This document shows, piece by piece, positions 1 through 64,000 of a stretch of DNA of 64,000 nt; the first letter of the stretch is position 1, and each line of letters begins with the position of its first letter. The DNA comes from Polytrichum commune (taxonomy: Eukaryota > Streptophyta > Polytrichopsida > Polytrichales > Polytrichaceae). The translations under genes and the position numbers were made by a program. The notes beneath the pieces are model-generated. The model was not told where the DNA came from and made no database searches. It saw only the letters and a list, made by a program, of their open reading frames with translations. The stretch spans positions 38,832,527 through 38,896,526 of the forward strand of contig OX485808.1 in the NCBI GenBank assembly GCA_950295325.1. The letters are read 5' to 3'.

Positions 1-724
1 TAAAGTACCTTCCGAACCCTCAAAGAGCGTGAGCAGTAAGCAGTGCCTTGTAGACAAGGGCACTCCATTTTGATGATAATTATGTAGTAAAGTGGCATGC
101 ATTGAAAATGCTTTCCGTATGAGTGAGAGGTTGATGTTGGCCCTAAAGTGTTATTTTGGCATCCTAATAAGTTAGAGAGCAATGGTTGACAAACAAATAT
201 GCCTACTTACATTGATAGGATATGTCAGGTTTCCCTGCACTATTCGTGCTTTGAGAATGAACGATTGACTTATTAGGGCCACTTTACACTAGGGGTCGAG
301 ACCGATTGTGTGTGTCATAAGGCTAGAATCTATGGTTCTCAATGGTGCAATTTTTGAAATCGGTCTCAACCACATTGCAAGTAAGGTGAAGTTGATTTTT
401 TCATAGAAATTTTTAATTTGGAAAAGATTTTATTCGACGTGGTCTGAGCTCAAGCAAAGGGGTGCACCATTCTTAGAAGGCCAATTCTTAACCTCGAGAC
501 CAAATTCATATTTGAATACAAAATCATTACTTTGAAATGTATGAGGTCGTTTGAATGATTGGAAATCTAAACATTTCCCTCTCTTCTTCTCTTCCCTTGA
601 AGGCTTTATGCAACACCCTCCATTCTTCGGCCTCAAGGCCATTAGACATGGAAAAATGACCCTTGTTATAATCTTATGCTAATGGGTGTTTGGGACCAGC
701 CTCAAGGCTAAATAGACAATGAAC
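1..724. other. No gene seen; orphan Harbinger-like end
   Basis: I see no convincing coding region. At 276-290 the motif GGGCCACTTTACACT follows TTA (273-275). This is the same kind of end as the Harbinger-type element at 21611-23482, but I could not find a matching inverted end nearby, so it is probably an orphan or truncated copy. Confidence 0.35.
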
Positions 725-955
725 AAGGAGAATTGGCAACTAGTTATACTTGAACTGGTTGAGTTTGAGAAATAACCAATGGGAGTTCATGACTTTAGGA
801 AGATTACCAGTCGCTTTAGAGGGATTTGGAGAATATATCCCAATTTAATAAAGGAAAACTGAAAGATGTCAACATGTAAGCTATTGGACTTGAAAACGTT
901 AGGATATCAACTGAATATGCCCAAAAATCTCCCTAGACATTACCAATAAGGTAGA
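725..955 (+). repeat. Dispersed repeat, copy 1
   Basis: This stretch is similar, in inverted orientation, to 13395-13640. Shared blocks include TTGAGTTTGAGAAATAACC, CCCAATTTAATAAAGGAAAA and GATGTCAACATGTAA. A shorter relative lies near 34310-34400. It has no coding signal. It is probably part of a non-autonomous element or an LTR, but I cannot define its ends. Confidence 0.6.
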
Positions 956-1899
956 TGAGGCTAATTCAGTTAGCTTCCTTAATCGGACACTTTTTTTTTG
1001 GCTCCTAATTGGCGGTACAATTGCTTTAATTCGGTGGGCGAGTAATACATGGTGATTTAACCGTTGCCTTGATGATATTTGGGTTAGTCACCTTTTCAAT
1101 AGTTCAAAATACACCCACCATCCTTCATAATGAAGAGTGCTATGTACCGAGCTATAACTTTGATTTTATGTTACAAATTAATTACACCAAGGTGGGCAAA
1201 TTAGGAGGCGGCATGTGGCTATGAGGTGCCAATCAACTTGTATTATAGGTATTCTTTAATAGAAAAAATATTTCAACAACATTTTATCTTACATGTGACC
1301 ACTTTAGAGACATGACACAACCAATATTGACATTAAACTTAGATTTCACATGCAAAATATGTTAATGATGTTGTTCACTTAGTACACAACATTGAACGAG
1401 AAAAGAATTCCCCCCTATAACACCACATTAGAAAGTACGGAATCTTTGAATCCGGAGCCTAGATCAACACCTTTCTCAACTCCAAATTCAACGATTTCTA
1501 ATTCTTTTGTTCCGATTTGCTATCACTAACCTACTCAAACTTCTAACGCTCAAATCCAACGGCTGGATGATTCCACAGAGTTGGAGGTGTCCACATTAAC
1601 TTCCTATACCTTAGGGACTAAAAATTTCATTGAATCAACCTCAACAAGAAAACGGTAGAACCGTGAGGCTCTGTCCTTTATTATGAAAGACTACAATTGT
1701 AGTTGTCCACTTTGCTCATGCCAATCCATGGTTATTCACTATACCAAACCTTTCTTGGATTTTGGGCACCTTCTTCTCAAATACGGGTCAAGGATTGAAG
1801 CTACTCATTTATCACTAAAAAATTTTAAACTGAATAATCAAGAACTGCCAAAATAACTACAGTTATCTAGATTTCTTTTAATGCATTTTAGGGAGCAAT

Positions 1900-1947
<48 letters not shown>

Positions 1948-2461
1948 CCACATTAAATAAAGTGGACCAAAAATAACAAGAACAAGTAACGTCCAAGTGT
2001 GAACGCAAAGTGGTTAGGAAATTTGCTCTTGAAACGAAGAAGTTGATGCATAGTCTCTGTCCTACAGACAGAGCCAACAAAAAGTCTTGACCTCAAATTG
2101 GCCCTTATAAAGCCTGGATGCAGATGTGGCAGGGTGAGGGACTGATCACATCGGCCTATTTTGACACCATCCGTAGGCATCTCCGGTTGTAATAGAACGA
2201 AACTTGGTGGGCCAACATCTATTTCTGAACATAATCCCCAGCAATTTCACGGTTCTAACCGGGCGGAAATTCTGGAGTGAGCTTGCTCATGAGTCGTAAA
2301 GTGCTTCATCCCTTACGTTTCTTCGTGTGATTTAGTCAGAAATCTGACAAAGATTTCGCTGATCCATCCAGGTAGCATCTGAGCTTTACAGCGCAGCCTT
2401 TGTGATCGGAGCCTTCCTCCGCTGCCGTAATCATGATCTCCGTGGGTTCGGCACGCCGTCA
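956..2461. other. No gene seen; microsatellite at 1899-1946
   Basis: There are no recognisable genes here. A compound (TA)n(GA)n microsatellite lies at 1899-1946. Short open frames around 1838-2180 overlap it and carry no family signature. Confidence 0.4.
1899..1946. repeat. (TA)n(GA)n compound microsatellite
   Basis: An AT dinucleotide run passes directly into an AG dinucleotide run. The same TA-to-GA transition recurs at about 23986-24026 next to the LINE ORF1 relic. Confidence 0.95.
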
Positions 2462-2469
2462 GATCTGAT

Positions 2470-3614
2470 CAGTGTTCAAGATTGAAGCCCTCATATGAGT
2501 TTCATTTTGAAGGGCTCTAAAATTTGAGCCCTTCGGTTGAAGGGCTAGTTCAAATTCAAGACGTCAATTCAGTAATATAGAAATAAAATATAAAAAACTC
2601 ATATTAAACTTATGCATGATTTATATGGTGCATGCTTCCAATACAATGTGAAGAATTAAGAATCAACCATCTAACTCCACCTCTTCTAGTGATAATGCCC
2701 TACGCTTGTTGGTTCTTGTGCCAATTTTCCAAGATTCAAAAATACTATCCCAATCCATGAATTCAACTCCTAACCCATTTAGACTAACCCTCATTAAAGC
2801 ATCTAGTGTGTCAAGGTTGAGTCTAGTTCTCCTTTCACTCTTTACCCAATTTTGCTTTGAAAAACCACGCTCACAAACAGCAGTGCTAGTTGGGATCACA
2901 AGTATGGCTTGCCATAGCGACATCATAGTTGGCCAATTAATCATGAACTCCCGGTCATTGCCACAAAAAACCCAAGCTTCTTGCATACTTCGGCGTTCAC
3001 AAACGGAACATAACATCTCCACGAGCTATAATTGTAAACAACAACATTTCAAAGCCTGAATCAGTACCTTATCAATAGCTGGATGGAGCTTGGACTGTGC
3101 TTCCTTCCCCTAATGCACTCGCAGCTGCAATTGCACTAATTGATGATCCTTTCATAACCCCACCATCATGCTCCACCACTACCAGTGTGTTGGCCTTCAC
3201 CCCACAAAAAACATTCATTCGTGATTAGCCTGTGAATTACATCACAAACCTTTAAATTTGTAGACCCAAATTAGCACTGATTTCACATTGATTGAATCAC
3301 ATCACACTACAATACTGACTCAATGCTTACCAAAGAAAGGGTTGGATTCCAATCTTTTGCAAGACCTAAAAAGTTGAATTCCAAGTCAGATCGATGTTGA
3401 ATGAATCATTTGCTAGGTGTTGAGGTTGTCACTGTAGCGACCTCCTCGTCACTGTAGCGCTACAGTGTTGACGGGTGTAAAAATTTTGAGGACGTCAAGT
3501 GAAGTTTTCATTTTGAGTTTGGGGTTGCATTTTGAAGGGCTGTTTTGAGAGAGGTATATTTTGAAGGGCCAAATCGCGTTTGAAGGGCATTGAAGACTTC
3601 AATCTTGAACACTG
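2470..3614. mobile_element. hAT element, 1145 bp, with 8-bp target duplication
   Basis: The two ends are inverted copies of CAGTGTTCAAGATTGAAG (18 identical bases). Perfect 8-bp direct repeats GATCTGAT flank it at 2462-2469 and 3615-3622. An 8-bp duplication and a CAG start are classic for the hAT superfamily. The only coding remnant is the C-terminal dimerisation region of a hAT transposase (2663-3022, minus), so this is a deletion derivative that cannot move by itself. CACTGTAGCG recurs near 3430-3468, including an 18-bp palindrome CACTGTAGCGCTACAGTG, which may be a subterminal transposase-binding site. Confidence 0.9.
2663..3022 (-). pseudogene. hAT transposase C-terminal (dimerisation) fragment
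   Basis: The 119-aa open frame carries the hAT C-terminal dimerisation signature: a WP...LWQAILVIPTSTA stretch, CERGFSKQNWVKSERR, then LNLDTLDALMRVSLNG. This matches the ZNF862-like group of hAT transposases found widely in plants and animals. The catalytic DDE part and the zinc finger are absent, so it is only the last exon or a fragment. It lies wholly inside the 2470-3614 element. A second, more decayed relative is at about 13950-14790. The dimerisation region normally holds the transposase multimer together. Alone it may be inert, or could act as a dominant partner if expressed. Confidence 0.8.
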
Positions 3615-3622
3615 GATCTGAT

Positions 3623-6460
3623 GAATCACACACACACAACGCTGTGGAAGATCCATGATCCATCAACGCTGGCTTCTCAAATTAAAGATCGGCTCTGACA
3701 CCTGTAGTTTATCTTTACAACTGCAGGCCTCCTTGACTTCAAACTCCATAAACAGCATTTGGGTGATGGGATTAGGAGTAACAATGGGGCCAAATTCATT
3801 CTTTATTCGCAATCATAAATTCAGGTTATACAAGAATTCAGGTGGAGCAGATTCTCCTTCCACTTCAGTCTACAAGGAGACTTGAGGAGAGATGGAGAAT
3901 AATTCATTAGGGCTGAATTGCAGTGGTATGATGAAACTACTGCCTAGACTTTTGTTGGTGGTGAATGGAAACCTACTAAATTACGAAGTTGTGCTTTCCT
4001 CCAGTCTGCTTATCATCTCACCTGAATGCGCAACTTAAGGTTATTGGTGATATATACACAGGGTTAGGGTGGTGAGAGATCGATCTCCGACCTCGGGTCT
4101 TTCGATTAGTTTTCAGGCTTGTTGCTGTGAAAGTTTTGATCAGCTCCGGATCCTTGAATTCTCACCTAGTCATTGCAAATCTCAGTGGTATTGAATCTGC
4201 AGCAATAACGCTTGCTAGTACTGTCTCATGTTGGGTTGTGATCTCTGCACATTTATTTCACCTCACCTTCTGCACGTGGACATGTAGATGTTGAGCTGGC
4301 ATAGACTTAAGTTCCGGTCGTCTCCTCCATGTCTCGGGTTCAGGAGAGATTTTCTTATTAGAATCTCTGATCAGTTGAGGAACGCGAATGAATTTCTAGT
4401 GTGCACTGAACCCTTATTAAGCTGCCTTCAGCCAATGTGACCAACTTGGTTTTGCAATATCCTAAGGGTTTAAGAAAGCATATTTTAGTAGATGATCCAG
4501 ATGTGTCCTCTTTGTAAATTTCATTGAGGCGTTACTCCGCTCTCAACTTCACTGACTAGCTATCACAAGAAATGCCGGCTGTTGGTGAATATGAATTGAT
4601 GCTATTACAAATCAGTGCCTCTTTGATTTTATGTTTATTGAAGGCTTGATGGATCGTTTCTTAGTTAGTAACTGTTCGTCACTTGCTCCGTTGTAGCTTA
4701 GGCAGAAGCAGATGGAAAGAGGGACCGTGAAGTCCTGAACGAGTTTCAATTTGGCAAAGAATGTCTAACAGCCATCAAGCAGAACTGTGACCAATGCGGT
4801 CTTCGGATTCTAAGGTTTTAGAGATAAATTATCTATATGGCATGCACTTTGTATGAAATCTGTAGCGATTTTCACGGTATTCTGAGGGTTTAGGAAGGGT
4901 TTAGGAAGCGTTTAGAGAGTGTGCACAGACAATATAACCTTTTAGTACATCTGTGAAGGTGTGTGCAGATTTCAATTTCAATGACTTCAGACTAGAAGGT
5001 GCAACCCACACATGAGGGTCTCTATGATCTCCTCCAGCTAATGTCATCCCACAGAACACTAACTTGTAATCAACTGCAATGGGAGCGTTGAATTACAAGC
5101 TGGTGTTTGCCCTGCTTATGATACTCTGCATGCCGGTCCCAGGCCAAAGCTACGTACTTTGTCTTCTCTGGAAATGATTGTAAGTTTCTAGTCACCCAAG
5201 CCTGTCTAATGCTGGAAAAGGCCATAAATATCTCAAGCTAGTGATCTGAACGCAACACTTTCTTTCAATTGCTGAATGCCTTGGTTCCAAGAAACTTTCA
5301 ACTTTAGAGCAGAAGAGAACCAAATAAGTGCCAAAAGTTCAGTACACTCCATGATTGAATAGCTCTGCATCCATACGTCTGCCACTCTTCATTGACGGCG
5401 CTTCCACGGGTACATATCCTATATATCCACAACAACTTGCCACTAGAGCTAGATGATCAAATTGCATTTGATACCCTGCTGTAGTCTGAATGAGAGTTGG
5501 TCTTAAAATCTTCTGTAGGGGTTTTTCACATGGGCCATAAACTAGTAACAACCCATGGTCAGGAATACTCGCTAATCAATAATTATTGTAATTTATTGAG
5601 TTTCAGATTGAATTTAGTTGAGGTTGGATTGTATATGGAACATATATTAAGTAACATCTGTAAACTATGCTGAGAAAGAACGAACTTACACTGGTTTATG
5701 TTAGTTTATACTGACAAATGTAAGACACACTGATTATTAACTCGTAATGCACTCCCACTATAACCTGGGTGATCATTGTAATTGATGGGTTACTACATTC
5801 GACAATGGTCAGAGATGCAAGGATCTTCTTGCAGCAAGTACATCAATGACTCCAAAATTTGAATCAATTGACTAATTTGATATGAATACTAGCCAATCAT
5901 CAAAAATTAGGGATGGAATTACCATGCCCTAATTATGATCTGGTGCATTGATAACTTCATAGTACTAGGAAAGTCTGATGTTGTTGGGTGAACAAGTATT
6001 AGTCATGCAGAGGCTATCGGCAGCATGGAATCAGAGCACCCCCTACCTGAGAACTAACTTGGCCACTTAGCATTCCACTTCCGGGAACCTCAGCGACGTG
6101 CCTTGCTACAGCCAGAAGACGAGATGGTGAGGAGTGTCCTGCTTGAGATTTATGAGCAATGCCACCTCGGGTGACCAAAGCACTTGGGTTATTGGCTTGT
6201 AAGATAATTCTTCCCACCTTGTCGATTTAATATCACATGTTGAAAATGTGGCATATGAATCTTATGGCGGGACACCGGTGTCTCATAATACACCAGTTAA
6301 ACCTTAAAGCCCGTGTCGATGTAAAAAATGAAGGCGATCAAAGCAGTATGGAGATTATCTCGACGTCTTGTACACGCTGTCGTGATGTAAATACGTACAC
6401 TATATAGATGTGCACGTATTTAATATTGCATTGTGAGTCTTGGTCTTGGAGAAAAATAAT
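3623..6460. other. No gene recognised
   Basis: There is no family signature on either strand. Short frames at 3655-3885 (plus), 5339-5551 (minus) and 6014-6217 (minus) have no recognisable domains. The region is of average composition and could hold exons of a host gene too short to identify. Confidence 0.3.
5079..5177 (+). CDS. Possible short secreted peptide or signal-peptide exon
   Basis: A 32-codon frame begins in a fair plant start context (A at -3, G at +4). It encodes a short N-terminus, a hydrophobic core (LVFALLMILCM) and a small-residue exit PVPGQS, like a cleavable signal peptide. It stops soon after. It could be a chance hydrophobic frame, a relic of a first exon, or a very short peptide gene. 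No neighbouring gene supports it. I give it low confidence. Confidence 0.12.
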   Translation: MGALNYKLVFALLMILCMPVPGQSYVLCLLWK

Positions 6461-6660
6461 AAAGAATAGAAGTAGATTACTTTTTTTATTTACTCATAGT
6501 TTATTTTAGTTATCATTACCTAAGGATAGAAGTGGATAGAAGTTGCTTACCTTTATGTTTACTCATAGTTACTCTTAGTTACCTTTACCAAATGATAGAA
6601 ATAGATTACCTTTTTATTTACTCATAGTTTATTTTTGTCTTTTAGTTATCTTGAGTTACT
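6461..6660. repeat. Imperfect tandem repeat, about 80-bp unit, near 3 copies
   Basis: A unit resembling GATAGAAGTAGATTACCTTT followed by TTTACTCATAGTTTATTTTAG recurs three times with small changes. The region is AT-rich and non-coding. Confidence 0.75.
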
Positions 6661-8486
6661 TTGGACCAATGGGTGATTAGAAGCCATGTGATGAGGATAA
6701 GAGAGAACTTTGTCTCTCGCATGGATAGGGAGAGGTGGTGAAGGAAAGATGTGATGTGATTATTGTGGGAGAGAAGTGGTAGAGAGAGAGAAGTGGATTC
6801 GAAGCTCACGGTGTGAGTTGTTTTTTAGAAGAATATGAAATAAAATACGAGGGATTTGTGATTCATGAGAGATCTCACTTGTTGTTTTGGAAGTTAGCAA
6901 TCAAGATTTGTGTTTGTTTGAGTGGAGGGAAGTCTGTTGGTTCTTAAAAGAAGAGTTGAGACTTCGACCGACCATAGAAGACGGACAGATTAAAGAATTG
7001 AAGGCTTCAAGACTCGAATGTGTGGTTGCTTGTGGCACGTTGTCTTTTTCTTGTGTGTGTGATTCCAAGCCGGTTTTGGAGGCTAGTTGCATTTCATTTC
7101 TGCATCGTAATTTGTTTCCTGTGTGACAACGAAGTGGGATTAATGACCCACAAGGTTGTTTGTGACAACGAAGTGGGATTAATCACCCACAAGGTTGTTT
7201 TCTGTCGTTCCCACTGGTGAGGCGCGATTGCTGGTCACCGTGGGTTTGAAAGTTTAGGAGCCAATCTTTCGGACGTCAGCTCGTGTTCTGACGTCCCGTT
7301 TTACCCGTCCGAAGCCCGTGGTTTCTTATCACACTACCCTTACCCTTTATCCATATAGAGCCGCAACAGGATAGGTCGACGGGAAAGAGGTTGAAGATTA
7401 GAAGAAATTGAAGACTAGAAGACCGGAAGATTCGATTGAAGATCAGAAGATTCGACGGGTCCGATAAAATCTAGTTGCAGCCAGAAGCCCAACGCTTTCC
7501 CAAGGCGGAACCCTCTCTACCCGACAACGCTCTTATGTTCGAAATTGGTTTCTATTTTCAATCACTTACAACCACAAAACCGATCATTAAGGAGGCTCCA
7601 ATTTATTTGGGACATCAGTATCCCGTCATAAGGTTCATATGTTCCATTGTTGCTTGGTAGTCTACAATACTTAGGTTGTGAGATTGTTGTGGACAACGTA
7701 ATTGGCGATTGGAGAGGATGACGAGTTGTAGTAGTAGCAAGGCGAATTACTCAAGCCGTTTATGGGGCATACCTACACTACACATGATATTTAGTGTCAC
7801 CTATTATTTGGATTTACAAAATGATGTATCTTTTTACTTATGATGTAATTTATTACCAAATAAAGTTGCTAATGTTCTAGAATGTCCAATTAACCAATTT
7901 GACATTTGTTGGTAAAATATGAGATATAAAATAAATAGATATAGCATTGCGTAATTCCAAATAGTAAATGACACAAAATATCACATTTATTGCAGTTTAT
8001 TCGTGGACAGAAATTGGAGGTTATGAATGGAATGCTTCGGGTGGGGTAATAAAGCACAGTGGAGCTACTTGAATTGATCAACAGTTGGATGAGCAACTGG
8101 TTAGAGAATCATCCATTGATTCCAGTACATCGTGTAAGTGTGTCCATGTATATGTATATTCTGGAGAGCGTTTCTCTTTGTGAATTTGGTTATTTGTATC
8201 TAGAATCTGACTTTTGAGATAAGTTAGTTACTACATCAAACAACAAAAGTTTCTGACCGTTTTCTAATAGTATTATGTGATCATGGTAACATGTCGTATC
8301 TCAAGACATTGAGATTATTATACACTGTGGAACTGATCCTACACCAGTAGTAATCTTTAAACCTTGTCAATCTTCCACTCCCAACTTACATTTAATTAGG
8401 AAGTCTTTATCGAAAAGCGAGAATAAAAGTCTTAACACAATGGAAATATACTTTTTAGGAGTGGCCCAATTTTGACTTGGTATATA
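6661..8486. other. Possible LTR-like non-coding region
   Basis: No protein family is recognisable. The stretch around 7380-7470 is purine-rich with repeated GAAGATTxGAAGA and GAAGACTAGAAGACC motifs. The minus strand of 31880-32330 has a similar style. Such stretches are common in the leader regions of plant Ty3/gypsy elements, so this may be a solo LTR or fragment. I could not define matching ends. Confidence 0.25.
7122..7199. repeat. 39-bp tandem duplication
   Basis: Two adjacent copies (7122-7160 and 7161-7199) start TGTGACAACGAAGTGGGATT and differ at one base (ATGACCC versus ATCACCC). Confidence 0.95.
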
Positions 8487-9500
8487 GTTATCTTTCCCAC
8501 ACCGCCCGTGCCATATAATCCCAAGATTTGCACACCTTGTGCATTGCCACTGGTAGTAGGCCTAAACATTCCCTGGAAAATCTGCCATCATGATGGATAC
8601 AGAAGGAATAAGTCTTCCAAAAATTAGTAATCCCAGAAGTTTTAACATCTGACGCACAATCCTGCAGGAATCGATACAAGATCTTCGTGTTTACTCATTT
8701 TGCAACGGAGTCCTTGAAGGGAACTGCACGTTGATCTGCTTGATTGACCATCCTAATTGACCAACATCGGCAATCTGTATAATGAGAAAGATTTCCAAGG
8801 ATCGCTTCGCCTCTGATGGAATATTGCCTCTGATACATTAAAGCAGAAGGAAACATCATGCAACTCAAAGAAACATATAAATTGCTTCCTCAAGTCATGT
8901 GCATGCGTTACATACCTCTCAAAGCCGATTGCACCCTTGAATACCTGAAAGATCATATCCCAAGCATGGTTTTTTGTCATAAATCTCTTTCACAAGTCCT
9001 GCTCTATACGATACCTTAGACTTCCCAAAATCTGAAGATCTTAAACCATTAATACCACGGAGATGCTGAACAGCCCTCCTCCATGATTCTATATCAATCC
9101 TGCCAGAAATATCTTCTATCTGATGCTTCTTCCATTCCTCCTCCCATGCATGTAATTTGCTCTTATCACTCAAGTCCCCAGGCTGCAACTTGTAGAAGGC
9201 CGGAAATAGTATCAACTCCGGTCTCGTTGATGATTGAGCCATATACAATGCGTGCAACTCCATCATAGGCCATTTTGCAGTCATGTATTCTGGTGACACG
9301 ACAACCACTGCCATACTGCATCGCTCAGCCTCTTTGAAAATGAGCTCTGCAAATCCCTCTCCCTTGGGCACGCAATCGGAGCATTGATCCAAGAAAGGGA
9401 AGTGGCCATCTCGTTGTAAGTCCAGGAAAAGTTGGTGTGTGAAGTCCTTCTGCGCTCCACTATGACTCATGAAAATATTATGCTTGGACTGGAGTGCCGA
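8487..9500 (-). pseudogene. TIR-NBS disease-resistance gene relic
   Basis: The minus strand from about 9495 encodes a TIR domain. It has box 1 FMSHSGAQKDF, then VPKGEGFAELIF, MAVVVVSPEYM and KWPMMEL. The conserved Glu of the last box corresponds to the NADase glutamate of plant TIRs. The longest open stretch, 8919-9470, encodes 183 aa. Lower down, in other frames, follow the linker FKGAIGFERYV and an NB-ARC P-loop GTGGVGKIT at 8487-8513, where the usual Thr after GK is Ile. In-frame stops follow, and no LRR is visible. Plant TNL proteins are cytosolic or nuclear immune receptors whose TIR makes NAD-derived signals. This copy is broken by frameshifts or introns, a damaged P-loop and loss of the LRR. 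The TIR exon alone could still be a TIR-only gene. Confidence 0.8.
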
Positions 9501-12500
9501 GGTCCTGTAATGGGCTTGCCAACAACCAAATCAGTTATTCATGGAGATTTGTGATGAATCCTTAGAAATCTATTCATCAACAAGTGGAGAGGAAAATGTC
9601 AACTACGACAACGAAGAGGCTGCATGGGTTGAAAAAAACACTTTACAAATAGACTCCGAAATAAGGTCAGGGAACTGGTTTTCAAATAAAAGGCACGGAG
9701 GAGAATATTAATGACCTGAGTAAACTAAAACAAATTTAACAACGGTCTACGCTTGTCATGTGCAATTACAACAAAGATACACCAATCGCATCCATCTCCA
9801 GTATTGTATTCAACGAAACCAAAGGAAAACGTCAGGTTCGTGCTGGGTCTATTGCTACACACAGAAGCGATTAAATTTTGCCCACCGCACTCTTCTGTGG
9901 TCAATCCGGATAATCTATCACCATTATTGGTTATGAATCATATTCATAGATACATGTTTCAACACAGAGGCCCTATAAATCATCAGCTCTGTTTCAACAT
10001 CTAGGATCGGGGTGTCACCACTTTCACCACTTTCACCAGTAGCACCTCCTATCTCTGTACTAGATAGAGCAAGAGCTGATGAACTTTAGGCCCTGATTTG
10101 GCGAAGAAGAAAGAAGGGTTGCCGTGTCAGTGAGAAGATGTCAACTATAACCTGTCTACACCCTATCTACTCACAGGTTGCACCCACCCTTCACGGCCAG
10201 CCCTGTCCTCCGACTCTGCCATGCTCACCAAGCTCGACTTCTTACACCAGGCTCAAATATGATGCACCCCCGATCTCGGTATGAACCAAACGCAAATTTA
10301 ACGAGCTCACCAGAGATCCTGCACGGCTTCAAGATCTCACTCTTTCGTGTTCACCAAAGGCCCAGGCTTCACACCTTGCATCCATCCAGCCAGCCCCCAT
10401 CCCTCTATGAATTATTAAACTTCAAAACATTCCCTCCACAGCCCCTCCATTACAGTGATCTAGCAACTCCAACAAACAACTCGCACGTGTGAACCCTGAA
10501 ATTTTACCTCCGCAACACGAGAACTGAATCTCCGAACCCGTTAAGAGTTTAAGAGGACAAGAAATGTTGCTTCAGTTTCTGTCATCAGATTGCAAGAGAT
10601 TACGCATCGTCATATAGGCCAGTTTGACGAAGTGGAGTCTATAAGGTCGTCGGTTGTATGATATAATCACAAAAAGATAAGTACACAAAAAGAGGTTGGA
10701 CCATGTGCTCAAAATATGTTGATCATTCTTGGCTCAATAGTCTAACACAATTAGGGGCACTTGATGACCACTTTACTCCATATGAGAATCTTCACTTTAG
10801 TAATGAATGAGATATATATGTGAGCTCCAAAAATTATGAGGCATAAAGTTATGTACTAAATGAAGTTTCAAACTTCCAATACATTCATACATCAATTTGA
10901 GGCGTGTATAAATTGTTTGCATTTATTGTACATTGGGCCCCTATGCCCTTTTGGGGGGGGGGGGGGGGGGGGGGGGAAGAAATAATGGCTTCTTAAAAAT
11001 TTTCATCGTGTCATCTTGGATCTAAAAGTTGGAATGACAATCTTGGTGATTTGCAAAAGGTGGCGAAAATTGTTTATAGAGTTGGAAGTGCCATTATAGT
11101 AGAGGCATCTATTCTCTATCAGAACCTCATCGCCCATCTACAATATTTTATGATTACAATCAAGCTGGGACTTAATTATGATCAAGTTGGCATGTAATTT
11201 TGATTAGGCAAGAACGAATAGTGTCATGACACATGTCCTAGTCTTGAGTGCTAAAGTGAGGAGAAATGAATAGTTTAAATGAGCAGTTATGGTAGACTCT
11301 AGATATTGGTAATATTTTCAACCAACTTTTGGCTTAAAAAATTCACAGTAATTTCAAGTTAAGGAAGAAAATTACCCAAAAATTTGCAATCCTCTTTATT
11401 TCTATCTCCGTACACGGGAAAAATTTACACCGCCTTGTCCTTCTCCAGACTTGGCGTAGAATCTCCTAAGTCATAAGTTATTGGCGCCTCTACTCTAATA
11501 TTAATACAGAGACATATCTACTAATCAAGTGAAGTTGTTTTTAGTGAAAGGCACAAGTTTCTTTTATATTAAAGTCTCAAGAATAGTGTGCTCTCTTTTC
11601 CATAATTGTGAGAGATGGCACATCGTCAAGTGACAAACACATAAGCTTATCTATAGTTTGGTTTACTATATATGATTGTTTGTATGTAGTAGGTATGTCC
11701 ACTTTGATTTGCCCTTGGCTAGATCACATCTGCCCAAGGCCGGGCCCCGCCCTGGCATGCCTCCTTCACTGCCTGTGGAAACTCCTTCACTAGTGTGGAA
11801 ACTTGAGGGCATTGGGAACCATGGCCCACAAGCCCCCGAAGCTCCCAAAGCTCCCAAAGCTTGGAGAAGCGCATGGCTGTGAGCGCCAAGACTACGAGGC
11901 TCAGATCCATGGCGGCATGTGGGATCATGTAGTGAGCATGGTTGTTCAACTATATATGTTTGGAACTTTAATTCAAATATTGTTAATTGACGTCTAATTT
12001 TAGTGATTGGATGTCACTGCCGGAGGTTGCGGATGCTGAGGTTTGAACATGATGGAAGCTGGAGGATGAGATTGGCATTGGGGATGTTAGAGGTTAGATA
12101 AGGGAGGTTGTCAACTCTAGGAGTAGGTTGTTGTGTCCACATCTTCCTAGACTTGCCGCACTTGGAGCTTGACTTGCCACATATGTTCCTTCAAGCGAGT
12201 TGGCTATCAGATAAGGTCTCGCCTCTCTTTGTGGTTATTTTCCTTCTATTTTTTGCGCGAATATGCTTTGATCGCACATCAATGTCCTAAAGATTGTTTG
12301 TGAAGGTTTTGGAGCAAGGAGGTTATGGAGTGCATGGAGGTGATCAGAGAATTTTGAAGTTGATCATCAGCTCTCACAACTAGTACATTTTACTCTTGAG
12401 TATGTAACAATCTGGCTATATGTGATATGAAATGAGCATCAAGTAAATGTGGCAATGGGAAAAGCCTTCTCAATTACTCACAAAATCAATCTGAAGCTCC

Positions 12501-13394
12501 AGACTCTACTGCAAGATTGTCCCAGTTGTATCCATTAGATAATGCCTGGTGTTTGAGAGGGAGTTATGTGGGGCCTATTGCGGAAACTCTAAACTTCACA
12601 AACAATTGTCATTGTTGGATCAACTTGAGAATTGTCTCACTCATGTAGCAATTGCGAATCACTAGGTCATTCAAGTTTCAGAATTGGAGTAGGGATGCGA
12701 AAGTATAAGAGCCTAAAGTGAAGATCATCTTACTCTTTATATGATCACATAGGCCCTCTCAATTTTGTTGCATTCATGAACGTAGAATGGTGTATGTGTT
12801 TGGAGCATATAGTTCAACTTCATTGTAACACAATTCTCCTAGTGTCCATTCTCGACAACAAACCATATGAGAATTTTATAAAATTTAAGGATATTTGGAT
12901 TATGCATTTTTTGGACTCTACATCCAGTGCAGTACGAAGCAGAAATGGTTTATGAAGTAAGATTGAGACCACCAAACACCACAAACCACCATTTCATACT
13001 CAATTCGTGAGAATTGTGGGCACCTCTACATGCTTGCATTGTAGAATATTTTATGTTAACACAACACCAAGAGCAATTTTTTCTTGCAATGAATCAAAAT
13101 TTCCCAAGAAAAACTGGACGACCCTCCTAGAAAATGAGTCAACAACATGTTACACCGTTGCAAATAGAATAAGAAACTGATCATAGACCATACTCTCCAA
13201 AATTACAAATGCCCTTGAGTAAACTAAACTGCAAGCCCCTGCTTCCAAATTCACCTCACCAGCAAGTAATGTAAGCAGACAAACTGACATTATCAGGCAG
13301 TCAAATGGCAGATATGGTGCCTTGCTCATAGCTGGAAGGTGAAGAGAACCCATACTGTCCTCAACCTACTGTGAATTGAATTCCCGGTTTAAAC
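9501..13394. other. No gene recognised; 24-G homopolymer inside
   Basis: There is no coding signature. Open frames at 9753-10004 and 10178-10492 are low-information and match nothing I know. The cluster of overlapping frames at 11608-11997 comes from a GC-rich patch rather than one clear gene. A homopolymer of 24 G lies at 10953-10976. Confidence 0.35.
10953..10976. repeat. Poly-G run of 24
   Basis: Twenty-four consecutive G bases follow CCCTTTT. The run could form a G-quadruplex on the plus strand, or be a sequencing or assembly artefact. Confidence 0.95.
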
Positions 13395-13640
13395 CTTAAG
13401 GCTCAGCACCACAGTGATCGGGGAGATTTTAGGGCATAATCTGTTGAGATCTTAGTGTTTGCAAGTCCAACCGGTTACATGTTGACATCCTCCGGTTTTC
13501 CTTTATTAAATTGGGGTATATTCTATAAATTCCTCTAAAATGATCGGTAATTTTCCTGCAATCTTGAAATTCAACCGGTTATTTCTCAAACTCAACCAAT
13601 TCATTTGTAACTAACTGCCGGTTCTCCCCAATCATTGCAC
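13395..13640 (-). repeat. Dispersed repeat, copy 2
   Basis: This is the reverse complement of a relative of 725-955 and similar over almost the whole length. It is non-coding, and its ends are not clear. The motif TTTCTCAAACTCAACC links it to the partial copy near 34310-34400. Confidence 0.6.
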
Positions 13641-13949
13641 CACCACTACACAAGAGAATTGTGATTAATTACCGTACAGTCGAAGCTTGAACAACAGTTG
13701 TAGTAGTTGCAACATTGTTGGTGAGCGGTGTGTATGTTTGACAAATTTCATTTGACGCTCAACTTCAAATCCAAAGTGTCACATGACACTTTCAGAACCT
13801 AAAATGAATGTCAATTGATAGATACATTTAATTCTAAAATGTCACCTCAATTTTGGGTCACACAATATTTTAGACAAACCGATATTTTGAATAATCACAA
13901 TACAATCTCGTTTGTAAGAAAAAACTATCAATCGAGCATAAGTATCATT

Positions 13950-14790
13950 CGGTCTCATATGTTTCTCCAAATGTTGAAGATGGTAGCCCAATCCATTGCA
14001 TCCACTTCAAGCCCACAAACAAAGACCCGCATAAAAGCATCAAGGGTTTTCAAGTTCAACTTATTGCGCAAGTGGCTTTTGATTGCATCTTGTTTGAAAA
14101 ATCCTCTCTCATAAATAGCTATACTTGATGGAATGGGTATAATCTTCTACCAAATTTACATAAGTTTAGGCCAATTTGTGTGCCATTCCAAATTGCTACC
14201 ACATATACGCGAAGCCTCAAATATTTTTTTGTTCTCCCTTACACATGTCGCTTTCTTCTTCAATGTATTGAAACTTAAACAATATCCTTTCGAGCCACAA
14301 TTCGGTATTTGTGATTCGGTCACTATCATCGCTTGGATAATTATGAGGGCTAAGAAGTTTGGTTGCATTGAATATTGGAAGGTCTTGGAAACGATCATTT
14401 AAAGCATGAACAACTCTTTGCACAGAAGATGCACCCAATAATATGCATTGTTGTAGTTCATCAGGCCCATCTGTTGCCAATGCATAAATAATATGATCTC
14501 TTGTATTGTTTTCATAACTCAACTAAAGATTTTTTGCAGATTCCCTCAACAATTTTCCCAAAATCTTGCTTGTATGACCAAACATAGGTCCATTCCCGGA
14601 TTAAAAAATGATGTGGTAAAATTGAAATAATAATATTGATGGTTGCACTAATAGTTGCGTTATCAATCATATCATATTGAAATTTGATATTCAATTTATT
14701 CAACTCTTGTAAAACATCTACAAGCAAGTTCAATTTATACAAACATCTTGTGTTTTGTATACAATGCAACACAAATATGCAACATTGAAC
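13950..14790 (-). pseudogene. hAT transposase pseudogene (ZNF862-like group)
   Basis: Reading down the minus strand, pieces of one hAT transposase appear in order but in several frames. They are LLVDVLQELNKLNIKFQYD with IDNATISATI (14772-14512), a middle part with HALNDRFQDLPIFNATKL and the acidic EEESDMCKGE (14522-14217), and the C-terminal ERGFFKQDAIKSHLRNKLNL...TLDAFMRVF (about 14120-13960). The last part aligns with the intact-looking fragment at 2663-3022. Stops and frameshifts separate the pieces, so it is dead. The flanking ends of the original element were not found. Confidence 0.75.
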
Positions 14791-14928
14791 ATTTGATATG
14801 TTGGTCTAATTCCATTTGCATTCCTTTTAGGTTCTACAAGCAAAAATCATTGGAAAGTCATGAATGGGGTTGCACGCTTGAAGATAGTATTACGTATTGG
14901 AGTTGCGCATGGTTTATACTATTTACAT

Positions 14929-15540
14929 GGGTGCAAGCACGGTAAAGTGGACAACTCCTAATCCCTGCCTAGTGTTAAGTGAAAGTGATTCAATTTTATG
15001 TACTAACTTTGAATTTTGTGAAGAAATAAACCATAGACATTTTAAAAACATCTTGATCTACAAAGCCAAGCAATTAAAGATGACAAAAAAAATTCCAAGA
15101 AAAGTCTACCTATTTTAGAAGACGGTGCAAGTGGCGTGCAAGTAGGTGATATTGAATAAGTGATTGTCTAAAATTTGTTTAAAATATGATAAAATTACAT
15201 TAAATTGATGGTTTTTTACAAAGTTTTGTGGTGATGCCCTCAGGTAGATAATGAATTCAAGGAATATAAAAAAAATCTAACTTCAAAATAGTTAAGGTCA
15301 TGAAATCTACATCCAAAACCAGACTCAACCATTTGTTTTTGAGCATCACTTTTGATGCTAAGTATTGAAGATCTCAACTTGATATTCTACATTTGAGTAT
15401 TTAACACAACAATAGAGGTCATCATAAAAAAATTCCAATTTAAATAACTCTTTGCTACTACTTTTAGGCCTTTGACCAAAAAAAATATGGTTTTAGTATA
15501 TCAGAGCACTTTTTTGGTCCACTTTACCATGCTTGCACCC
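14929..15540. mobile_element. 612-bp MITE-like element with 4-bp target duplication
   Basis: The ends are inverted copies of GGGTGCAAGCAYGGTAAAGT followed by GGAC. They match at 23 of 24 positions. ACAT flanks both sides (14925-14928 and 15541-15544). There is no coding capacity beyond chance frames. The 4-bp duplication resembles that of the giant element at 39165-62853, but the terminal sequences differ. It may be a non-autonomous element of an unknown superfamily. Confidence 0.75.
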
Positions 15541-15544
15541 ACAT

Positions 15545-16383
15545 GCATCAAGCATGCTAAAAGCTATCCACTGAGATATCAAAGCGATCAACATTTTGCT
15601 AGTCAAGGAATTCAACCTGAAAATAACAAATTTTGGCCTAGCTCAACCAATTTGCGAGGAAGAAATCAAATTACAACATAGCATCGTGCCGGAACTATGT
15701 GAGCAAATTCAACCCTAAAATTTGGTGACAACTTATCATATATCAATGTTGAGACATTCGAAATTTACGTATTTTGATTCAAAGATGCGTTACGCCATCA
15801 TAGGATGTTAATTTGCCTAAGAATGAAACTCAATTGATGATGATTTTCAATTAAGAAAACAATGAAGGTGATTAGACAAGGCTAAGGATTTTAATAAAAC
15901 CTTCCATTAAATCTAAATTTGGACAAAAGATTGAAACATAATCTTCTCCAAAGTAATAATTACATAATATAATCTTTGTTTCAATTAATTGAGATCTCCT
16001 AACACACTCAATGTGTATTTGTGGTTCATGTTGAATTTGTCATGAGAACATGTTTGTATAACAAATTATATTCTAATACCTTGAGATATGTGTCCATAGT
16101 GGTCCAAACTTGGCCCACTATGGGTACAAGGAATTGTTGCATATGACCATACCGCTTACTAGGACAACATCTTAAATAATCTAGAGCATGAATAAAAAGT
16201 CAACTCTGTTTGACACCATTGACCAATGAACATGAACGCAAGGTCAATATGACTAATGTTAGACTAGTTGGTCTAGTTGGATGAGTTGTAAGTTCACATA
16301 ACATTTCCTCGCGGCTTCCATTCTAGGCCTTGGACAATGTACACTATAGATGGAGTGTAAATCTTGGGAGTATCTTGAACTTT
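15545..16383. other. No gene seen
   Basis: This is AT-rich DNA without a coding signature on either strand, lying between the 612-bp element and the 3' end of the LINE. Confidence 0.4.
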
Positions 16384-16553
16384 ATAGAAGAAAGAAAGAA
16401 AGAAAAAATACGCCCGTATATTCAATACCGGCGTGACTTGTTGAGCCCGTTGGTCAAATGCTAATCAGGGGTACCCTGATGGAGCATAGGATTACTTCCC
16501 CCGTTAGGGGGTGGGCTCTTAAATGATTTTAAGTGAGTTTAGGTAGCATTTTG

Positions 16554-18690
16554 TTATGGGGGTATGGGAACGGGGGTTTGTTTGTTATCTAGTTTTCTTT
16601 TGTTGAGGATAAGGTATGTGAGATATTTGATGGCGTTGTGGTGTATGTTCTTCATGAGCGTCTTGATGCTCTTGGTTGGTATTTTTAGGTTGGCTAGTTT
16701 TTCGATGGATTTTTCGTGAATGGCTCCTCTAACCCCTGCGGTGATGGTTATAAGGGGGTTGGTTTTCCAGCCTTGGTTTTGTATGGCGTTGATGAGTGGA
16801 TCGTATTTGGCGTGTTTATGTAGTATAGCTTGTTCAGGGAATCTGTCGTGGCAGTATGTGAATTCTATGAGTTGGATTGTGGTCGCGGGGGATGGTCGTA
16901 GCGGTGTTTGGGATTGGTTTGGGGCACCGATGATGCATAGTATATCTTGTTTAAGTTTAGCGTGGCATTGGCATGGTGGTAGCGGGCATGTGCATTCTAG
17001 GAGCCAGTCGGGGATGGTGCGGTCCGGGGATGTGTTATTTATTCTTCCGGCGTTGGTTAGTGTGTAGAAGCGGGTATGTTTATTGGCTTGTAGTGTTTGT
17101 GTGATGAGGTGTACTGCCTTGTCATGTCTAGAGATTCTAAGTCCTTTTAGGTAGGGGTGTTCACATAGTGATAGGAGGTGTGGCCACGTGTCCCTATCAT
17201 GTCTTTGGCATAGTATGCAATTTGGGTTTTGGTGCGTGTTAGGCCAAAACATATGTTTTCTGTGATTTCCCATGTATTGGGCATATCTGAATTTTAAGGT
17301 CTGGGATATTTGAGCGTCTGTTACGTGTTCGTTTTTCCAGAAGTGATTGGAGAGTTTGTGGTTGATTTGGTCGTTATTTAGCCATTTATCTACATAGGGG
17401 AATTTGTGTTTGGCTAGTGTGGCTTCTTGGTTTTTGTGTGTTTTTATTATAGTGGTGTGGAGGTTTCTGATGGCTTCATCATGTGTGGCGGTCGGGCAAC
17501 TGGCTAGCCAGTATGGTGTTGAGTGTGCGGTATGTATGCGTGGTGTGTTTTTTGGTTTTGTTTTTAGGTTACCTTGGTTGGCTAAGTTGTCGGCAATTTC
17601 ATTGCCGATAATACCTGCGTGTGCGCGTACTTTGTGTATGTGGATGGTGTATGGTGTCCAATGGATATGGTGGACTATGGCTGCTATCAGTAATTTATCT
17701 GGGTGGTGGTGTTGTGATGTTGGGTGCCTAATGTGATTATTGATAAGGTATATGCTATTTAGGCTATCGGTGAATATGTGGGTGTCTATTTTGGTGGTGC
17801 GGATGGTTTTAATAGCAATGAGTATGGCATTGAGTTCCGCTCTAAGGATGTTTTGGTATCCCGGTAGTCTTTCGGAGATTTGGATGTTGTTGTTGGGGCT
17901 GTATATGCCGGAGCCTGCTGTGTTGCCTTCTACTTGTCCTTCCGTGTTGATGGTTGGAGGGATAAATGATCCGTCCGTGTACATGCATTGTTGTGGATGA
18001 AATTTTAGTGGGTGGATGTCGTAATATTTCATTGGGAGAGGTGATGTGATATGTTGTTCGGTGTGTTGGGTTGTTTTGGGGGCATTTATCCATGTTTTGG
18101 AGAATTTAACTTTATATGGTGTGGTTGTGGGGGTGATTGGGTGGGTGTTTATATGTATGTTGAGTATTTTTCGTAGTGTGTTTTGGAGTTCTTGTGGGGT
18201 TTGTATGTTTGTTGTGGGGAATTGTTGGTTGTGTATGCATATTAATGATGTGAGAGCCGGTTCGGTATATTGGTAATATTTTGGCCATTCCAGTGTGGGG
18301 TTATATTGTATAGAGTGTGGTGGTATGGTGGCCATTATGTGTATGTCTGGTTGATGTGTGATAGGTAATTGTTGTGGGGTCCAATCTTTGTGGTTGACTA
18401 TAAGTATAGTGGTGGTGTTGGTGTTTTCTTTGGCGGCCATTCTAGCCCAGTGAATGGCTTCTAATGTTGATTTATGGTCTTTGGGAAAGGCTAGTCCTAC
18501 CCCGTTCCATCGGGAGGATAGTGTGTGTCCTATTGAGCCAAATATTATATCTCGTGTGTGGGGTGAATTATATTGTGTGATTTGGGTGGGGCATGTGAGG
18601 GGGGTCGAATAGTATGCGTGTGTGATGTTGAAGGATTCTATTAGTATTTTGGTGATGCCGTGGGGTAATGTGTGGTGTAGGTTAGTTGGA
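16554..18690 (-). pseudogene. LINE ORF2, RNase H part
   Basis: The longest open stretch is 18440-16554 (628 aa), but the frame is open up to about 18690. RNase H residues are visible in order: YTDGSFI (first Asp), ELNAILIAI (Glu), FTDSLNSI (second Asp) and AHAGIIGNEIAD (His and last Asp). All are preserved. Downstream lie a Cys/His pair-rich stretch (CILCQRHDRDTWPHLLSLCEH), likely a zinc knuckle typical of LINE C-termini, and a CxCxLPPCQCH cluster. RNase H removes the RNA template during target-primed reverse transcription. It is one frame away from the RT open frame. An A6 run near 18696 is the likely site of a single-base frameshift, so the original protein was probably one polypeptide. Confidence 0.85.
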
Positions 18691-21600
18691 CTTATATTTT
18701 TTGGTTTTTTCTTGGGGAGTATGGTGATGTATCTTTGGTGGGGGTTGAAGGAATGTGGTTAGGTGTGGGAGGTTGTTTTGGGCAAATTGGTTCCATAACC
18801 ATTGTAGTCTATCGGTGTTGAGGGAGGCTATGAAGTTGCCGTCTTGGTCGTATATATTGGATATTGCGTCTTGTATTTGTATGGTCGGTTTGGTGGTATG
18901 TATGTCTTTATCCGGGTTCCTTTCTTGTGTGGATATTTTAAGGTTGTTGATTTGGAGGGGGGGATGGGTGAATTTATTGTCTTTAGATTGGGAGTATGTG
19001 TCATGGTCTTTGTATCTTTGTGTGGTTTGATGTTTTATCCTTGTTATGTGAAATTGGTTTATGAGTAGTAGGTTGTGATCTAATAGGATGTTATCCGGGT
19101 GGAGGAGATTTTCCTCTAGTCTCCATTGTTGTGTAGTGGTGGCAAGGGATTTCCATTGGCATAGGTATGCTCTTTTTATGGCTTGTGCCCCCCATTTATC
19201 TTTTCTAGTGATGTTTTTTTCCTTAATGATGGATTGGATTGCGCGTCCAAGGGTGGGTTGTGTAGAGGGGATATGGTGGAGTGGTGTGTTTGGGTTTGTG
19301 TTTGGTGGTTGTAGGGGTTGGGTTATATGGGGTGTGGGAGTTGGTAAGGTAGGGAAGAGTGTTTTAATGTGTTGTAGGGCTACTTTGATGTTTTTGGGGA
19401 TTTGTTTGTATCGATCTTGGAATTCGTCCGGGGTGAGGATGTCCATGGTATTTGGGTTTTGGATTTGTGCTATTGTTGTGATGCCGAACATATATAGTTT
19501 GTTTAAATGTTTTTGGATTGCCGATTTGGTGGTAGTTGAGAGGTTGGCGTATGATGAGGTGTTTCGCCATGCTTGTTCTAGGGGTGTTTTTTTAATGGGG
19601 AACACGCGGTTAGCGGTGGTGACGTGAATTTCGAATTCTCTCTCTAATAGGAATAGTGTTCTAGTTATTGGTGATCTTAGACATGCTTGTTGTTTTAGTT
19701 TGGGGAGGTGGAGGGAGCCCCCGTACATGGCGGCTATGTATTTGACAAGTCCTTGATATATGATTCCTAGTTGACCCGGGTCGTTGAGGGCTTGTAGTAG
19801 TTGTTGGCCTATAGTGTGTACATAATCCGGGAGAAGAGATGTTACATTTATGCCAAAGCTTTCATGTGGGAGGTGTGTGAGGATATTAGCGGAGCTTCTA
19901 GGTATATTACATATTTCTTTGGTTACTTTGCTAATTATTTTATCGAGTTTTTGAATGTCCGGTTTGGAGAACGGAACGGCGTAGTACGCATAGGCTATAC
20001 GAGGTTTAATTACGGTGCTGAGGATTTTTATTTTTTGTTTGAGGCTAGCCGGCGAGAGGGTGAGTAATTTGCATTGTTGTTTGGCTTTTTGGAGTATGAT
20101 TTCTTTTTGGAGATTCCATTTAAGGGATGGCATTAGGTTAATTCCGAGATAGGTGTATGGTTCATTTTGCGTAAGAGTTGGGAAGGTTTTGGTTTTGTAA
20201 GTAATGTTATGGGATTGGATAAATGCTTTAAATATGGTGGGTTTAAGTTTGGATTTATTAGGGCATCCGGTGATGGCGCACTTTGAGAGATTTAGATCCA
20301 TATAGGACCATTTGGCAAATTTTTGTAACTTTAGTATTTGCGGTTGAATGTGTTGGATGTTGTCCGTGATTATTGCAAGGTCGTCGGCGTATGCGGTAGT
20401 TGTGCACGTGGTTTGAGATGTAGTGAAATGATAGCCTAGGTTGTCTTTCTCTAACCATCTAAGTAGTGGTTCTAGGAAGATTAGGAATAGATAGGGACTT
20501 AAGGTATCACCTTGTATAGTCCCTCGGCTAATTGAGATTGGGAGAGTAGTTCCAAAGTGGCTACCGGAAAAGATTGTGGTGGAATTTTCGTATATGTTAC
20601 CAATGATTTTTACCGCGTGTAGAGGGAAGCCTAGGTCTTCCATTATGGCAAGTAGCCTCGCATGATCGATTGAGCCGAAGGCATTTTTGAAGTCTATATA
20701 GGTTAGGTATATATCTTTATGGGTAAGTTTGGCGTCTTCGAGGGTGGCGGTGATTGTTTGTATTTGCCTTGCGGTATTCCGTTGTGGGCGAAAGCCCTCT
20801 TGACTAAAGTGAAGTATCCGATGTTGTTCACCGTAGCTCGTTAGTAGGGATGTTATGGTACTAGTAAAAAATTTGTAGATAGTGTTAGCTAGGGCGATTG
20901 GTCTATAGTTAGCGAGGTGTATCGGATCGTCTTTTTTATGTAAGAGGATGGTTTTGCTTTGTTTCCAATAGGTTGGTATTTCTTGTTGGTTATAACATTG
21001 TTGGAAGAAGAGGAATAGTAACTCTTGCCATTTTGACGGTAGAGATTTGAGGATGTCGTTTGGGATGTTGTCGGGTCCGGAGGCTTTCCCGCATGTGAGT
21101 CTCTTAAGGCAATTGTCAAATACTTCCCGGGTAAATTGTTGGGTGATTTGGGCGTTGTGGTGGCCTCTTTTTTCGAGGACGATGCCGTTGTGGGTATGCC
21201 ATGGGTATTTTCGGATGGCACATTGGCATATGGTTGGGTGGTCTGTAGGGTCATCACAGAGGGGGGCTTGTCTCTCGAATGAAATTTGTTGGGTGTGGTA
21301 TATTTCGCTAGCTATGTCGGTTGGGTTAGTTATAATGTGACCTTGTGTGGTTTTGAGGCAGTCTAGGGTATTTGTGTTTATTGGGTGGAATATTCGTTTG
21401 TATATGGTTTTAGGTTTGGAATTTAGTAGGGATCTATATTTTTTGATGGCATTTCTGCAATTAAGTGTTGTTTGCTTGGTGGTTATTTTATAGGCGGCAA
21501 TTTTGGCGTTTTTACTGATGGTGGCTATTTCCTCTATCCATTGGGCTAAATTTGTGGTATTTGTAGGGGGTGGGGGGATGGTTATGTTGGTGATGAGTTG

Positions 21601-23750
21601 GAGGGCTTTAGGGCCACTTTATACTTGGGGCCGGATTGAGGGCCGGCCGGAACTCTCAAAATTTGAACCAATAGGATCGCTCGATTTCATCAAATCGGGC
21701 CCAAGGGCTTTATACTTGGGGCCGGCCCGAACAGTCACCTATCCCATGTGGCGTCTTAGGTGGCACAATTTTGGCGCCAAACCATCGGGCCCTAGATGAG
21801 ATTTCGGGACGAGCTTTACCTCGTCCCGAATGGCCATCTAGGGCCGGATGGGGCTCCTCCGTTGGATTGTTCCAATCTTGTCCGTCAATCAATAGGAGGG
21901 GTAAAAGCATTTCCTCTCCTCCTTACTACTCTCCCCTCCACCTTCCCCTTCTCACCTTCCACCTTCCCCTTAATTATTTTTTCATAGAATTAGTGTTAGA
22001 CATAAATGCGCCACCACCTTCCCTACTACCATGTCCCCCCGGGTACGCAACTCCCGTATTATATGGTCATGATTATAATAACTTATAATGCGTTTTAGTC
22101 CAATATTGAGTGATACAATTTGTTTTAATGTAGGAAACCCTTGTAGCCCTTCTAACAAGGAATCCAAAAATGTAATTATATATAGGAAATGAATATATTT
22201 TGAAGCATATAATTGCATTAAAAACCTAATTATATGATTTTTTTTATACATGTACCATAGGTCAAACTACCCAACTTTTTGGACTTTTTAATAAAATTTT
22301 AACATTGTGAATGAATTATAATTTTAATGGGAGGCTTAATAAATATGCAACCCAATTTTTTTTTCATCTCATTTTATTTAATTTGGTCTTCACCCAACTT
22401 TTTGATCATTTTAATTTGATATAATTTCATATAATTTTTACAAAAGCCGTCCTCTAAGCCGTTTTAAGTACGATGCCCCCTGCGTATAATATGGGTGTTG
22501 CGTACCCGGGCATGTCCCTTCTCTTTTTCTCATTGTTAATTTTTTTTCATATCCTTCCTAACACTAAATTCGTGCATGTAACTTTCACATATTACCATGG
22601 ATGATATTTAGTGTTTGATTTTGCATTTAATGTTACTTACTTTCATAGGGTTAGTGATATTTAGTCTAGTGATCGTATTTATAGTATCTCACACTAAATA
22701 TCATGTTTAGTGTAGTGACTCCACAATTTTAACCATAACAAACACATTCCAAAAATAAGCCAAAGATAGTTTCCAAGTGGAGCCATGCTCAAAAGTTTAC
22801 ATGCACTTAGATCCAACAATAATGTAAACTTATACTATGGTTAGAATTATTATTTTTTAAATAAAATCTCTTATCTATAAAGAGAAAATTAATTGAGGCT
22901 TTAGAAAGGTTGATATGGTTTTATAAATTTATGTAGCTTGAAAAATAAAAAGCACGACAACAATGTTGGCGCAATGCCTACTTACAATCAGTAACCCACA
23001 CGAAAATATATGCTCAATGTCGTCATGTTCCTGAACGGAACGAAGCCAATTAATATCTACAAACATAGATTACTCTATAATGAATATTGTATCGTTGCAA
23101 CTCTGGTTTTTTTTTTGTTACCGGGTACATCGGTTATTCCATTGTACATGGTAGGTGAATTTATATGAGCATTTTGACACCGGAATTAGATTCAAAGGGC
23201 TCGATATAGTCTAATGGGACCCAAGGTTGACCCCCTAACCATAAGCCTATAGAGATCATCCCCCATAGTAAAAGCCATGTAACTAATGCTCAAGAGCACC
23301 GGGCATTGACCACGGTAAGTTTCATGAAACTTAACCCTCAAGACCATCGGGCCCTAGAATCGGGCCTCACCACTTTACATGCGACAAGGTTGGGCCGGAA
23401 ATAAGTTCATAAAGTGCGTCCCGATTGAGGCCTCAATCGGGCCGGTGCTCCAGCCGGCCCCAGGCCGTGTATAAAGTGGCCCTTAATGTCGGGGTGGTTG
23501 CCTATGCTATCGGGTGGGTGTTGGCATGTTACTCGGATTGCCTTGCGAATGCTATGGTGTATGGTGAGTTGTTTTTTCCAAGCCTTTTGTTGTGTGCGGG
23601 GGAGGAACCGCCTTGAATTCTTGCTCTATGCGGGAGTGGGGGTGTAGGGTACGTCATGCATGTTTTCTCAATGCATTGACTTAGGGAGTCAATGATATTT
23701 TTAAATTTGTCTTGTGTGTTCTTCCATTGTGTTTGGGTGAGTTGCTATAA
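18682..23750 (-). pseudogene. LINE ORF2, reverse transcriptase part (interrupted)
   Basis: The track from ATG at 20643 to the stop at 18682 gives 653 aa. By direct reading, the same frame stays open, without any ATG, up to the Harbinger insertion at 21610. RT motifs appear in order: NYRPIALANTIYKFF, QEGFRPQRNTARQIQ, motif A YIDFKNAFGSID, motif B SRGTIQGDTLSPYLF and motif C AYADDLAI with both catalytic Asp. Beyond the insertion the protein continues at 23483-23750 with one frameshift (W..TQDKFKNIIDSLSQ). The apurinic endonuclease domain is absent. RT catalysis would copy LINE RNA at a nicked target. This copy is interrupted and cannot be active. Confidence 0.85.
21611..23482. mobile_element. 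PIF/Harbinger-type non-autonomous element, 1872 bp
   Basis: The left end GGGCCACTTTATACTTGGGG and the right end, inverted (GGGCCACTTTATACACGGCC), match over 14 bases and stay similar through GGCCGG. TTA lies immediately outside both ends (21608-21610 and 23483-23485). A 3-bp TTA duplication is characteristic of PIF/Harbinger. A second internal copy of the left-end motif lies near 21708. There is no transposase. It is inserted in the LINE ORF2, so it is younger than the LINE. Its short frames have no family signature. Confidence 0.85.
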
Positions 23751-23986
23751 TCTTCAAAGGTTGTATACATATCCAATACAACTTTGATTTCTAAAACCAA
23801 ACTACCTACACATAGGCATGCAAATACATTGGATGTACATGTGCAATACAACTTTGACTTTCTATACCTAACCATACAACTACATCTTATAAATGTTGAA
23901 CCCCATTTAGAAGACTTTTTAGTTTAATACTTCAAAATTGAGTGCCCCATAATATTATGGAGAGTAAATTTTTTTTACATGCATAC

Positions 23987-24024
<38 letters not shown>

Positions 24025-24034
24025 TAGTTAGAGA
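23751..24034. repeat. Direct repeat and microsatellite replacing the LINE endonuclease
   Basis: Two copies of a block like AATACAACTTTGAYTTTCTA lie at about 23775 and 23850. They are followed by a (TA)n(GA)n microsatellite at 23986-24026. The roughly 750 bp expected for the LINE endonuclease is not here. Confidence 0.6.
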
Positions 24035-24516
24035 GATAGTATATGCTTTCATCATGAGTTCGAAACCTTTCTCCACCTTACTGACGACTCGTTCCCCGTT
24101 CCCATCCCCCATTGTCATTACAAAGGCGCGCTTTCCACAGAGGAGGGCCAATCCATCTCGCTTTGGGTGTTGAAGATGAAATTTTATAAACCCGGCCCAA
24201 TTCCTTGTGACTGTGTTTATGCCTATGTCTATTGGGTTAGAATATGTGGATCCTAGTGGTATATTCGTGATTCTCAACCTCTCCATGCATGCGGCTTTGA
24301 CCTCCCTCTGGTTAAGTTTTTTGTACTCAGTGCCAAATCGTATAGTGATGTGGAAGTTGTTGATGAGGCCCGCGTCTTGGGAGATTTTCTCGTACATGGG
24401 AATTTGAGTGAAGTGCAAGTGTTGTCTAGGTATTGCATCCGGTCTCGCAGAGGGGTAGAGAGTTTGCTTTGTCCTTGGGAAGGCGTGTCAGAGCGATTGG
24501 GATTCTTGGACTTCAT
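24035..24516 (-). pseudogene. LINE ORF1-like protein
   Basis: The minus-strand frame 24418-24035 encodes MYEKISQDAG, FHITIRFGTEYKKL, then WAGFIKFHLQHPKRDGLALL and KRAFVMTMGDG...VEKGFE. I take this for the nucleic-acid-binding ORF1 product of the same LINE. The upstream part (MKSKNPNRSDTPSQ... from 24516) is in another frame, so a frameshift near 24420 splits it. ORF1 proteins coat LINE RNA. The assignment rests on position just upstream of the RT and on general resemblance, not on a named domain. Confidence 0.5.
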
Positions 24517-24781
24517 TGGCGGGTGTACCAGTGGCGATGACGTCCTCGTCGGTGCATTTCTCCTTCAATTCCTTTTTGCTTCATATATATATGGTATTTT
24601 CCACACTGCCAAACAAAAATTGTCCTAACTACTCTTATCTTCCCATCTATTAGATATTTCTAAATGGCACAATTTTTCACAAGAATAATTTGACGACCTC
24701 TTAAGATATATTCAACTTCTATATAAGATGTCTTCATGACTTAAAACTTTGATTCATAAATTGGTTTGAAAGCGTGTTGCA

Positions 24782-24964
24782 TTGACATACCAATGGTTTA
24801 GAACAAATAGCCACAAGTTAACAAAGAAAATAAATGATTCGACTCTCAAGTACATGCTTTGTAGTCAACTTGGTAAGAAAGCCGATGTTTTCAGCTTTGG
24901 TGTTTTGCTTTTGGAGATTGTTACTGGCAAGCAAAAACAGAGATCCAACTACGTTAGAAGATGA
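24782..24964 (+). pseudogene. Receptor-like kinase fragment
   Basis: The frame holds KKADVFSFGVLLLEIVTGK, which is kinase subdomain IX of plant receptor-like kinases (normally EKADVFSFGVVLLEI). Before it, a degraded YxxxSQL replaces the usual YxAPEYAxxGxL. Nothing upstream (ATP loop, HRD, DFG) is present. It is a short retained scrap of an RLK/Pelle kinase gene, perhaps moved by the neighbouring LINE. Confidence 0.75.
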
Positions 24965-26479
24965 GGTCGACCTTCCCAACCACGGAAGTATACATCTAAA
25001 ACATATTTTTCATTAAAAATATCATCTCGGCATTAACATTATTGAAAAACAACTTTGCATAATGCCGGATGCCACTGCGTCTTGAAGAGATTCTAGTCCA
25101 ATGTTTGGTACTAATTTCTGCATTTTAGAAGGAATCCATCATGTGTTGTTATGGCATTGAAATTCTACATGTGGAAATTACATCCCCGGAAGGCATTCTA
25201 TGTGCCGCTTCTCGAATAGGCCTACTTTTCAAATGGATTCTATCATGTCTGATGTTATGCCGATGAAAATACTACACACGGGGATTATATTTCGGTACCA
25301 AATTTTGCCAAACCCAAGAGCATGGTATTGCACGGACTAGCTCAATGTGTGATGCACTTCATTATAACTTTGAATTATCATGGAACATGGTTTAATGTGC
25401 CACATATTTAACGTGTACCGGCTTGTAATCCAAATTGCCTTGTTTTTTTTGTCAAGTAACGAAACATTTTTGTCTTAGTATTACCTATCATTTTGTATAT
25501 TTCATTTTTCATGTTTTAATAGCAACGTTAGTATAAGTTCATGATAAGTCTTGCCAATTCATGATGATAATGAACACCAAAAAAAAATTAATGCGGTCTA
25601 TGGCAATTACTCTAATGTTCATTATCATGCTTGGCCCCACTACATAAGATTTATAGACTGTGTGACTTAGGGCTGCTTTACACTAGAAGTCAAGGCCGTG
25701 AAATCTTGGGGCCAACTTAACCAATATCTCGAGCCGGCTTCAAGCGAACAATAAAAAACAAATATCCTAGGGGCCAAGGATCACTAATGTAAAGCCCTAG
25801 GGGCCAAGGGTTAGAGGCCAAGGTTTGAAAAATACATATACTTCCTTGCATCCCTCATTCATTATCTTTGGGCTCTTCATGTTTTGAGTTTTGTCTCACC
25901 TCTTGAGCTTTAGGGTTTGTGTATGCACTATGGATTTCCATAAACACAAAACCTTGGTGGCTTTAGTATTTTTCATGGCCATTCGAAATATCATGACGGT
26001 TATAGTAGATGCACAACAACTTGCCACTGGTGACTACTATAGAGCTATAACGATGACGTTGCCATGATCATTTAGGGCAAGTAACCACGAGAACGTAGTG
26101 TTTGGATGTACGAGAAAACTTGTGGATACATGGAGAGACAATTGATGCGTAGCTATTCAACTTGAATGTTCAAGCAACGAACAAGGTTGAATCCATAAAC
26201 TTTTACATATTTATGTTTAATTGTTACACCTTCTTTGAGAAAATTTGATTCTCATATGCGAGCTTGTATTCCTCTAGAGACACGTGTAGCTATAACACTA
26301 GATCAATCAGGAAGTGGTAATACATTGCAAATATGTGATGAGGTCTTTGGAGTAGCATAAAGTACAACTTCTATTATAATTAGAGATTTTTGTAAATCCA
26401 TCAGGAAACATTTAAAGCCTTTAGTATTTGAAAAATCCAATAGTCAAAGTATAAAAAAAATGACAGCATAATTTTTTCG
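24965..26479. other. No gene seen; one MITE-like copy
   Basis: Apart from the MITE-like copy at 25670-25797 I find only AT-rich DNA without coding signature. Confidence 0.4.
25670..25797. mobile_element. Harbinger-family MITE-like copy
   Basis: GGGCTGCTTTACACTAGAAG at the left faces an inverted GGGCTTTACATTAGTG at the right. TTA precedes the left end, but the right flank reads TAG, so the target duplication is not intact. The end belongs to the same GGGCYxCTTTACACTA family seen at 276, 21611 and near 54796-54945. Confidence 0.45.
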
Positions 26480-28420
26480 CGCACCTCTTCATGAGGAGTG
26501 CCCAAAACATCATGGGCACAAAGGGGACCCCGGAGTGACACCCGGGACTTGTGACGCCGTTGGTGAGAAGACACAAATGATCCTAGTATGGGTGAGGGCC
26601 CCATGCGTTGGGAACGCCTCCCACCCATGGAGACTAGGAGGCACAAGGGTAAGGCCAAGAGCTATACGTAGCTTATGGCGTGGGGATTCTAGGATGCTCA
26701 AGACCACTCAATCGGAGGTGTGAGCTAGGAGATATGGCAATTTGAGTGGGCAGCTGTCGCAACCCTTGCTAGCCCCCCTTGACAATCTTGCCAATTTTCA
26801 ATTCTAGCAAAGGTTACGAGCGCTAACCATTCGCATTCCGCCATGCTAATCGTTAGCTCCTCTTACCCCGGACCATATAACTCATAGGAGGGAACCAACC
26901 CTCCTACTTTGCTTTCGGGACTCACCCCTTAATCGGTAACCCATTCCTAGATGTGGACTTCCATCCATGGAAGTCCAATCCCATGTTGATCATCGCGTTG
27001 CCGGAGCAACACTACAACAACCCGAACCATACTAGGCAACTATGGCCTCATATTGGGCCAATGCCCATGGAGGCCGTGCCGTTCGGCCTCGGGTGGGTGA
27101 GGCCACACCACCTCACCCATATAAGCCTCTAAGACTCTACATGGGGCCCCTACCCCCCCCCCCCCGTCAACCAACCTCTTGTCTCTCCACCAAGAGTTGG
27201 GGCCAAGTAGACATTTTCCTTTAGCTGCTGGGCCTAGAAGCCCCTAGCAGCTTCAGACCATCATAACTTCCTTGTATGATGTCTGATCATAACAACCAAC
27301 CACTCCATCTTCATCTACGCTTCACGCAGATGCCGATGGACTCCTCAATTGCCCCAATCGGACAAGCCTTGGGGAAGTTATGCCTATTTGAACCTTGGCA
27401 GTCCCGGGAATCACTCCCAGGCACTGCTGTACCAGGGCGCTGTCCCGGGACAGCGCCCCACTCAAATGCCCATAACTCCTAGCTCACACCTCCGATTGAG
27501 GTGTTCTTGAGCATTCTAGAATCACCACGCCATGAGCTACGCATAGCTTAATGGGCTTATCCTTGTGCCTCCTAGTCTCCGTGGGTGGGAGGCGTTCCCA
27601 ACGCCCGGGGCCCTCACCCACACTAGGATCACTTGGGCCCTCTCACCAACGGCGCCACAAGTCCCGGGTGTCACTTTGGGGTCCCCCTTGTGCCCATGGT
27701 TTTTCGGGCACTCCTCATGGAGAGGTGCGTGACAGCAGCTATCCCGGGACAGCGCCCTGTTGCAGCAGTGAACTGGGAGTGGCTCCCCGGACTGCCAAGA
27801 TTTGAACAGGTATAACTTCCTCAATATTTGGCCAAATGGGACAAGTGAGGAGTCCATCAGCATCTACGTGAAACGTAGATGACAATGGAGTGGTTGCTGC
27901 TAAACATCGTACAAGGAAGTTATGGTGTTCTAAAGCTGTTGGGGGCTTCCAGTCCCGACAGCTAAGGGAAAATGTCTACTTGGCCCCAACCCTTGGTAGA
28001 GCGACAAAAGATTTCTTGACGGTGGTATAGGCGCCCCACCAAAAGTCCTAGAGGCTCATATGGGTGAGGTGGTCTGGCTGAACCCACTTGAGGCCGAACG
28101 GCACGGCCTCCATGGGCATTGGCCAAATATGAGTGCATAGTTGTCTAGTATGGTTTGGGTTGTTATAGTGTTGCTCCGGCAACGCGATGATCAACATAAG
28201 ATTGGACTTTCATGGATGGAAATTCACATCTAATAATTGGTTACCGATTAAAAGGTGAGTCCCAAAAGCAAAGTAAGAAGGTTGGTTCCCATTTTATGAA
28301 CTATAAGGTTTGGGGAATGAGGAGCTAACCATTAGCATGGCGGATTGTGAAGGTTTAGCACTCGTGACCCTTGCTAGAAATGAAAATGGTTAAGATGGTT
28401 AAGGAGAGCTAGCGAGGATC
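26480..28420. repeat. Rearranged inverted duplication (A B A' B')
   Basis: Block A (about 26480-26765) reappears inverted at about 27466-27745. Block B (about 26766-27460) reappears inverted at about 27745-28420. A and A' share the GAGGAGTGCCC...CATGGGCACAA part and the Harbinger-unrelated GCCTCCCACCCATGGAGACTAGG part. B and B' share GGCCAATGCCCATGGAGGCC and CCGGCAACGCGATGATCAAC. The order is not a simple hairpin (A B B' A'). It is GC-rich relative to its surroundings and has no protein signature, so it is probably parts of LTRs or another transposon. Confidence 0.7.
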
Positions 28421-28423
28421 GCG

Positions 28424-28965
28424 ACAATTTGAAGCATTGCAAGGAATTTCATATGCTATTGAAGCTATAGATGACAATCATATATTCATAATTGTTTCTA
28501 AATTTGATCCAACATCTTACTATTGCCATAAAGAATTTTTATTCAATTTTACTTTAAGGAGTAGTAGACTCAAAATGCAAATTTTGGGGACTATGATTTT
28601 GGATGGACATGACGTTGTCGTAATTGGGTATTGTTTCAACGAACTAAAAATAAATAAAAAATAATGAGAAATGCATTTTTACCTTACAAATTGATTGGAG
28701 ATGCAACTTATCTTATAAGATCCTGGTTTTATCCTCCATTTAAAGGTGAGAATGATGGTCTATCAAGACCAAAAGTTCAATGAAATTTCATTTCAGTACA
28801 AGAATAGTAGTTGAAAAAAATATTTGGATTACTAAAAGGACAATAAAGAATTCTATTGAAAAAAGTGGATATGCCATTGAGACATCTACCGAACTTGGCT
28901 ACTGCTTCATTATATCTACATAACCTATACATTATACCTGGAGATGCATTTGATATACACTAAAA
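28424..28965 (+). pseudogene. PIF/Harbinger transposase pseudogene
   Basis: The plus strand reads LQGISYAIEAIDDNHIFII, KFDPTSYYCHKEF, then LLPYKLIGDATYLIRSWFYP, PFKGENDGLSRPKV and a decayed NFIQYKNSS region. These are the ordered blocks of the DDE nuclease of Harbinger transposases (GAIDGxHI...PTSYYCRK...LLPYxLIGDAAYPxxPW...). The first catalytic Asp (AID) and the second (LIGDA) are visible. Several frameshifts and stops make it non-functional. About 600 bp away on the other strand is the Myb-like partner protein these elements normally carry. Confidence 0.8.
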
Positions 28966-29499
28966 AGAAAAAATTAAAAATGAAGCAAACAACATCTTTG
29001 GAAATTTGAAAGCTATTGATATCTTTCATGTTGCTGAAAGTGCGATAAAGATATGCGAAAGTTACGACAACTTAATATTATTTCAGAGTTGGAAATAAAT
29101 TTTAATAAAAAAATAACATGAGTAACGAAGAAATTGAAGATAAAGCAGAAAGTTGAAAATACAAAAAGACTAGAATAAAAAAATTACTACAGAAGCCAGT
29201 TGAATCTATGAGTTACTTGCATAAATATTTTATATAACAAAGTGAAGAAAAAAGGTAAAATTGTCTTTCCAAGTACATCATATTCAGATGGTGATTGATT
29301 AAATTGATGTCATAGTTTATGTATGAGTCTATCCATTTGACGATCAATTTTCTCTGATAAAGCATTGGTTTTTGGAAAATTTCTAACCATACTACTATTG
29401 TTTTCAACCATCTTGAAAAATATACATATAGCTTGGTCATAGAATGACTTCTTACCACTCTTCAAAGTAATTCTGAGGTTGGTTCCGATATAGGCTTAA

Positions 29500-30360
29500 T
29501 GTCTAAAAAATCAATGTTTTCTTTTTGTATAGCAGGAATGGTTGGTTGGTCACAAGATTCATTTATAAATGTTGTAACATGCTACATAATCATTCCAATT
29601 CAATGCCACCATTTATCAATTGAATCGTAAAATTAACATTCATTTATGCTCTCTCTAGAAACTCCATTAGTCATTTTATCACATTTGTATTGCTTGAATA
29701 ATGTATTGAACTTCTTTTTACAAGCCTTTGATGATTTTGTGAACCATGAAATTGCTACAATCCTCTTGGCATGTAGCTTTAACCATGTATCAACTTCTGT
29801 ACCAATATAGAGGCAAATTCATGAGAGAAATGATTGAAGAAATTTCGGACCCCAAATCCTAACCCTAGAAGATTAATCAATATTGTTGTAGAATAAAATT
29901 TGAAAAAAGTTGAATAATTATTCACTTGATACAATGATGACTTGGTGGTTAGCCTATTATCTCCTCCCCAAGAGAATTGGGTTCAATTCATCGTGACAAC
30001 ACCACCACATGGCGGTGTTGTAGTCACACAACATACTTGCTATGGGGGAAAAGGGGGGCAAATGGGCAACGCCTCAGGCCAAGGCTTTTGAATGGTCAAT
30101 TGGCCATATTTGAATTTGAAATTTGTTTTTTTCATTTATTAGGGTTTCATTCTATGGGATTTTGTGAACATGAAGCATTATAACATATACAAATTGCAGA
30201 GAATTACCTTGTTTCTTCGTATTCTTCACGAAGTCTGGTTTTATTCACCTCGCAAAGCAATTAATGCTTCCACATCAAAGTCTCTCCAATTCTTTGAAAC
30301 TTCAAATTCCCCATCATCTTCATGCTCCTTGTGAGCCAAATTTTTGGCCATTTAGTTTAG
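29500..30360 (-). pseudogene. Harbinger-associated Myb/SANT-like protein relic
   Basis: The minus strand encodes an N-terminal piece FEVSKNWRDFDVEALIALRGE (about 30335-30265). After a gap of intron-like DNA comes EVDTWLKLHAKRIVAI, then FTKSSKACKKKFNTLFKQYK with DKMTNGVSRESINEC and FYDSIDKWWH. This is the trihelix/Myb-like DNA-binding protein that accompanies PIF/Harbinger transposases and helps them reach the nucleus and DNA ends. Stops interrupt it. It converges with the transposase relic at 28424-28965, so both come from one dead element whose ends I could not find. Confidence 0.7.
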
Positions 30361-31879
30361 CTATAAGCAAATAGTTAAGCTTAGATGAAGTTTCATCTAA
30401 GTAGAAAAAAATAATTAACTAGGAGGGTAGTTACAACTATAGGCACGGCCATAGGAGGCCTGAGACGGTTGATGTAACTGTCATCTTCCCCGCCAAGCTA
30501 AGAGGGTTGGCGATGGGGAGGCAACCAAATAGTCTATGATTATTGTTGAGCGCAGAGTAAGAACTATAGGCTGATCTCCCTCAGCACCGAGAACAGGAGA
30601 GGATATTGTTAAACCATTTTCTTTATTGAATAATCACCGCAGTGATTGCGGAATTACTGAATTTTACTGAAGTACATTGTTGTTTAGAACTCTGAGTTAT
30701 ATTGAGTGGCCGAGAGTGGTTGAACTATTTACATGTTTGGAGTGTAGGATGAAGCAATGTGAGCGAAGAATTGAATAGTCTAGGAGTGAATATGAGGGAT
30801 TCTGAAATGAAGAAAGAGAAGTGAATTGTAAATGACAAAATTAAGAGTGAAATTGAGCGCATTCGGATTATAGTGAGCAAAGAGGGATTGAGATAGAAGT
30901 AATAAGCACCGAGTGAAGGAGAATGTGAATGAATAAGAGGAATAGGCAATGACTCAGTAAGTGAATGAGGACAGAGGAATCTAAGAAGGAAATCAAGAGC
31001 GAAAACTATTGGTGGTTGAAGCGGAACATTGTGTAACTATTGCCTAAGTGTGAACCCTTGAATATAGTTGAACCTACTGGGATTGTGTATCCAAAGGGAG
31101 AAGATTGTTGAATGAGAGAGTTATTGTTTGATTGAGAAGTGTAGTCATTATGAGAGGGGAAACATAATGCTACAAACCTCACAAGAGAGAAACAAAGTCA
31201 AACAATGAACAAAGAGAATGAACCATTGCCTATGGTTGAAGCCTGAGATAAACATTGTAGGAAAGTCGAACAACTGAGTTGTCGAGGTCACCTTCAACCC
31301 TCAGCCTTAGACGGTGTAACCCGCTGTTGAACCGGTTTACATGGAAGTCACTCCCACCAAAATTAGATCATTCTAAGTTTCCATTTCTATGAAGGTGATT
31401 GCAGGTATACTAATATTGGTTACTTAGATGTGTGATATGTTCTGATAATGATTTCTTGAATTTTCAAGGAGTAGTTGACCTAAGTTTGCAAGTTTATGTT
31501 CTCCGAAATCCTAATGTCAAGGTTAAGTGTATTCAATGAAACTTCATTCTTGTATACAATATCTTTCATGGTTTGAATGCTTAAGACCATTTCTATTCTT
31601 CCAAATATTCCAAGTATGTTACCCTGAGTGAGAATGTAGCTTTGAAAGGTCTCAAGCATACTTCCTCACTAATGTAAATTCATACACTTGGTTTGTATTC
31701 AATTAGTGATCTTCTTATTCCTTCGTCATCATTCAACAATCTCTTTGAATGTTCAATGTTCTAAGTAAAGTTTCATTCCCTATATATATATTCTTCATAT
31801 CTACTCAATTATCTCCTTTTGATAATTGGTAGAATGCTTTTAATATTTAATGAATGTTACTTGATGATTTCGTTATCTT

Positions 31880-32330
31880 GAAAACCTAATCTTCTAAGGT
31901 TGAGATTTTCCTTCGGTCTTGGTTTTTCAAGAGAATCTTCCTCAAGTTGTCCTTCAATTCTCAAATGCCTTCGATCTCCAAATGAATTGCTTTTGTCTTC
32001 GAAGCGCCTTCGGTCTTGAAGGAAATCTCCTTAGTCTCCAGTCCTTAAGAAATCTCCTTAGTCTCTAAAACACCTTTGGTCTCGAAGAAATCTTCTATGT
32101 CTTCAAACTCCTTTTGGTCTTCAAGTCTTCAAGTACTCCCGGTCTTCCAGTCTTCAAGTACTACCGGTCTTCAAGTAAATCTTCAAGGGCTCAAAGGTTC
32201 CTTAATCTTTAATTAATTCTTCAAGGGCTCAAGGCTCCTTAGTCTTCAACTAAATCTTCAATGGCTCAAGGCTCCTTAGTCTTGCGGTCCTCCGATCTCG
32301 CGGGCCTTCAGTCTTCGAATAGAATTTCGC
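31880..32330 (-). repeat. Purine-rich imperfect repeat, possible LTR leader
   Basis: Repeated units around AAGGAGCCTTGAGCCCTTGA and CTTGAAGACCGGTAGTACTT occur on the minus strand, just downstream of a TATA-like box. Confidence 0.45.
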
Positions 32331-32890
32331 TCCCAATAAAGCTTTGACGCTCACGTTATATTGTTGTGATGGAATGAGGTGCTTTAGGGCCCCTAAGTGC
32401 CCTCTTTATATAGGATATGAAATCTATTAATTTCCTAATTAGGCGGTTAGGCCTTAGTCCCTTATTACCACATGTAGGATTCGGCTATTTTTAGCCATGT
32501 ATCTACCTACAGTCTAATTTTATTCCGGCGTATCTAATTTAATAATGAGCACATGCTTAATTTAAATGTTCATGTGATATGCATATGGCGTAATCTTCAT
32601 TTTTCCTAGATGTGCCTAAGGTATTCGGTTACCATCCATGGCCTTAGTTCATCCGAAATGTTCCCCATTCATTGATGGTGGTTGAGGTAGTTAATGTCAT
32701 CCAAAGAATTTTCATCCCTTGGCTTTGTCCTTCATCTACATCCGTTAATAAATAAATACGTGTCCACTAAGTGTTTACTAAAGTAACTAGGTGTTTACTA
32801 CCTCTAGTTACTAATGTGATCACCCAAAAAGGTAACTACGTCCCTAATGTACTCACTAGTCCCTAATCCTAATCTACTAGTATCCAAGTC

Positions 32891-32992
32891 CGTTCCCGAT
32901 GGCTTGTCATCCGTTCCCGCCGCTTAAAGTTCGTTACCGATGGTTTGACGTCCGTTCCCGCCGCTTGAAGTTCGTTCCCGATGGCTTGACGT
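32891..32992. repeat. 41-bp tandem repeat, 2.5 copies
   Basis: Units begin at 32891, 32932 and 32973 (partial). Each joins CGTTCCCGATGGCTTGACGT-like and CCGTTCCCGCCGCTTGAAGT-like halves, which themselves resemble each other. Confidence 0.85.
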
Positions 32993-34309
32993 AACGGCTT
33001 AACCTAATTAACCTATCCTACCCTGTTGAGGCCGACTGCACATCCACTTAATACCCCCCCCCTCATCCGGGTATCAGTTGCCCTTGCTTTCCTTGGTACA
33101 GGCCTTATTTACTTGAGTAGGCTACTCTCCGGGTATCGGTTCACCCTCACGGTCTCCATCGTCGCCACTCTCAGCTGGCTATCTTTCCTTTTTCCTCGAC
33201 TCGTCCCCGAAAATCTCCCCTTGTGTCTCCGATGCTCTTCCTCGGCCTCTGGTTGTGATCCCTTTCTTCCAGCTCCGAGCTTTCCCTTTTCTTAGTTGGT
33301 GTACATGAGTGTTAGTCCATGAAGTGGAATGATTGATTATAGTTGAGCCTGTGAGAGGCAGTGAGAAATGAAAGAGTTATAGTTCAGCTAAGTGTAATTA
33401 TAGTTAAAATAAAAGCTATAGGCTGTTAGGAGTTGTCGTACAATTTTTTTGGTTTTTGTAGCTTAAATGAAGTTTAAGTGAGAATAGCCACATATTTGAA
33501 CTAGAAAGGATAAAACTACTTAGTGTGAAATGGCTATTGTCTTATGATAGGAGGAATTAGGCCACGTGAAGACTATGGTCTTGTTTGAAAGGACAAAAAC
33601 TGATATAACTACCTTTTGGAGGTTGAGGAAAAGGAGGCCATTCACATGTTTTTGTATCTTGTAGGCAAGAGGCCGAGAGCTTGTGTGTATGGTGAACCTT
33701 CTGATTTTTGTGTGAATCTTTGTGCAAACTCATTTTTTAATAGTAAATTTTTATTATAACCTATGCGTGTGATTCGCATAGGCTAAGTCTATTGTCTGTT
33801 GTGAGTTTGTATTGTGATTTTACCGGAGAGAGAGAAAGATTTGTTTATTTGTCGAACAACAGTTCAATTGAGAGGGAAGTTATAATTTATACAGGAGAGA
33901 TTCTTGTATTTTCATTGTTTGTGTAATTTGCAAGCAGTTCATTGTTGTCGATTGTCTAATGTATCTAAATACATGTATCAAACCTTACCTCGGATGGTCA
34001 CAATATTTTGTTGTAGAAATTGGCCAAATTAAGGAGTAGGCTATGGTCTGGTCGAAATTGAATTGAGTCTTAATTTTAGCAGGCTGTGATTTGGAAGTTG
34101 AGACAAAGAGGATTCTATAATAACAAATCATCAATTGAATTTCAATTAGTCGGAAAAAACTCCGAGCAGAGCCTGTAAAGTGAGCGGGCATCGTCGACTA
34201 AGATTCTGGTGGCGATAAATTCAGCGGGTTCACAGGTTAATATATCATGGTTCACTTTATTTAATTGAAGTATTTTTCACTGATTTCTCTCACACTAATT
34301 AGTAATTGA

Positions 34310-34400
34310 TATGACGTCTCGAAGTTCAACTGGTTAATTCTCAAACTCGACACGGTTACCTGTAAATGAAGATTGTTTTCCCCCGCATCGCACATCGCAA
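34310..34400 (-). repeat. Dispersed repeat, partial copy 3
   Basis: GTTCAACTGGTTAATTCTCA and the bases that follow resemble part of 13560-13640, in the same orientation. It is the third member of the family at 725-955 and 13395-13640. Confidence 0.45.
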
Positions 34401-36314
34401 TATTATAAGGCCAGTTAATGTGCTAGTTCAGAGTTCTCTTAAGAGACTATGGCTGTAATTGAAAATCTTACTGGAAATTAAGTTTGATATCATCTGAGAA
34501 GTAAGTCAGGAACTTTGATTGATTGAATTTACTATAATTATGACGTCATAGATAATTTTCATGCTTGCAAGTGTTGATCGCTTTATTTCAAGTAAATGCC
34601 AATCTATTATTGCAAGACCATTGACTATGGTTGTGCCTATGCTTGTGCACCGCACTTGGTCCAATTAAAATGAACTCATTACCAAACAATTGCTTGGGAA
34701 ATTAGAGTGAGATGAGAGACTGTCACATTTACATGTACTGACATGAAGAGGTTTTTAGAGTTTTTATCCCTTATCCATGAACCACTTGTCATTCCTAATA
34801 TGAAATGAAGTGATATAACTGTGTGTTTTCCCTAGTAAACCTTATCTAAGACACCTAGACGATATACAAGTCACCTTTTAAGTCTTCCCTGATTGTTTCC
34901 CTGGGTTTGTTTGTAACCAAAAAGCTAACTACATGAGTACCATTTGAAGAGTGAATTTAATGAGGGAATCCCCGATCAACTAAAGTGATGAGAAATCAGT
35001 TATGATAAGTTGATTAAAGGTGGATTTGAGGAATTAAGTTTGATTAAATGAATTGAGTTAGGATAAACTTTGGATTATCAAGGAGATTTAGGCATCAGTT
35101 GTCCTAGACTTGATTGAGAGTCTTACATTAATACATAGTCTAGAGACAAGATCTTCGAGTATGAAAGTGCAAGCTAACCATATCAACTATTGTCTTGTGT
35201 GTTGCCCTGGTTGTTGTTGTTGTTGTTGACCCGTTAATTGTTGTTAGTTGCATAAGTTGTGAGTAATGATTAAATCTTGGAATTAAGAAGTAAATAATTT
35301 GTCTTGTATTGGAATTAACATTGACCAATTAATGACGGAATTGTTGTGATTTGAAGATGCATTGGCCAATCATGGTTACCAAAGATAATTGTAATACTTA
35401 AAAACTATTGTTCTCAAAAGACTATTGTTATACAATCTCATGACGAGATGGATACTACAGTTACTGACACACATACCCCACTGAATGAAAAACGATGTGA
35501 GGAACCCTTGAGAGAAAGGAGAGTAAAAGATGGATAAGTGATGTTTTAGAGTGAAAATAGCAACCATATTGTCTGATTAATGAACTATAATGTGACAAAT
35601 GCCTATAATAAACACTAGTAAAGCCTTCCTTGAGAGTCTGTGCTTTGGATTTTGGTTAGTTCAGTCATACCAAAACATTAACTACAGTAGAGTATGTAGA
35701 CGATAGTCTAATTGGTAGCACATGGCCCTAACTATAGGCGAATTCATTCTCTTCCTACATTTAATCATTTTTGTAGGCGCTCAATGGTCAACCAACACTC
35801 AAACCATTGCCTCAATTTTTCTTTGTTCCTCCTAACTGCCTCCTTCTTGGGTATTTTGGCTTGACTTCTTCCTTATTATATAGTAATGAAGGTTTGAATT
35901 TCTCAAGGCAATTTCTCTCTTTCTAGGTTACTTCGAGTTCCATTACTACCTCTTTTATCTACTCCTAATTATTTGAATAGAATATTTTTTTCCCTCTTTG
36001 AAAAAGACAATGGTAAGAGTGAAATCCTATATGAACATGGTCTAACCCCACAATTTGGAAAATTTTCTTTTCATCATATTACTAGTCCATGTTTTTGTTT
36101 TCGATGCTCACTTCTTAACTGGTCCTACATTTCTCTCCATGATTATGTTTTTATCCTCAACAATCATGGCTAATCATTTTTATGAAATCTCCTCATTGTA
36201 CTCTCAAGAGTTTTTCTCACATTATTTAGACAATTTTCTTTCATAAGACTCTACTTTCTCGCTTTAGCCAACTAGTGTCCACGATGGAATTTTGCCATTA
36301 ACATCAATTGCCAT

Positions 36315-36629
36315 CACGAGTCGCGGCAAGAATTCTTGATGCTGCTAAAGTTGCAGTATAGACCCTCTCGATGGGTGAGGCTGGTAGAAGCGATGGCCAT
36401 TACACATTTTTATCAAAGGGGACCCTTTGAGAGGTTTTTGAAGTGGCAGAGGTTAAAACATCCACAAGTAGTAGCATGAGACAAAGATCTCCAGAGGGCC
36501 ATAGCCAAGGTCGATATCAAGGAGGCCAAGCAACGAGCAACACAATGGAGCCAAGCTGATAAGGAGGACGAGGAAAAAGTTGAAGGTTCTACGAAAAGAA
36601 TAAGAGTTGGCAAGGACGCCAACAAGTAA
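36315..36629 (+). pseudogene. Unrecognised coding-like fragment with one stop
   Basis: A frame of about 105 codons, broken by a single TGA, ends in TAA at 36627-36629. It encodes FLMLLKLQYRPSRWVRLVEA and, after the stop, a charged helix-like tail (DLQRAIAKVDIKEAKQRA...). The C-terminus KRIRVGKDANK is basic. The composition looks like real protein, for example a retroelement or host C-terminus, but I recognise no family. Confidence 0.3.
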
Positions 36630-38989
36630 AGGAGGGGGCTATGTAATCCAGTTTTTTGATTGACTTAGTTTAAATTTTTACATGTTATGAAACTTAGTAT
36701 GAACACTTTAAACAATGAAGATAATGTGCATTGGTGATTAATGAAGCGAAATTGGATTAGTAGTTGCGGAACTAGAAGTTGGACTATTGGTAGTGTTAGT
36801 GAAGGGCTATTGACATGTGTACAATTGGAGGAGAACTCCTCAGAGCTAGGCTATGGACATGCATATCACACAATAGTCTCCTATTTTTGTCCTTGTATAT
36901 AGACTTTTGTTAGACCATAGCTAGGGTAGTCAGGGAATGACTCGGAAGATAGTGCTCCAGTGCTAGATTTCCTCCCGAGCAAAGCATATGAAACTTTGTC
37001 ATAAGTCCAACTATAGAGGCCATATTATGAATTTATCAATTAGGTGTGAACCCTTACTTACTCTGTAAATTCCCTTGTTTTGGAGTAATATATGATTGAG
37101 CCAAATTGTCATGTGACTTTCTCCAAGCCATTGTCTGATTCTCGAGAAAAGAAGTGATTTGTTCAATTCCATTGTCTCAAGTTACCGAGTATGATATTTG
37201 CTTCAAGTTTGTCAATTGTTAATTAAGAGGCAAAGTTTGATTCCCAAGTTTATGCATACAAATTGTACCCAGGAGTGTGTTCTCATAATGTTGTGCTTTG
37301 GATAGACAAATAGTTGTTAGGAAGGGTTAAATCTTCACTGAATCTTTGTGAAAGGGATATCAAGTCTGTGAAAGACGAGCGTTGGAACCGACACTATAGG
37401 AACAAATTTTTGAGTGTATAAGTGGCATTGTACTATAGATGTTTGAGTTGCATTGCGAGTTAATATTAATGAAACAAAACTAGGGGGTGTAAAGCCTTTG
37501 CCTTTGGTGCGGTGGTCTATTCGAAACTCCAAGTTGAAATTGACCATTGGCTCAATCTCTTGGCCTGCATATTTAGCTTTATTCTCAGGAAGAGAGCAGG
37601 AAGGTGAGTGGATAAATTGAGAACTCTTGTTTGAGTGAAAACTCGTGTGGAAGGAAAGAAAGTTCCCACCGTAGGGTTGCAATAATCTGGTAGGAGAAAT
37701 TTGGATGTGAAATCATGTGCAAATTGGAAGTCCATTGTACACATAACTATAAAAAAAAACTATCCACATGGACAACATCGCGTATGAGAGGTGAAGAGCT
37801 ACAATTGTCCATAGCCATAGCCGGTTGGAGTTCTTGAGAAGTGGTTGACAGAGAGATGGGGGCAACCAGTGGAGTCGAGTTGTCCCATATCAACTGCAAG
37901 AAGGGTGCAGAATATCAATAAAGGGTCGAATGGGCTAGACCTTCACTGAATAATGCATACCATGTTCTTGACATTTATACCCACTCTTTTGATGAGAGTC
38001 TGTTGATTTCACACATGGCCCTACACCTATAAACTCAAGTCACTTACTTACATAGACTTCTCACTCCACTTAAGGGTTAATGGTCATCTAACTTAACCAT
38101 TGCCTTTTGCATCAAATCAATTATATCAATGATTTTTTTAGAATGTAAGAACCATAGTCTAAGTACATTAACATAGTACGGATTCTTGAGAATTAAAAAA
38201 GTTAAGAATTTTATTACAAGAAAGACTTAACCCATTAAATGTCTTTGGTATTGATAAATACCAAATTCAATGAATAATTATCTAAAAAAATTTAAAGAGG
38301 TGATGAACCATGACATAGGCATGTATAGTAAAATGTTGTAGTCTATGACTTCGGAGACTCACAAGAGCGAAGTCTTTCAGTCGGTTCTAGTAAGCACGAT
38401 GGTCCCACTGCCTAATTAAAATGAAAGATAAGATTAAAGAATGCCAATAACCCACAGGGTTGGTCTACAATATTACTTGATTTATTAAATCATCAATTAA
38501 TTAAAAAGCAATTATGAATCATATCATGGCGCCCTTGGCCCTGATTAGATGTGGTTACTGGATATTAAAAAGACTATTGATGAGCCATGACTCCTTGCAT
38601 TGAAAACCCTGGTATAGCGAGTCATTACTACTTGACTATGGTTATGAGGGAGCTAGAGACTGAACAATTGCATGTATTGCATCAAGTGACCCTAATCCTC
38701 TCTTTGATTATTTAATTTCATAAAATTCGTATGAATTGAGGTTTCGCCTAGATTTGGCACACCAAATTCATTCTAAAGTCATTATGACCTATCAATTAAA
38801 CCTAGTTGTGACACCTACATTTCAATCTGACACTTATTCAACCTTTCCTGTGTGGTTTTGTTAATCAAAACCCAATCCAAAAACCTATCTACACTAACAT
38901 AGTTTAATAAATAACTTGATTTCTTTATATTAATTAACTTCTTATTATAATAAGTTCCCCTTCCACATTATATAAGGAATTGTCCTTAG
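36630..38989. other. No gene recognised; probable 3' flank of the gypsy element
   Basis: AT-rich DNA. The part nearest 38990 should contain the 3' end and LTR of the Ty3/gypsy copy that reads down the minus strand, but I could not pick out an LTR end. Confidence 0.3.
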
Positions 38990-39164
38990 TTACGTGTAAT
39001 ATTTTTTCAGATGATAGCCATTCATTCTCGTAAGTAAGGGTGTTCCCTCAAAATCAATTAGCTCAAAAGTTCCATTATCATGTGTAATCTTAAGTTTATA
39101 AGGGCCCATCCAATGTACCTTAAATTTACCTGGGAATTTTCGGAAACGACTATCATAGGGTAAG
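38990..39164 (-). pseudogene. Ty3/gypsy integrase C-terminus (part interrupted by the giant element)
   Basis: The minus strand encodes PYDSRFRKFPGKFKVHWMGPYKL...FELIDFEG...MNGYHLKKYY and a stop. This is the typical C-terminal domain of Ty3/gypsy integrases, which helps hold DNA. It starts in mid-domain at the boundary of the 23.7-kb insert. The preceding integrase core is on the other side of the insert (62854-63600). The TAAG at 39161-39164 belongs to this side of the target duplication. Confidence 0.85.
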
Positions 39165-39192
39165 AACACGATATTAAACATTATGGGACTTT
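39165..39192 (+). repeat. Left terminal inverted repeat of the giant element
   Basis: A 28-bp end with blocks AACACG, ATATTAAACATT and GGGACTTT. It pairs with 62826-62853. Confidence 0.85.
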
Positions 39193-39242
39193 AGGGTAAT
39201 TTTGGGACATCTGTGATGCCAGTGGGGACCTCATACGCAACT

Positions 39243-39274
39243 CATTGGGAACTCATTGGGAACACATTGGGAAC
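39243..39274. repeat. Left subterminal repeats CATTGGGAAC x3
   Basis: Copies lie at 39243-39252, 39254-39263 and 39265-39274, 11 bp apart, about one helical turn. Inverted copies lie near the right end, so these are likely transposase-binding sites. Confidence 0.75.
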
Positions 39275-39552
39275 TCTTTAGGACAGGACAACACATGCGA
39301 GACGTATATTATGCTTTGAGTCCATTGGTTGTTTGCATTTGCCATGTGGGTGACCAATTTCATGAACACACCTGGGGGGTCCCAAGAAAGTGGCTTGCCT
39401 GATGATTTTACTAAACAAAAAGATATGATTATACAAGGAGGGAACTGCTCCCACAATGTCCTCCAATGAAACACTGCGTTTCTATGCTAGAAGATACGTA
39501 ATGTGTTGAGTATTGTCCTAAGTATAATGCATTTTAAATGGCTGAACTGGAA

Positions 39553-40425
39553 TTACTCTAAGTTTTTGAGCTGATTGTCCATGGACTCATAGATGTTTTC
39601 CAAATGAGGTTTGATTTCCAAAGATTGTTCCCACGCAACTTTCTCCATGTACATCAAGTCTGGGATTTTGCTCTCGATATAGCCCATTTGTTGAGAGTCA
39701 AACCCAATATGTTGTGCCGCAAGCACCACTCTCTCAAGGTTGTATATGCGATCGCTGAGCAAAAGACACTTCGTATATCTCTCTAGAGCAGTGGTCATAG
39801 TCGTTTGTAGCCTCATAAACTTATCCGTAACTTCATCAATCTCCTCTGCTAAGTGAATAAACTCGTCGGCAATTGTATGCTCTCCCATTGGGGGCTCGAC
39901 CAGACCCCCTTCCTCATGAGATGGTTGGTCCATCCGACATGCTTCCAACATTGGTGTGATTGGGAGGTTCTCCTCATTGTCATAGACATGGTTCACCATC
40001 GCCTCTGAATCAGGCTGGAGTAGGTCATGTAAATGAGGTTCGATTTCTTGTGTGCCTTCCCACATCTCGTTCTCCATTAAGTGCAAATCGGGTACACGTT
40101 GTTGGAGGAACTCCACTTGGGGGATGCTGAGCCCTATATTGATAGATGCATGCACCAATCTACCAAGCATGTGTGCATCCATTCCAACCAAGCGGCACCA
40201 TTGATATCTATCCAGAGCTGTAGTCATAGTCGTTTGTAGTTGCCAGAACCGCTCCGTGCACACATCAATATCATGGGCTAAGTTCTTAAACTCGTCGTCC
40301 ATACTTCGCACTTCTGTTGGGGCGTCCAGCGGGGCATCTGGAACAGCTGTTTGTAATCTCTGGATCCACTCCCCAAATCTAGATGGGCATGAGGGGGCTC
40401 GGGCAGGAGGAGCCTCCGTAATGTG
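39553..40425 (-). CDS. Exon 10: tandem duplicated helical module
   Basis: 290 residues. Two copies of a unit of about 90 residues lie at 40299-40030 and 39867-39601. Each runs DEFxxLAxxID...TxxFxxLQTTMTTALxRY and ends IPDLxxMExxxWExxxEIxPHL. It looks wholly alpha-helical, perhaps a coiled coil or four-helix scaffold. LQTTMTTAL is identical in both copies. No named family. It ends with TAA-type termination at 39553, about 360 bp from the element's left end. Confidence 0.6.
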   Translation of the reverse strand, partial: HITEAPPARAPSCPSRFGEWIQRLQTAVPDAPLDAPTEVRSMDDEFKNLAHDIDVCTERFWQLQTTMTTALDRYQWCRLVGMDAHMLGRLVHASINIGLSIPQVEFLQQRVPDLHLMENEMWEGTQEIEPHLHDLLQPDSEAMVNHVYDNEENLPITPMLEACRMDQPSHEEGGLVEPPMGEHTIADEFIHLAEEIDEVTDKFMRLQTTMTTALERYTKCLLLSDRIYNLERVVLAAQHIGFDSQQMGYIESKIPDLMYMEKVAWEQSLEIKPHLENIYESMDNQLKNLE

Positions 40426-43400
40426 CTGAGGACATTTGAAATATATGTACACGCGTGAATATTTGTGCAACAAACAATGGCAGCCTTACATATTGCATAC
40501 ATGGGGTCATGGGTTCATGGAAATGTTGAAGCAAGACATATATGAGATTTAGGATAGTCCAAGCCATCATGGAAATGTTGATGCAAGTCATATAGGTTAC
40601 ATACAATGGGTACATAGACATGCATATGATGGACGCAACTGCATTGGGTGGTGAATGTGTTTGGCCACCTTTTTATATTTTACATAATGCAGTAATGCAG
40701 TAGACAAGTATGAATGTCTGCACACATTTGGTATGGGAAGATTTAACTTCTACTATATTTAGGGTACAAACGGAATAGTTGTCCATCGGAATGGAGATTA
40801 TGGACAGTGGCTTCAAAAGGGGGGGTGACCATTGGCTGCCCAGTGAGAAGGGAAGTTGTCTTGGCTATGTCCGCTAGTCCAGCATGCAAGAGACGTGCAC
40901 CTCGTGAATTAGGTCCTCTTGATTCGATTAGAGCAATTTGATGCTCGCGGGTAGCTAGGGGACGGGGTATACGCATTGTTTCGCTAGGTGGTGTTGAACT
41001 GTCCAGTGGACCAGTCATATTGAGGTCAGCACCCTGCGCGTTGAAAAGGGGAAACGGCTCTGTAGTCGCGACTGCTTGAGGCACACAAGTCTTGCCAATG
41101 CCAGCCAATCCAGCACGCAACATTTGCACACCCCTTGAATTAGGGCCTCTTGATTCGATTAACGAAATTTGGTAATCGCGATTTGACCTGGTTGGGCGCA
41201 CGATTGACAACGTTTCAATAGGGGGTGCCGATTCTTCGACTTGGGGGATCATATTGAGGTCAACATTCTGCACGGTGACAACGGGACAAGCGTTGGGCCA
41301 ATTTACTACATTCCATTGTTATTGACATATACATCCATGCATATTCATATCCAATCTACTCAGTCATTCATGCAAATGAGCCTGCATTGAAAGTGGTGTG
41401 TAGAATATTACAAAACATTTACACAATAACATACTCCGTGTTCAAGCAGCGAGAATTGCCACAAAAATTACCAGATGGGAACCTTCAGTCGTTTGGGGGT
41501 GGTGGAAGAGATCAGAGTGAGTGCCCTTGACAACTGGATCCTCCAATGGATGATCCATTACTGATTTTTCTTGCACCACGACTTCATTGCGCAGATGGCC
41601 CGGTGTGGGGCACACGAAAGCAGATCGTGTGGAACTTGAGGGTGTGTATCCAGCAGGAGGAAACTGAAGATAGCATAAAATACAATGTTACATGGCATAT
41701 AATCCTAATTATGCTAGCTAGTTAGCCTAATTTTCTTTGCACAGGCTCTAAGGGTTGCAATGCGGGTTGATTGGGAAACTTGTTGGATTTCTGAATTGCC
41801 AGCTTGACTGCGTCGTTATGCCTGACAGGTTGCTGCCCAAATCTACGTCTTACCAAGAAATCGCGTGCGTCTGACATTGGTGAGTAGAACATACTTTGAA
41901 AGAAAGGTAGGAGAACCTTTGTCATGTCTGCATCGTCGACCCGGTTATTGGTGAAGGGACTGGGAAACAAACCACACTCGTCCGGATTACAAGCAGACTT
42001 GTAAGGGCAGTCATCTACAAGTATGGTGTTGGAAATTGTAGCAGTAATTCTCCCTTCATCAAGGGATATAGGTGGCCACCAAAACCTTGATGTCAAACTT
42101 TTGAAAAACAAGACAGATTGTGGCTTCAAAGGGTTCCTCACGACATTTCCCCACATATCCTTGAACGTGATGCAATCCTCTTGGCCGAGTACCATAGCGG
42201 GTTTTGGCATCCCAGCAAAAAGATAGTCCACCACAAGATCGACTGTAGATTTTTTCATGGAGGACCAAATGCAAAGATGGTACATTGTAGACATGCTCTC
42301 CCAAAATGTCTTGTATCCCAGTCTAGGGAGGACAACCTTGGGCCCTACCAATGCAGGTTCTTTGTCCAACGCACGATCTTGCATTATCCACGTAGGGATT
42401 GTTAACATATTCTTGAGACGGGGGGTACAGTGGCAAAATATGCCATTTAAATCGAACACCACAATGAACCTTCGACGGGGGACAGCAGCAGGCGCCTGCC
42501 GAAATGAATCCATGGTGAGCATCTTAAACTTACTACCATGAACTTAACAATTGAACTAAACTAAGCATGATATAGTTCACCAATGTATGACTTAGTTATA
42601 AATTGGTGGTAGGTCAATGCTGCAGACGATACGAAAGTGAAACCTAACAACAGTAATATGTGACCGAACCAATACCTCATAGCGTATCGGATTGAATTCC
42701 CATAGATCAGAAGATCCTAAGGAGGGATCTTCAGGATACTTAGACATTAGTCTTTTAGCACACGCGATTCCCATCTCCCTTGTAAATACTTGGAGAGGCC
42801 TATTGACCTTTGGGTAGGTGTCATCGTAAACAAAGAGCTTATCATAAACAAGATGTTTTGGTACAGGCGCATCCATAGCCGTGTTCGTACATTTGGGACC
42901 CTGAACCCAAAACTACGCGATGTAAAATTCGATGTGAGGGCAAAACTCTATACATAGATAGCTACATACATATGCAGTGTAGGCAGCGGGAAGTAGTCAG
43001 ATGTCGGGAACTTACATTGACATGACTAGGGACATTGTTGATGAGAGCTGCCCGCCGCTTGTCCTCATCTTGCTTATTGTGCATCGCTCGGAAATCATGT
43101 AGAGTGGTGTTGTCAAATCTGGGGTCGCCTTTGCTGTCGCCGAGTGGCCATCGTTGCAAATATCTCTTCACTGATTGTGGGACAATGTTGTCGGCTTGTG
43201 GACTTGCCGGATCTGTCGGGATGACTACCACAACAGACGTCGAAGGTAGACTTGTGACTTGTTGCAACTGGACTTGTGACTGAGAGGACTCCATTCCGCA
43301 AGGCTCAGGCTGAACGCAATGTACATTTCGGATGGGGTGTTCTTCCCCAACATTGGGCAGCAGATGTGAGGGGATCGATGCAACTGGGGACGGCGGAATA

Positions 43401-46400
43401 TCTGGAATAGATTCCGAGGGGTCCGAGAGTGGCGGGGGAGGCCGAGAAGCTACTGTGGCTATCGGTGCTTGGATGGGCCCAAGAATTGGCAAGGGTTCAT
43501 TGTTCCGAACATTGAACATTGGCGACGTTGGAAGAGGCATTACTGTAGACGGAAGAAGATCCACGTGCTCTAATATTGGCAAGGAAGCCTGTGAAGTCCA
43601 ACGGATCATTAAAGACCATAAAACATAAAATTGAAGTATGAAGGGAAATCATGACTTTATTCATAATAATGAGGCGCACATATTCCATCTTGCCTTCACA
43701 TTGAAGGCGGTCTACAGTGGCCTGAATGGGAAAAAGCCAAACTAAACTAAACTATTGATCTAAGGATGTGGCTTCATAGTTGATCACGAACGCTTCACAA
43801 TGGTGCGCCGTCTCGAACCTGGATCAAACATCCAGGTGGAGATTCAGTCACTTGTATAGAGGCATTCAAAGCGCTAAAACATTCGGAATGGATACTTACA
43901 TTAGTATCAGCCGTGGCGGGGGAGTCCACGGGAACCGTCGACGCTGCAATGGCAACCGCCGGCACATCCGCTTCCAATGTCGGAGCATCCATTTCCAATG
44001 TCGGAGCATCCACTTCTGATGTCGGGGCATCCACTTCCAACATCGGGGCATCAACGTTGAAGGATTTATCCACATCGACACCTTGCACGCCAATAGCTTG
44101 TTCAGCATGCACTAGTTCCACTCGATCGAGTGGGACTTCGGGCCGAGTGGATGTTGCGACATGCACGGAAGGTGTCGTCTGAGGCACTTGTTGGAGGGGC
44201 AGAACTTTGGCCTGAGACATCACTTCTTGAAACATACCTGAGAGCATCTGAGGCAACGTTTTGCTCAGAATGCCCACAATCTTGTCTTCCATCATTGATT
44301 CGGTGATGACAGGCTCCATCACCCTATGTTTGCGTCGTCTCCACTGCAGTTCCTTTGGGGGGGATCTACTGGAAACATGCCTACTCCTCGTGGATGTAGT
44401 AGGTTTTGATGAACTCGGGGGAGGAAGGTCTTGCCCGATATCATCTGAACTGGATGATCTCGAACTAGCTTCATGAAGTTCATCTATGTCCCCGCGGACA
44501 TCATTGCGATCATCCTCATGGTCGGAGTCGTGATCATCATCTTGATCGTCTTCTTGATCTTCTTCATCGCCCTCGTGCGCTTCGCGGTCGCCAACGGCAT
44601 GTCTTTCATTATCGTCTTCCTCCTCGTGTGGTTCTGCCGGATGTTCTCGGCGTTCTTCCAACGCATAGCCGAAGTCGAGGGCCTTGGCTCGCAAAGGGGA
44701 GGTTGGTAAATCAAGAGGGGAGGATTGAGGATCGTGCTCGCTATTTGCCTCATCGGTGTCCTGCTCGCTTGGTGCCTCCCGCTCGTCGTCATCATCTTCA
44801 GCCTCCTCGTAGTCGTCCCCATCAGAGACAGGGTTGTCGATATCCATATTATCGATGCCGACAACGGGAGAATATTGAATTGGGACATACTCCTGTGTTT
44901 AACCAAGAACGTTAGGCCATGCGAAGAATGTGGAAGGTCATGGAAAAACGACGAAGCTTCCACTCGATCGAGAGGAAATATAGAATGGCTTGAAAGAAAC
45001 TAAAGTATGTCCACAATGTATTTCCACTTGACTCGTGCAATAATGTAGACGTACCAGCAATTGAGGGGATTCATCTCGAATAGGTTGAATTAGCTCCTGT
45101 GCTCCGTAAGCATCAAAATGAGACTCATCCTCTTGAAAGTCAACGGCGCGAAGGGGACGAATATGTGCCAATTTGTCGCTAAACGTGTGCATGAAATTCG
45201 AATCCATGTACGAAAATACATTGTATTCGTTCATCTGCACACAAGTAATTCATTAGCAATCATAGAGAATGCACGGTTGAAAGCATGCCAATGAATGGAA
45301 GAGGTTGCGAAGAGAGGAGGTGCAATGAACTGACCAGTGCGGCAGCTATTGGCTTCAATCCTCCGAAGAAATTCAAGACCACTGCTCCCGAGCATCCCAG
45401 GTGGCTAAGGAATGTAAGATATGTTTCCATCCTCAGCTCGCCGCGACTCACTTCATAGCTCAACTCCGACCACTGCTTGGGACTCACAGTGTACCGTCGA
45501 GATTCCGGAGCTAACATTGGGCATGGGAAGACTTTGAACCTGGGTAGGAGCTTGGTTGTCAGAAAGTCGACATAAAGAGCCGGAGAAGTCCTCTTGCTGT
45601 CTACTTCCTTGCATGGTGGCAGATCCTCAGCGGGGCAGGGGAAATAGAATGATGGTACATTCACAAACGTGTCTGGATGCCTCCGACACAACATACATAT
45701 GAACTCAACTGCTGCTGGGTGGTTACGAAGATCCGATACAATCATCCAAGCAGGGACAATCTTAAGACCCGGGGACCATGCCGGATTGGTAATGTACTTC
45801 ACCAATGACTCCACGACTGAAGTGGACACCGGTTGGTCAACGCTGCCAGGGATAAATCTGAAGTCTATGAATCCACCACATATGTTGCTTTTACTTAACC
45901 ACTGGATATCGCTATTGTCTTGGTGAGGGATTACCAATTGCTTCTTGATTGAATTGTAATCTACCCAGCGTGTGATGACCTTCGAATTGCACTCCCGCAT
46001 GTCTGTTTGAAGCCAGTCGTGCAGCAATCGGTCGCATGCAGGGGGTGCCTCGAGGTACTTGTTGTTCGGCAAGCGCTTCTTATTGAGCCATGTATCACCC
46101 GCAACCTGGTAGAGCTTAACCCACTTTGCCTTTGTGATTCCGTGCTCCTTTTTGAACTTGATCCAAACGGCACGGTCCACGCAATCAAAACCCTCTGAAT
46201 CCTTTCCCCATATACCACGCTGTTTTGGATCGCGTGAAGACAACTCTTGAAGTAAGATATTCTTCCATTTCCTAAAGTTAGACCAGGACTTCAAGGTCGA
46301 AACTTTTGGATTCTTTGTCGTTCTCAGAGTCACTCTGGGAACATCCTCTCCATCCCTTACATCCAGTATACGTTGTGCACAAAGGAAGTAATCAGCCCGT

Positions 46401-48494
46401 GTTAGGCCGGCCATGTTTTTGAAGGTCTCCCTTGTTAGAGGTTTGCAAACATAGGGTTTTTCTTCAAATGCAAAAGGCGACTTTTTCTTTTCGTGACGGG
46501 CTCGCAGCTTCTGTTGAGCCTCCATGTAGTCATCCAGAAATGTATAGCCAGGCTTATCTGGATTCATGAGTGTGCCCTCTTCGTGAGCTATAAAAATCTT
46601 CCTCCACAATCTCGACGTCGGATCTGGAGCCATGATGAGGGTGAGCTCTGCATTCAGATCTGCATGAGTGATTCCTCTAGCTATGGCTGTGAAAGAGGCC
46701 TCCATGCTTGTTGTGAAATTCTGCCATGTCAAAATACAAGAATTGCTGAATGTCAATACAAGAACCAATATGAATGAAACAAACTTGCACCCTGGGGAGT
46801 TCCTCTCGATCGAGAGGAACCCTCTGCACCCTGGGAGTTCCTCTCGATCGAGAGGAACCCTCTGCACCCTGGGGAGTTCCTCTCGATCGAGAGGAACCCT
46901 CTGCACCCTGGGAGTTCCTCTCGATCGAGAGGAACCCTCTGCACCCTGGGAGTTCCTCTCGATCGAGAGGAGCCCTCTATGCACATGGGGGTTCAAGTAC
47001 ACAACATAGAACAATAAATTAGAAGTACATGATATGCCTTTACTACACGCTAAGCATATGAAGTGGAGGGCATACCTTCCAGGCCGTAGACATATTTGGA
47101 TCGAGTGATCCCTCAGCAGCATTGACTCGCTGCTTATGAGGCCTTCCCAATTTCACCCACACCCTGCGACAGTACATGATCTGGGTTGTCCATGTTGGAG
47201 TGAACTTGTTGAAAGAGTTCGAGTTATTTAAGGTGTACGAGAGTCGAACAGTCATGCTTGGATCGTCGCTCCAAACTATTGTGCACGGCCATACCTTCAA
47301 TTTCTCTCGCAATGAAGGCTCTGTATCTCTATGGCCTATTATCTGCCTTGATGCAGCAACGCTGTGCTGCCCGTTGATGATGACAAACTGACCGTCCTTA
47401 ATGTCATCCCACGTCATCCCTTCTCTCCATTTCTCCCCCTTCTTGAATTTGGGCATCAAACACAGATTGTGATGCGGCCAAGCCGGTGGCGTTTGAACGA
47501 GGTAGTTCTTCATAAGGGCTACCCCGGCATCATCCAGTGGACGAGTGACCTGATATGCTTTTGCGCTCGTCATTTTTTTTATATTAACCCGGAAGACTGC
47601 TTCGACCCCAAATGGATAGAGGTGTCCAAAAAGTTGAATGAACTTCTTGCGGTCCTTTGCTGCTTCTTCGAGACTGGGTTCCTCGCCATGCGTAATAACC
47701 CTCCCCTTCTCTGTTGCAGTTAGCACCAAGGGGGTGTCCTCCTCCGTTGATTTCATCTTCTTTGGCTTTGTCTTTCTATCTGGTGATGATCCTCTTTTGC
47801 CATACGCTTTGTTTTTCGCAGTCGGCGGCCTGTCCATATCGTCGCCTTCCATTGGCGCGGAGAAATGCACAATCTCACATCTTTTTTTTGACTTCCCCGT
47901 CTCAGTTGTGCCTCTCAAATCATCGTCGGCCGATTTCTGAGAGGCTTTCTTTGATTGCGGGGTCCTCGACCTGCTAGACCCTCCTTCATGTGTCCTTGAT
48001 TTCAGAACAGTCTCCGCCTGCTTCTTCTGCTTCATATATGATTCTTGTTCAGTGGCCAACTTCTCATTTATATCCCCTAGTGTCTCCAGTACAAAATTGA
48101 TCGCCTTCTTCGATACTCCAGATACCATGACCGTCTGAATTTCTTCCTTGTCCTTTGAAGGGAGCGCGGACATGGATTCTAAAAATGGCTCCAAGTGGAA
48201 TACATGTTTTTTGCAATCAAGGGACATTACTCTCACTTCGAGCCCCTCTTGCACTGAAATATCTAGCCTATCCTTAGAACCCACAGCAGCAATCGTTATA
48301 GGGTTGCCAGGATTTGGAATCCAGCTCTTGTCTATGCGATAAGCAAATGTTAACTGCATGGGGGACCTTTTGTCTTTTTGGTGAATTTGGAGTGACCAAT
48401 GTTTTAAATGTGTGTCCTTCACAGCCCAGTAGGGCCCATTCGGCCCTTCATGTAGAGTCCCTACAAGGTCACTCCACAGCACCTCCCTGTCCAT
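39553..48494 (-). CDS. Giant 10-exon gene for a ~2370-aa multidomain transposon protein
   Basis: Exons on the minus strand: 48494-47076, 46720-45335, 45234-45055, 44892-43819, 43588-43016, 42900-42676, 42495-41743, 41663-41472, 41267-40830, 40425-39553. Each has a GT donor and AG acceptor in the sequence, a length divisible by three and an open frame, so all nine introns are phase 0. Order of parts: basic linker; ParB-like INGQHS (about 373-378); a GGL methyltransferase-like motif at the exon 2/3 border; acidic and VDAPTLE repeats; proline-rich stretch; FCP1/HAD-like domain (DLNG at 1634-1637); duplicated ESRGPNSRG; duplicated helical module. The acceptor before ATG 48494 hints at a further 5' exon. 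The weakest joint is the exon 7 donor (CCT|GTGCAA). If it is not used, a stop at 41722 ends a protein of about 1876 aa, and exons 8-10 form a second gene. Confidence 0.7.
39601..39867 (-). repeat. Protein-level repeat unit 2 in exon 10
   Basis: Residues 187-275 of exon 10. Related to 40030-40299. Confidence 0.8.
40030..40299 (-). repeat. Protein-level repeat unit 1 in exon 10
   Basis: Residues 43-132 of exon 10. Related to 39601-39867. Confidence 0.8.
40830..41663 (-). CDS. Exons 8-9: duplicated ESRGPNSRG module
   Basis: Exon 8 (41663-41472) is a short linker FPPAGYTPSSSTRSAF.... Exon 9 (41267-40830) contains two copies of a unit of about 70 residues: DLNMxxxxxxSxPPxETxxIxRP, then QISLIESRGPNSRGVQMLRA and QIALIESRGPNSRGARLLHA. 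The ESRGPNSRG core is identical in both, so it is probably a functional peptide motif. I know no family for it. The in-frame donor ATG|GTCACC leads to exon 10. Confidence 0.55.
41743..42900 (-). CDS. Exons 6-7: FCP1/NIF-type HAD phosphatase-like domain
   Basis: Exon 6 is 42900-42676 and exon 7 starts at 42495. The intron between them is 180 bp (GAG|GTATTG to CGGCAG). Exon 7 shows HAD motif I as FIVVFDLNGIF, where FCP1/SCP enzymes have DxDx(T/V). The second Asp is Asn and the Thr is Ile. Motif II is IWSSMKKSTVDLVVDYLF. The C-terminal acidic motif is TILVDDCPYKSACNP. FCP1-family enzymes remove phosphates from proteins such as the RNA polymerase II tail. The changed motif I suggests a pseudo-phosphatase or binding module. 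Similar DLNG-type FCP1 domains are common in non-seed plant genomes, to my memory. A stop at 41722 would end the gene here if the last donor is not used. Confidence 0.8.
43016..43588 (-). CDS. Exon 5: proline-rich linker and short helix-rich end
   Basis: 191 codons. Pro/Ser-rich and probably disordered (RPPPPLSDPSESIPDIPPSP), then a more ordered end: VKRYLQRWPLGDSKGDPRFD and MHNKQDEDKRRAAL. No named family. It joins in frame to exon 6 through AAT|GTAAGT and an AG acceptor before GGTCCC. Confidence 0.6.
43819..44892 (-). CDS. Exon 4: acidic low-complexity and VDAPTLE repeats
   Basis: 358 codons. The first half is strongly acidic (DEEDQEDDQDDDHDSDHEDD and similar), then Ser-rich, then basic RRRKHR. 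The second half has four to five tandem 7-residue repeats VDAPTLE/VDAPTSE/MDAPTLE. The sequence is likely disordered and could be a chaperone-like or nuclear interaction region. A palindrome of the array-B type lies inside the coding sequence at 44116-44135, encoding VPLDRVEL. Donor CAG|GTTCGA. Confidence 0.65.
44116..44135. repeat. Palindrome inside exon 4
   Basis: TTCCACTCGATCGAGTGGGA, with one arm mismatch at the edge. It has the same core as the intronic arrays but lies in coding sequence. Confidence 0.85.
44958..44977. repeat. Hybrid palindrome in intron 3
   Basis: TTCCACTCGATCGAGAGGAA. The left arm is of the 48.6-kb array type and the right arm of the 46.8-kb array type, so perfect symmetry is lost by one base pair. 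Confidence 0.85.
45055..45234 (-). CDS. Exon 3 of the giant gene
   Basis: 60 codons between acceptor TGTGCAG and donor CTG|GTACGT. It continues the possible Rossmann-like fold from exon 2 with VFSYMDSNFMHTFSDKL, then an acidic DFQEDESHFD. No named family. The following intron (45054-44893) contains a hybrid palindrome at 44958-44977. Confidence 0.6.
45335..46720 (-). CDS. Exon 2: large unknown domain ending in a GGL motif
   Basis: 462 codons opening NFTTSMEASFTAIARG. The central part has many conserved-looking Trp, Cys and basic residues (SWSNFRKWKNILLQEL, RGIWGKDSEGFDCVD, HDWLQTDM). I recognise no named family. The last residues GAVVLNFFGGLKPIAAAL, joined to MNEYNVFSYMDSN in exon 3, recall motif I of Rossmann-type methyltransferases (hydrophobic strand, FxGxGG-like loop, then an acidic second strand end). 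This is a weak inference. Donor CTG|GTCAGT. Confidence 0.6.
46787..46979. repeat. Palindrome array A, 5 copies, in intron 1
   Basis: TTCCTCTCGATCGAGAGGAA occurs at 46800, 46838, 46877 and 46914, and with one end change at 46953. Copies are spaced 37-39 bp apart by CCCTCTGCACCCTGGG(G)AG. It lies wholly in the intron between exons 1 and 2 of the giant gene. Confidence 0.95.
47076..48494 (-). CDS. Exon 1: basic linker and ParB-like NGQHS region
   Basis: 473 codons. Residues 1-120 form a compact-looking region of unknown family. About 135-270 is charged, with coiled-coil character then Lys/Ser-rich stretches (KKRCE, KTKPKKMKS) that could be nuclear localisation signals. About 310-460 resembles the ParB/Srx-like nuclease fold: a strand-rich entry, DGQFVIINGQHSVAASRQI (the ParB signature is usually xGxHR), then WPCTIVWSDD and YCRRVWVKLGRP. 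In such folds the motif binds nucleotide or DNA. The call rests on motif style only. The donor AAG|GTATGC is good. The intron after it carries palindrome array 46787-46979. Confidence 0.65.
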
Positions 48495-48580
48495 CACCTG
48501 CAATGGGGATGGGAACAAAATCAATATATCAATGTGGGCATTTCAATTGAGAAATCATGTCGAAATCATGCGAAGGATAC

Positions 48581-49000
48581 TTCCACTCGATCGAGTGGAA
48601 GCTGCAATGTCAAAACATAGGCGTCCCCCATCATTATGCAATAAGCACTGGGAACTTCCACTCGATCGAGTGGAAGTTCCCAGTGCTAGGCCCACAGGCA
48701 GGCCGCCTAGGCATGCGCACATCCACTCGATCGAGTGGAAGTGCCAAGCGCATTGCGCACAGGCAGGCGGCCAAGCCATGCCCACTTCCACTCGATCGAG
48801 TGGAAGTTCCCAGTGCTAGGCCCACAGGCAGGCCGCCTAGGCATGCGCACATCCACTCGATCGAGTGGAAGTGCCAAGCGCATTGCGCACAGGCAGGCGG
48901 CCAAGCCATGCCCACTTCCACTCGATCGAGTGGAAGTGCCCAGGACATGGCCCACAGGCAGGTGGCCAAGCCATGGCCACTTCCACTCGATCGAGTGGAA
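48581..49000. repeat. Palindrome array B, 7 copies, in 5' intron or leader
   Basis: TTCCACTCGATCGAGTGGAA (some starting AT) lies at 48581, 48656, 48721, 48786, 48851, 48916 and 48981. Spacing is mostly 65 bp, and two spacer types alternate to form a 130-bp higher-order unit. It lies upstream of the ATG at 48494, before a good 3' splice site, so probably in a 5' intron. Confidence 0.95.
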
Positions 49001-49859
49001 GTTGTTAGGGTTATGGGTTAGGTTCTTTTCGTCCGTACAATACGGAGGGCTCATGATGGCTTTTATGCCTATTATTAGTGTGGGGTAAGGTAAATTTTAT
49101 CAACAATTGCTGCCCCCTTGCATGTCTTTCAGATCATGTTTAGTCAATGAAATTGTGCATTGACATATGTAATTGAAGTTTCTTTTCTTCTATGGACATT
49201 GCAAACAATTCAGCTAACTTGGAAGATAGCATAAAATTTTGTAAAGAACTTGCATCCAATGCAAACCAATGCAGACCAGACTAATGCAAACCAATTGCAT
49301 CCAATGCAAGCCAATGCAACCCAAACCAATTCAAATCAAACCAATTCAAAGCAAACCAAATCAATCCAATTGCATCCAATTCAACCATTCTGGAGAAGAT
49401 GTGCTTCAAAGAATGGGCTTCTACATGCACTTCAATTCAGAGTAGGAATTCATAACCTAATTCATGATAACGCCACCAGCTTCGAGTATACATTGAATTC
49501 AGAGTAGCAATTGAGAGTTCATTGACTTATAGAAGTTGAATTTGGGAGTCAGAAGTATGCATTCAGAACTTATAGTTCAAATGTTTAGGATCAACTGCAT
49601 TCACTAAAAGAAGTTCAGATGTTTGTTCAGAAGTATGCATTAACAACTTTTAAGTTCAGAAGTTTTAAGTGCACAATATTTATTGGTTTGCATTGTTTTG
49701 CAGAGTTTAGAAGTTCAGAAGTTAAGTTCTGAAGTTAACTTTAAGTTCAGATGTTAACTTTACGTTCAGAAGTTTAATTGCACAATATTTAGTTCAAAAG
49801 TAGTTCAGATTGTTTAAGTTAGAATGTTCAAGTGCAAATGTTTAAGTTCAGATGTTTAA
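49001..49859. other. Non-coding leader/intron with simple motifs
   Basis: At 49250-49390 there are many CCAATGCAAACC-like and CCAATTCAAACC-like repeats. At 49560-49860 there are many AAGTTCAGAAGTT-like repeats. No coding signal. Probably a 5' intron of the giant gene. Confidence 0.5.
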
Positions 49860-50010
49860 GTGCAAAATGGAATGAATTGCAAGCATTGGAAATCACACCA
49901 AGCAAAATGCACTGAATTGGAAGCAACATGTACTGAATTGCAAGCAAAATGCAATGAATTGGAAGCAACATGCAATGAATTGGAAACCTACCACAAGTCT
50001 CAAGCTGTAA
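49860..50010 (+). repeat. 21-bp tandem repeat with coiled-coil coding potential
   Basis: About five copies of a unit like TGCAATGAATTGGAAGCAACA. The plus strand encodes CTELEAT/CTELQAK/CNELEAT/CNELET in a frame that runs 49860-50387. The frame downstream has no family signature and overlaps the presumed leader of the minus-strand gene, so I do not call it a gene. Confidence 0.7.
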
Positions 50011-50303
50011 CGCTGAAATTGTATCAGATTGGCGCGGCAATGCGAAGGGCGCCGATCGCTTCCAACAAGCTCCTCCTGGAACGCACACCTGGAGCGAATT
50101 GCCTGCACCGATCACCGCAACAGGAGCGAATAGAAGGGAAAAGAGAAGAGAGGGAGCAGAATGGCCGAGTCGAAATGAGACAGGAGGGTGTCAGTCTGCC
50201 CAAGGGATGCGGCCCTTCCTCAAATCGGACGATCTGGATTAGGCCGTCAACATGGACGGTTCAGATCTGCGCATACCGTCCCATAATTGCTGGGGTACGC
50301 GTC

Positions 50304-50311
50304 CTTTATAA
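50304..50311 (-). promoter_or_regulatory. Candidate TATA box for the giant minus-strand gene
   Basis: The minus strand reads CCTTATAAAGGACGCG here. It is followed downstream by a pyrimidine-rich leader (CTCCCTCTCTTCTCTTTTCC) and a possible donor CTCCAG|GTGTGC at 50088. This would place the start near 50280. It is the nearest good TATA upstream of the ATG at 48494. Confidence 0.4.
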
Positions 50312-50364
50312 GGGTTGCAGCCCCCTATTTGGCTTGTCACAACTTAAGTGTATATCAATGATGA

Positions 50365-50790
50365 CCTCTCCACTTCATATGGTATAAAGTTATAAACCAG
50401 CCCTCATGCCAATTATGCCAATAAATGCCAACTACGACATTCGTTATAATGCCAATTAGAGACACTACATAGTGACTTGCATTTGGACATTAGACACTAA
50501 TATGTGACTTGCATTTGGGCATTATAGACATTTAGTGAATTGTATTTGGACATAGGCTTTACCAATTAGTGGCGTGCATGTTATTACAATTGAAAACAAT
50601 TAGGCCAATTAGGCCAATTACGCCAATTATGCCAATTATGCCAATTAGGCCAATTACGCCTCTCCACTTCCCATGATATAAATCAGCCCTCATGCCAATT
50701 ATGGCAATAAATGCCAACTAGGACATTCGAGTAATCACAATTAGAGACACTAAATAGTGACTTGCATTTGGACATTAGAGACACTAACAT
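50365..50790. repeat. Direct duplication flanking a 10-bp minisatellite
   Basis: 50365-50505 and 50659-50790 are similar (both start CCTCTCCACTTC and contain CAGCCCTCATGCCAATTATG and GTGACTTGCATTTGGACATT). Between them, at 50598-50660, are about six copies of GCCAATTAxG. Confidence 0.85.
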
Positions 50791-50880
50791 TAGGCCAAGG
50801 ATTAACCAACTCTTCTTTTAAAGAGTTGATTTCAAATTTATGAAAGGTTGCTAAAATTCAAATGAGTTTAAGGGTGAAAA

Positions 50881-51670
50881 CACGGGGGGGTCACACCCCC
50901 TTACATTTTGTAACCACGTGCGATAATGGGGTATTTAATGGGGGGGGGGTATTTATGCACCTCTCAGTATTTTTTCCCTCCTCATTTGTAGATATAAAGT
51001 TACTTTGACATATTTTTAAGCACCCTATGTTTATTTGTAAATTTTTAGAGAGACCAATTTTTGGCATCATATTTTTTTTATAAATCGTACAAGTACCAAA
51101 TAATGAACGGAATACTATAGCATTGCAAAATCAACTATGTGAGCAACAAAGAAAGCTCCAAAAAATGTGTCTTACCTACCGCCTTTGTGCCACGCTTCAC
51201 TGCTTCACCCCTTCACGCTTCACCAACGCAAGACCTCCTACCCAAACGCTTCACCGCCTTCACGCCACTATGCTTGTCCAAACCCTAAGCCAACCCAAGG
51301 GCCGTTGAGAAGTCACAATGTTCCTTCCCCCAAAAAAATCCACAACATTTTCCCTCCATACTAACACTTTTCATTCAAATTTGGACAGAATTTACACAAT
51401 TCTTCATCCAAGTAGTCAAACCCATAATTATTCTATTGATTCTACTACACACATTTGGGGGGATCCAATATCTATAATCCTTTTTTTTTCTACTGATTAC
51501 TAAAATGGAGGAATTATTCACTGCCCTATTTTATATATAATCATGTATGGGACATATTTCCAAAGCTATGGTAGATCTAACGAAGTTATAAATTTTACCC
51601 TCAACGAATTAAATTGACCCTATTTTTTATCTCACGTGGTTTCTAAAATTCCGATAGTCACCCCCCCGTG
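50881..51670. mobile_element. Nested 790-bp MITE-like element
   Basis: The ends are CACGGGGGGGTCAC (left) and its inverted relative CACGGGGGGGTGAC (right). GGTGAAAA (50873-50880) and GGTGAAAG (51671-51678) flank it, an 8-bp duplication with one mismatch. That length fits hAT-type insertion. No transposase. Confidence 0.7.
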
Positions 51671-53008
51671 GGTGAAAGTCCTCACCATCTTCTGATTCAA
51701 CCTCTACTCTCCCTGCAAGATATAGCCTAAAGATATGTACTTAGGCCAACTAATTTTCCAATTTGAAGAAGGATGAATGGCTAAATTCCTCTCTTTTAAA
51801 AAAAATGTAGGCAAAATTTCCTACATGTTTTTTATCACATGGGTTGATATCCTATGTTTTTAAATTGTCCATAGGCTCTTTGTCCTACACTTTCAAAATT
51901 TTATAGGCTAAGTTACAAATTTTTTAGGTTGCACTTGTATTAGCCTAAGTTAAGCATGCACCCACAACTTAGTACCGAACATGGAAAATTATGCATGCGA
52001 AACAACCAACTCCTTACTAAAACTCCGGTTGAGTTAAAGGATAACTCTAATGGATTGGAAAAAAAATGCGTATATTGTGGTTTCACAATTTCAATTACTT
52101 CATTATAAGTTGAGTCAGACATGATCATGTGAAATGAGGATTTCACTTGTATATACTAGGCATGGTTCATGTGTCGATTTGAAGTGGAACTATAGATAAA
52201 CTATAACATGACATGGTATGTTGCATATTAAAGGCCTTGAACATTCGTGAACTCATTGTCAACATTTCCACTATCCATCCGGTCTAAATTGTCTTCGCAT
52301 TGGTCCTCTACCGTTTCCACCCCCACTAGAAAACACACATTCAAGTCTTGCCCGTTCAAGTCTTGCCCGTTCCACATATATGGTTTAGGGTTTGGGGTAT
52401 TAGTGTATGGACTAAGGAAATTGCTTGTCCATCTTGCCTACACTCCATAGTTCAAGTGAATGGAGAACAACGGATATTATAGAATTGAAGACAATAAATT
52501 TGGACTATGGGTATGCCCATCTGCAGTTACCTTGACTTTAGTATTGAGCGTGTCGTTATTGCAATGCAGCATCATTCAGGATAGCACCATTACCCTATGA
52601 AATCACCCTATGAAAGTAACATTAACGGTAAACTCAAACACTAAATCTCAACTTTGGTAATATCATGTGACAGTTACACCTTTGAATTTAGTGAATTGTA
52701 GGGATGTGCATAAAATGTTGGTATGATAAAAAGAAATAAAACATAACCTCGTCTAACTAGAGGAACTTCACTTATTATTAGGAACTTAATGATAAACATG
52801 ATACCTAAACTCGAAATTCAACCATTGGATCAATTCATATATTAATGGCATCTTTCAAACTTCAATACAAGAAAAGACTTGGGCGGTAGGAATACGAGCT
52901 TGTAAAACATATCCAAGGGCGTCGATCTTTCAACTTGATTATGATCCCATTGCAAGTATACGAGCAACATCATGCAAGAATGGTTGGCAATACAACCATT
53001 ACCAACTG

Positions 53009-53029
53009 TTTAGGGTTTAGGGTTTAGGG
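53009..53029 (+). repeat. Interstitial telomere-like repeats (TTTAGGG)3
   Basis: Three exact plant-type telomere units followed by TTTAAG. An inverted block (CCCTAAA)4 lies 3.1 kb away at 56108-56135. Confidence 0.9.
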
Positions 53030-53588
53030 TTTAAGATTCTATAGCCAACTTGGACGACATTGAGTATCAGTGAATAGCTTATCATTTGGCTTTGCAACAT
53101 ACCTTCTTACGACCAAGGGAATATGACATTTTGCATATGAATATAACACGCAATGTAGTTAGTTCTGTTTAAGGAAAATTAAAAGGTTTGACCTACGCAA
53201 TTTATCTTATTGATTGCATGCATCACATGACATGCGTCATTTATTATGATGGATCATCATCAAGCAGGGTCAATGGGTAGACTCGACTCAAAACCTTTTG
53301 ACGTAATTACCTTTTGAGGTATACCTTTTGAGATTTGAGTCATCACGTCCAAAGGTTTGAGTAATCCCACGATTTTTAATATACTTGATTATAAATCTTT
53401 TTATTCTAATATAGGTGCAAACTTGGGTGCACATTGCTTCATGACTTAGAACAATCATTTCATGATGCCACATGTACATTTGAGGAACCAATTACTACCA
53501 CATTGGTCGGGGAGGTAGTAATTGGCGTCTCAAGAATCCTTGTGGCATCATGAATTGATAGTTCTAAATCAATTACTACACAATTGAA

Positions 53589-53732
53589 TCATGATTGATT
53601 GAGAAAGCAAATGTAGTTTAGAGCAATCAATTCATGATTGATTGAGTCGCCAATTGTAGTTTAGAACAATCAATTTATGATTGATTGAGAAACCAATTGT
53701 AGTTTAGAACAATCAATTCATGATAGGTTGAC
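53589..53732. repeat. 43-bp tandem repeat, about 3.3 copies
   Basis: Units start at 53589, 53632 and 53675 (partial at 53718). Each carries TCATGATTGATTGAGxxxCC and GTAGTTTAGARCAATCAAT. Confidence 0.9.
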
Positions 53733-53883
53733 CAACTCTGAAATATATTGCCATAATTTGACATTACTACATGTATGTCCAAGTGGCATCATGAATTCAT
53801 TGTTCTAAATCAACTACGTCGTCTCTTAGCGTTGTGCTGACATTATAATGTCGGTGGGTTGTGTGAGTGTTTACATTACTACA

Positions 53884-54147
53884 TAAGAAGAAAAGAAAAA
53901 ATAACACCGTAATCTTTATACCGGCGTGAATGCCCCTCCGTTAGCCTTGCATTGACCACAGTGTACCGTAATGCAGTATAAGGTGATTTGCCTCCGTGGG
54001 GAGGTGGGCGCTAGTGTAATATTAAGTATATCTAACCTTTCTAAGGCGGGGGGATGGGTGTTTGTTTGTTATCTAGTTTCCGTTGTTTTAGAACCAAGTA
54101 TGTGAGGTATTTACTTGATTATAAACCCATTGTTTTGTATGGTGTTT
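53884..54147 (-). mobile_element. 5'-truncated LINE copy (3' end only)
   Basis: This stretch matches the 3' end of the LINE at 16384-16650: the AAGAAAAGAAAAAATA tail, CCGTTAG, GGTGGGC, and TGTTTGTTATCTAGTTT(C/T) followed by GTATGTGAG.TATTT. Strong 5' truncation is typical of LINE copies. ATTACTAC occurs at both edges and may be the target duplication. It sits inside the giant element's spacer, so it came later than the giant element. Confidence 0.8.
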
Positions 54148-54198
54148 ATGAACCAATTACTACCACATGTACATTTGAGGAACCAATTACTACCCACC
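54148..54198. repeat. Direct repeat of a spacer block
   Basis: CATGTACATTTGAGGAACCA followed by ATTACTACC at about 54166-54195 also occurs at about 53468-53497. Confidence 0.8.
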
Positions 54199-54228
54199 AG
54201 AGCTGGCATCCGAACCTCCCCGGAGCCG

Positions 54229-54310
54229 CATCGAACTCCGCGCCGGAGTTAAGACGTTTGGGTTGGGTAATGTTATCCGCGACAGTTTGGGTACCTTTCC
54301 GCTATCACGT
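54229..54310 (+). pseudogene. 5S rRNA-like fragment
   Basis: CATCGAACTCCG, then GTTAAGACGTTTGGG, then GTTTGGGTACCT resemble, in order, the conserved plant 5S rRNA blocks CATCAGAACTCCG, GTTAAGCGTGCTTGGG (internal promoter box A) and GATGGGTGACCT. There is a 4-base insertion between the first two. The 5' part of 5S is not clear. It may be a pseudogene or the 5S-derived head of a SINE. It lies just beside the truncated LINE copy. Confidence 0.35.
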
Positions 54311-56107
54311 AGTAGTTTAGGGTCATCTTGGACCATGACAACTATTTTTGAGCACCTATACTTATCATGTTTTTTCAATTTATCTCAAAGGTCGGATTTC
54401 ACGCTTTGTTGCAAATTTTTGAAAATAAATTCAAATTAAGTTAGTACCATTATTGGCTGTGGATATGTATACATTGTTGCCAACTATCGATCCGGTTATT
54501 ATGTAGTTATGAACTGAAGGTATCCACGAGTGTACATCAAATTCAATCACCAATCATTGTGGATATCCATAAAATATAAGGATCTAAATTAACATTGTAA
54601 TTACGGACTCTTGAAGGAAGTTTGGGTGGGACGGGAATGGAAACCCAAACTATGGTCAAGAGGCCGTCGGTTTTTTTTCATTAAAAAATCAATCATTGAC
54701 AAAATCTTGGCCGTTAGATTGAAGGGGTTATTTTGAGCAGGGAATTATAAAGTTGGATGCTCCTCTGGGTACGGACTTTGGGCTTGGCCTTTGGAGGCTT
54801 CACACTATCTTCGGCCCAAGGCTCCACTTATTATATTTTATTGGCTATTTTCAGTTCATTTCCTTGGACTCTCAACAAAGTTTGGCCACTCAATCTCAAG
54901 GCCTCTCGACTTGGACAGTCATAGTGTGAAGCAGCCCTCAATAGTGCATACCATCATGAACAACTAACCAACAAATCCAACTATTCGTTAACTAGTTGCC
55001 TTTCGTAGCTATAGTTGTTTGCGATTTGACCTGCCAAAAAAGCTTGTTAACTAAACATGAGCGCAACATGTTCACATGATTTTCTTGTGATGTTGTAGTG
55101 TCACTAGTGTGTTATTTGTGTTGGTGGTGTACATGGAGGTTGTTTCGGAGCCCAACATTGTGAGTAATCGTATCAAGGCATGAGTCACTGGTCCGAGCAT
55201 ATTGAAGACCCTTAACTGAAGCAAATCAAGAGGCAAACTTCTTCAAATATATAATAATACTTTAAAATTTTCTAATTAACTATAGTTGGTCCCTAACATA
55301 TATTGAGAAAATCTTACATAACTATAGTTATTTTGGCAGTTGTCCAAGGGTTTCAATAGTGTAAATGACTCAGAATTGAAAACAACAACAATTTTTGTAA
55401 TTACTTTATGATGTGAAACTTTACCAAGATGTGGAACCACCAGATATTGGTTTAAAGAAATGTTTCTAACCTCGGGTATGAAATAGATTATTTTCAAACA
55501 AACAAAAGTGTAACATGAAATTTTTGGATTTTCATAGTTTTCACCCGCAAAGTAGGAAAAATTGGTACCCATCCAACATGATAGGACCTCCGGCTCATGC
55601 TATCATGATGGTGCTTCTAGTAGACGTTGAAGGTGAAGGTTTGGAGGCCTTAGGCTAATGCACGTCAACTAGCTCAAGGGCATGCTTTCATGTGTTGACC
55701 ATTCAATGGCAAGGCTAATTACTTAGACTTTGTCAATATTAGTCCCATATTGACAAAGCTTAAATTGGTTTCTATGTCTAAGCATCGTGTTCGTTGAGCG
55801 CTTTCATGTAGAGTAAGGAGGTCCTACAAAGGCCAACATATGAGGAAAAATGTGTTTTTCTTTGTCAAGCATGCAAGTTGGAATGTGAATGTCACCGCAA
55901 TTGAATGTTACATGAGTGGTTGCAAATTTTATTTTATTTTAAGTTTTTCTTAAGTCTATATTTTGTAGTTGTATATAAAAAGAAAACAAACCCAAACGTT
56001 ATGAATGTTGGGGCTTGCCACTAGTAGAATACCATATGCTTCATTCTCCCAAATGAATGTGAGGCTTGCCACTTGGCAACCTCGTGTATAATAACAACAT
56101 TGCGACT
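54311..56107. other. Decayed spacer; MITE-like pair
   Basis: No coding signature. A MITE-like pair of ends lies at about 54796-54945. Confidence 0.4.
54796..54945. mobile_element. Harbinger-family MITE-like copy
   Basis: GGCTTCACACTATCTTCGG at the left and inverted GGGCTGCTTCACACTATGAC at the right match over GCTTCACACTAT. I found no clean target duplication. Related in style to the ends at 21611 and 25670. Confidence 0.45.
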
Positions 56108-56135
56108 CCCCTAAACCCTAAACCCTAAACCCTAA
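56108..56135 (-). repeat. Interstitial telomere-like repeats (CCCTAAA)4
   Basis: Four exact units, in the orientation opposite to 53009-53029. Confidence 0.9.
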
Positions 56136-57221
56136 AACCAAGTACTACACTAACTATGTGTTATGTTTCTTAATCAACGAACATTTCTTCAAAGTCAATC
56201 TAATGCGTTGCTAAATTCCTCTGCATCTTAATTAGTGGGCCATCACAAGTTTGGCCCTCAATGCACCTAAATTATAGGTTTCACTTTCACATTCCACCCT
56301 TGTTTCCGATCATGCGTAAACAACGGAAGGAATGAATGAGGAAGTTCGCAAGTGCAAAACCATAGGGGACCAATTCCCAACCAAAGGTGGATTTCAGTAA
56401 AAGGAAGACACCATCTATTAGCATGCCACTTGTCATGCGTTAAGGTCACATTTTGGAACAATTTTCACCTCGTCATTTGCCCAATACACGTAAAAACTCT
56501 AAACGTCGACCTGTATATTACATGCCATAGACAATTTTCAAATTTATGGTATTTTTTTCTACATATAGTACATCACCAATGATATTATCTTTTTTATATT
56601 CTATGAAAATTTTCATCGCCTTTGTTTTTTGTAATAATGTTTTTAGTTCAATCGTGTGTCTAAGACATTCTAGTTAGAAACAATGTTTAAAAAAAAAAAA
56701 AAAATCATCAAATTTTACCAATTTTCATTTCAAATTTCAAATTTCCCCGTGCAATACCAGTGCACACCGTATAAAACGCTATGTTCTTCATTTTCAAAAA
56801 AATTGAGTAATAAATTGAGTTATCTCTATAAATTGAGTCATTCTATAAGCCTTACTCATGATTCTATATGTTATTCTTTACCTACTTCCAACCTCCACCA
56901 TTTATAGAGTTGACTGCATTTAATCTTGGCCCACATGCGTTTACTAGTACACCGCCATTAATGTCATCTAAAAATCTTCGATAAATTTGATGGTCCTACC
57001 GACGGGGGGTAAACTAAGACACTTGTCAGCAAATGAGTGGATGGACTTCTCCCGTGGACCACGTACCACATCAGCTTGCTATACTATCATTCTGTACTAC
57101 AGAACCTTGCCAAACGATAATTTGTCCTTCAAGATAGGACCTTGTACAATAGGGAGGGAAGCTTTAAATTTTCTGTACAGGATCGTGTCTGCAATCTCCC
57201 ACCAAATTAGCTGTCGACTAG
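56136..57221. other. Non-coding spacer upstream of the transposase-like gene
   Basis: AT-rich without coding signature. It probably contains upstream control sequence for the promoter at 57222. Confidence 0.35.
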
Positions 57222-57229
57222 TATAAAAG
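57222..57229 (+). promoter_or_regulatory. Candidate TATA box for the transposase-like gene
   Basis: TATAAAAG in the context CTAGTATAAAAGGCTCATG, a textbook plant TATA box. A transcript starting about 30 bp downstream would have a leader that includes palindrome array C before the coding exon at 59040. Confidence 0.5.
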
Positions 57230-57462
57230 GCTCATGTCTCTAAGCTCATTGTCTTCACTCACTCTTGGAAAGCCCCCTCAAATCTCTGCGTTTCTTGCCG
57301 TTGCCTCCCACTCTAGAGTACCTCTCTTTGACTTGCAGTTCAATACAGTGCTGGACTCGCTTTGCTGTTGGATTTGCTCTCCACCCATCCGTACAACTGT
57401 ACGGATATCAATGAACGATATTGTTCCAGACGATGTTGTTCCAGACGATATTGTGCCACGCG

Positions 57463-58045
57463 GATCCACTCGATCGAGTGGATCCTCCTAGAGCAAGGGG
57501 ATCTTGTAGGACAGGATCCACTCGATCGAGTGGATCCTCCTAGAGCAAGGGGATCTTGTAGGAGAGGATCCACTCGGTCGAGTGGATCCTCCTAGAGCAA
57601 GGGGATCCTATAGGAGAGGATCCACTCGATCGAGTGGATCCTCCTAGAGCAAGGGGATCTTGTAGGAGAGGATCCACTCGGTCGAGTGGATCCTCCTAGA
57701 GCAAGGGGATCCTTTAGGAGAGGATCCACTCGGTCGAGTGGATCCTCTAGAGCAAGGGGATCCTCTAGGAGAATCCTCTCCTAGGTGAATCCCCGTTCTC
57801 TCCTAAGACATTTTGCGCTTTTTGCATTCTCCTAGACATTCATTTTACGTGTTCGAGAATGTCACCTGACTTTGGATTCGAGGGTGTCAAATGAAATTTG
57901 TCAAGCATACACACTGCCAAGGGGTCCACTAGGAAAGGATCCACTCGATCGAGTGGATCCCCATACCAAGGGGATCCTCTAGGAGGGGATCCACTCGATC
58001 GAGGATCCTCTTATACCAAGGGGATCCACTCGATCGAGTGGATCT
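57463..58045. repeat. Palindrome array C, about 9 copies, in the 5' leader region
   Basis: CCACTCGATCGAGTGG, extended by GAT and ATC to a BamHI-like border on each side, recurs about every 60 bp with spacers CTCCTAGAGCAAGGGGATC. Some copies have CTCGGTCGAG at the centre. One (near 57987) has lost part of its right arm. It lies about 235 bp downstream of the TATA box. Confidence 0.9.
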
Positions 58046-58148
58046 TAGGGGTACTCTGTTAGGACACTTCTACGGCCCACTTCGAAACCCTAGGCATCAA
58101 CAAATACGTGGGCCTAGATTGCCCAAATGCGCCCTAATGTGGGCCCAA

Positions 58149-58266
58149 GGGCTTTATATTAAAAGTCGGTCCAAGGGCTATATGTGGGTCCAAGGACTTT
58201 AGTTCTAGCAATTGCAAATTCATTTAAGCTCCTGGGCCGTGGATTGGGCCTCAATATAAAGCCCCT
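58149..58266. mobile_element. Small inverted-repeat element inside array C
   Basis: GGGCTTTATATTAAAAGTC at the left and inverted GGGCTTTATATTGAGGCCC at the right match over 13 bases. I see no clear target duplication. It appears to split array C into 57463-58045 and 58430-58765. Confidence 0.4.
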
Positions 58267-58429
58267 AGGCCCATTTGCAAGGCCCACTCAACGGTCCACT
58301 GTAAAGTAGGGCTAATGTTTAGGCCCACTTCCAAGTCCAAGTGGGCTAAACTCGAAGTGGGCTAAACGCCAATTGTGCCCTAATAGAAAGTGCCCCTTAT
58401 ACCAAGGGATCTTGGAGGGGATCCAGTTG

Positions 58430-58765
58430 ATGGAGTGGATCCTCGCCCATGAGGTGAAACCTATAGGTGAGGATCCAGTCGGTCGAGTGGTTCCTAGCCA
58501 CCAAGTGAATCCTCCAGAAGAGGATCCACTGGATCCTCTCCACTAAGTGGATCCTCTAGGATTAAATGGGACACGTTCCTCTCAAGAGATCCTCGCCACC
58601 AAGTGGATCCTCTAAGAGGATACACGAATAAAATCTATACCAAGGGGATTTTCTCCAAGAGGATCCACTCGACCGAGTGGATCCTCTTGGAGAAGGGAAT
58701 CATGTAGGAGGATCCAAGACATCGACTGGATCATCTTGGAGATATCCCCTCGATCGAGTGGATCC
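58430..58765. repeat. Degenerate continuation of palindrome array C
   Basis: Imperfect copies of the array-C unit (CTCGACCGAG near 58665, CTCGATCGAG near 58750, GTCGGTCGAG near 58470). They are more mutated than the copies before 58045. Confidence 0.75.
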
Positions 58766-59039
58766 GCATGTCCATGGTCATGGTCCCTTAGATGTTCCAC
58801 TGGATCAAGTGCATCCTCATTTGCGCAGGTTCTACTATATTGGACTTGGAAGTGTTGGCTCTTTTAGAACGTCCAATTTAGGTTCACTGAAAATGAGGTC
58901 GTTCTTGTATGTGTGGCCTTGTCGACGGTCTGAATGTTGTTGCAAGGTATTAAATACTAAATACATGTCACTATTATATTATGGCTTTGGAACTTGTATA
59001 ATGTATTGTTATTAACAAGGGTGTCGTTTTTTTAGGAAA

Positions 59040-62000
59040 ATGGAGCAAATGGATACAGGCTCTGCTAATACGGATGAGGTATAATGTCATCCCACATTGC
59101 TTTCATATACCCGTATCTTGCAATATCGTTTGATTATTTGAACATGTATTAACTTCAGTTCAATACAGGAATTATCTCTTTCTGAGGCAGTATTCACGGA
59201 AGAAGAAATCGAAGTTGGTGGCGAGGATATTGATGTGCAATGCAGTGGGCTTCAAAGGGAGCAGTGGGTGAACATTCCAGTGATGCTTGTGAATGTACAT
59301 GGAGAAAATGTGGCAAAGGGAATTTGTCGTAATGTCAATCCAATGGATTGTGTAGAGGACAAATGCCTTGGACCAGATCACGTTGGGGTCCTTATTATGG
59401 AACCAATCGAGGGTATGATGGACATGGGATCGATGTTCTCATTGAGAATGTGGCCAATATCTGGAGTTTTCCACCAGAGATATACACTTGCATACCATCT
59501 TCATGTGGGCGCATGGAGGTCCCGTGCGCAAACCAAATTGCTAGAGAAACGAAGGAACGAAGGGAAGAGGGCATATGTCTCATCCCGTACATCCTTACAT
59601 ACCAAACCGACGAAAAAATCGCAAATACTTGATAATGCTAGTATCTGTCAGCTTTCCGCAATTGTTTGTTGCGATCGAGAGTGCACTAGGTATTTTCCTA
59701 GGGATGAGGCTCTGAAACTGCGAACCGAGTTTTATAGTTGTTCAAGCCGCATGAGACATGCCAAACAACTCGAGGTCCATGGACAATTACATGCACTTCC
59801 GGGCAACTTCAGGAATGTTGTCACTTTGAGTGGTCGCAATGTATGTGAAAAAGCATGGAGACACATTTTTGCAATTTCAAAAACAACATTCTACAGAAAC
59901 CGGTCAGAATTCAAGTGTGGCATGCGTCCACGCGACCATGGGAATCTAAACATGAAACGGAATCGAACATCCACCCAACAAGCTACTGCCACTCTTTCAA
60001 CACTACTGGAAGATAAAGCCGACATGATGCCTCATAAGGCCCGCACTTTGCCAAATGGTACTCGTGTTGTTGAAATGGTCTTGCCTCGCGGGACAAAATG
60101 GAAGAAATTTTTGGTCACCATCAATGACGTAAGCATATGATATAGTTGTTCTCACCGCTTGGTGTAAATACTTGTCAGTATACCTAGAACGAATGACTTA
60201 TTGTGAAAGTACCAATGAGACTTGAATTGGTCTTCATATGAGGTGTTGGTTATTCACCTGGCAATTTTATGAATCTGGTTATTGATGAATTGGTTATTTA
60301 TCTGGCAATTTTGCAGGTCAACGACAAATGCGGTTTGCAACCAATTTCACTCTCAACCCTGAGCAAAATACGGAATAACTACTTTAAACACTATGTGATG
60401 AAAAGGGTTGGTGACAATTTTGCTCGTTGTGGAAAGTGTGATTCGCTTTCGGCCATTATTCTTCAACATGTCAAAGGTTCAGCTGCCCACACTGGGTTTT
60501 CAAAACAGTTGGCGAGGCACCAAGCGCAGCAAGAATCTGCACGCAATGCGTACCGTTGCATGAGGGCTCTTTCAATTGAACACCCCACAAAGGTGTTGAC
60601 TATCATTCATGACAAAATGGACCATGGCAAAACTGCGTCTCCATGCTTTGCTTCCAAGAACAAAGACACCGACATGTTTACAAAATTACCACTTTCTGTA
60701 ACAGGAATGATGGCCCATGGACATGGAGATGAGAGATATGCTCACTATGCTCTGGATATGTACCCTGGAGATTGCAACCATACTGTAGGTTCATTCGCGA
60801 GACTTCTCCGTGATTTGGAGGAATCTCCAATATCATCATCTCGCAATCTATTCAAGGGTTCGGGCCGGTCACCTCTTTATCGTGCTATTCTTCATGGGAG
60901 TGATGTATGTTTGGAAGGATTACGAGCTCCACCAACGGAGCCCATCCCAGCTATTCCCCTTCCACCTGTTCTGCATGTTCAACTTGATAATTGCTGGAAG
61001 GACAACAAGTGCAGGTTTGTAAAGGCATTTTGGTCTCTGCTCACGGCGAAGAGAATATTCATGGAGGTACATGTGTCTTACCTGTTGGTTGGTCATACAC
61101 ATGATGATATCGATGCATCATTTGGAAGATGGAGCATGGACCTACGTGAACATGATTACCCCACTATCCCCCTCCTCATGAAATCGTACATGGATATGGA
61201 AAAAGTTCCAGTTATTCCGCATATGATCGAGGAACTTCCGGACTGGAGGGCCTTTGTTGGTGATCATATTCCCAATGGTAACAACAAACTCATTGGGCAC
61301 ACAAAGGCCCAACAGTTCAAATTTTATGTCCGAGATGATGGTTGGCCTGTTATGCAGTACAAAGTCCTCAGCACGCACGAGGAGTGGTTGCCCAAAGATG
61401 GTATATTGATGTGGAAATCCAATATAAAAGGGGAGCCATGTCTCCCATCCGGGGACCCTTCTCCTGCACAACCTCGAGGTATGGCCAAGCTTGAGGATGT
61501 TCTTGTCGGTCTCCAAGGGTTTATTGACTATTGGCAATCAATATGTGACCATGACACGACTGGAGCATATATGGGTTCACACATGCATATCTTGCAATAT
61601 TGGATAGGGGTGAAGGAGGCATTGGAAACACATCTCACAAACGTGTACACTGTCGGCTTGCCATTAGCTGAGGGATTCTGGCCACGGAGTACAGTCCAAT
61701 CAGATGCACATCCGTTCTCGCATAATGGAGAGCTTCGGGAAGAGCACCAGCCGGATGACCATTATGTTGGTCCAGCAAACCTTCGTCCCGCACCTGCTTT
61801 CCGCATCGCCGATAATGTACATGAAGGGCATTTACTAATATTGCGTCCCCAAGAACAAGATATAGTACGACCCATTTGGGTTTGCCGTGCGTTGTCTCCA
61901 CCCAACTTGGATGTCACGGGAGAGCATCCACGCCAAATTCTTGTACAATGGTTCACTCCCACTTCAACTGCCAGAGACCTATCAAAGAAATGGAGTGGGT

Positions 62001-62299
62001 GGGACTCAAACCCCAACTTCAAGTGGAAACGTGACTCGAAATACTCCATTCCTGACTGGCAACCAATCGATTGCATTTTGGCAGCTTGGCCTCTGCCAGA
62101 ACATCAAGATGTTGAGCCCTTAAGGGTTACTATTCCACCAGAGCAAATTGGATTTGCCAAAGATAATCTTCGACGTTGTTCAACAGCAGAGCGTGGACGG
62201 AGGGTGGTTGAGGTGGACGTCGTGGACTCTAGTGCGCCTCAAGGTTGCCATGGACATGCAACAGGCAAACGACCATCTAGTGGACGCACTTTGCGGTGA
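59040..62299 (+). CDS. Putative DDE transposase, DUF7869-like, 3 exons, 993 aa
   Basis: Exons 59040-59078, 59169-60128 and 60317-62299, each with GT/AG borders and all introns phase 0. The first exon is only 13 codons (MEQMDTGSANTDE). The middle exon has a CC..ECTRYF cluster and LSGRNVCEKAWRHIFAISKT, a stretch typical of the N-terminal part of DUF7869 proteins. The last exon has IIHDKMDHG (D432), HVQLDNCWKDNK (D557) and VGHTHDDIDASF (His593, Asp597, D599). The QLDN...NK and VGHTHxDID blocks define DUF7869-type proteins, which I judge to be RNase H-fold transposases. D432/D557/D599 are my candidate catalytic residues (inferred). The frame has no stop. The gene lies divergently from the giant gene, and its stop is about 530 bp from the right end, as expected for the enzyme that moves this element. 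Confidence 0.8.
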
Positions 62300-62703
62300 T
62301 AAAAAAAACAGGGTTAACAAGCATGGTGGTTGGATCTAGACGAAACAAACTTGCTTTGTATAGATTGTAGGGGCTAGTGAGGTCCAATTTTGACAAATGA
62401 AATATTTTTTGTTCAAACTCCAACAGGAGCATTACGTGCGTACTGCCAGAAATGGCATACCCACATGTGTGGTGTAGACACAACGTTAATGTAAGGCTTC
62501 TCAAAAAATTACCAGATGCATTTGTCCACGTGTAATGTGTAATGTTGTATAATATGCCAACCAATAATTTAATATTATCAATATTCTATGTACTAAGAGG
62601 TGTGCATGATGCATGTTATGGAGGCATGCATGGATGCAAACATTACCACAATTAATTGTTCCCATATCCATGACTCACCAATGCCCATTTGTCACGCAAA
62701 GCA
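62300..62703. other. 3' flank of the transposase-like gene
   Basis: Non-coding. It should hold the 3' UTR and polyadenylation signals, but I could not pick a unique site. Confidence 0.35.
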
Positions 62704-62787
62704 CGTTCCCTTGTCCTCATAGGTGTTCCCGGCCGTGTTCCCATTGTTCCCATTCATGTTCCCAATGACGTTCCCGTGTTCCCAATG
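62704..62787. repeat. Right subterminal repeats GTTCCC(AATG)
   Basis: About seven GTTCCC motifs. Full GTTCCCAATG copies lie at 62758-62767 and 62778-62787. These are the inverse of the left subterminal CATTGGGAAC repeats. Confidence 0.75.
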
Positions 62788-62825
62788 GGCAACAGTACAC
62801 ATGTTTTTCAATTTTGGGACACTAA

Positions 62826-62853
62826 AAAGTCCCGAAATGTTTAATATAGTGTT
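62826..62853 (-). repeat. Right terminal inverted repeat of the giant element
   Basis: Pairs with 39165-39192 at 25 of 28 positions. TAAG follows at 62854-62857. Confidence 0.85.
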
Positions 62854-64000
62854 TAAGGCTAAATCATCAACAATTATTACGAATTGCTTCACAAAAGAAT
62901 TGCAATTTGTAATGAAGGTAATTCCAATTATATAGGTAGGATAGCTTCTTCACCATAGACAGGTTGGAAAGGTGTGAATTTGGTAGTTATTTTGTAAGTA
63001 GTATGATAAGCCTATAATGCATCTAACAATTCACTGTCCTAATCGGTCATGAAATTTTGAACAGTCTTGGTGATGGTCTTATACAAATTTCATTAATTTT
63101 TCAGTTCAATCATTTGTTTGTAGGTGATATGGTGAAGTGAGGCGATATTTAATTTTATATTTTTCTATTAGTTCTTTAATTACATCATTCACAAAAAGAG
63201 TTCCTTGGTCACCCACCAATTTTGTTGGACATCCATAATGTGATAGGATATTCTTTTAAAACTTAGCTACTACATGTTTATTGTTTTTTTTAGTGGCTTC
63301 AGTTTTTGCCCATTTAGTGACATAGTTTGTGGCTGCTAGAAAATATTGATATCTTCTATGATGACTTGAGGGGTTAATGGGTCCAACAAAATCAATACCC
63401 CATTTCTCAAATGGTGCAAGGGCTAATATAGGTGTAAGTGACATTGCTAAACACTCAATTAGTTGGTTGCTTATTCTTTGACAAACATCACATTGTCTTG
63501 TGTAAGTTGTACAATCAAATAATAGTATAGGCCACCAGTAATTGCTTTGTAAATTCTTTCTAGCAATGACATCTCCTGCAAAATGTCCTCCTGCCATATT
63601 ATCGTCACATTCTTTGAGGACTAAAGGGATTTCTGAACTAGTGATGCATCTTCACAATACACCATCATTTCTTTTTTTATATATAATCTATCAACAATGA
63701 TGGTGTAAGGCAATGCTTTAAAATTAATCGACAGTTTTTTTAATAAAATTATATAGGGAATTTACTATTATATACATATTTGATTATTTTTGTATACTCC
63801 TTAGGATTACATCAATGTGCATTTGAAAAGGAATCACCTATGGTTTTAGTACATGATTCCTCATTTAATCTTGAAAGTTGATTAGCATTGGCATGATTTT
63901 TGTTTGGTCTCACTTCTAAGGTGAAGTTAAATTCTTGTAGAAGTGATACCCATCTTGTTATTCATCCACTTAGGTGGAGTTTGTTAATCATGTATTTCAA
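62854..64000 (-). pseudogene. Ty3/gypsy pol relic: RNase H end and integrase core
   Basis: The minus strand runs from the RNase H end (LLQEFNFTLEVRP, NxANANQLSRLNEE, about 63960-63850) through the zinc-binding GGHFAGDVIARKNL...CDVCQR (about 63590-63490). It continues through the core GIDFVGPI, GDQGTLF and SPYHLQTND (about 63390-63080) to FTPFQPVYGEEAILP (about 62975). It then continues to the insert boundary. Several stops and frameshifts show that it is dead. The catalytic Asp residues are visible. The Glu region (ND-stop-TEKLMK) is damaged. The C-terminus lies at 38990-39164, beyond the giant element. The element continues beyond the window at 64000. Confidence 0.85.

Follow-up and report, generated by a model that had tools for sequence, protein, structure and literature searches.

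What kind of mobile DNA is the insert of 23,689 bp (approximately 23.7 kb) that interrupts a decayed Ty3/gypsy integrase region in the window (the 64-kb stretch of DNA analysed here), and which of its proteins might move it? The insert, read from one copy at positions 39165-62853, is a DNA transposon, as the initial annotation had proposed from its ends, a 4-bp duplication and a restored empty site: the insertion is real, its boundaries are exact, and the support comes from the ends, the 4-bp duplication, a frame that locally spans the empty site, and a gene product that resembles a transposase. The ends (AACAC..GTGTT), said to match in inverted orientation at 25 of 28 bases, do so exactly (Table 1). 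No other inverted 28-mer pairing of the two 2-kb end regions is as good: the other diagonals reach at most 21/28, and 60 base-shuffles never exceeded 21/28, which leads to rejection of chance as the origin of the terminal inverted repeats (TIRs). The flanking TAAG is present on both sides as a duplication of 4 bp; comparisons of 5 to 8 bases contain mismatches, and longer duplications do not fit. Inverted subterminal repeats had been noticed inside both ends, and the strand bias of GGGAAC bears this out: within 300 bp of the ends it occurs four times forward and never in reverse on the left, and eight times in reverse and never forward on the right (mirror symmetry at 12 of 12 sites); the interior (23.1 kb) has nine occurrences and the flanks (40.3 kb) have 21. 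The longer form CATTGGGAAC is found three times forward in the left 300 bp, twice in reverse in the right 300 bp, nowhere in the interior and once in the flanks.

When the flanks are joined with one TAAG, a single frame crosses the gypsy site (..VDDLALPYDSRFRKFPGKF..), and an integrase zinc-binding domain (PF17921, E 2.8e-9) adjoins the site in the right flank on the same strand. The gypsy copy contains stops and frame changes at 420 nt or less from the site, and therefore what is restored is a local frame and not an intact integrase; the earlier claim of a restored integrase frame holds for the former but not the latter.

Table 1. Positions of the features of the transposon within the window.
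Feature	Position	Strand	Basis and remarks
Left target duplication	39161-39164	none	Sequence; TAAG
Left terminal inverted repeat	39165-39192	+	Sequence; 28 bp, 25/28 to right end
Left subterminal repeats	39243-39274	+	Three CATTGGGAAC, 11-bp spacing; fourth GGGAAC at 39440
Open frame	39553-40485	-	Internal duplication; Occludin_ELL E 0.0096, under its cut-off; no convincing family
Open frame	40743-41318	-	Internal duplication; no family
FCP1/NIF-type HAD phosphatase-like open frame	41722-42543	-	PF03031, E 8.1e-11
Further open frames	42592-42912, 42962-43648, 43795-44898	-	No family
Large left gene, inferred exon 2	45263-46720	-	3' limit provisional; contains GAVVLNFFGGLKPIAAAL
Five palindromes of GTTCCTCTCGATCGAGAGGAAC type	46799-46973		Inside inferred left-gene intron; 4 with symmetric arms, 1 with one mismatch
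Large left gene, inferred exon 1	47076-48494	-	Contains VIINGQHSVAAS
Seven palindromes of CTTCCACTCGATCGAGTGGAAG type	48580-49003		5 with symmetric arms, 2 with one mismatch
Eleven palindrome family members of GATCCACTCGATCGAGTGGATC type	57462-58764		9 with symmetric arms, 2 with broken arms
Candidate transposase gene, exon 1	59040-59078	+	Inferred; no homology covers this exon
Candidate transposase gene, exon 2	59169-60128	+	Homology and exon joining
Candidate transposase gene, exon 3	60317-62299	+	DUF7869 (PF25273, E 1.1e-40); candidate triad D/D/D
Right subterminal repeats	62658-62783	-	Eight GGGAAC, all reverse, two being CATTGGGAAC
Right terminal inverted repeat	62826-62853	-	Sequence; 28 bp
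Right target duplication	62854-62857	none	Sequence; TAAG

The protein most likely to be the enzyme that moves the element, judging from its sequence, is predicted from the right-hand gene on the forward strand, where three inferred exons with GT-AG junctions join into a frame of 993 aa with its sole stop at the end. One Pfam family was found in it, DUF7869, at 139.7 bits against a Pfam cut-off of 26 bits. This family is listed in Pfam as a domain of unknown function and no mention of it was found in the literature searched; what sets the present member apart is that its gene sits inside the ends of a transposon with a target duplication. Position is the only tie between DUF7869 and the element. 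The initial annotation had described the genes of the element as divergent and intact, which is correct for this uninterrupted frame, whereas the left-hand genes show long open exons and their gene models are partial. A similarity of the DUF7869 protein to UBR1 (E 0.06) is non-significant.

Relatives of the protein were sought by a motif scan of GTDB species genomes, which yielded three contigs (L001, L002, L003), all three of which match DUF7869 by Pfam. L001, binned with an uncultured Synechococcales metagenome-assembled genome (MAG), has an uninterrupted frame of 963 aa (890-3781) to which the 993-aa protein aligns nearly end to end, with 40% identity over 939 columns. The two genes differ at 411, 350 and 595 of 893 codons at the first, second and third positions, respectively, which is the pattern expected for a protein under constraint; an uninterrupted frame for this protein is thus conserved in another organism. 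L002 and L003 come from bins labelled Bacteroidetes and are more distant than L001, and the coding pieces of L003 are interrupted by a stop or intron. All three are probably mis-binned eukaryotic contigs that contaminate MAG bins, and no proven transposon ends are seen on L001. A tblastn search of phage and plasmid records with DUF7869 gave no match at E≤0.1, and scans of IMG/VR with DUF7869, or with DUF7869 plus ParB-like DNA motifs, gave no relative; four IMG/VR loci (L004-L007) were rejected as matching by motif only, with DUF7869 tblastn E values of 0.091 or worse.

Three acidic positions recur in these alignments, in IIHD, QLDN and HTHDDID of the window protein, in MHD, QMDN and HTHDDID at the corresponding places in L001, and in ISD, QID and HTHEDID of L002 and two pieces of L003, from which we infer that DUF7869 is a D/D/D(E) transposase with a conserved candidate triad. 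In RNase-H-type transposases the acidic residues come in the order strand end, later strand end, helix. A five-row AlphaFold model of low confidence (mean pLDDT 43.7) follows this order, with the first aspartate closing a strand, the second closing a later one and the third in the helix after the next strand; a single-sequence model of the protein is poor (pLDDT 35.6). A Foldseek search of the PDB with the five-row model gave no match at E≤0.001, and among the matches listed (50 of 205) there was no DDE transposase or integrase, one of them being the IS21 helper ATPase IstB. With a mean pLDDT of 43.7 and no PDB match at that threshold, the RNase-H fold is putative, as is catalysis by DUF7869.

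With catalysis by DUF7869 putative, there is room for another account, in which the element is non-autonomous, carries DUF7869 as a passenger and depends on a different transposase acting in trans; for giant gene-carrying elements of Ectocarpus, described in PMC12477816, movement in trans is presumed. We consider this account improbable: among the long proteins of the element, DUF7869 alone gave a homologue in the scans made, and it is uninterrupted, retains a D/D/D(E) triad that is plausible and can be aligned with its relative over nearly the whole length, whereas the left-hand genes have no relative in the scans of IMG/VR, phage and plasmid records. Movement of the element by its own DUF7869 protein is the reading preferred here.

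Dense subterminal repeats are usual in CACTA elements, and the right end of the element, AACACTATATT, has the string CACTA two bases in. Both traits would suit a CACTA/EnSpm transposon with a short TIR, and its size class would suit one as well: complete plant CACTA elements usually exceed 10 kb and some exceed 20 kb in the account given by PMC10741241. The same paper gives CACTA elements a 3-bp target duplication, next to CACTA/CACTG ends, whereas the triplets outside CACGA and CACTA in the window are GAA and TTT, and it is outside AACAC that 4 bp match exactly; nor was any CACTA transposase family found in the ten ORFs of the element scanned with Pfam. A CACTA/EnSpm identity is rejected because the length of the duplication is wrong (4 bp versus 3 bp), and we regard it as extremely improbable. 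Ginger elements, for which PMC10741241 gives duplications of 4-6 bp, 5'-TG...CA-3' ends and TIRs of 40-270 bp, accommodate the 4-bp TAAG, but are rejected because the ends here are AACAC..GTGTT and the TIR is 28 bp long; a gypsy-like integrase was not found among the same ten ORFs, which are the longer ones of the element.

The likeliest home of the element would be Sola1, on account of its 4-bp duplication, its D/D/D(E) triad and its resemblance to one described element. Sola transposons, as outlined in PMC10741241 and PMC9033089, have 4-bp target duplications, TIRs of 11-1124 bp (PMC10741241) and a DDD transposase, exceed 15 kb in some cases, and are present in the moss Physcomitrella. The window element agrees in its 4-bp duplication and in its 28-bp TIR (within a range so wide that it excludes little); its conserved D/D/D(E) positions would suit a DDD transposase. 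The closest published object found, compared by description, is Sola1-1_Ec32 of Ectocarpus, an element of 21.5 kb that, according to PMC12477816, carries a gene with ParB-like and N4C/N6A methyltransferase parts on the strand opposite the transposase. The likeness, known from that description, comprises giant size (21.5 versus 23.7 kb), an accessory gene opposite the transposase, ParB-like and methyltransferase-like parts of that gene (read by eye here) and the 4-bp duplication that PMC10741241 gives for Sola. The window element differs in its additional phosphatase frame of NIF type, in its arrays of palindromes, and in that its methyltransferase-like part seems, by eye, to be catalytically degenerate. 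A refinement of the preferred reading, by analogy, would thus make the element a giant Sola1 with the known kind of ParB/DNA-methyltransferase accessory gene, in a land plant; its ParB and methyltransferase parts were read by eye and gained no profile support, and we put this at about an even chance. The initial annotation, which assigned no superfamily and singled out no transposase, had called the element far larger than usual cut-and-paste elements in plants, which is fair, but such sizes are already on record in the papers cited above (CACTA over 20 kb; Sola1 at 21.5 kb), and 23.7 kb alone is not unprecedented.

The accessory block is a run of long open frames on the reverse strand, from 48.5 to 39.5 kb. 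In the large left gene, GAVVLNFFGGLKPIAAAL resembles motif I of DNA methyltransferases and VIINGQHSVAAS resembles ParB-type domains by eye, and the methyltransferase-like part looks catalytically degenerate by the same means. Searches of Pfam, NCBIfam, PHROGs, the PDB, phages and plasmids gave these readings no support, and they serve as leads only. The scores of this gene in Pfam (CDC45, 0.31; HNF-1_N, 0.51; AAA_lid_4, 0.13) and its other weak matches (PHROGs DNA ligase, 0.26; HSP70, 0.26 and 0.2; antibody light chains, 0.17) are non-significant; tblastn of its first exon against phage and plasmid records gave no match at E≤1, and the IMG/VR scans gave no relative of the gene. The first motif of HAD phosphatases is DxD. 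In the phosphatase-like frame it reads DLNG, which suggests that the protein may be catalytically altered; a sequence search of the PDB with this frame gave no match at E≤0.01. The opposite-strand genes are presumed to be accessory, with probably regulatory or anti-silencing roles. The approximately 8 kb between the divergent genes (49000-57400) has one frame of at least 150 aa wholly within it (49860-50387) and several tandem repeats, and may hold nested insertions. Short arrays of CCCTAAA (4 copies, 56109-56136) and GTTTAGG (3.7 copies, 53008-53033), which we take to resemble plant telomere repeats, occur in the same interval. Elsewhere in the window, frames that overlap on the minus strand and contain reverse transcriptase and RNase H domains (16554-21618) are LINE-like, and an open frame at 8919-9530 has a TIR domain (PF13676, E 2.1e-11). 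Together with the gypsy copy and the CCCTAAA array, these flanking frames point to a plant host, perhaps a non-flowering land plant.

The element also contains a family of palindromes with the exact core CTCGATCGAG in 21 copies and variants of it in four, so that CTCG[AG][TC]CGAG occurs 25 times, always inside the element and never in the 40.3 kb of the window outside it. Among simulated elements, 29 of 30 lacked the core and one had two. The 6-nt arms are perfectly symmetric in 18 of the 25 copies, as GATCCA/TGGATC (nine), CTTCCA/TGGAAG (five) or GTTCCT/AGGAAC (four), and the three types thus differ by paired changes; arms are imperfect in the other seven copies, one of which has no symmetry at all, and the core is off-centre in four. 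Two copies lie at 44.1 and 45.0 kb, five are in the inferred intron of the left gene, and 18 are upstream of the start codons of the two main genes, approximately 0.09-0.5 kb from the inferred ATG of the left gene (48580-49003) and 0.3-1.6 kb from that of the candidate transposase (57462-58764), where four of the nine symmetric-arm copies have CTCGGTCGAG or CTCGACCGAG as the core. Tandem duplication accounts for much of the number of palindromes, which form about five clusters. Upstream of the left gene, 48644-48687 is a perfect palindrome of 44 bp; it holds CACTGGGAAC, a string close to the subterminal motif CATTGGGAAC, together with the mirror of that string. Perfect palindromes of 24 bp (27435-27458) and 22 bp (23420-23441) outside the element lack the CTCGATCGAG core.

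A palindrome family, AGTTTAGCTCGAGTCGAGCTAAACT, flanks the DUF7869 gene of L001 on either side (235, 733, 3817, 4192, 4272), always outside the coding frame; with up to 8 mismatches allowed there are five sites, as against 0.02 on average and never more than 1 in 100 simulations. The half-site CTCGA/TCGAG is common to the palindromes of L001 and the window, a likeness noticed post hoc. The arm types with paired changes, the clusters upstream of the main genes and in the intron, and the analogous family in L001 are grounds for a speculative proposal, more probably wrong than right by a wide margin, that DUF7869 transposons carry dispersed palindromic operator-like or partition-like sites which, when read by the ParB-like protein of the element or by its transposase, tie together expression, marking and synapsis. 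In such a system, a protein of the element would bind the palindromes.

The account that we consider very probable as a whole is that of a giant, autonomous-looking cut-and-paste transposon moved by its own DUF7869 D/D/D(E) transposase with a 4-bp stagger, and carrying an opposite-strand accessory block; the comparable opposite-strand layout of the published giant Sola1, as described in PMC12477816, counts in its favour. The DUF7869 protein would recognize the 28-bp ends together with the subterminal GGGAAC repeats that mirror each other, cut at the ends and excise the element; integration at a 4-bp stagger would produce the TAAG duplication within the resident gypsy element; and the left-hand proteins (ParB/methyltransferase-like, phosphatase-like and others) may regulate or protect the element. 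Because DUF7869 lies in a transposon whose ends are defined and whose empty site can be read, a transposase role is directly testable, with the 28-bp end as the substrate, and the palindrome is a concrete candidate binding site. Giant transposons with accessory genes of a ParB/methyltransferase-like kind are reported in algae, and the element suggests that land plants may harbour them as well.
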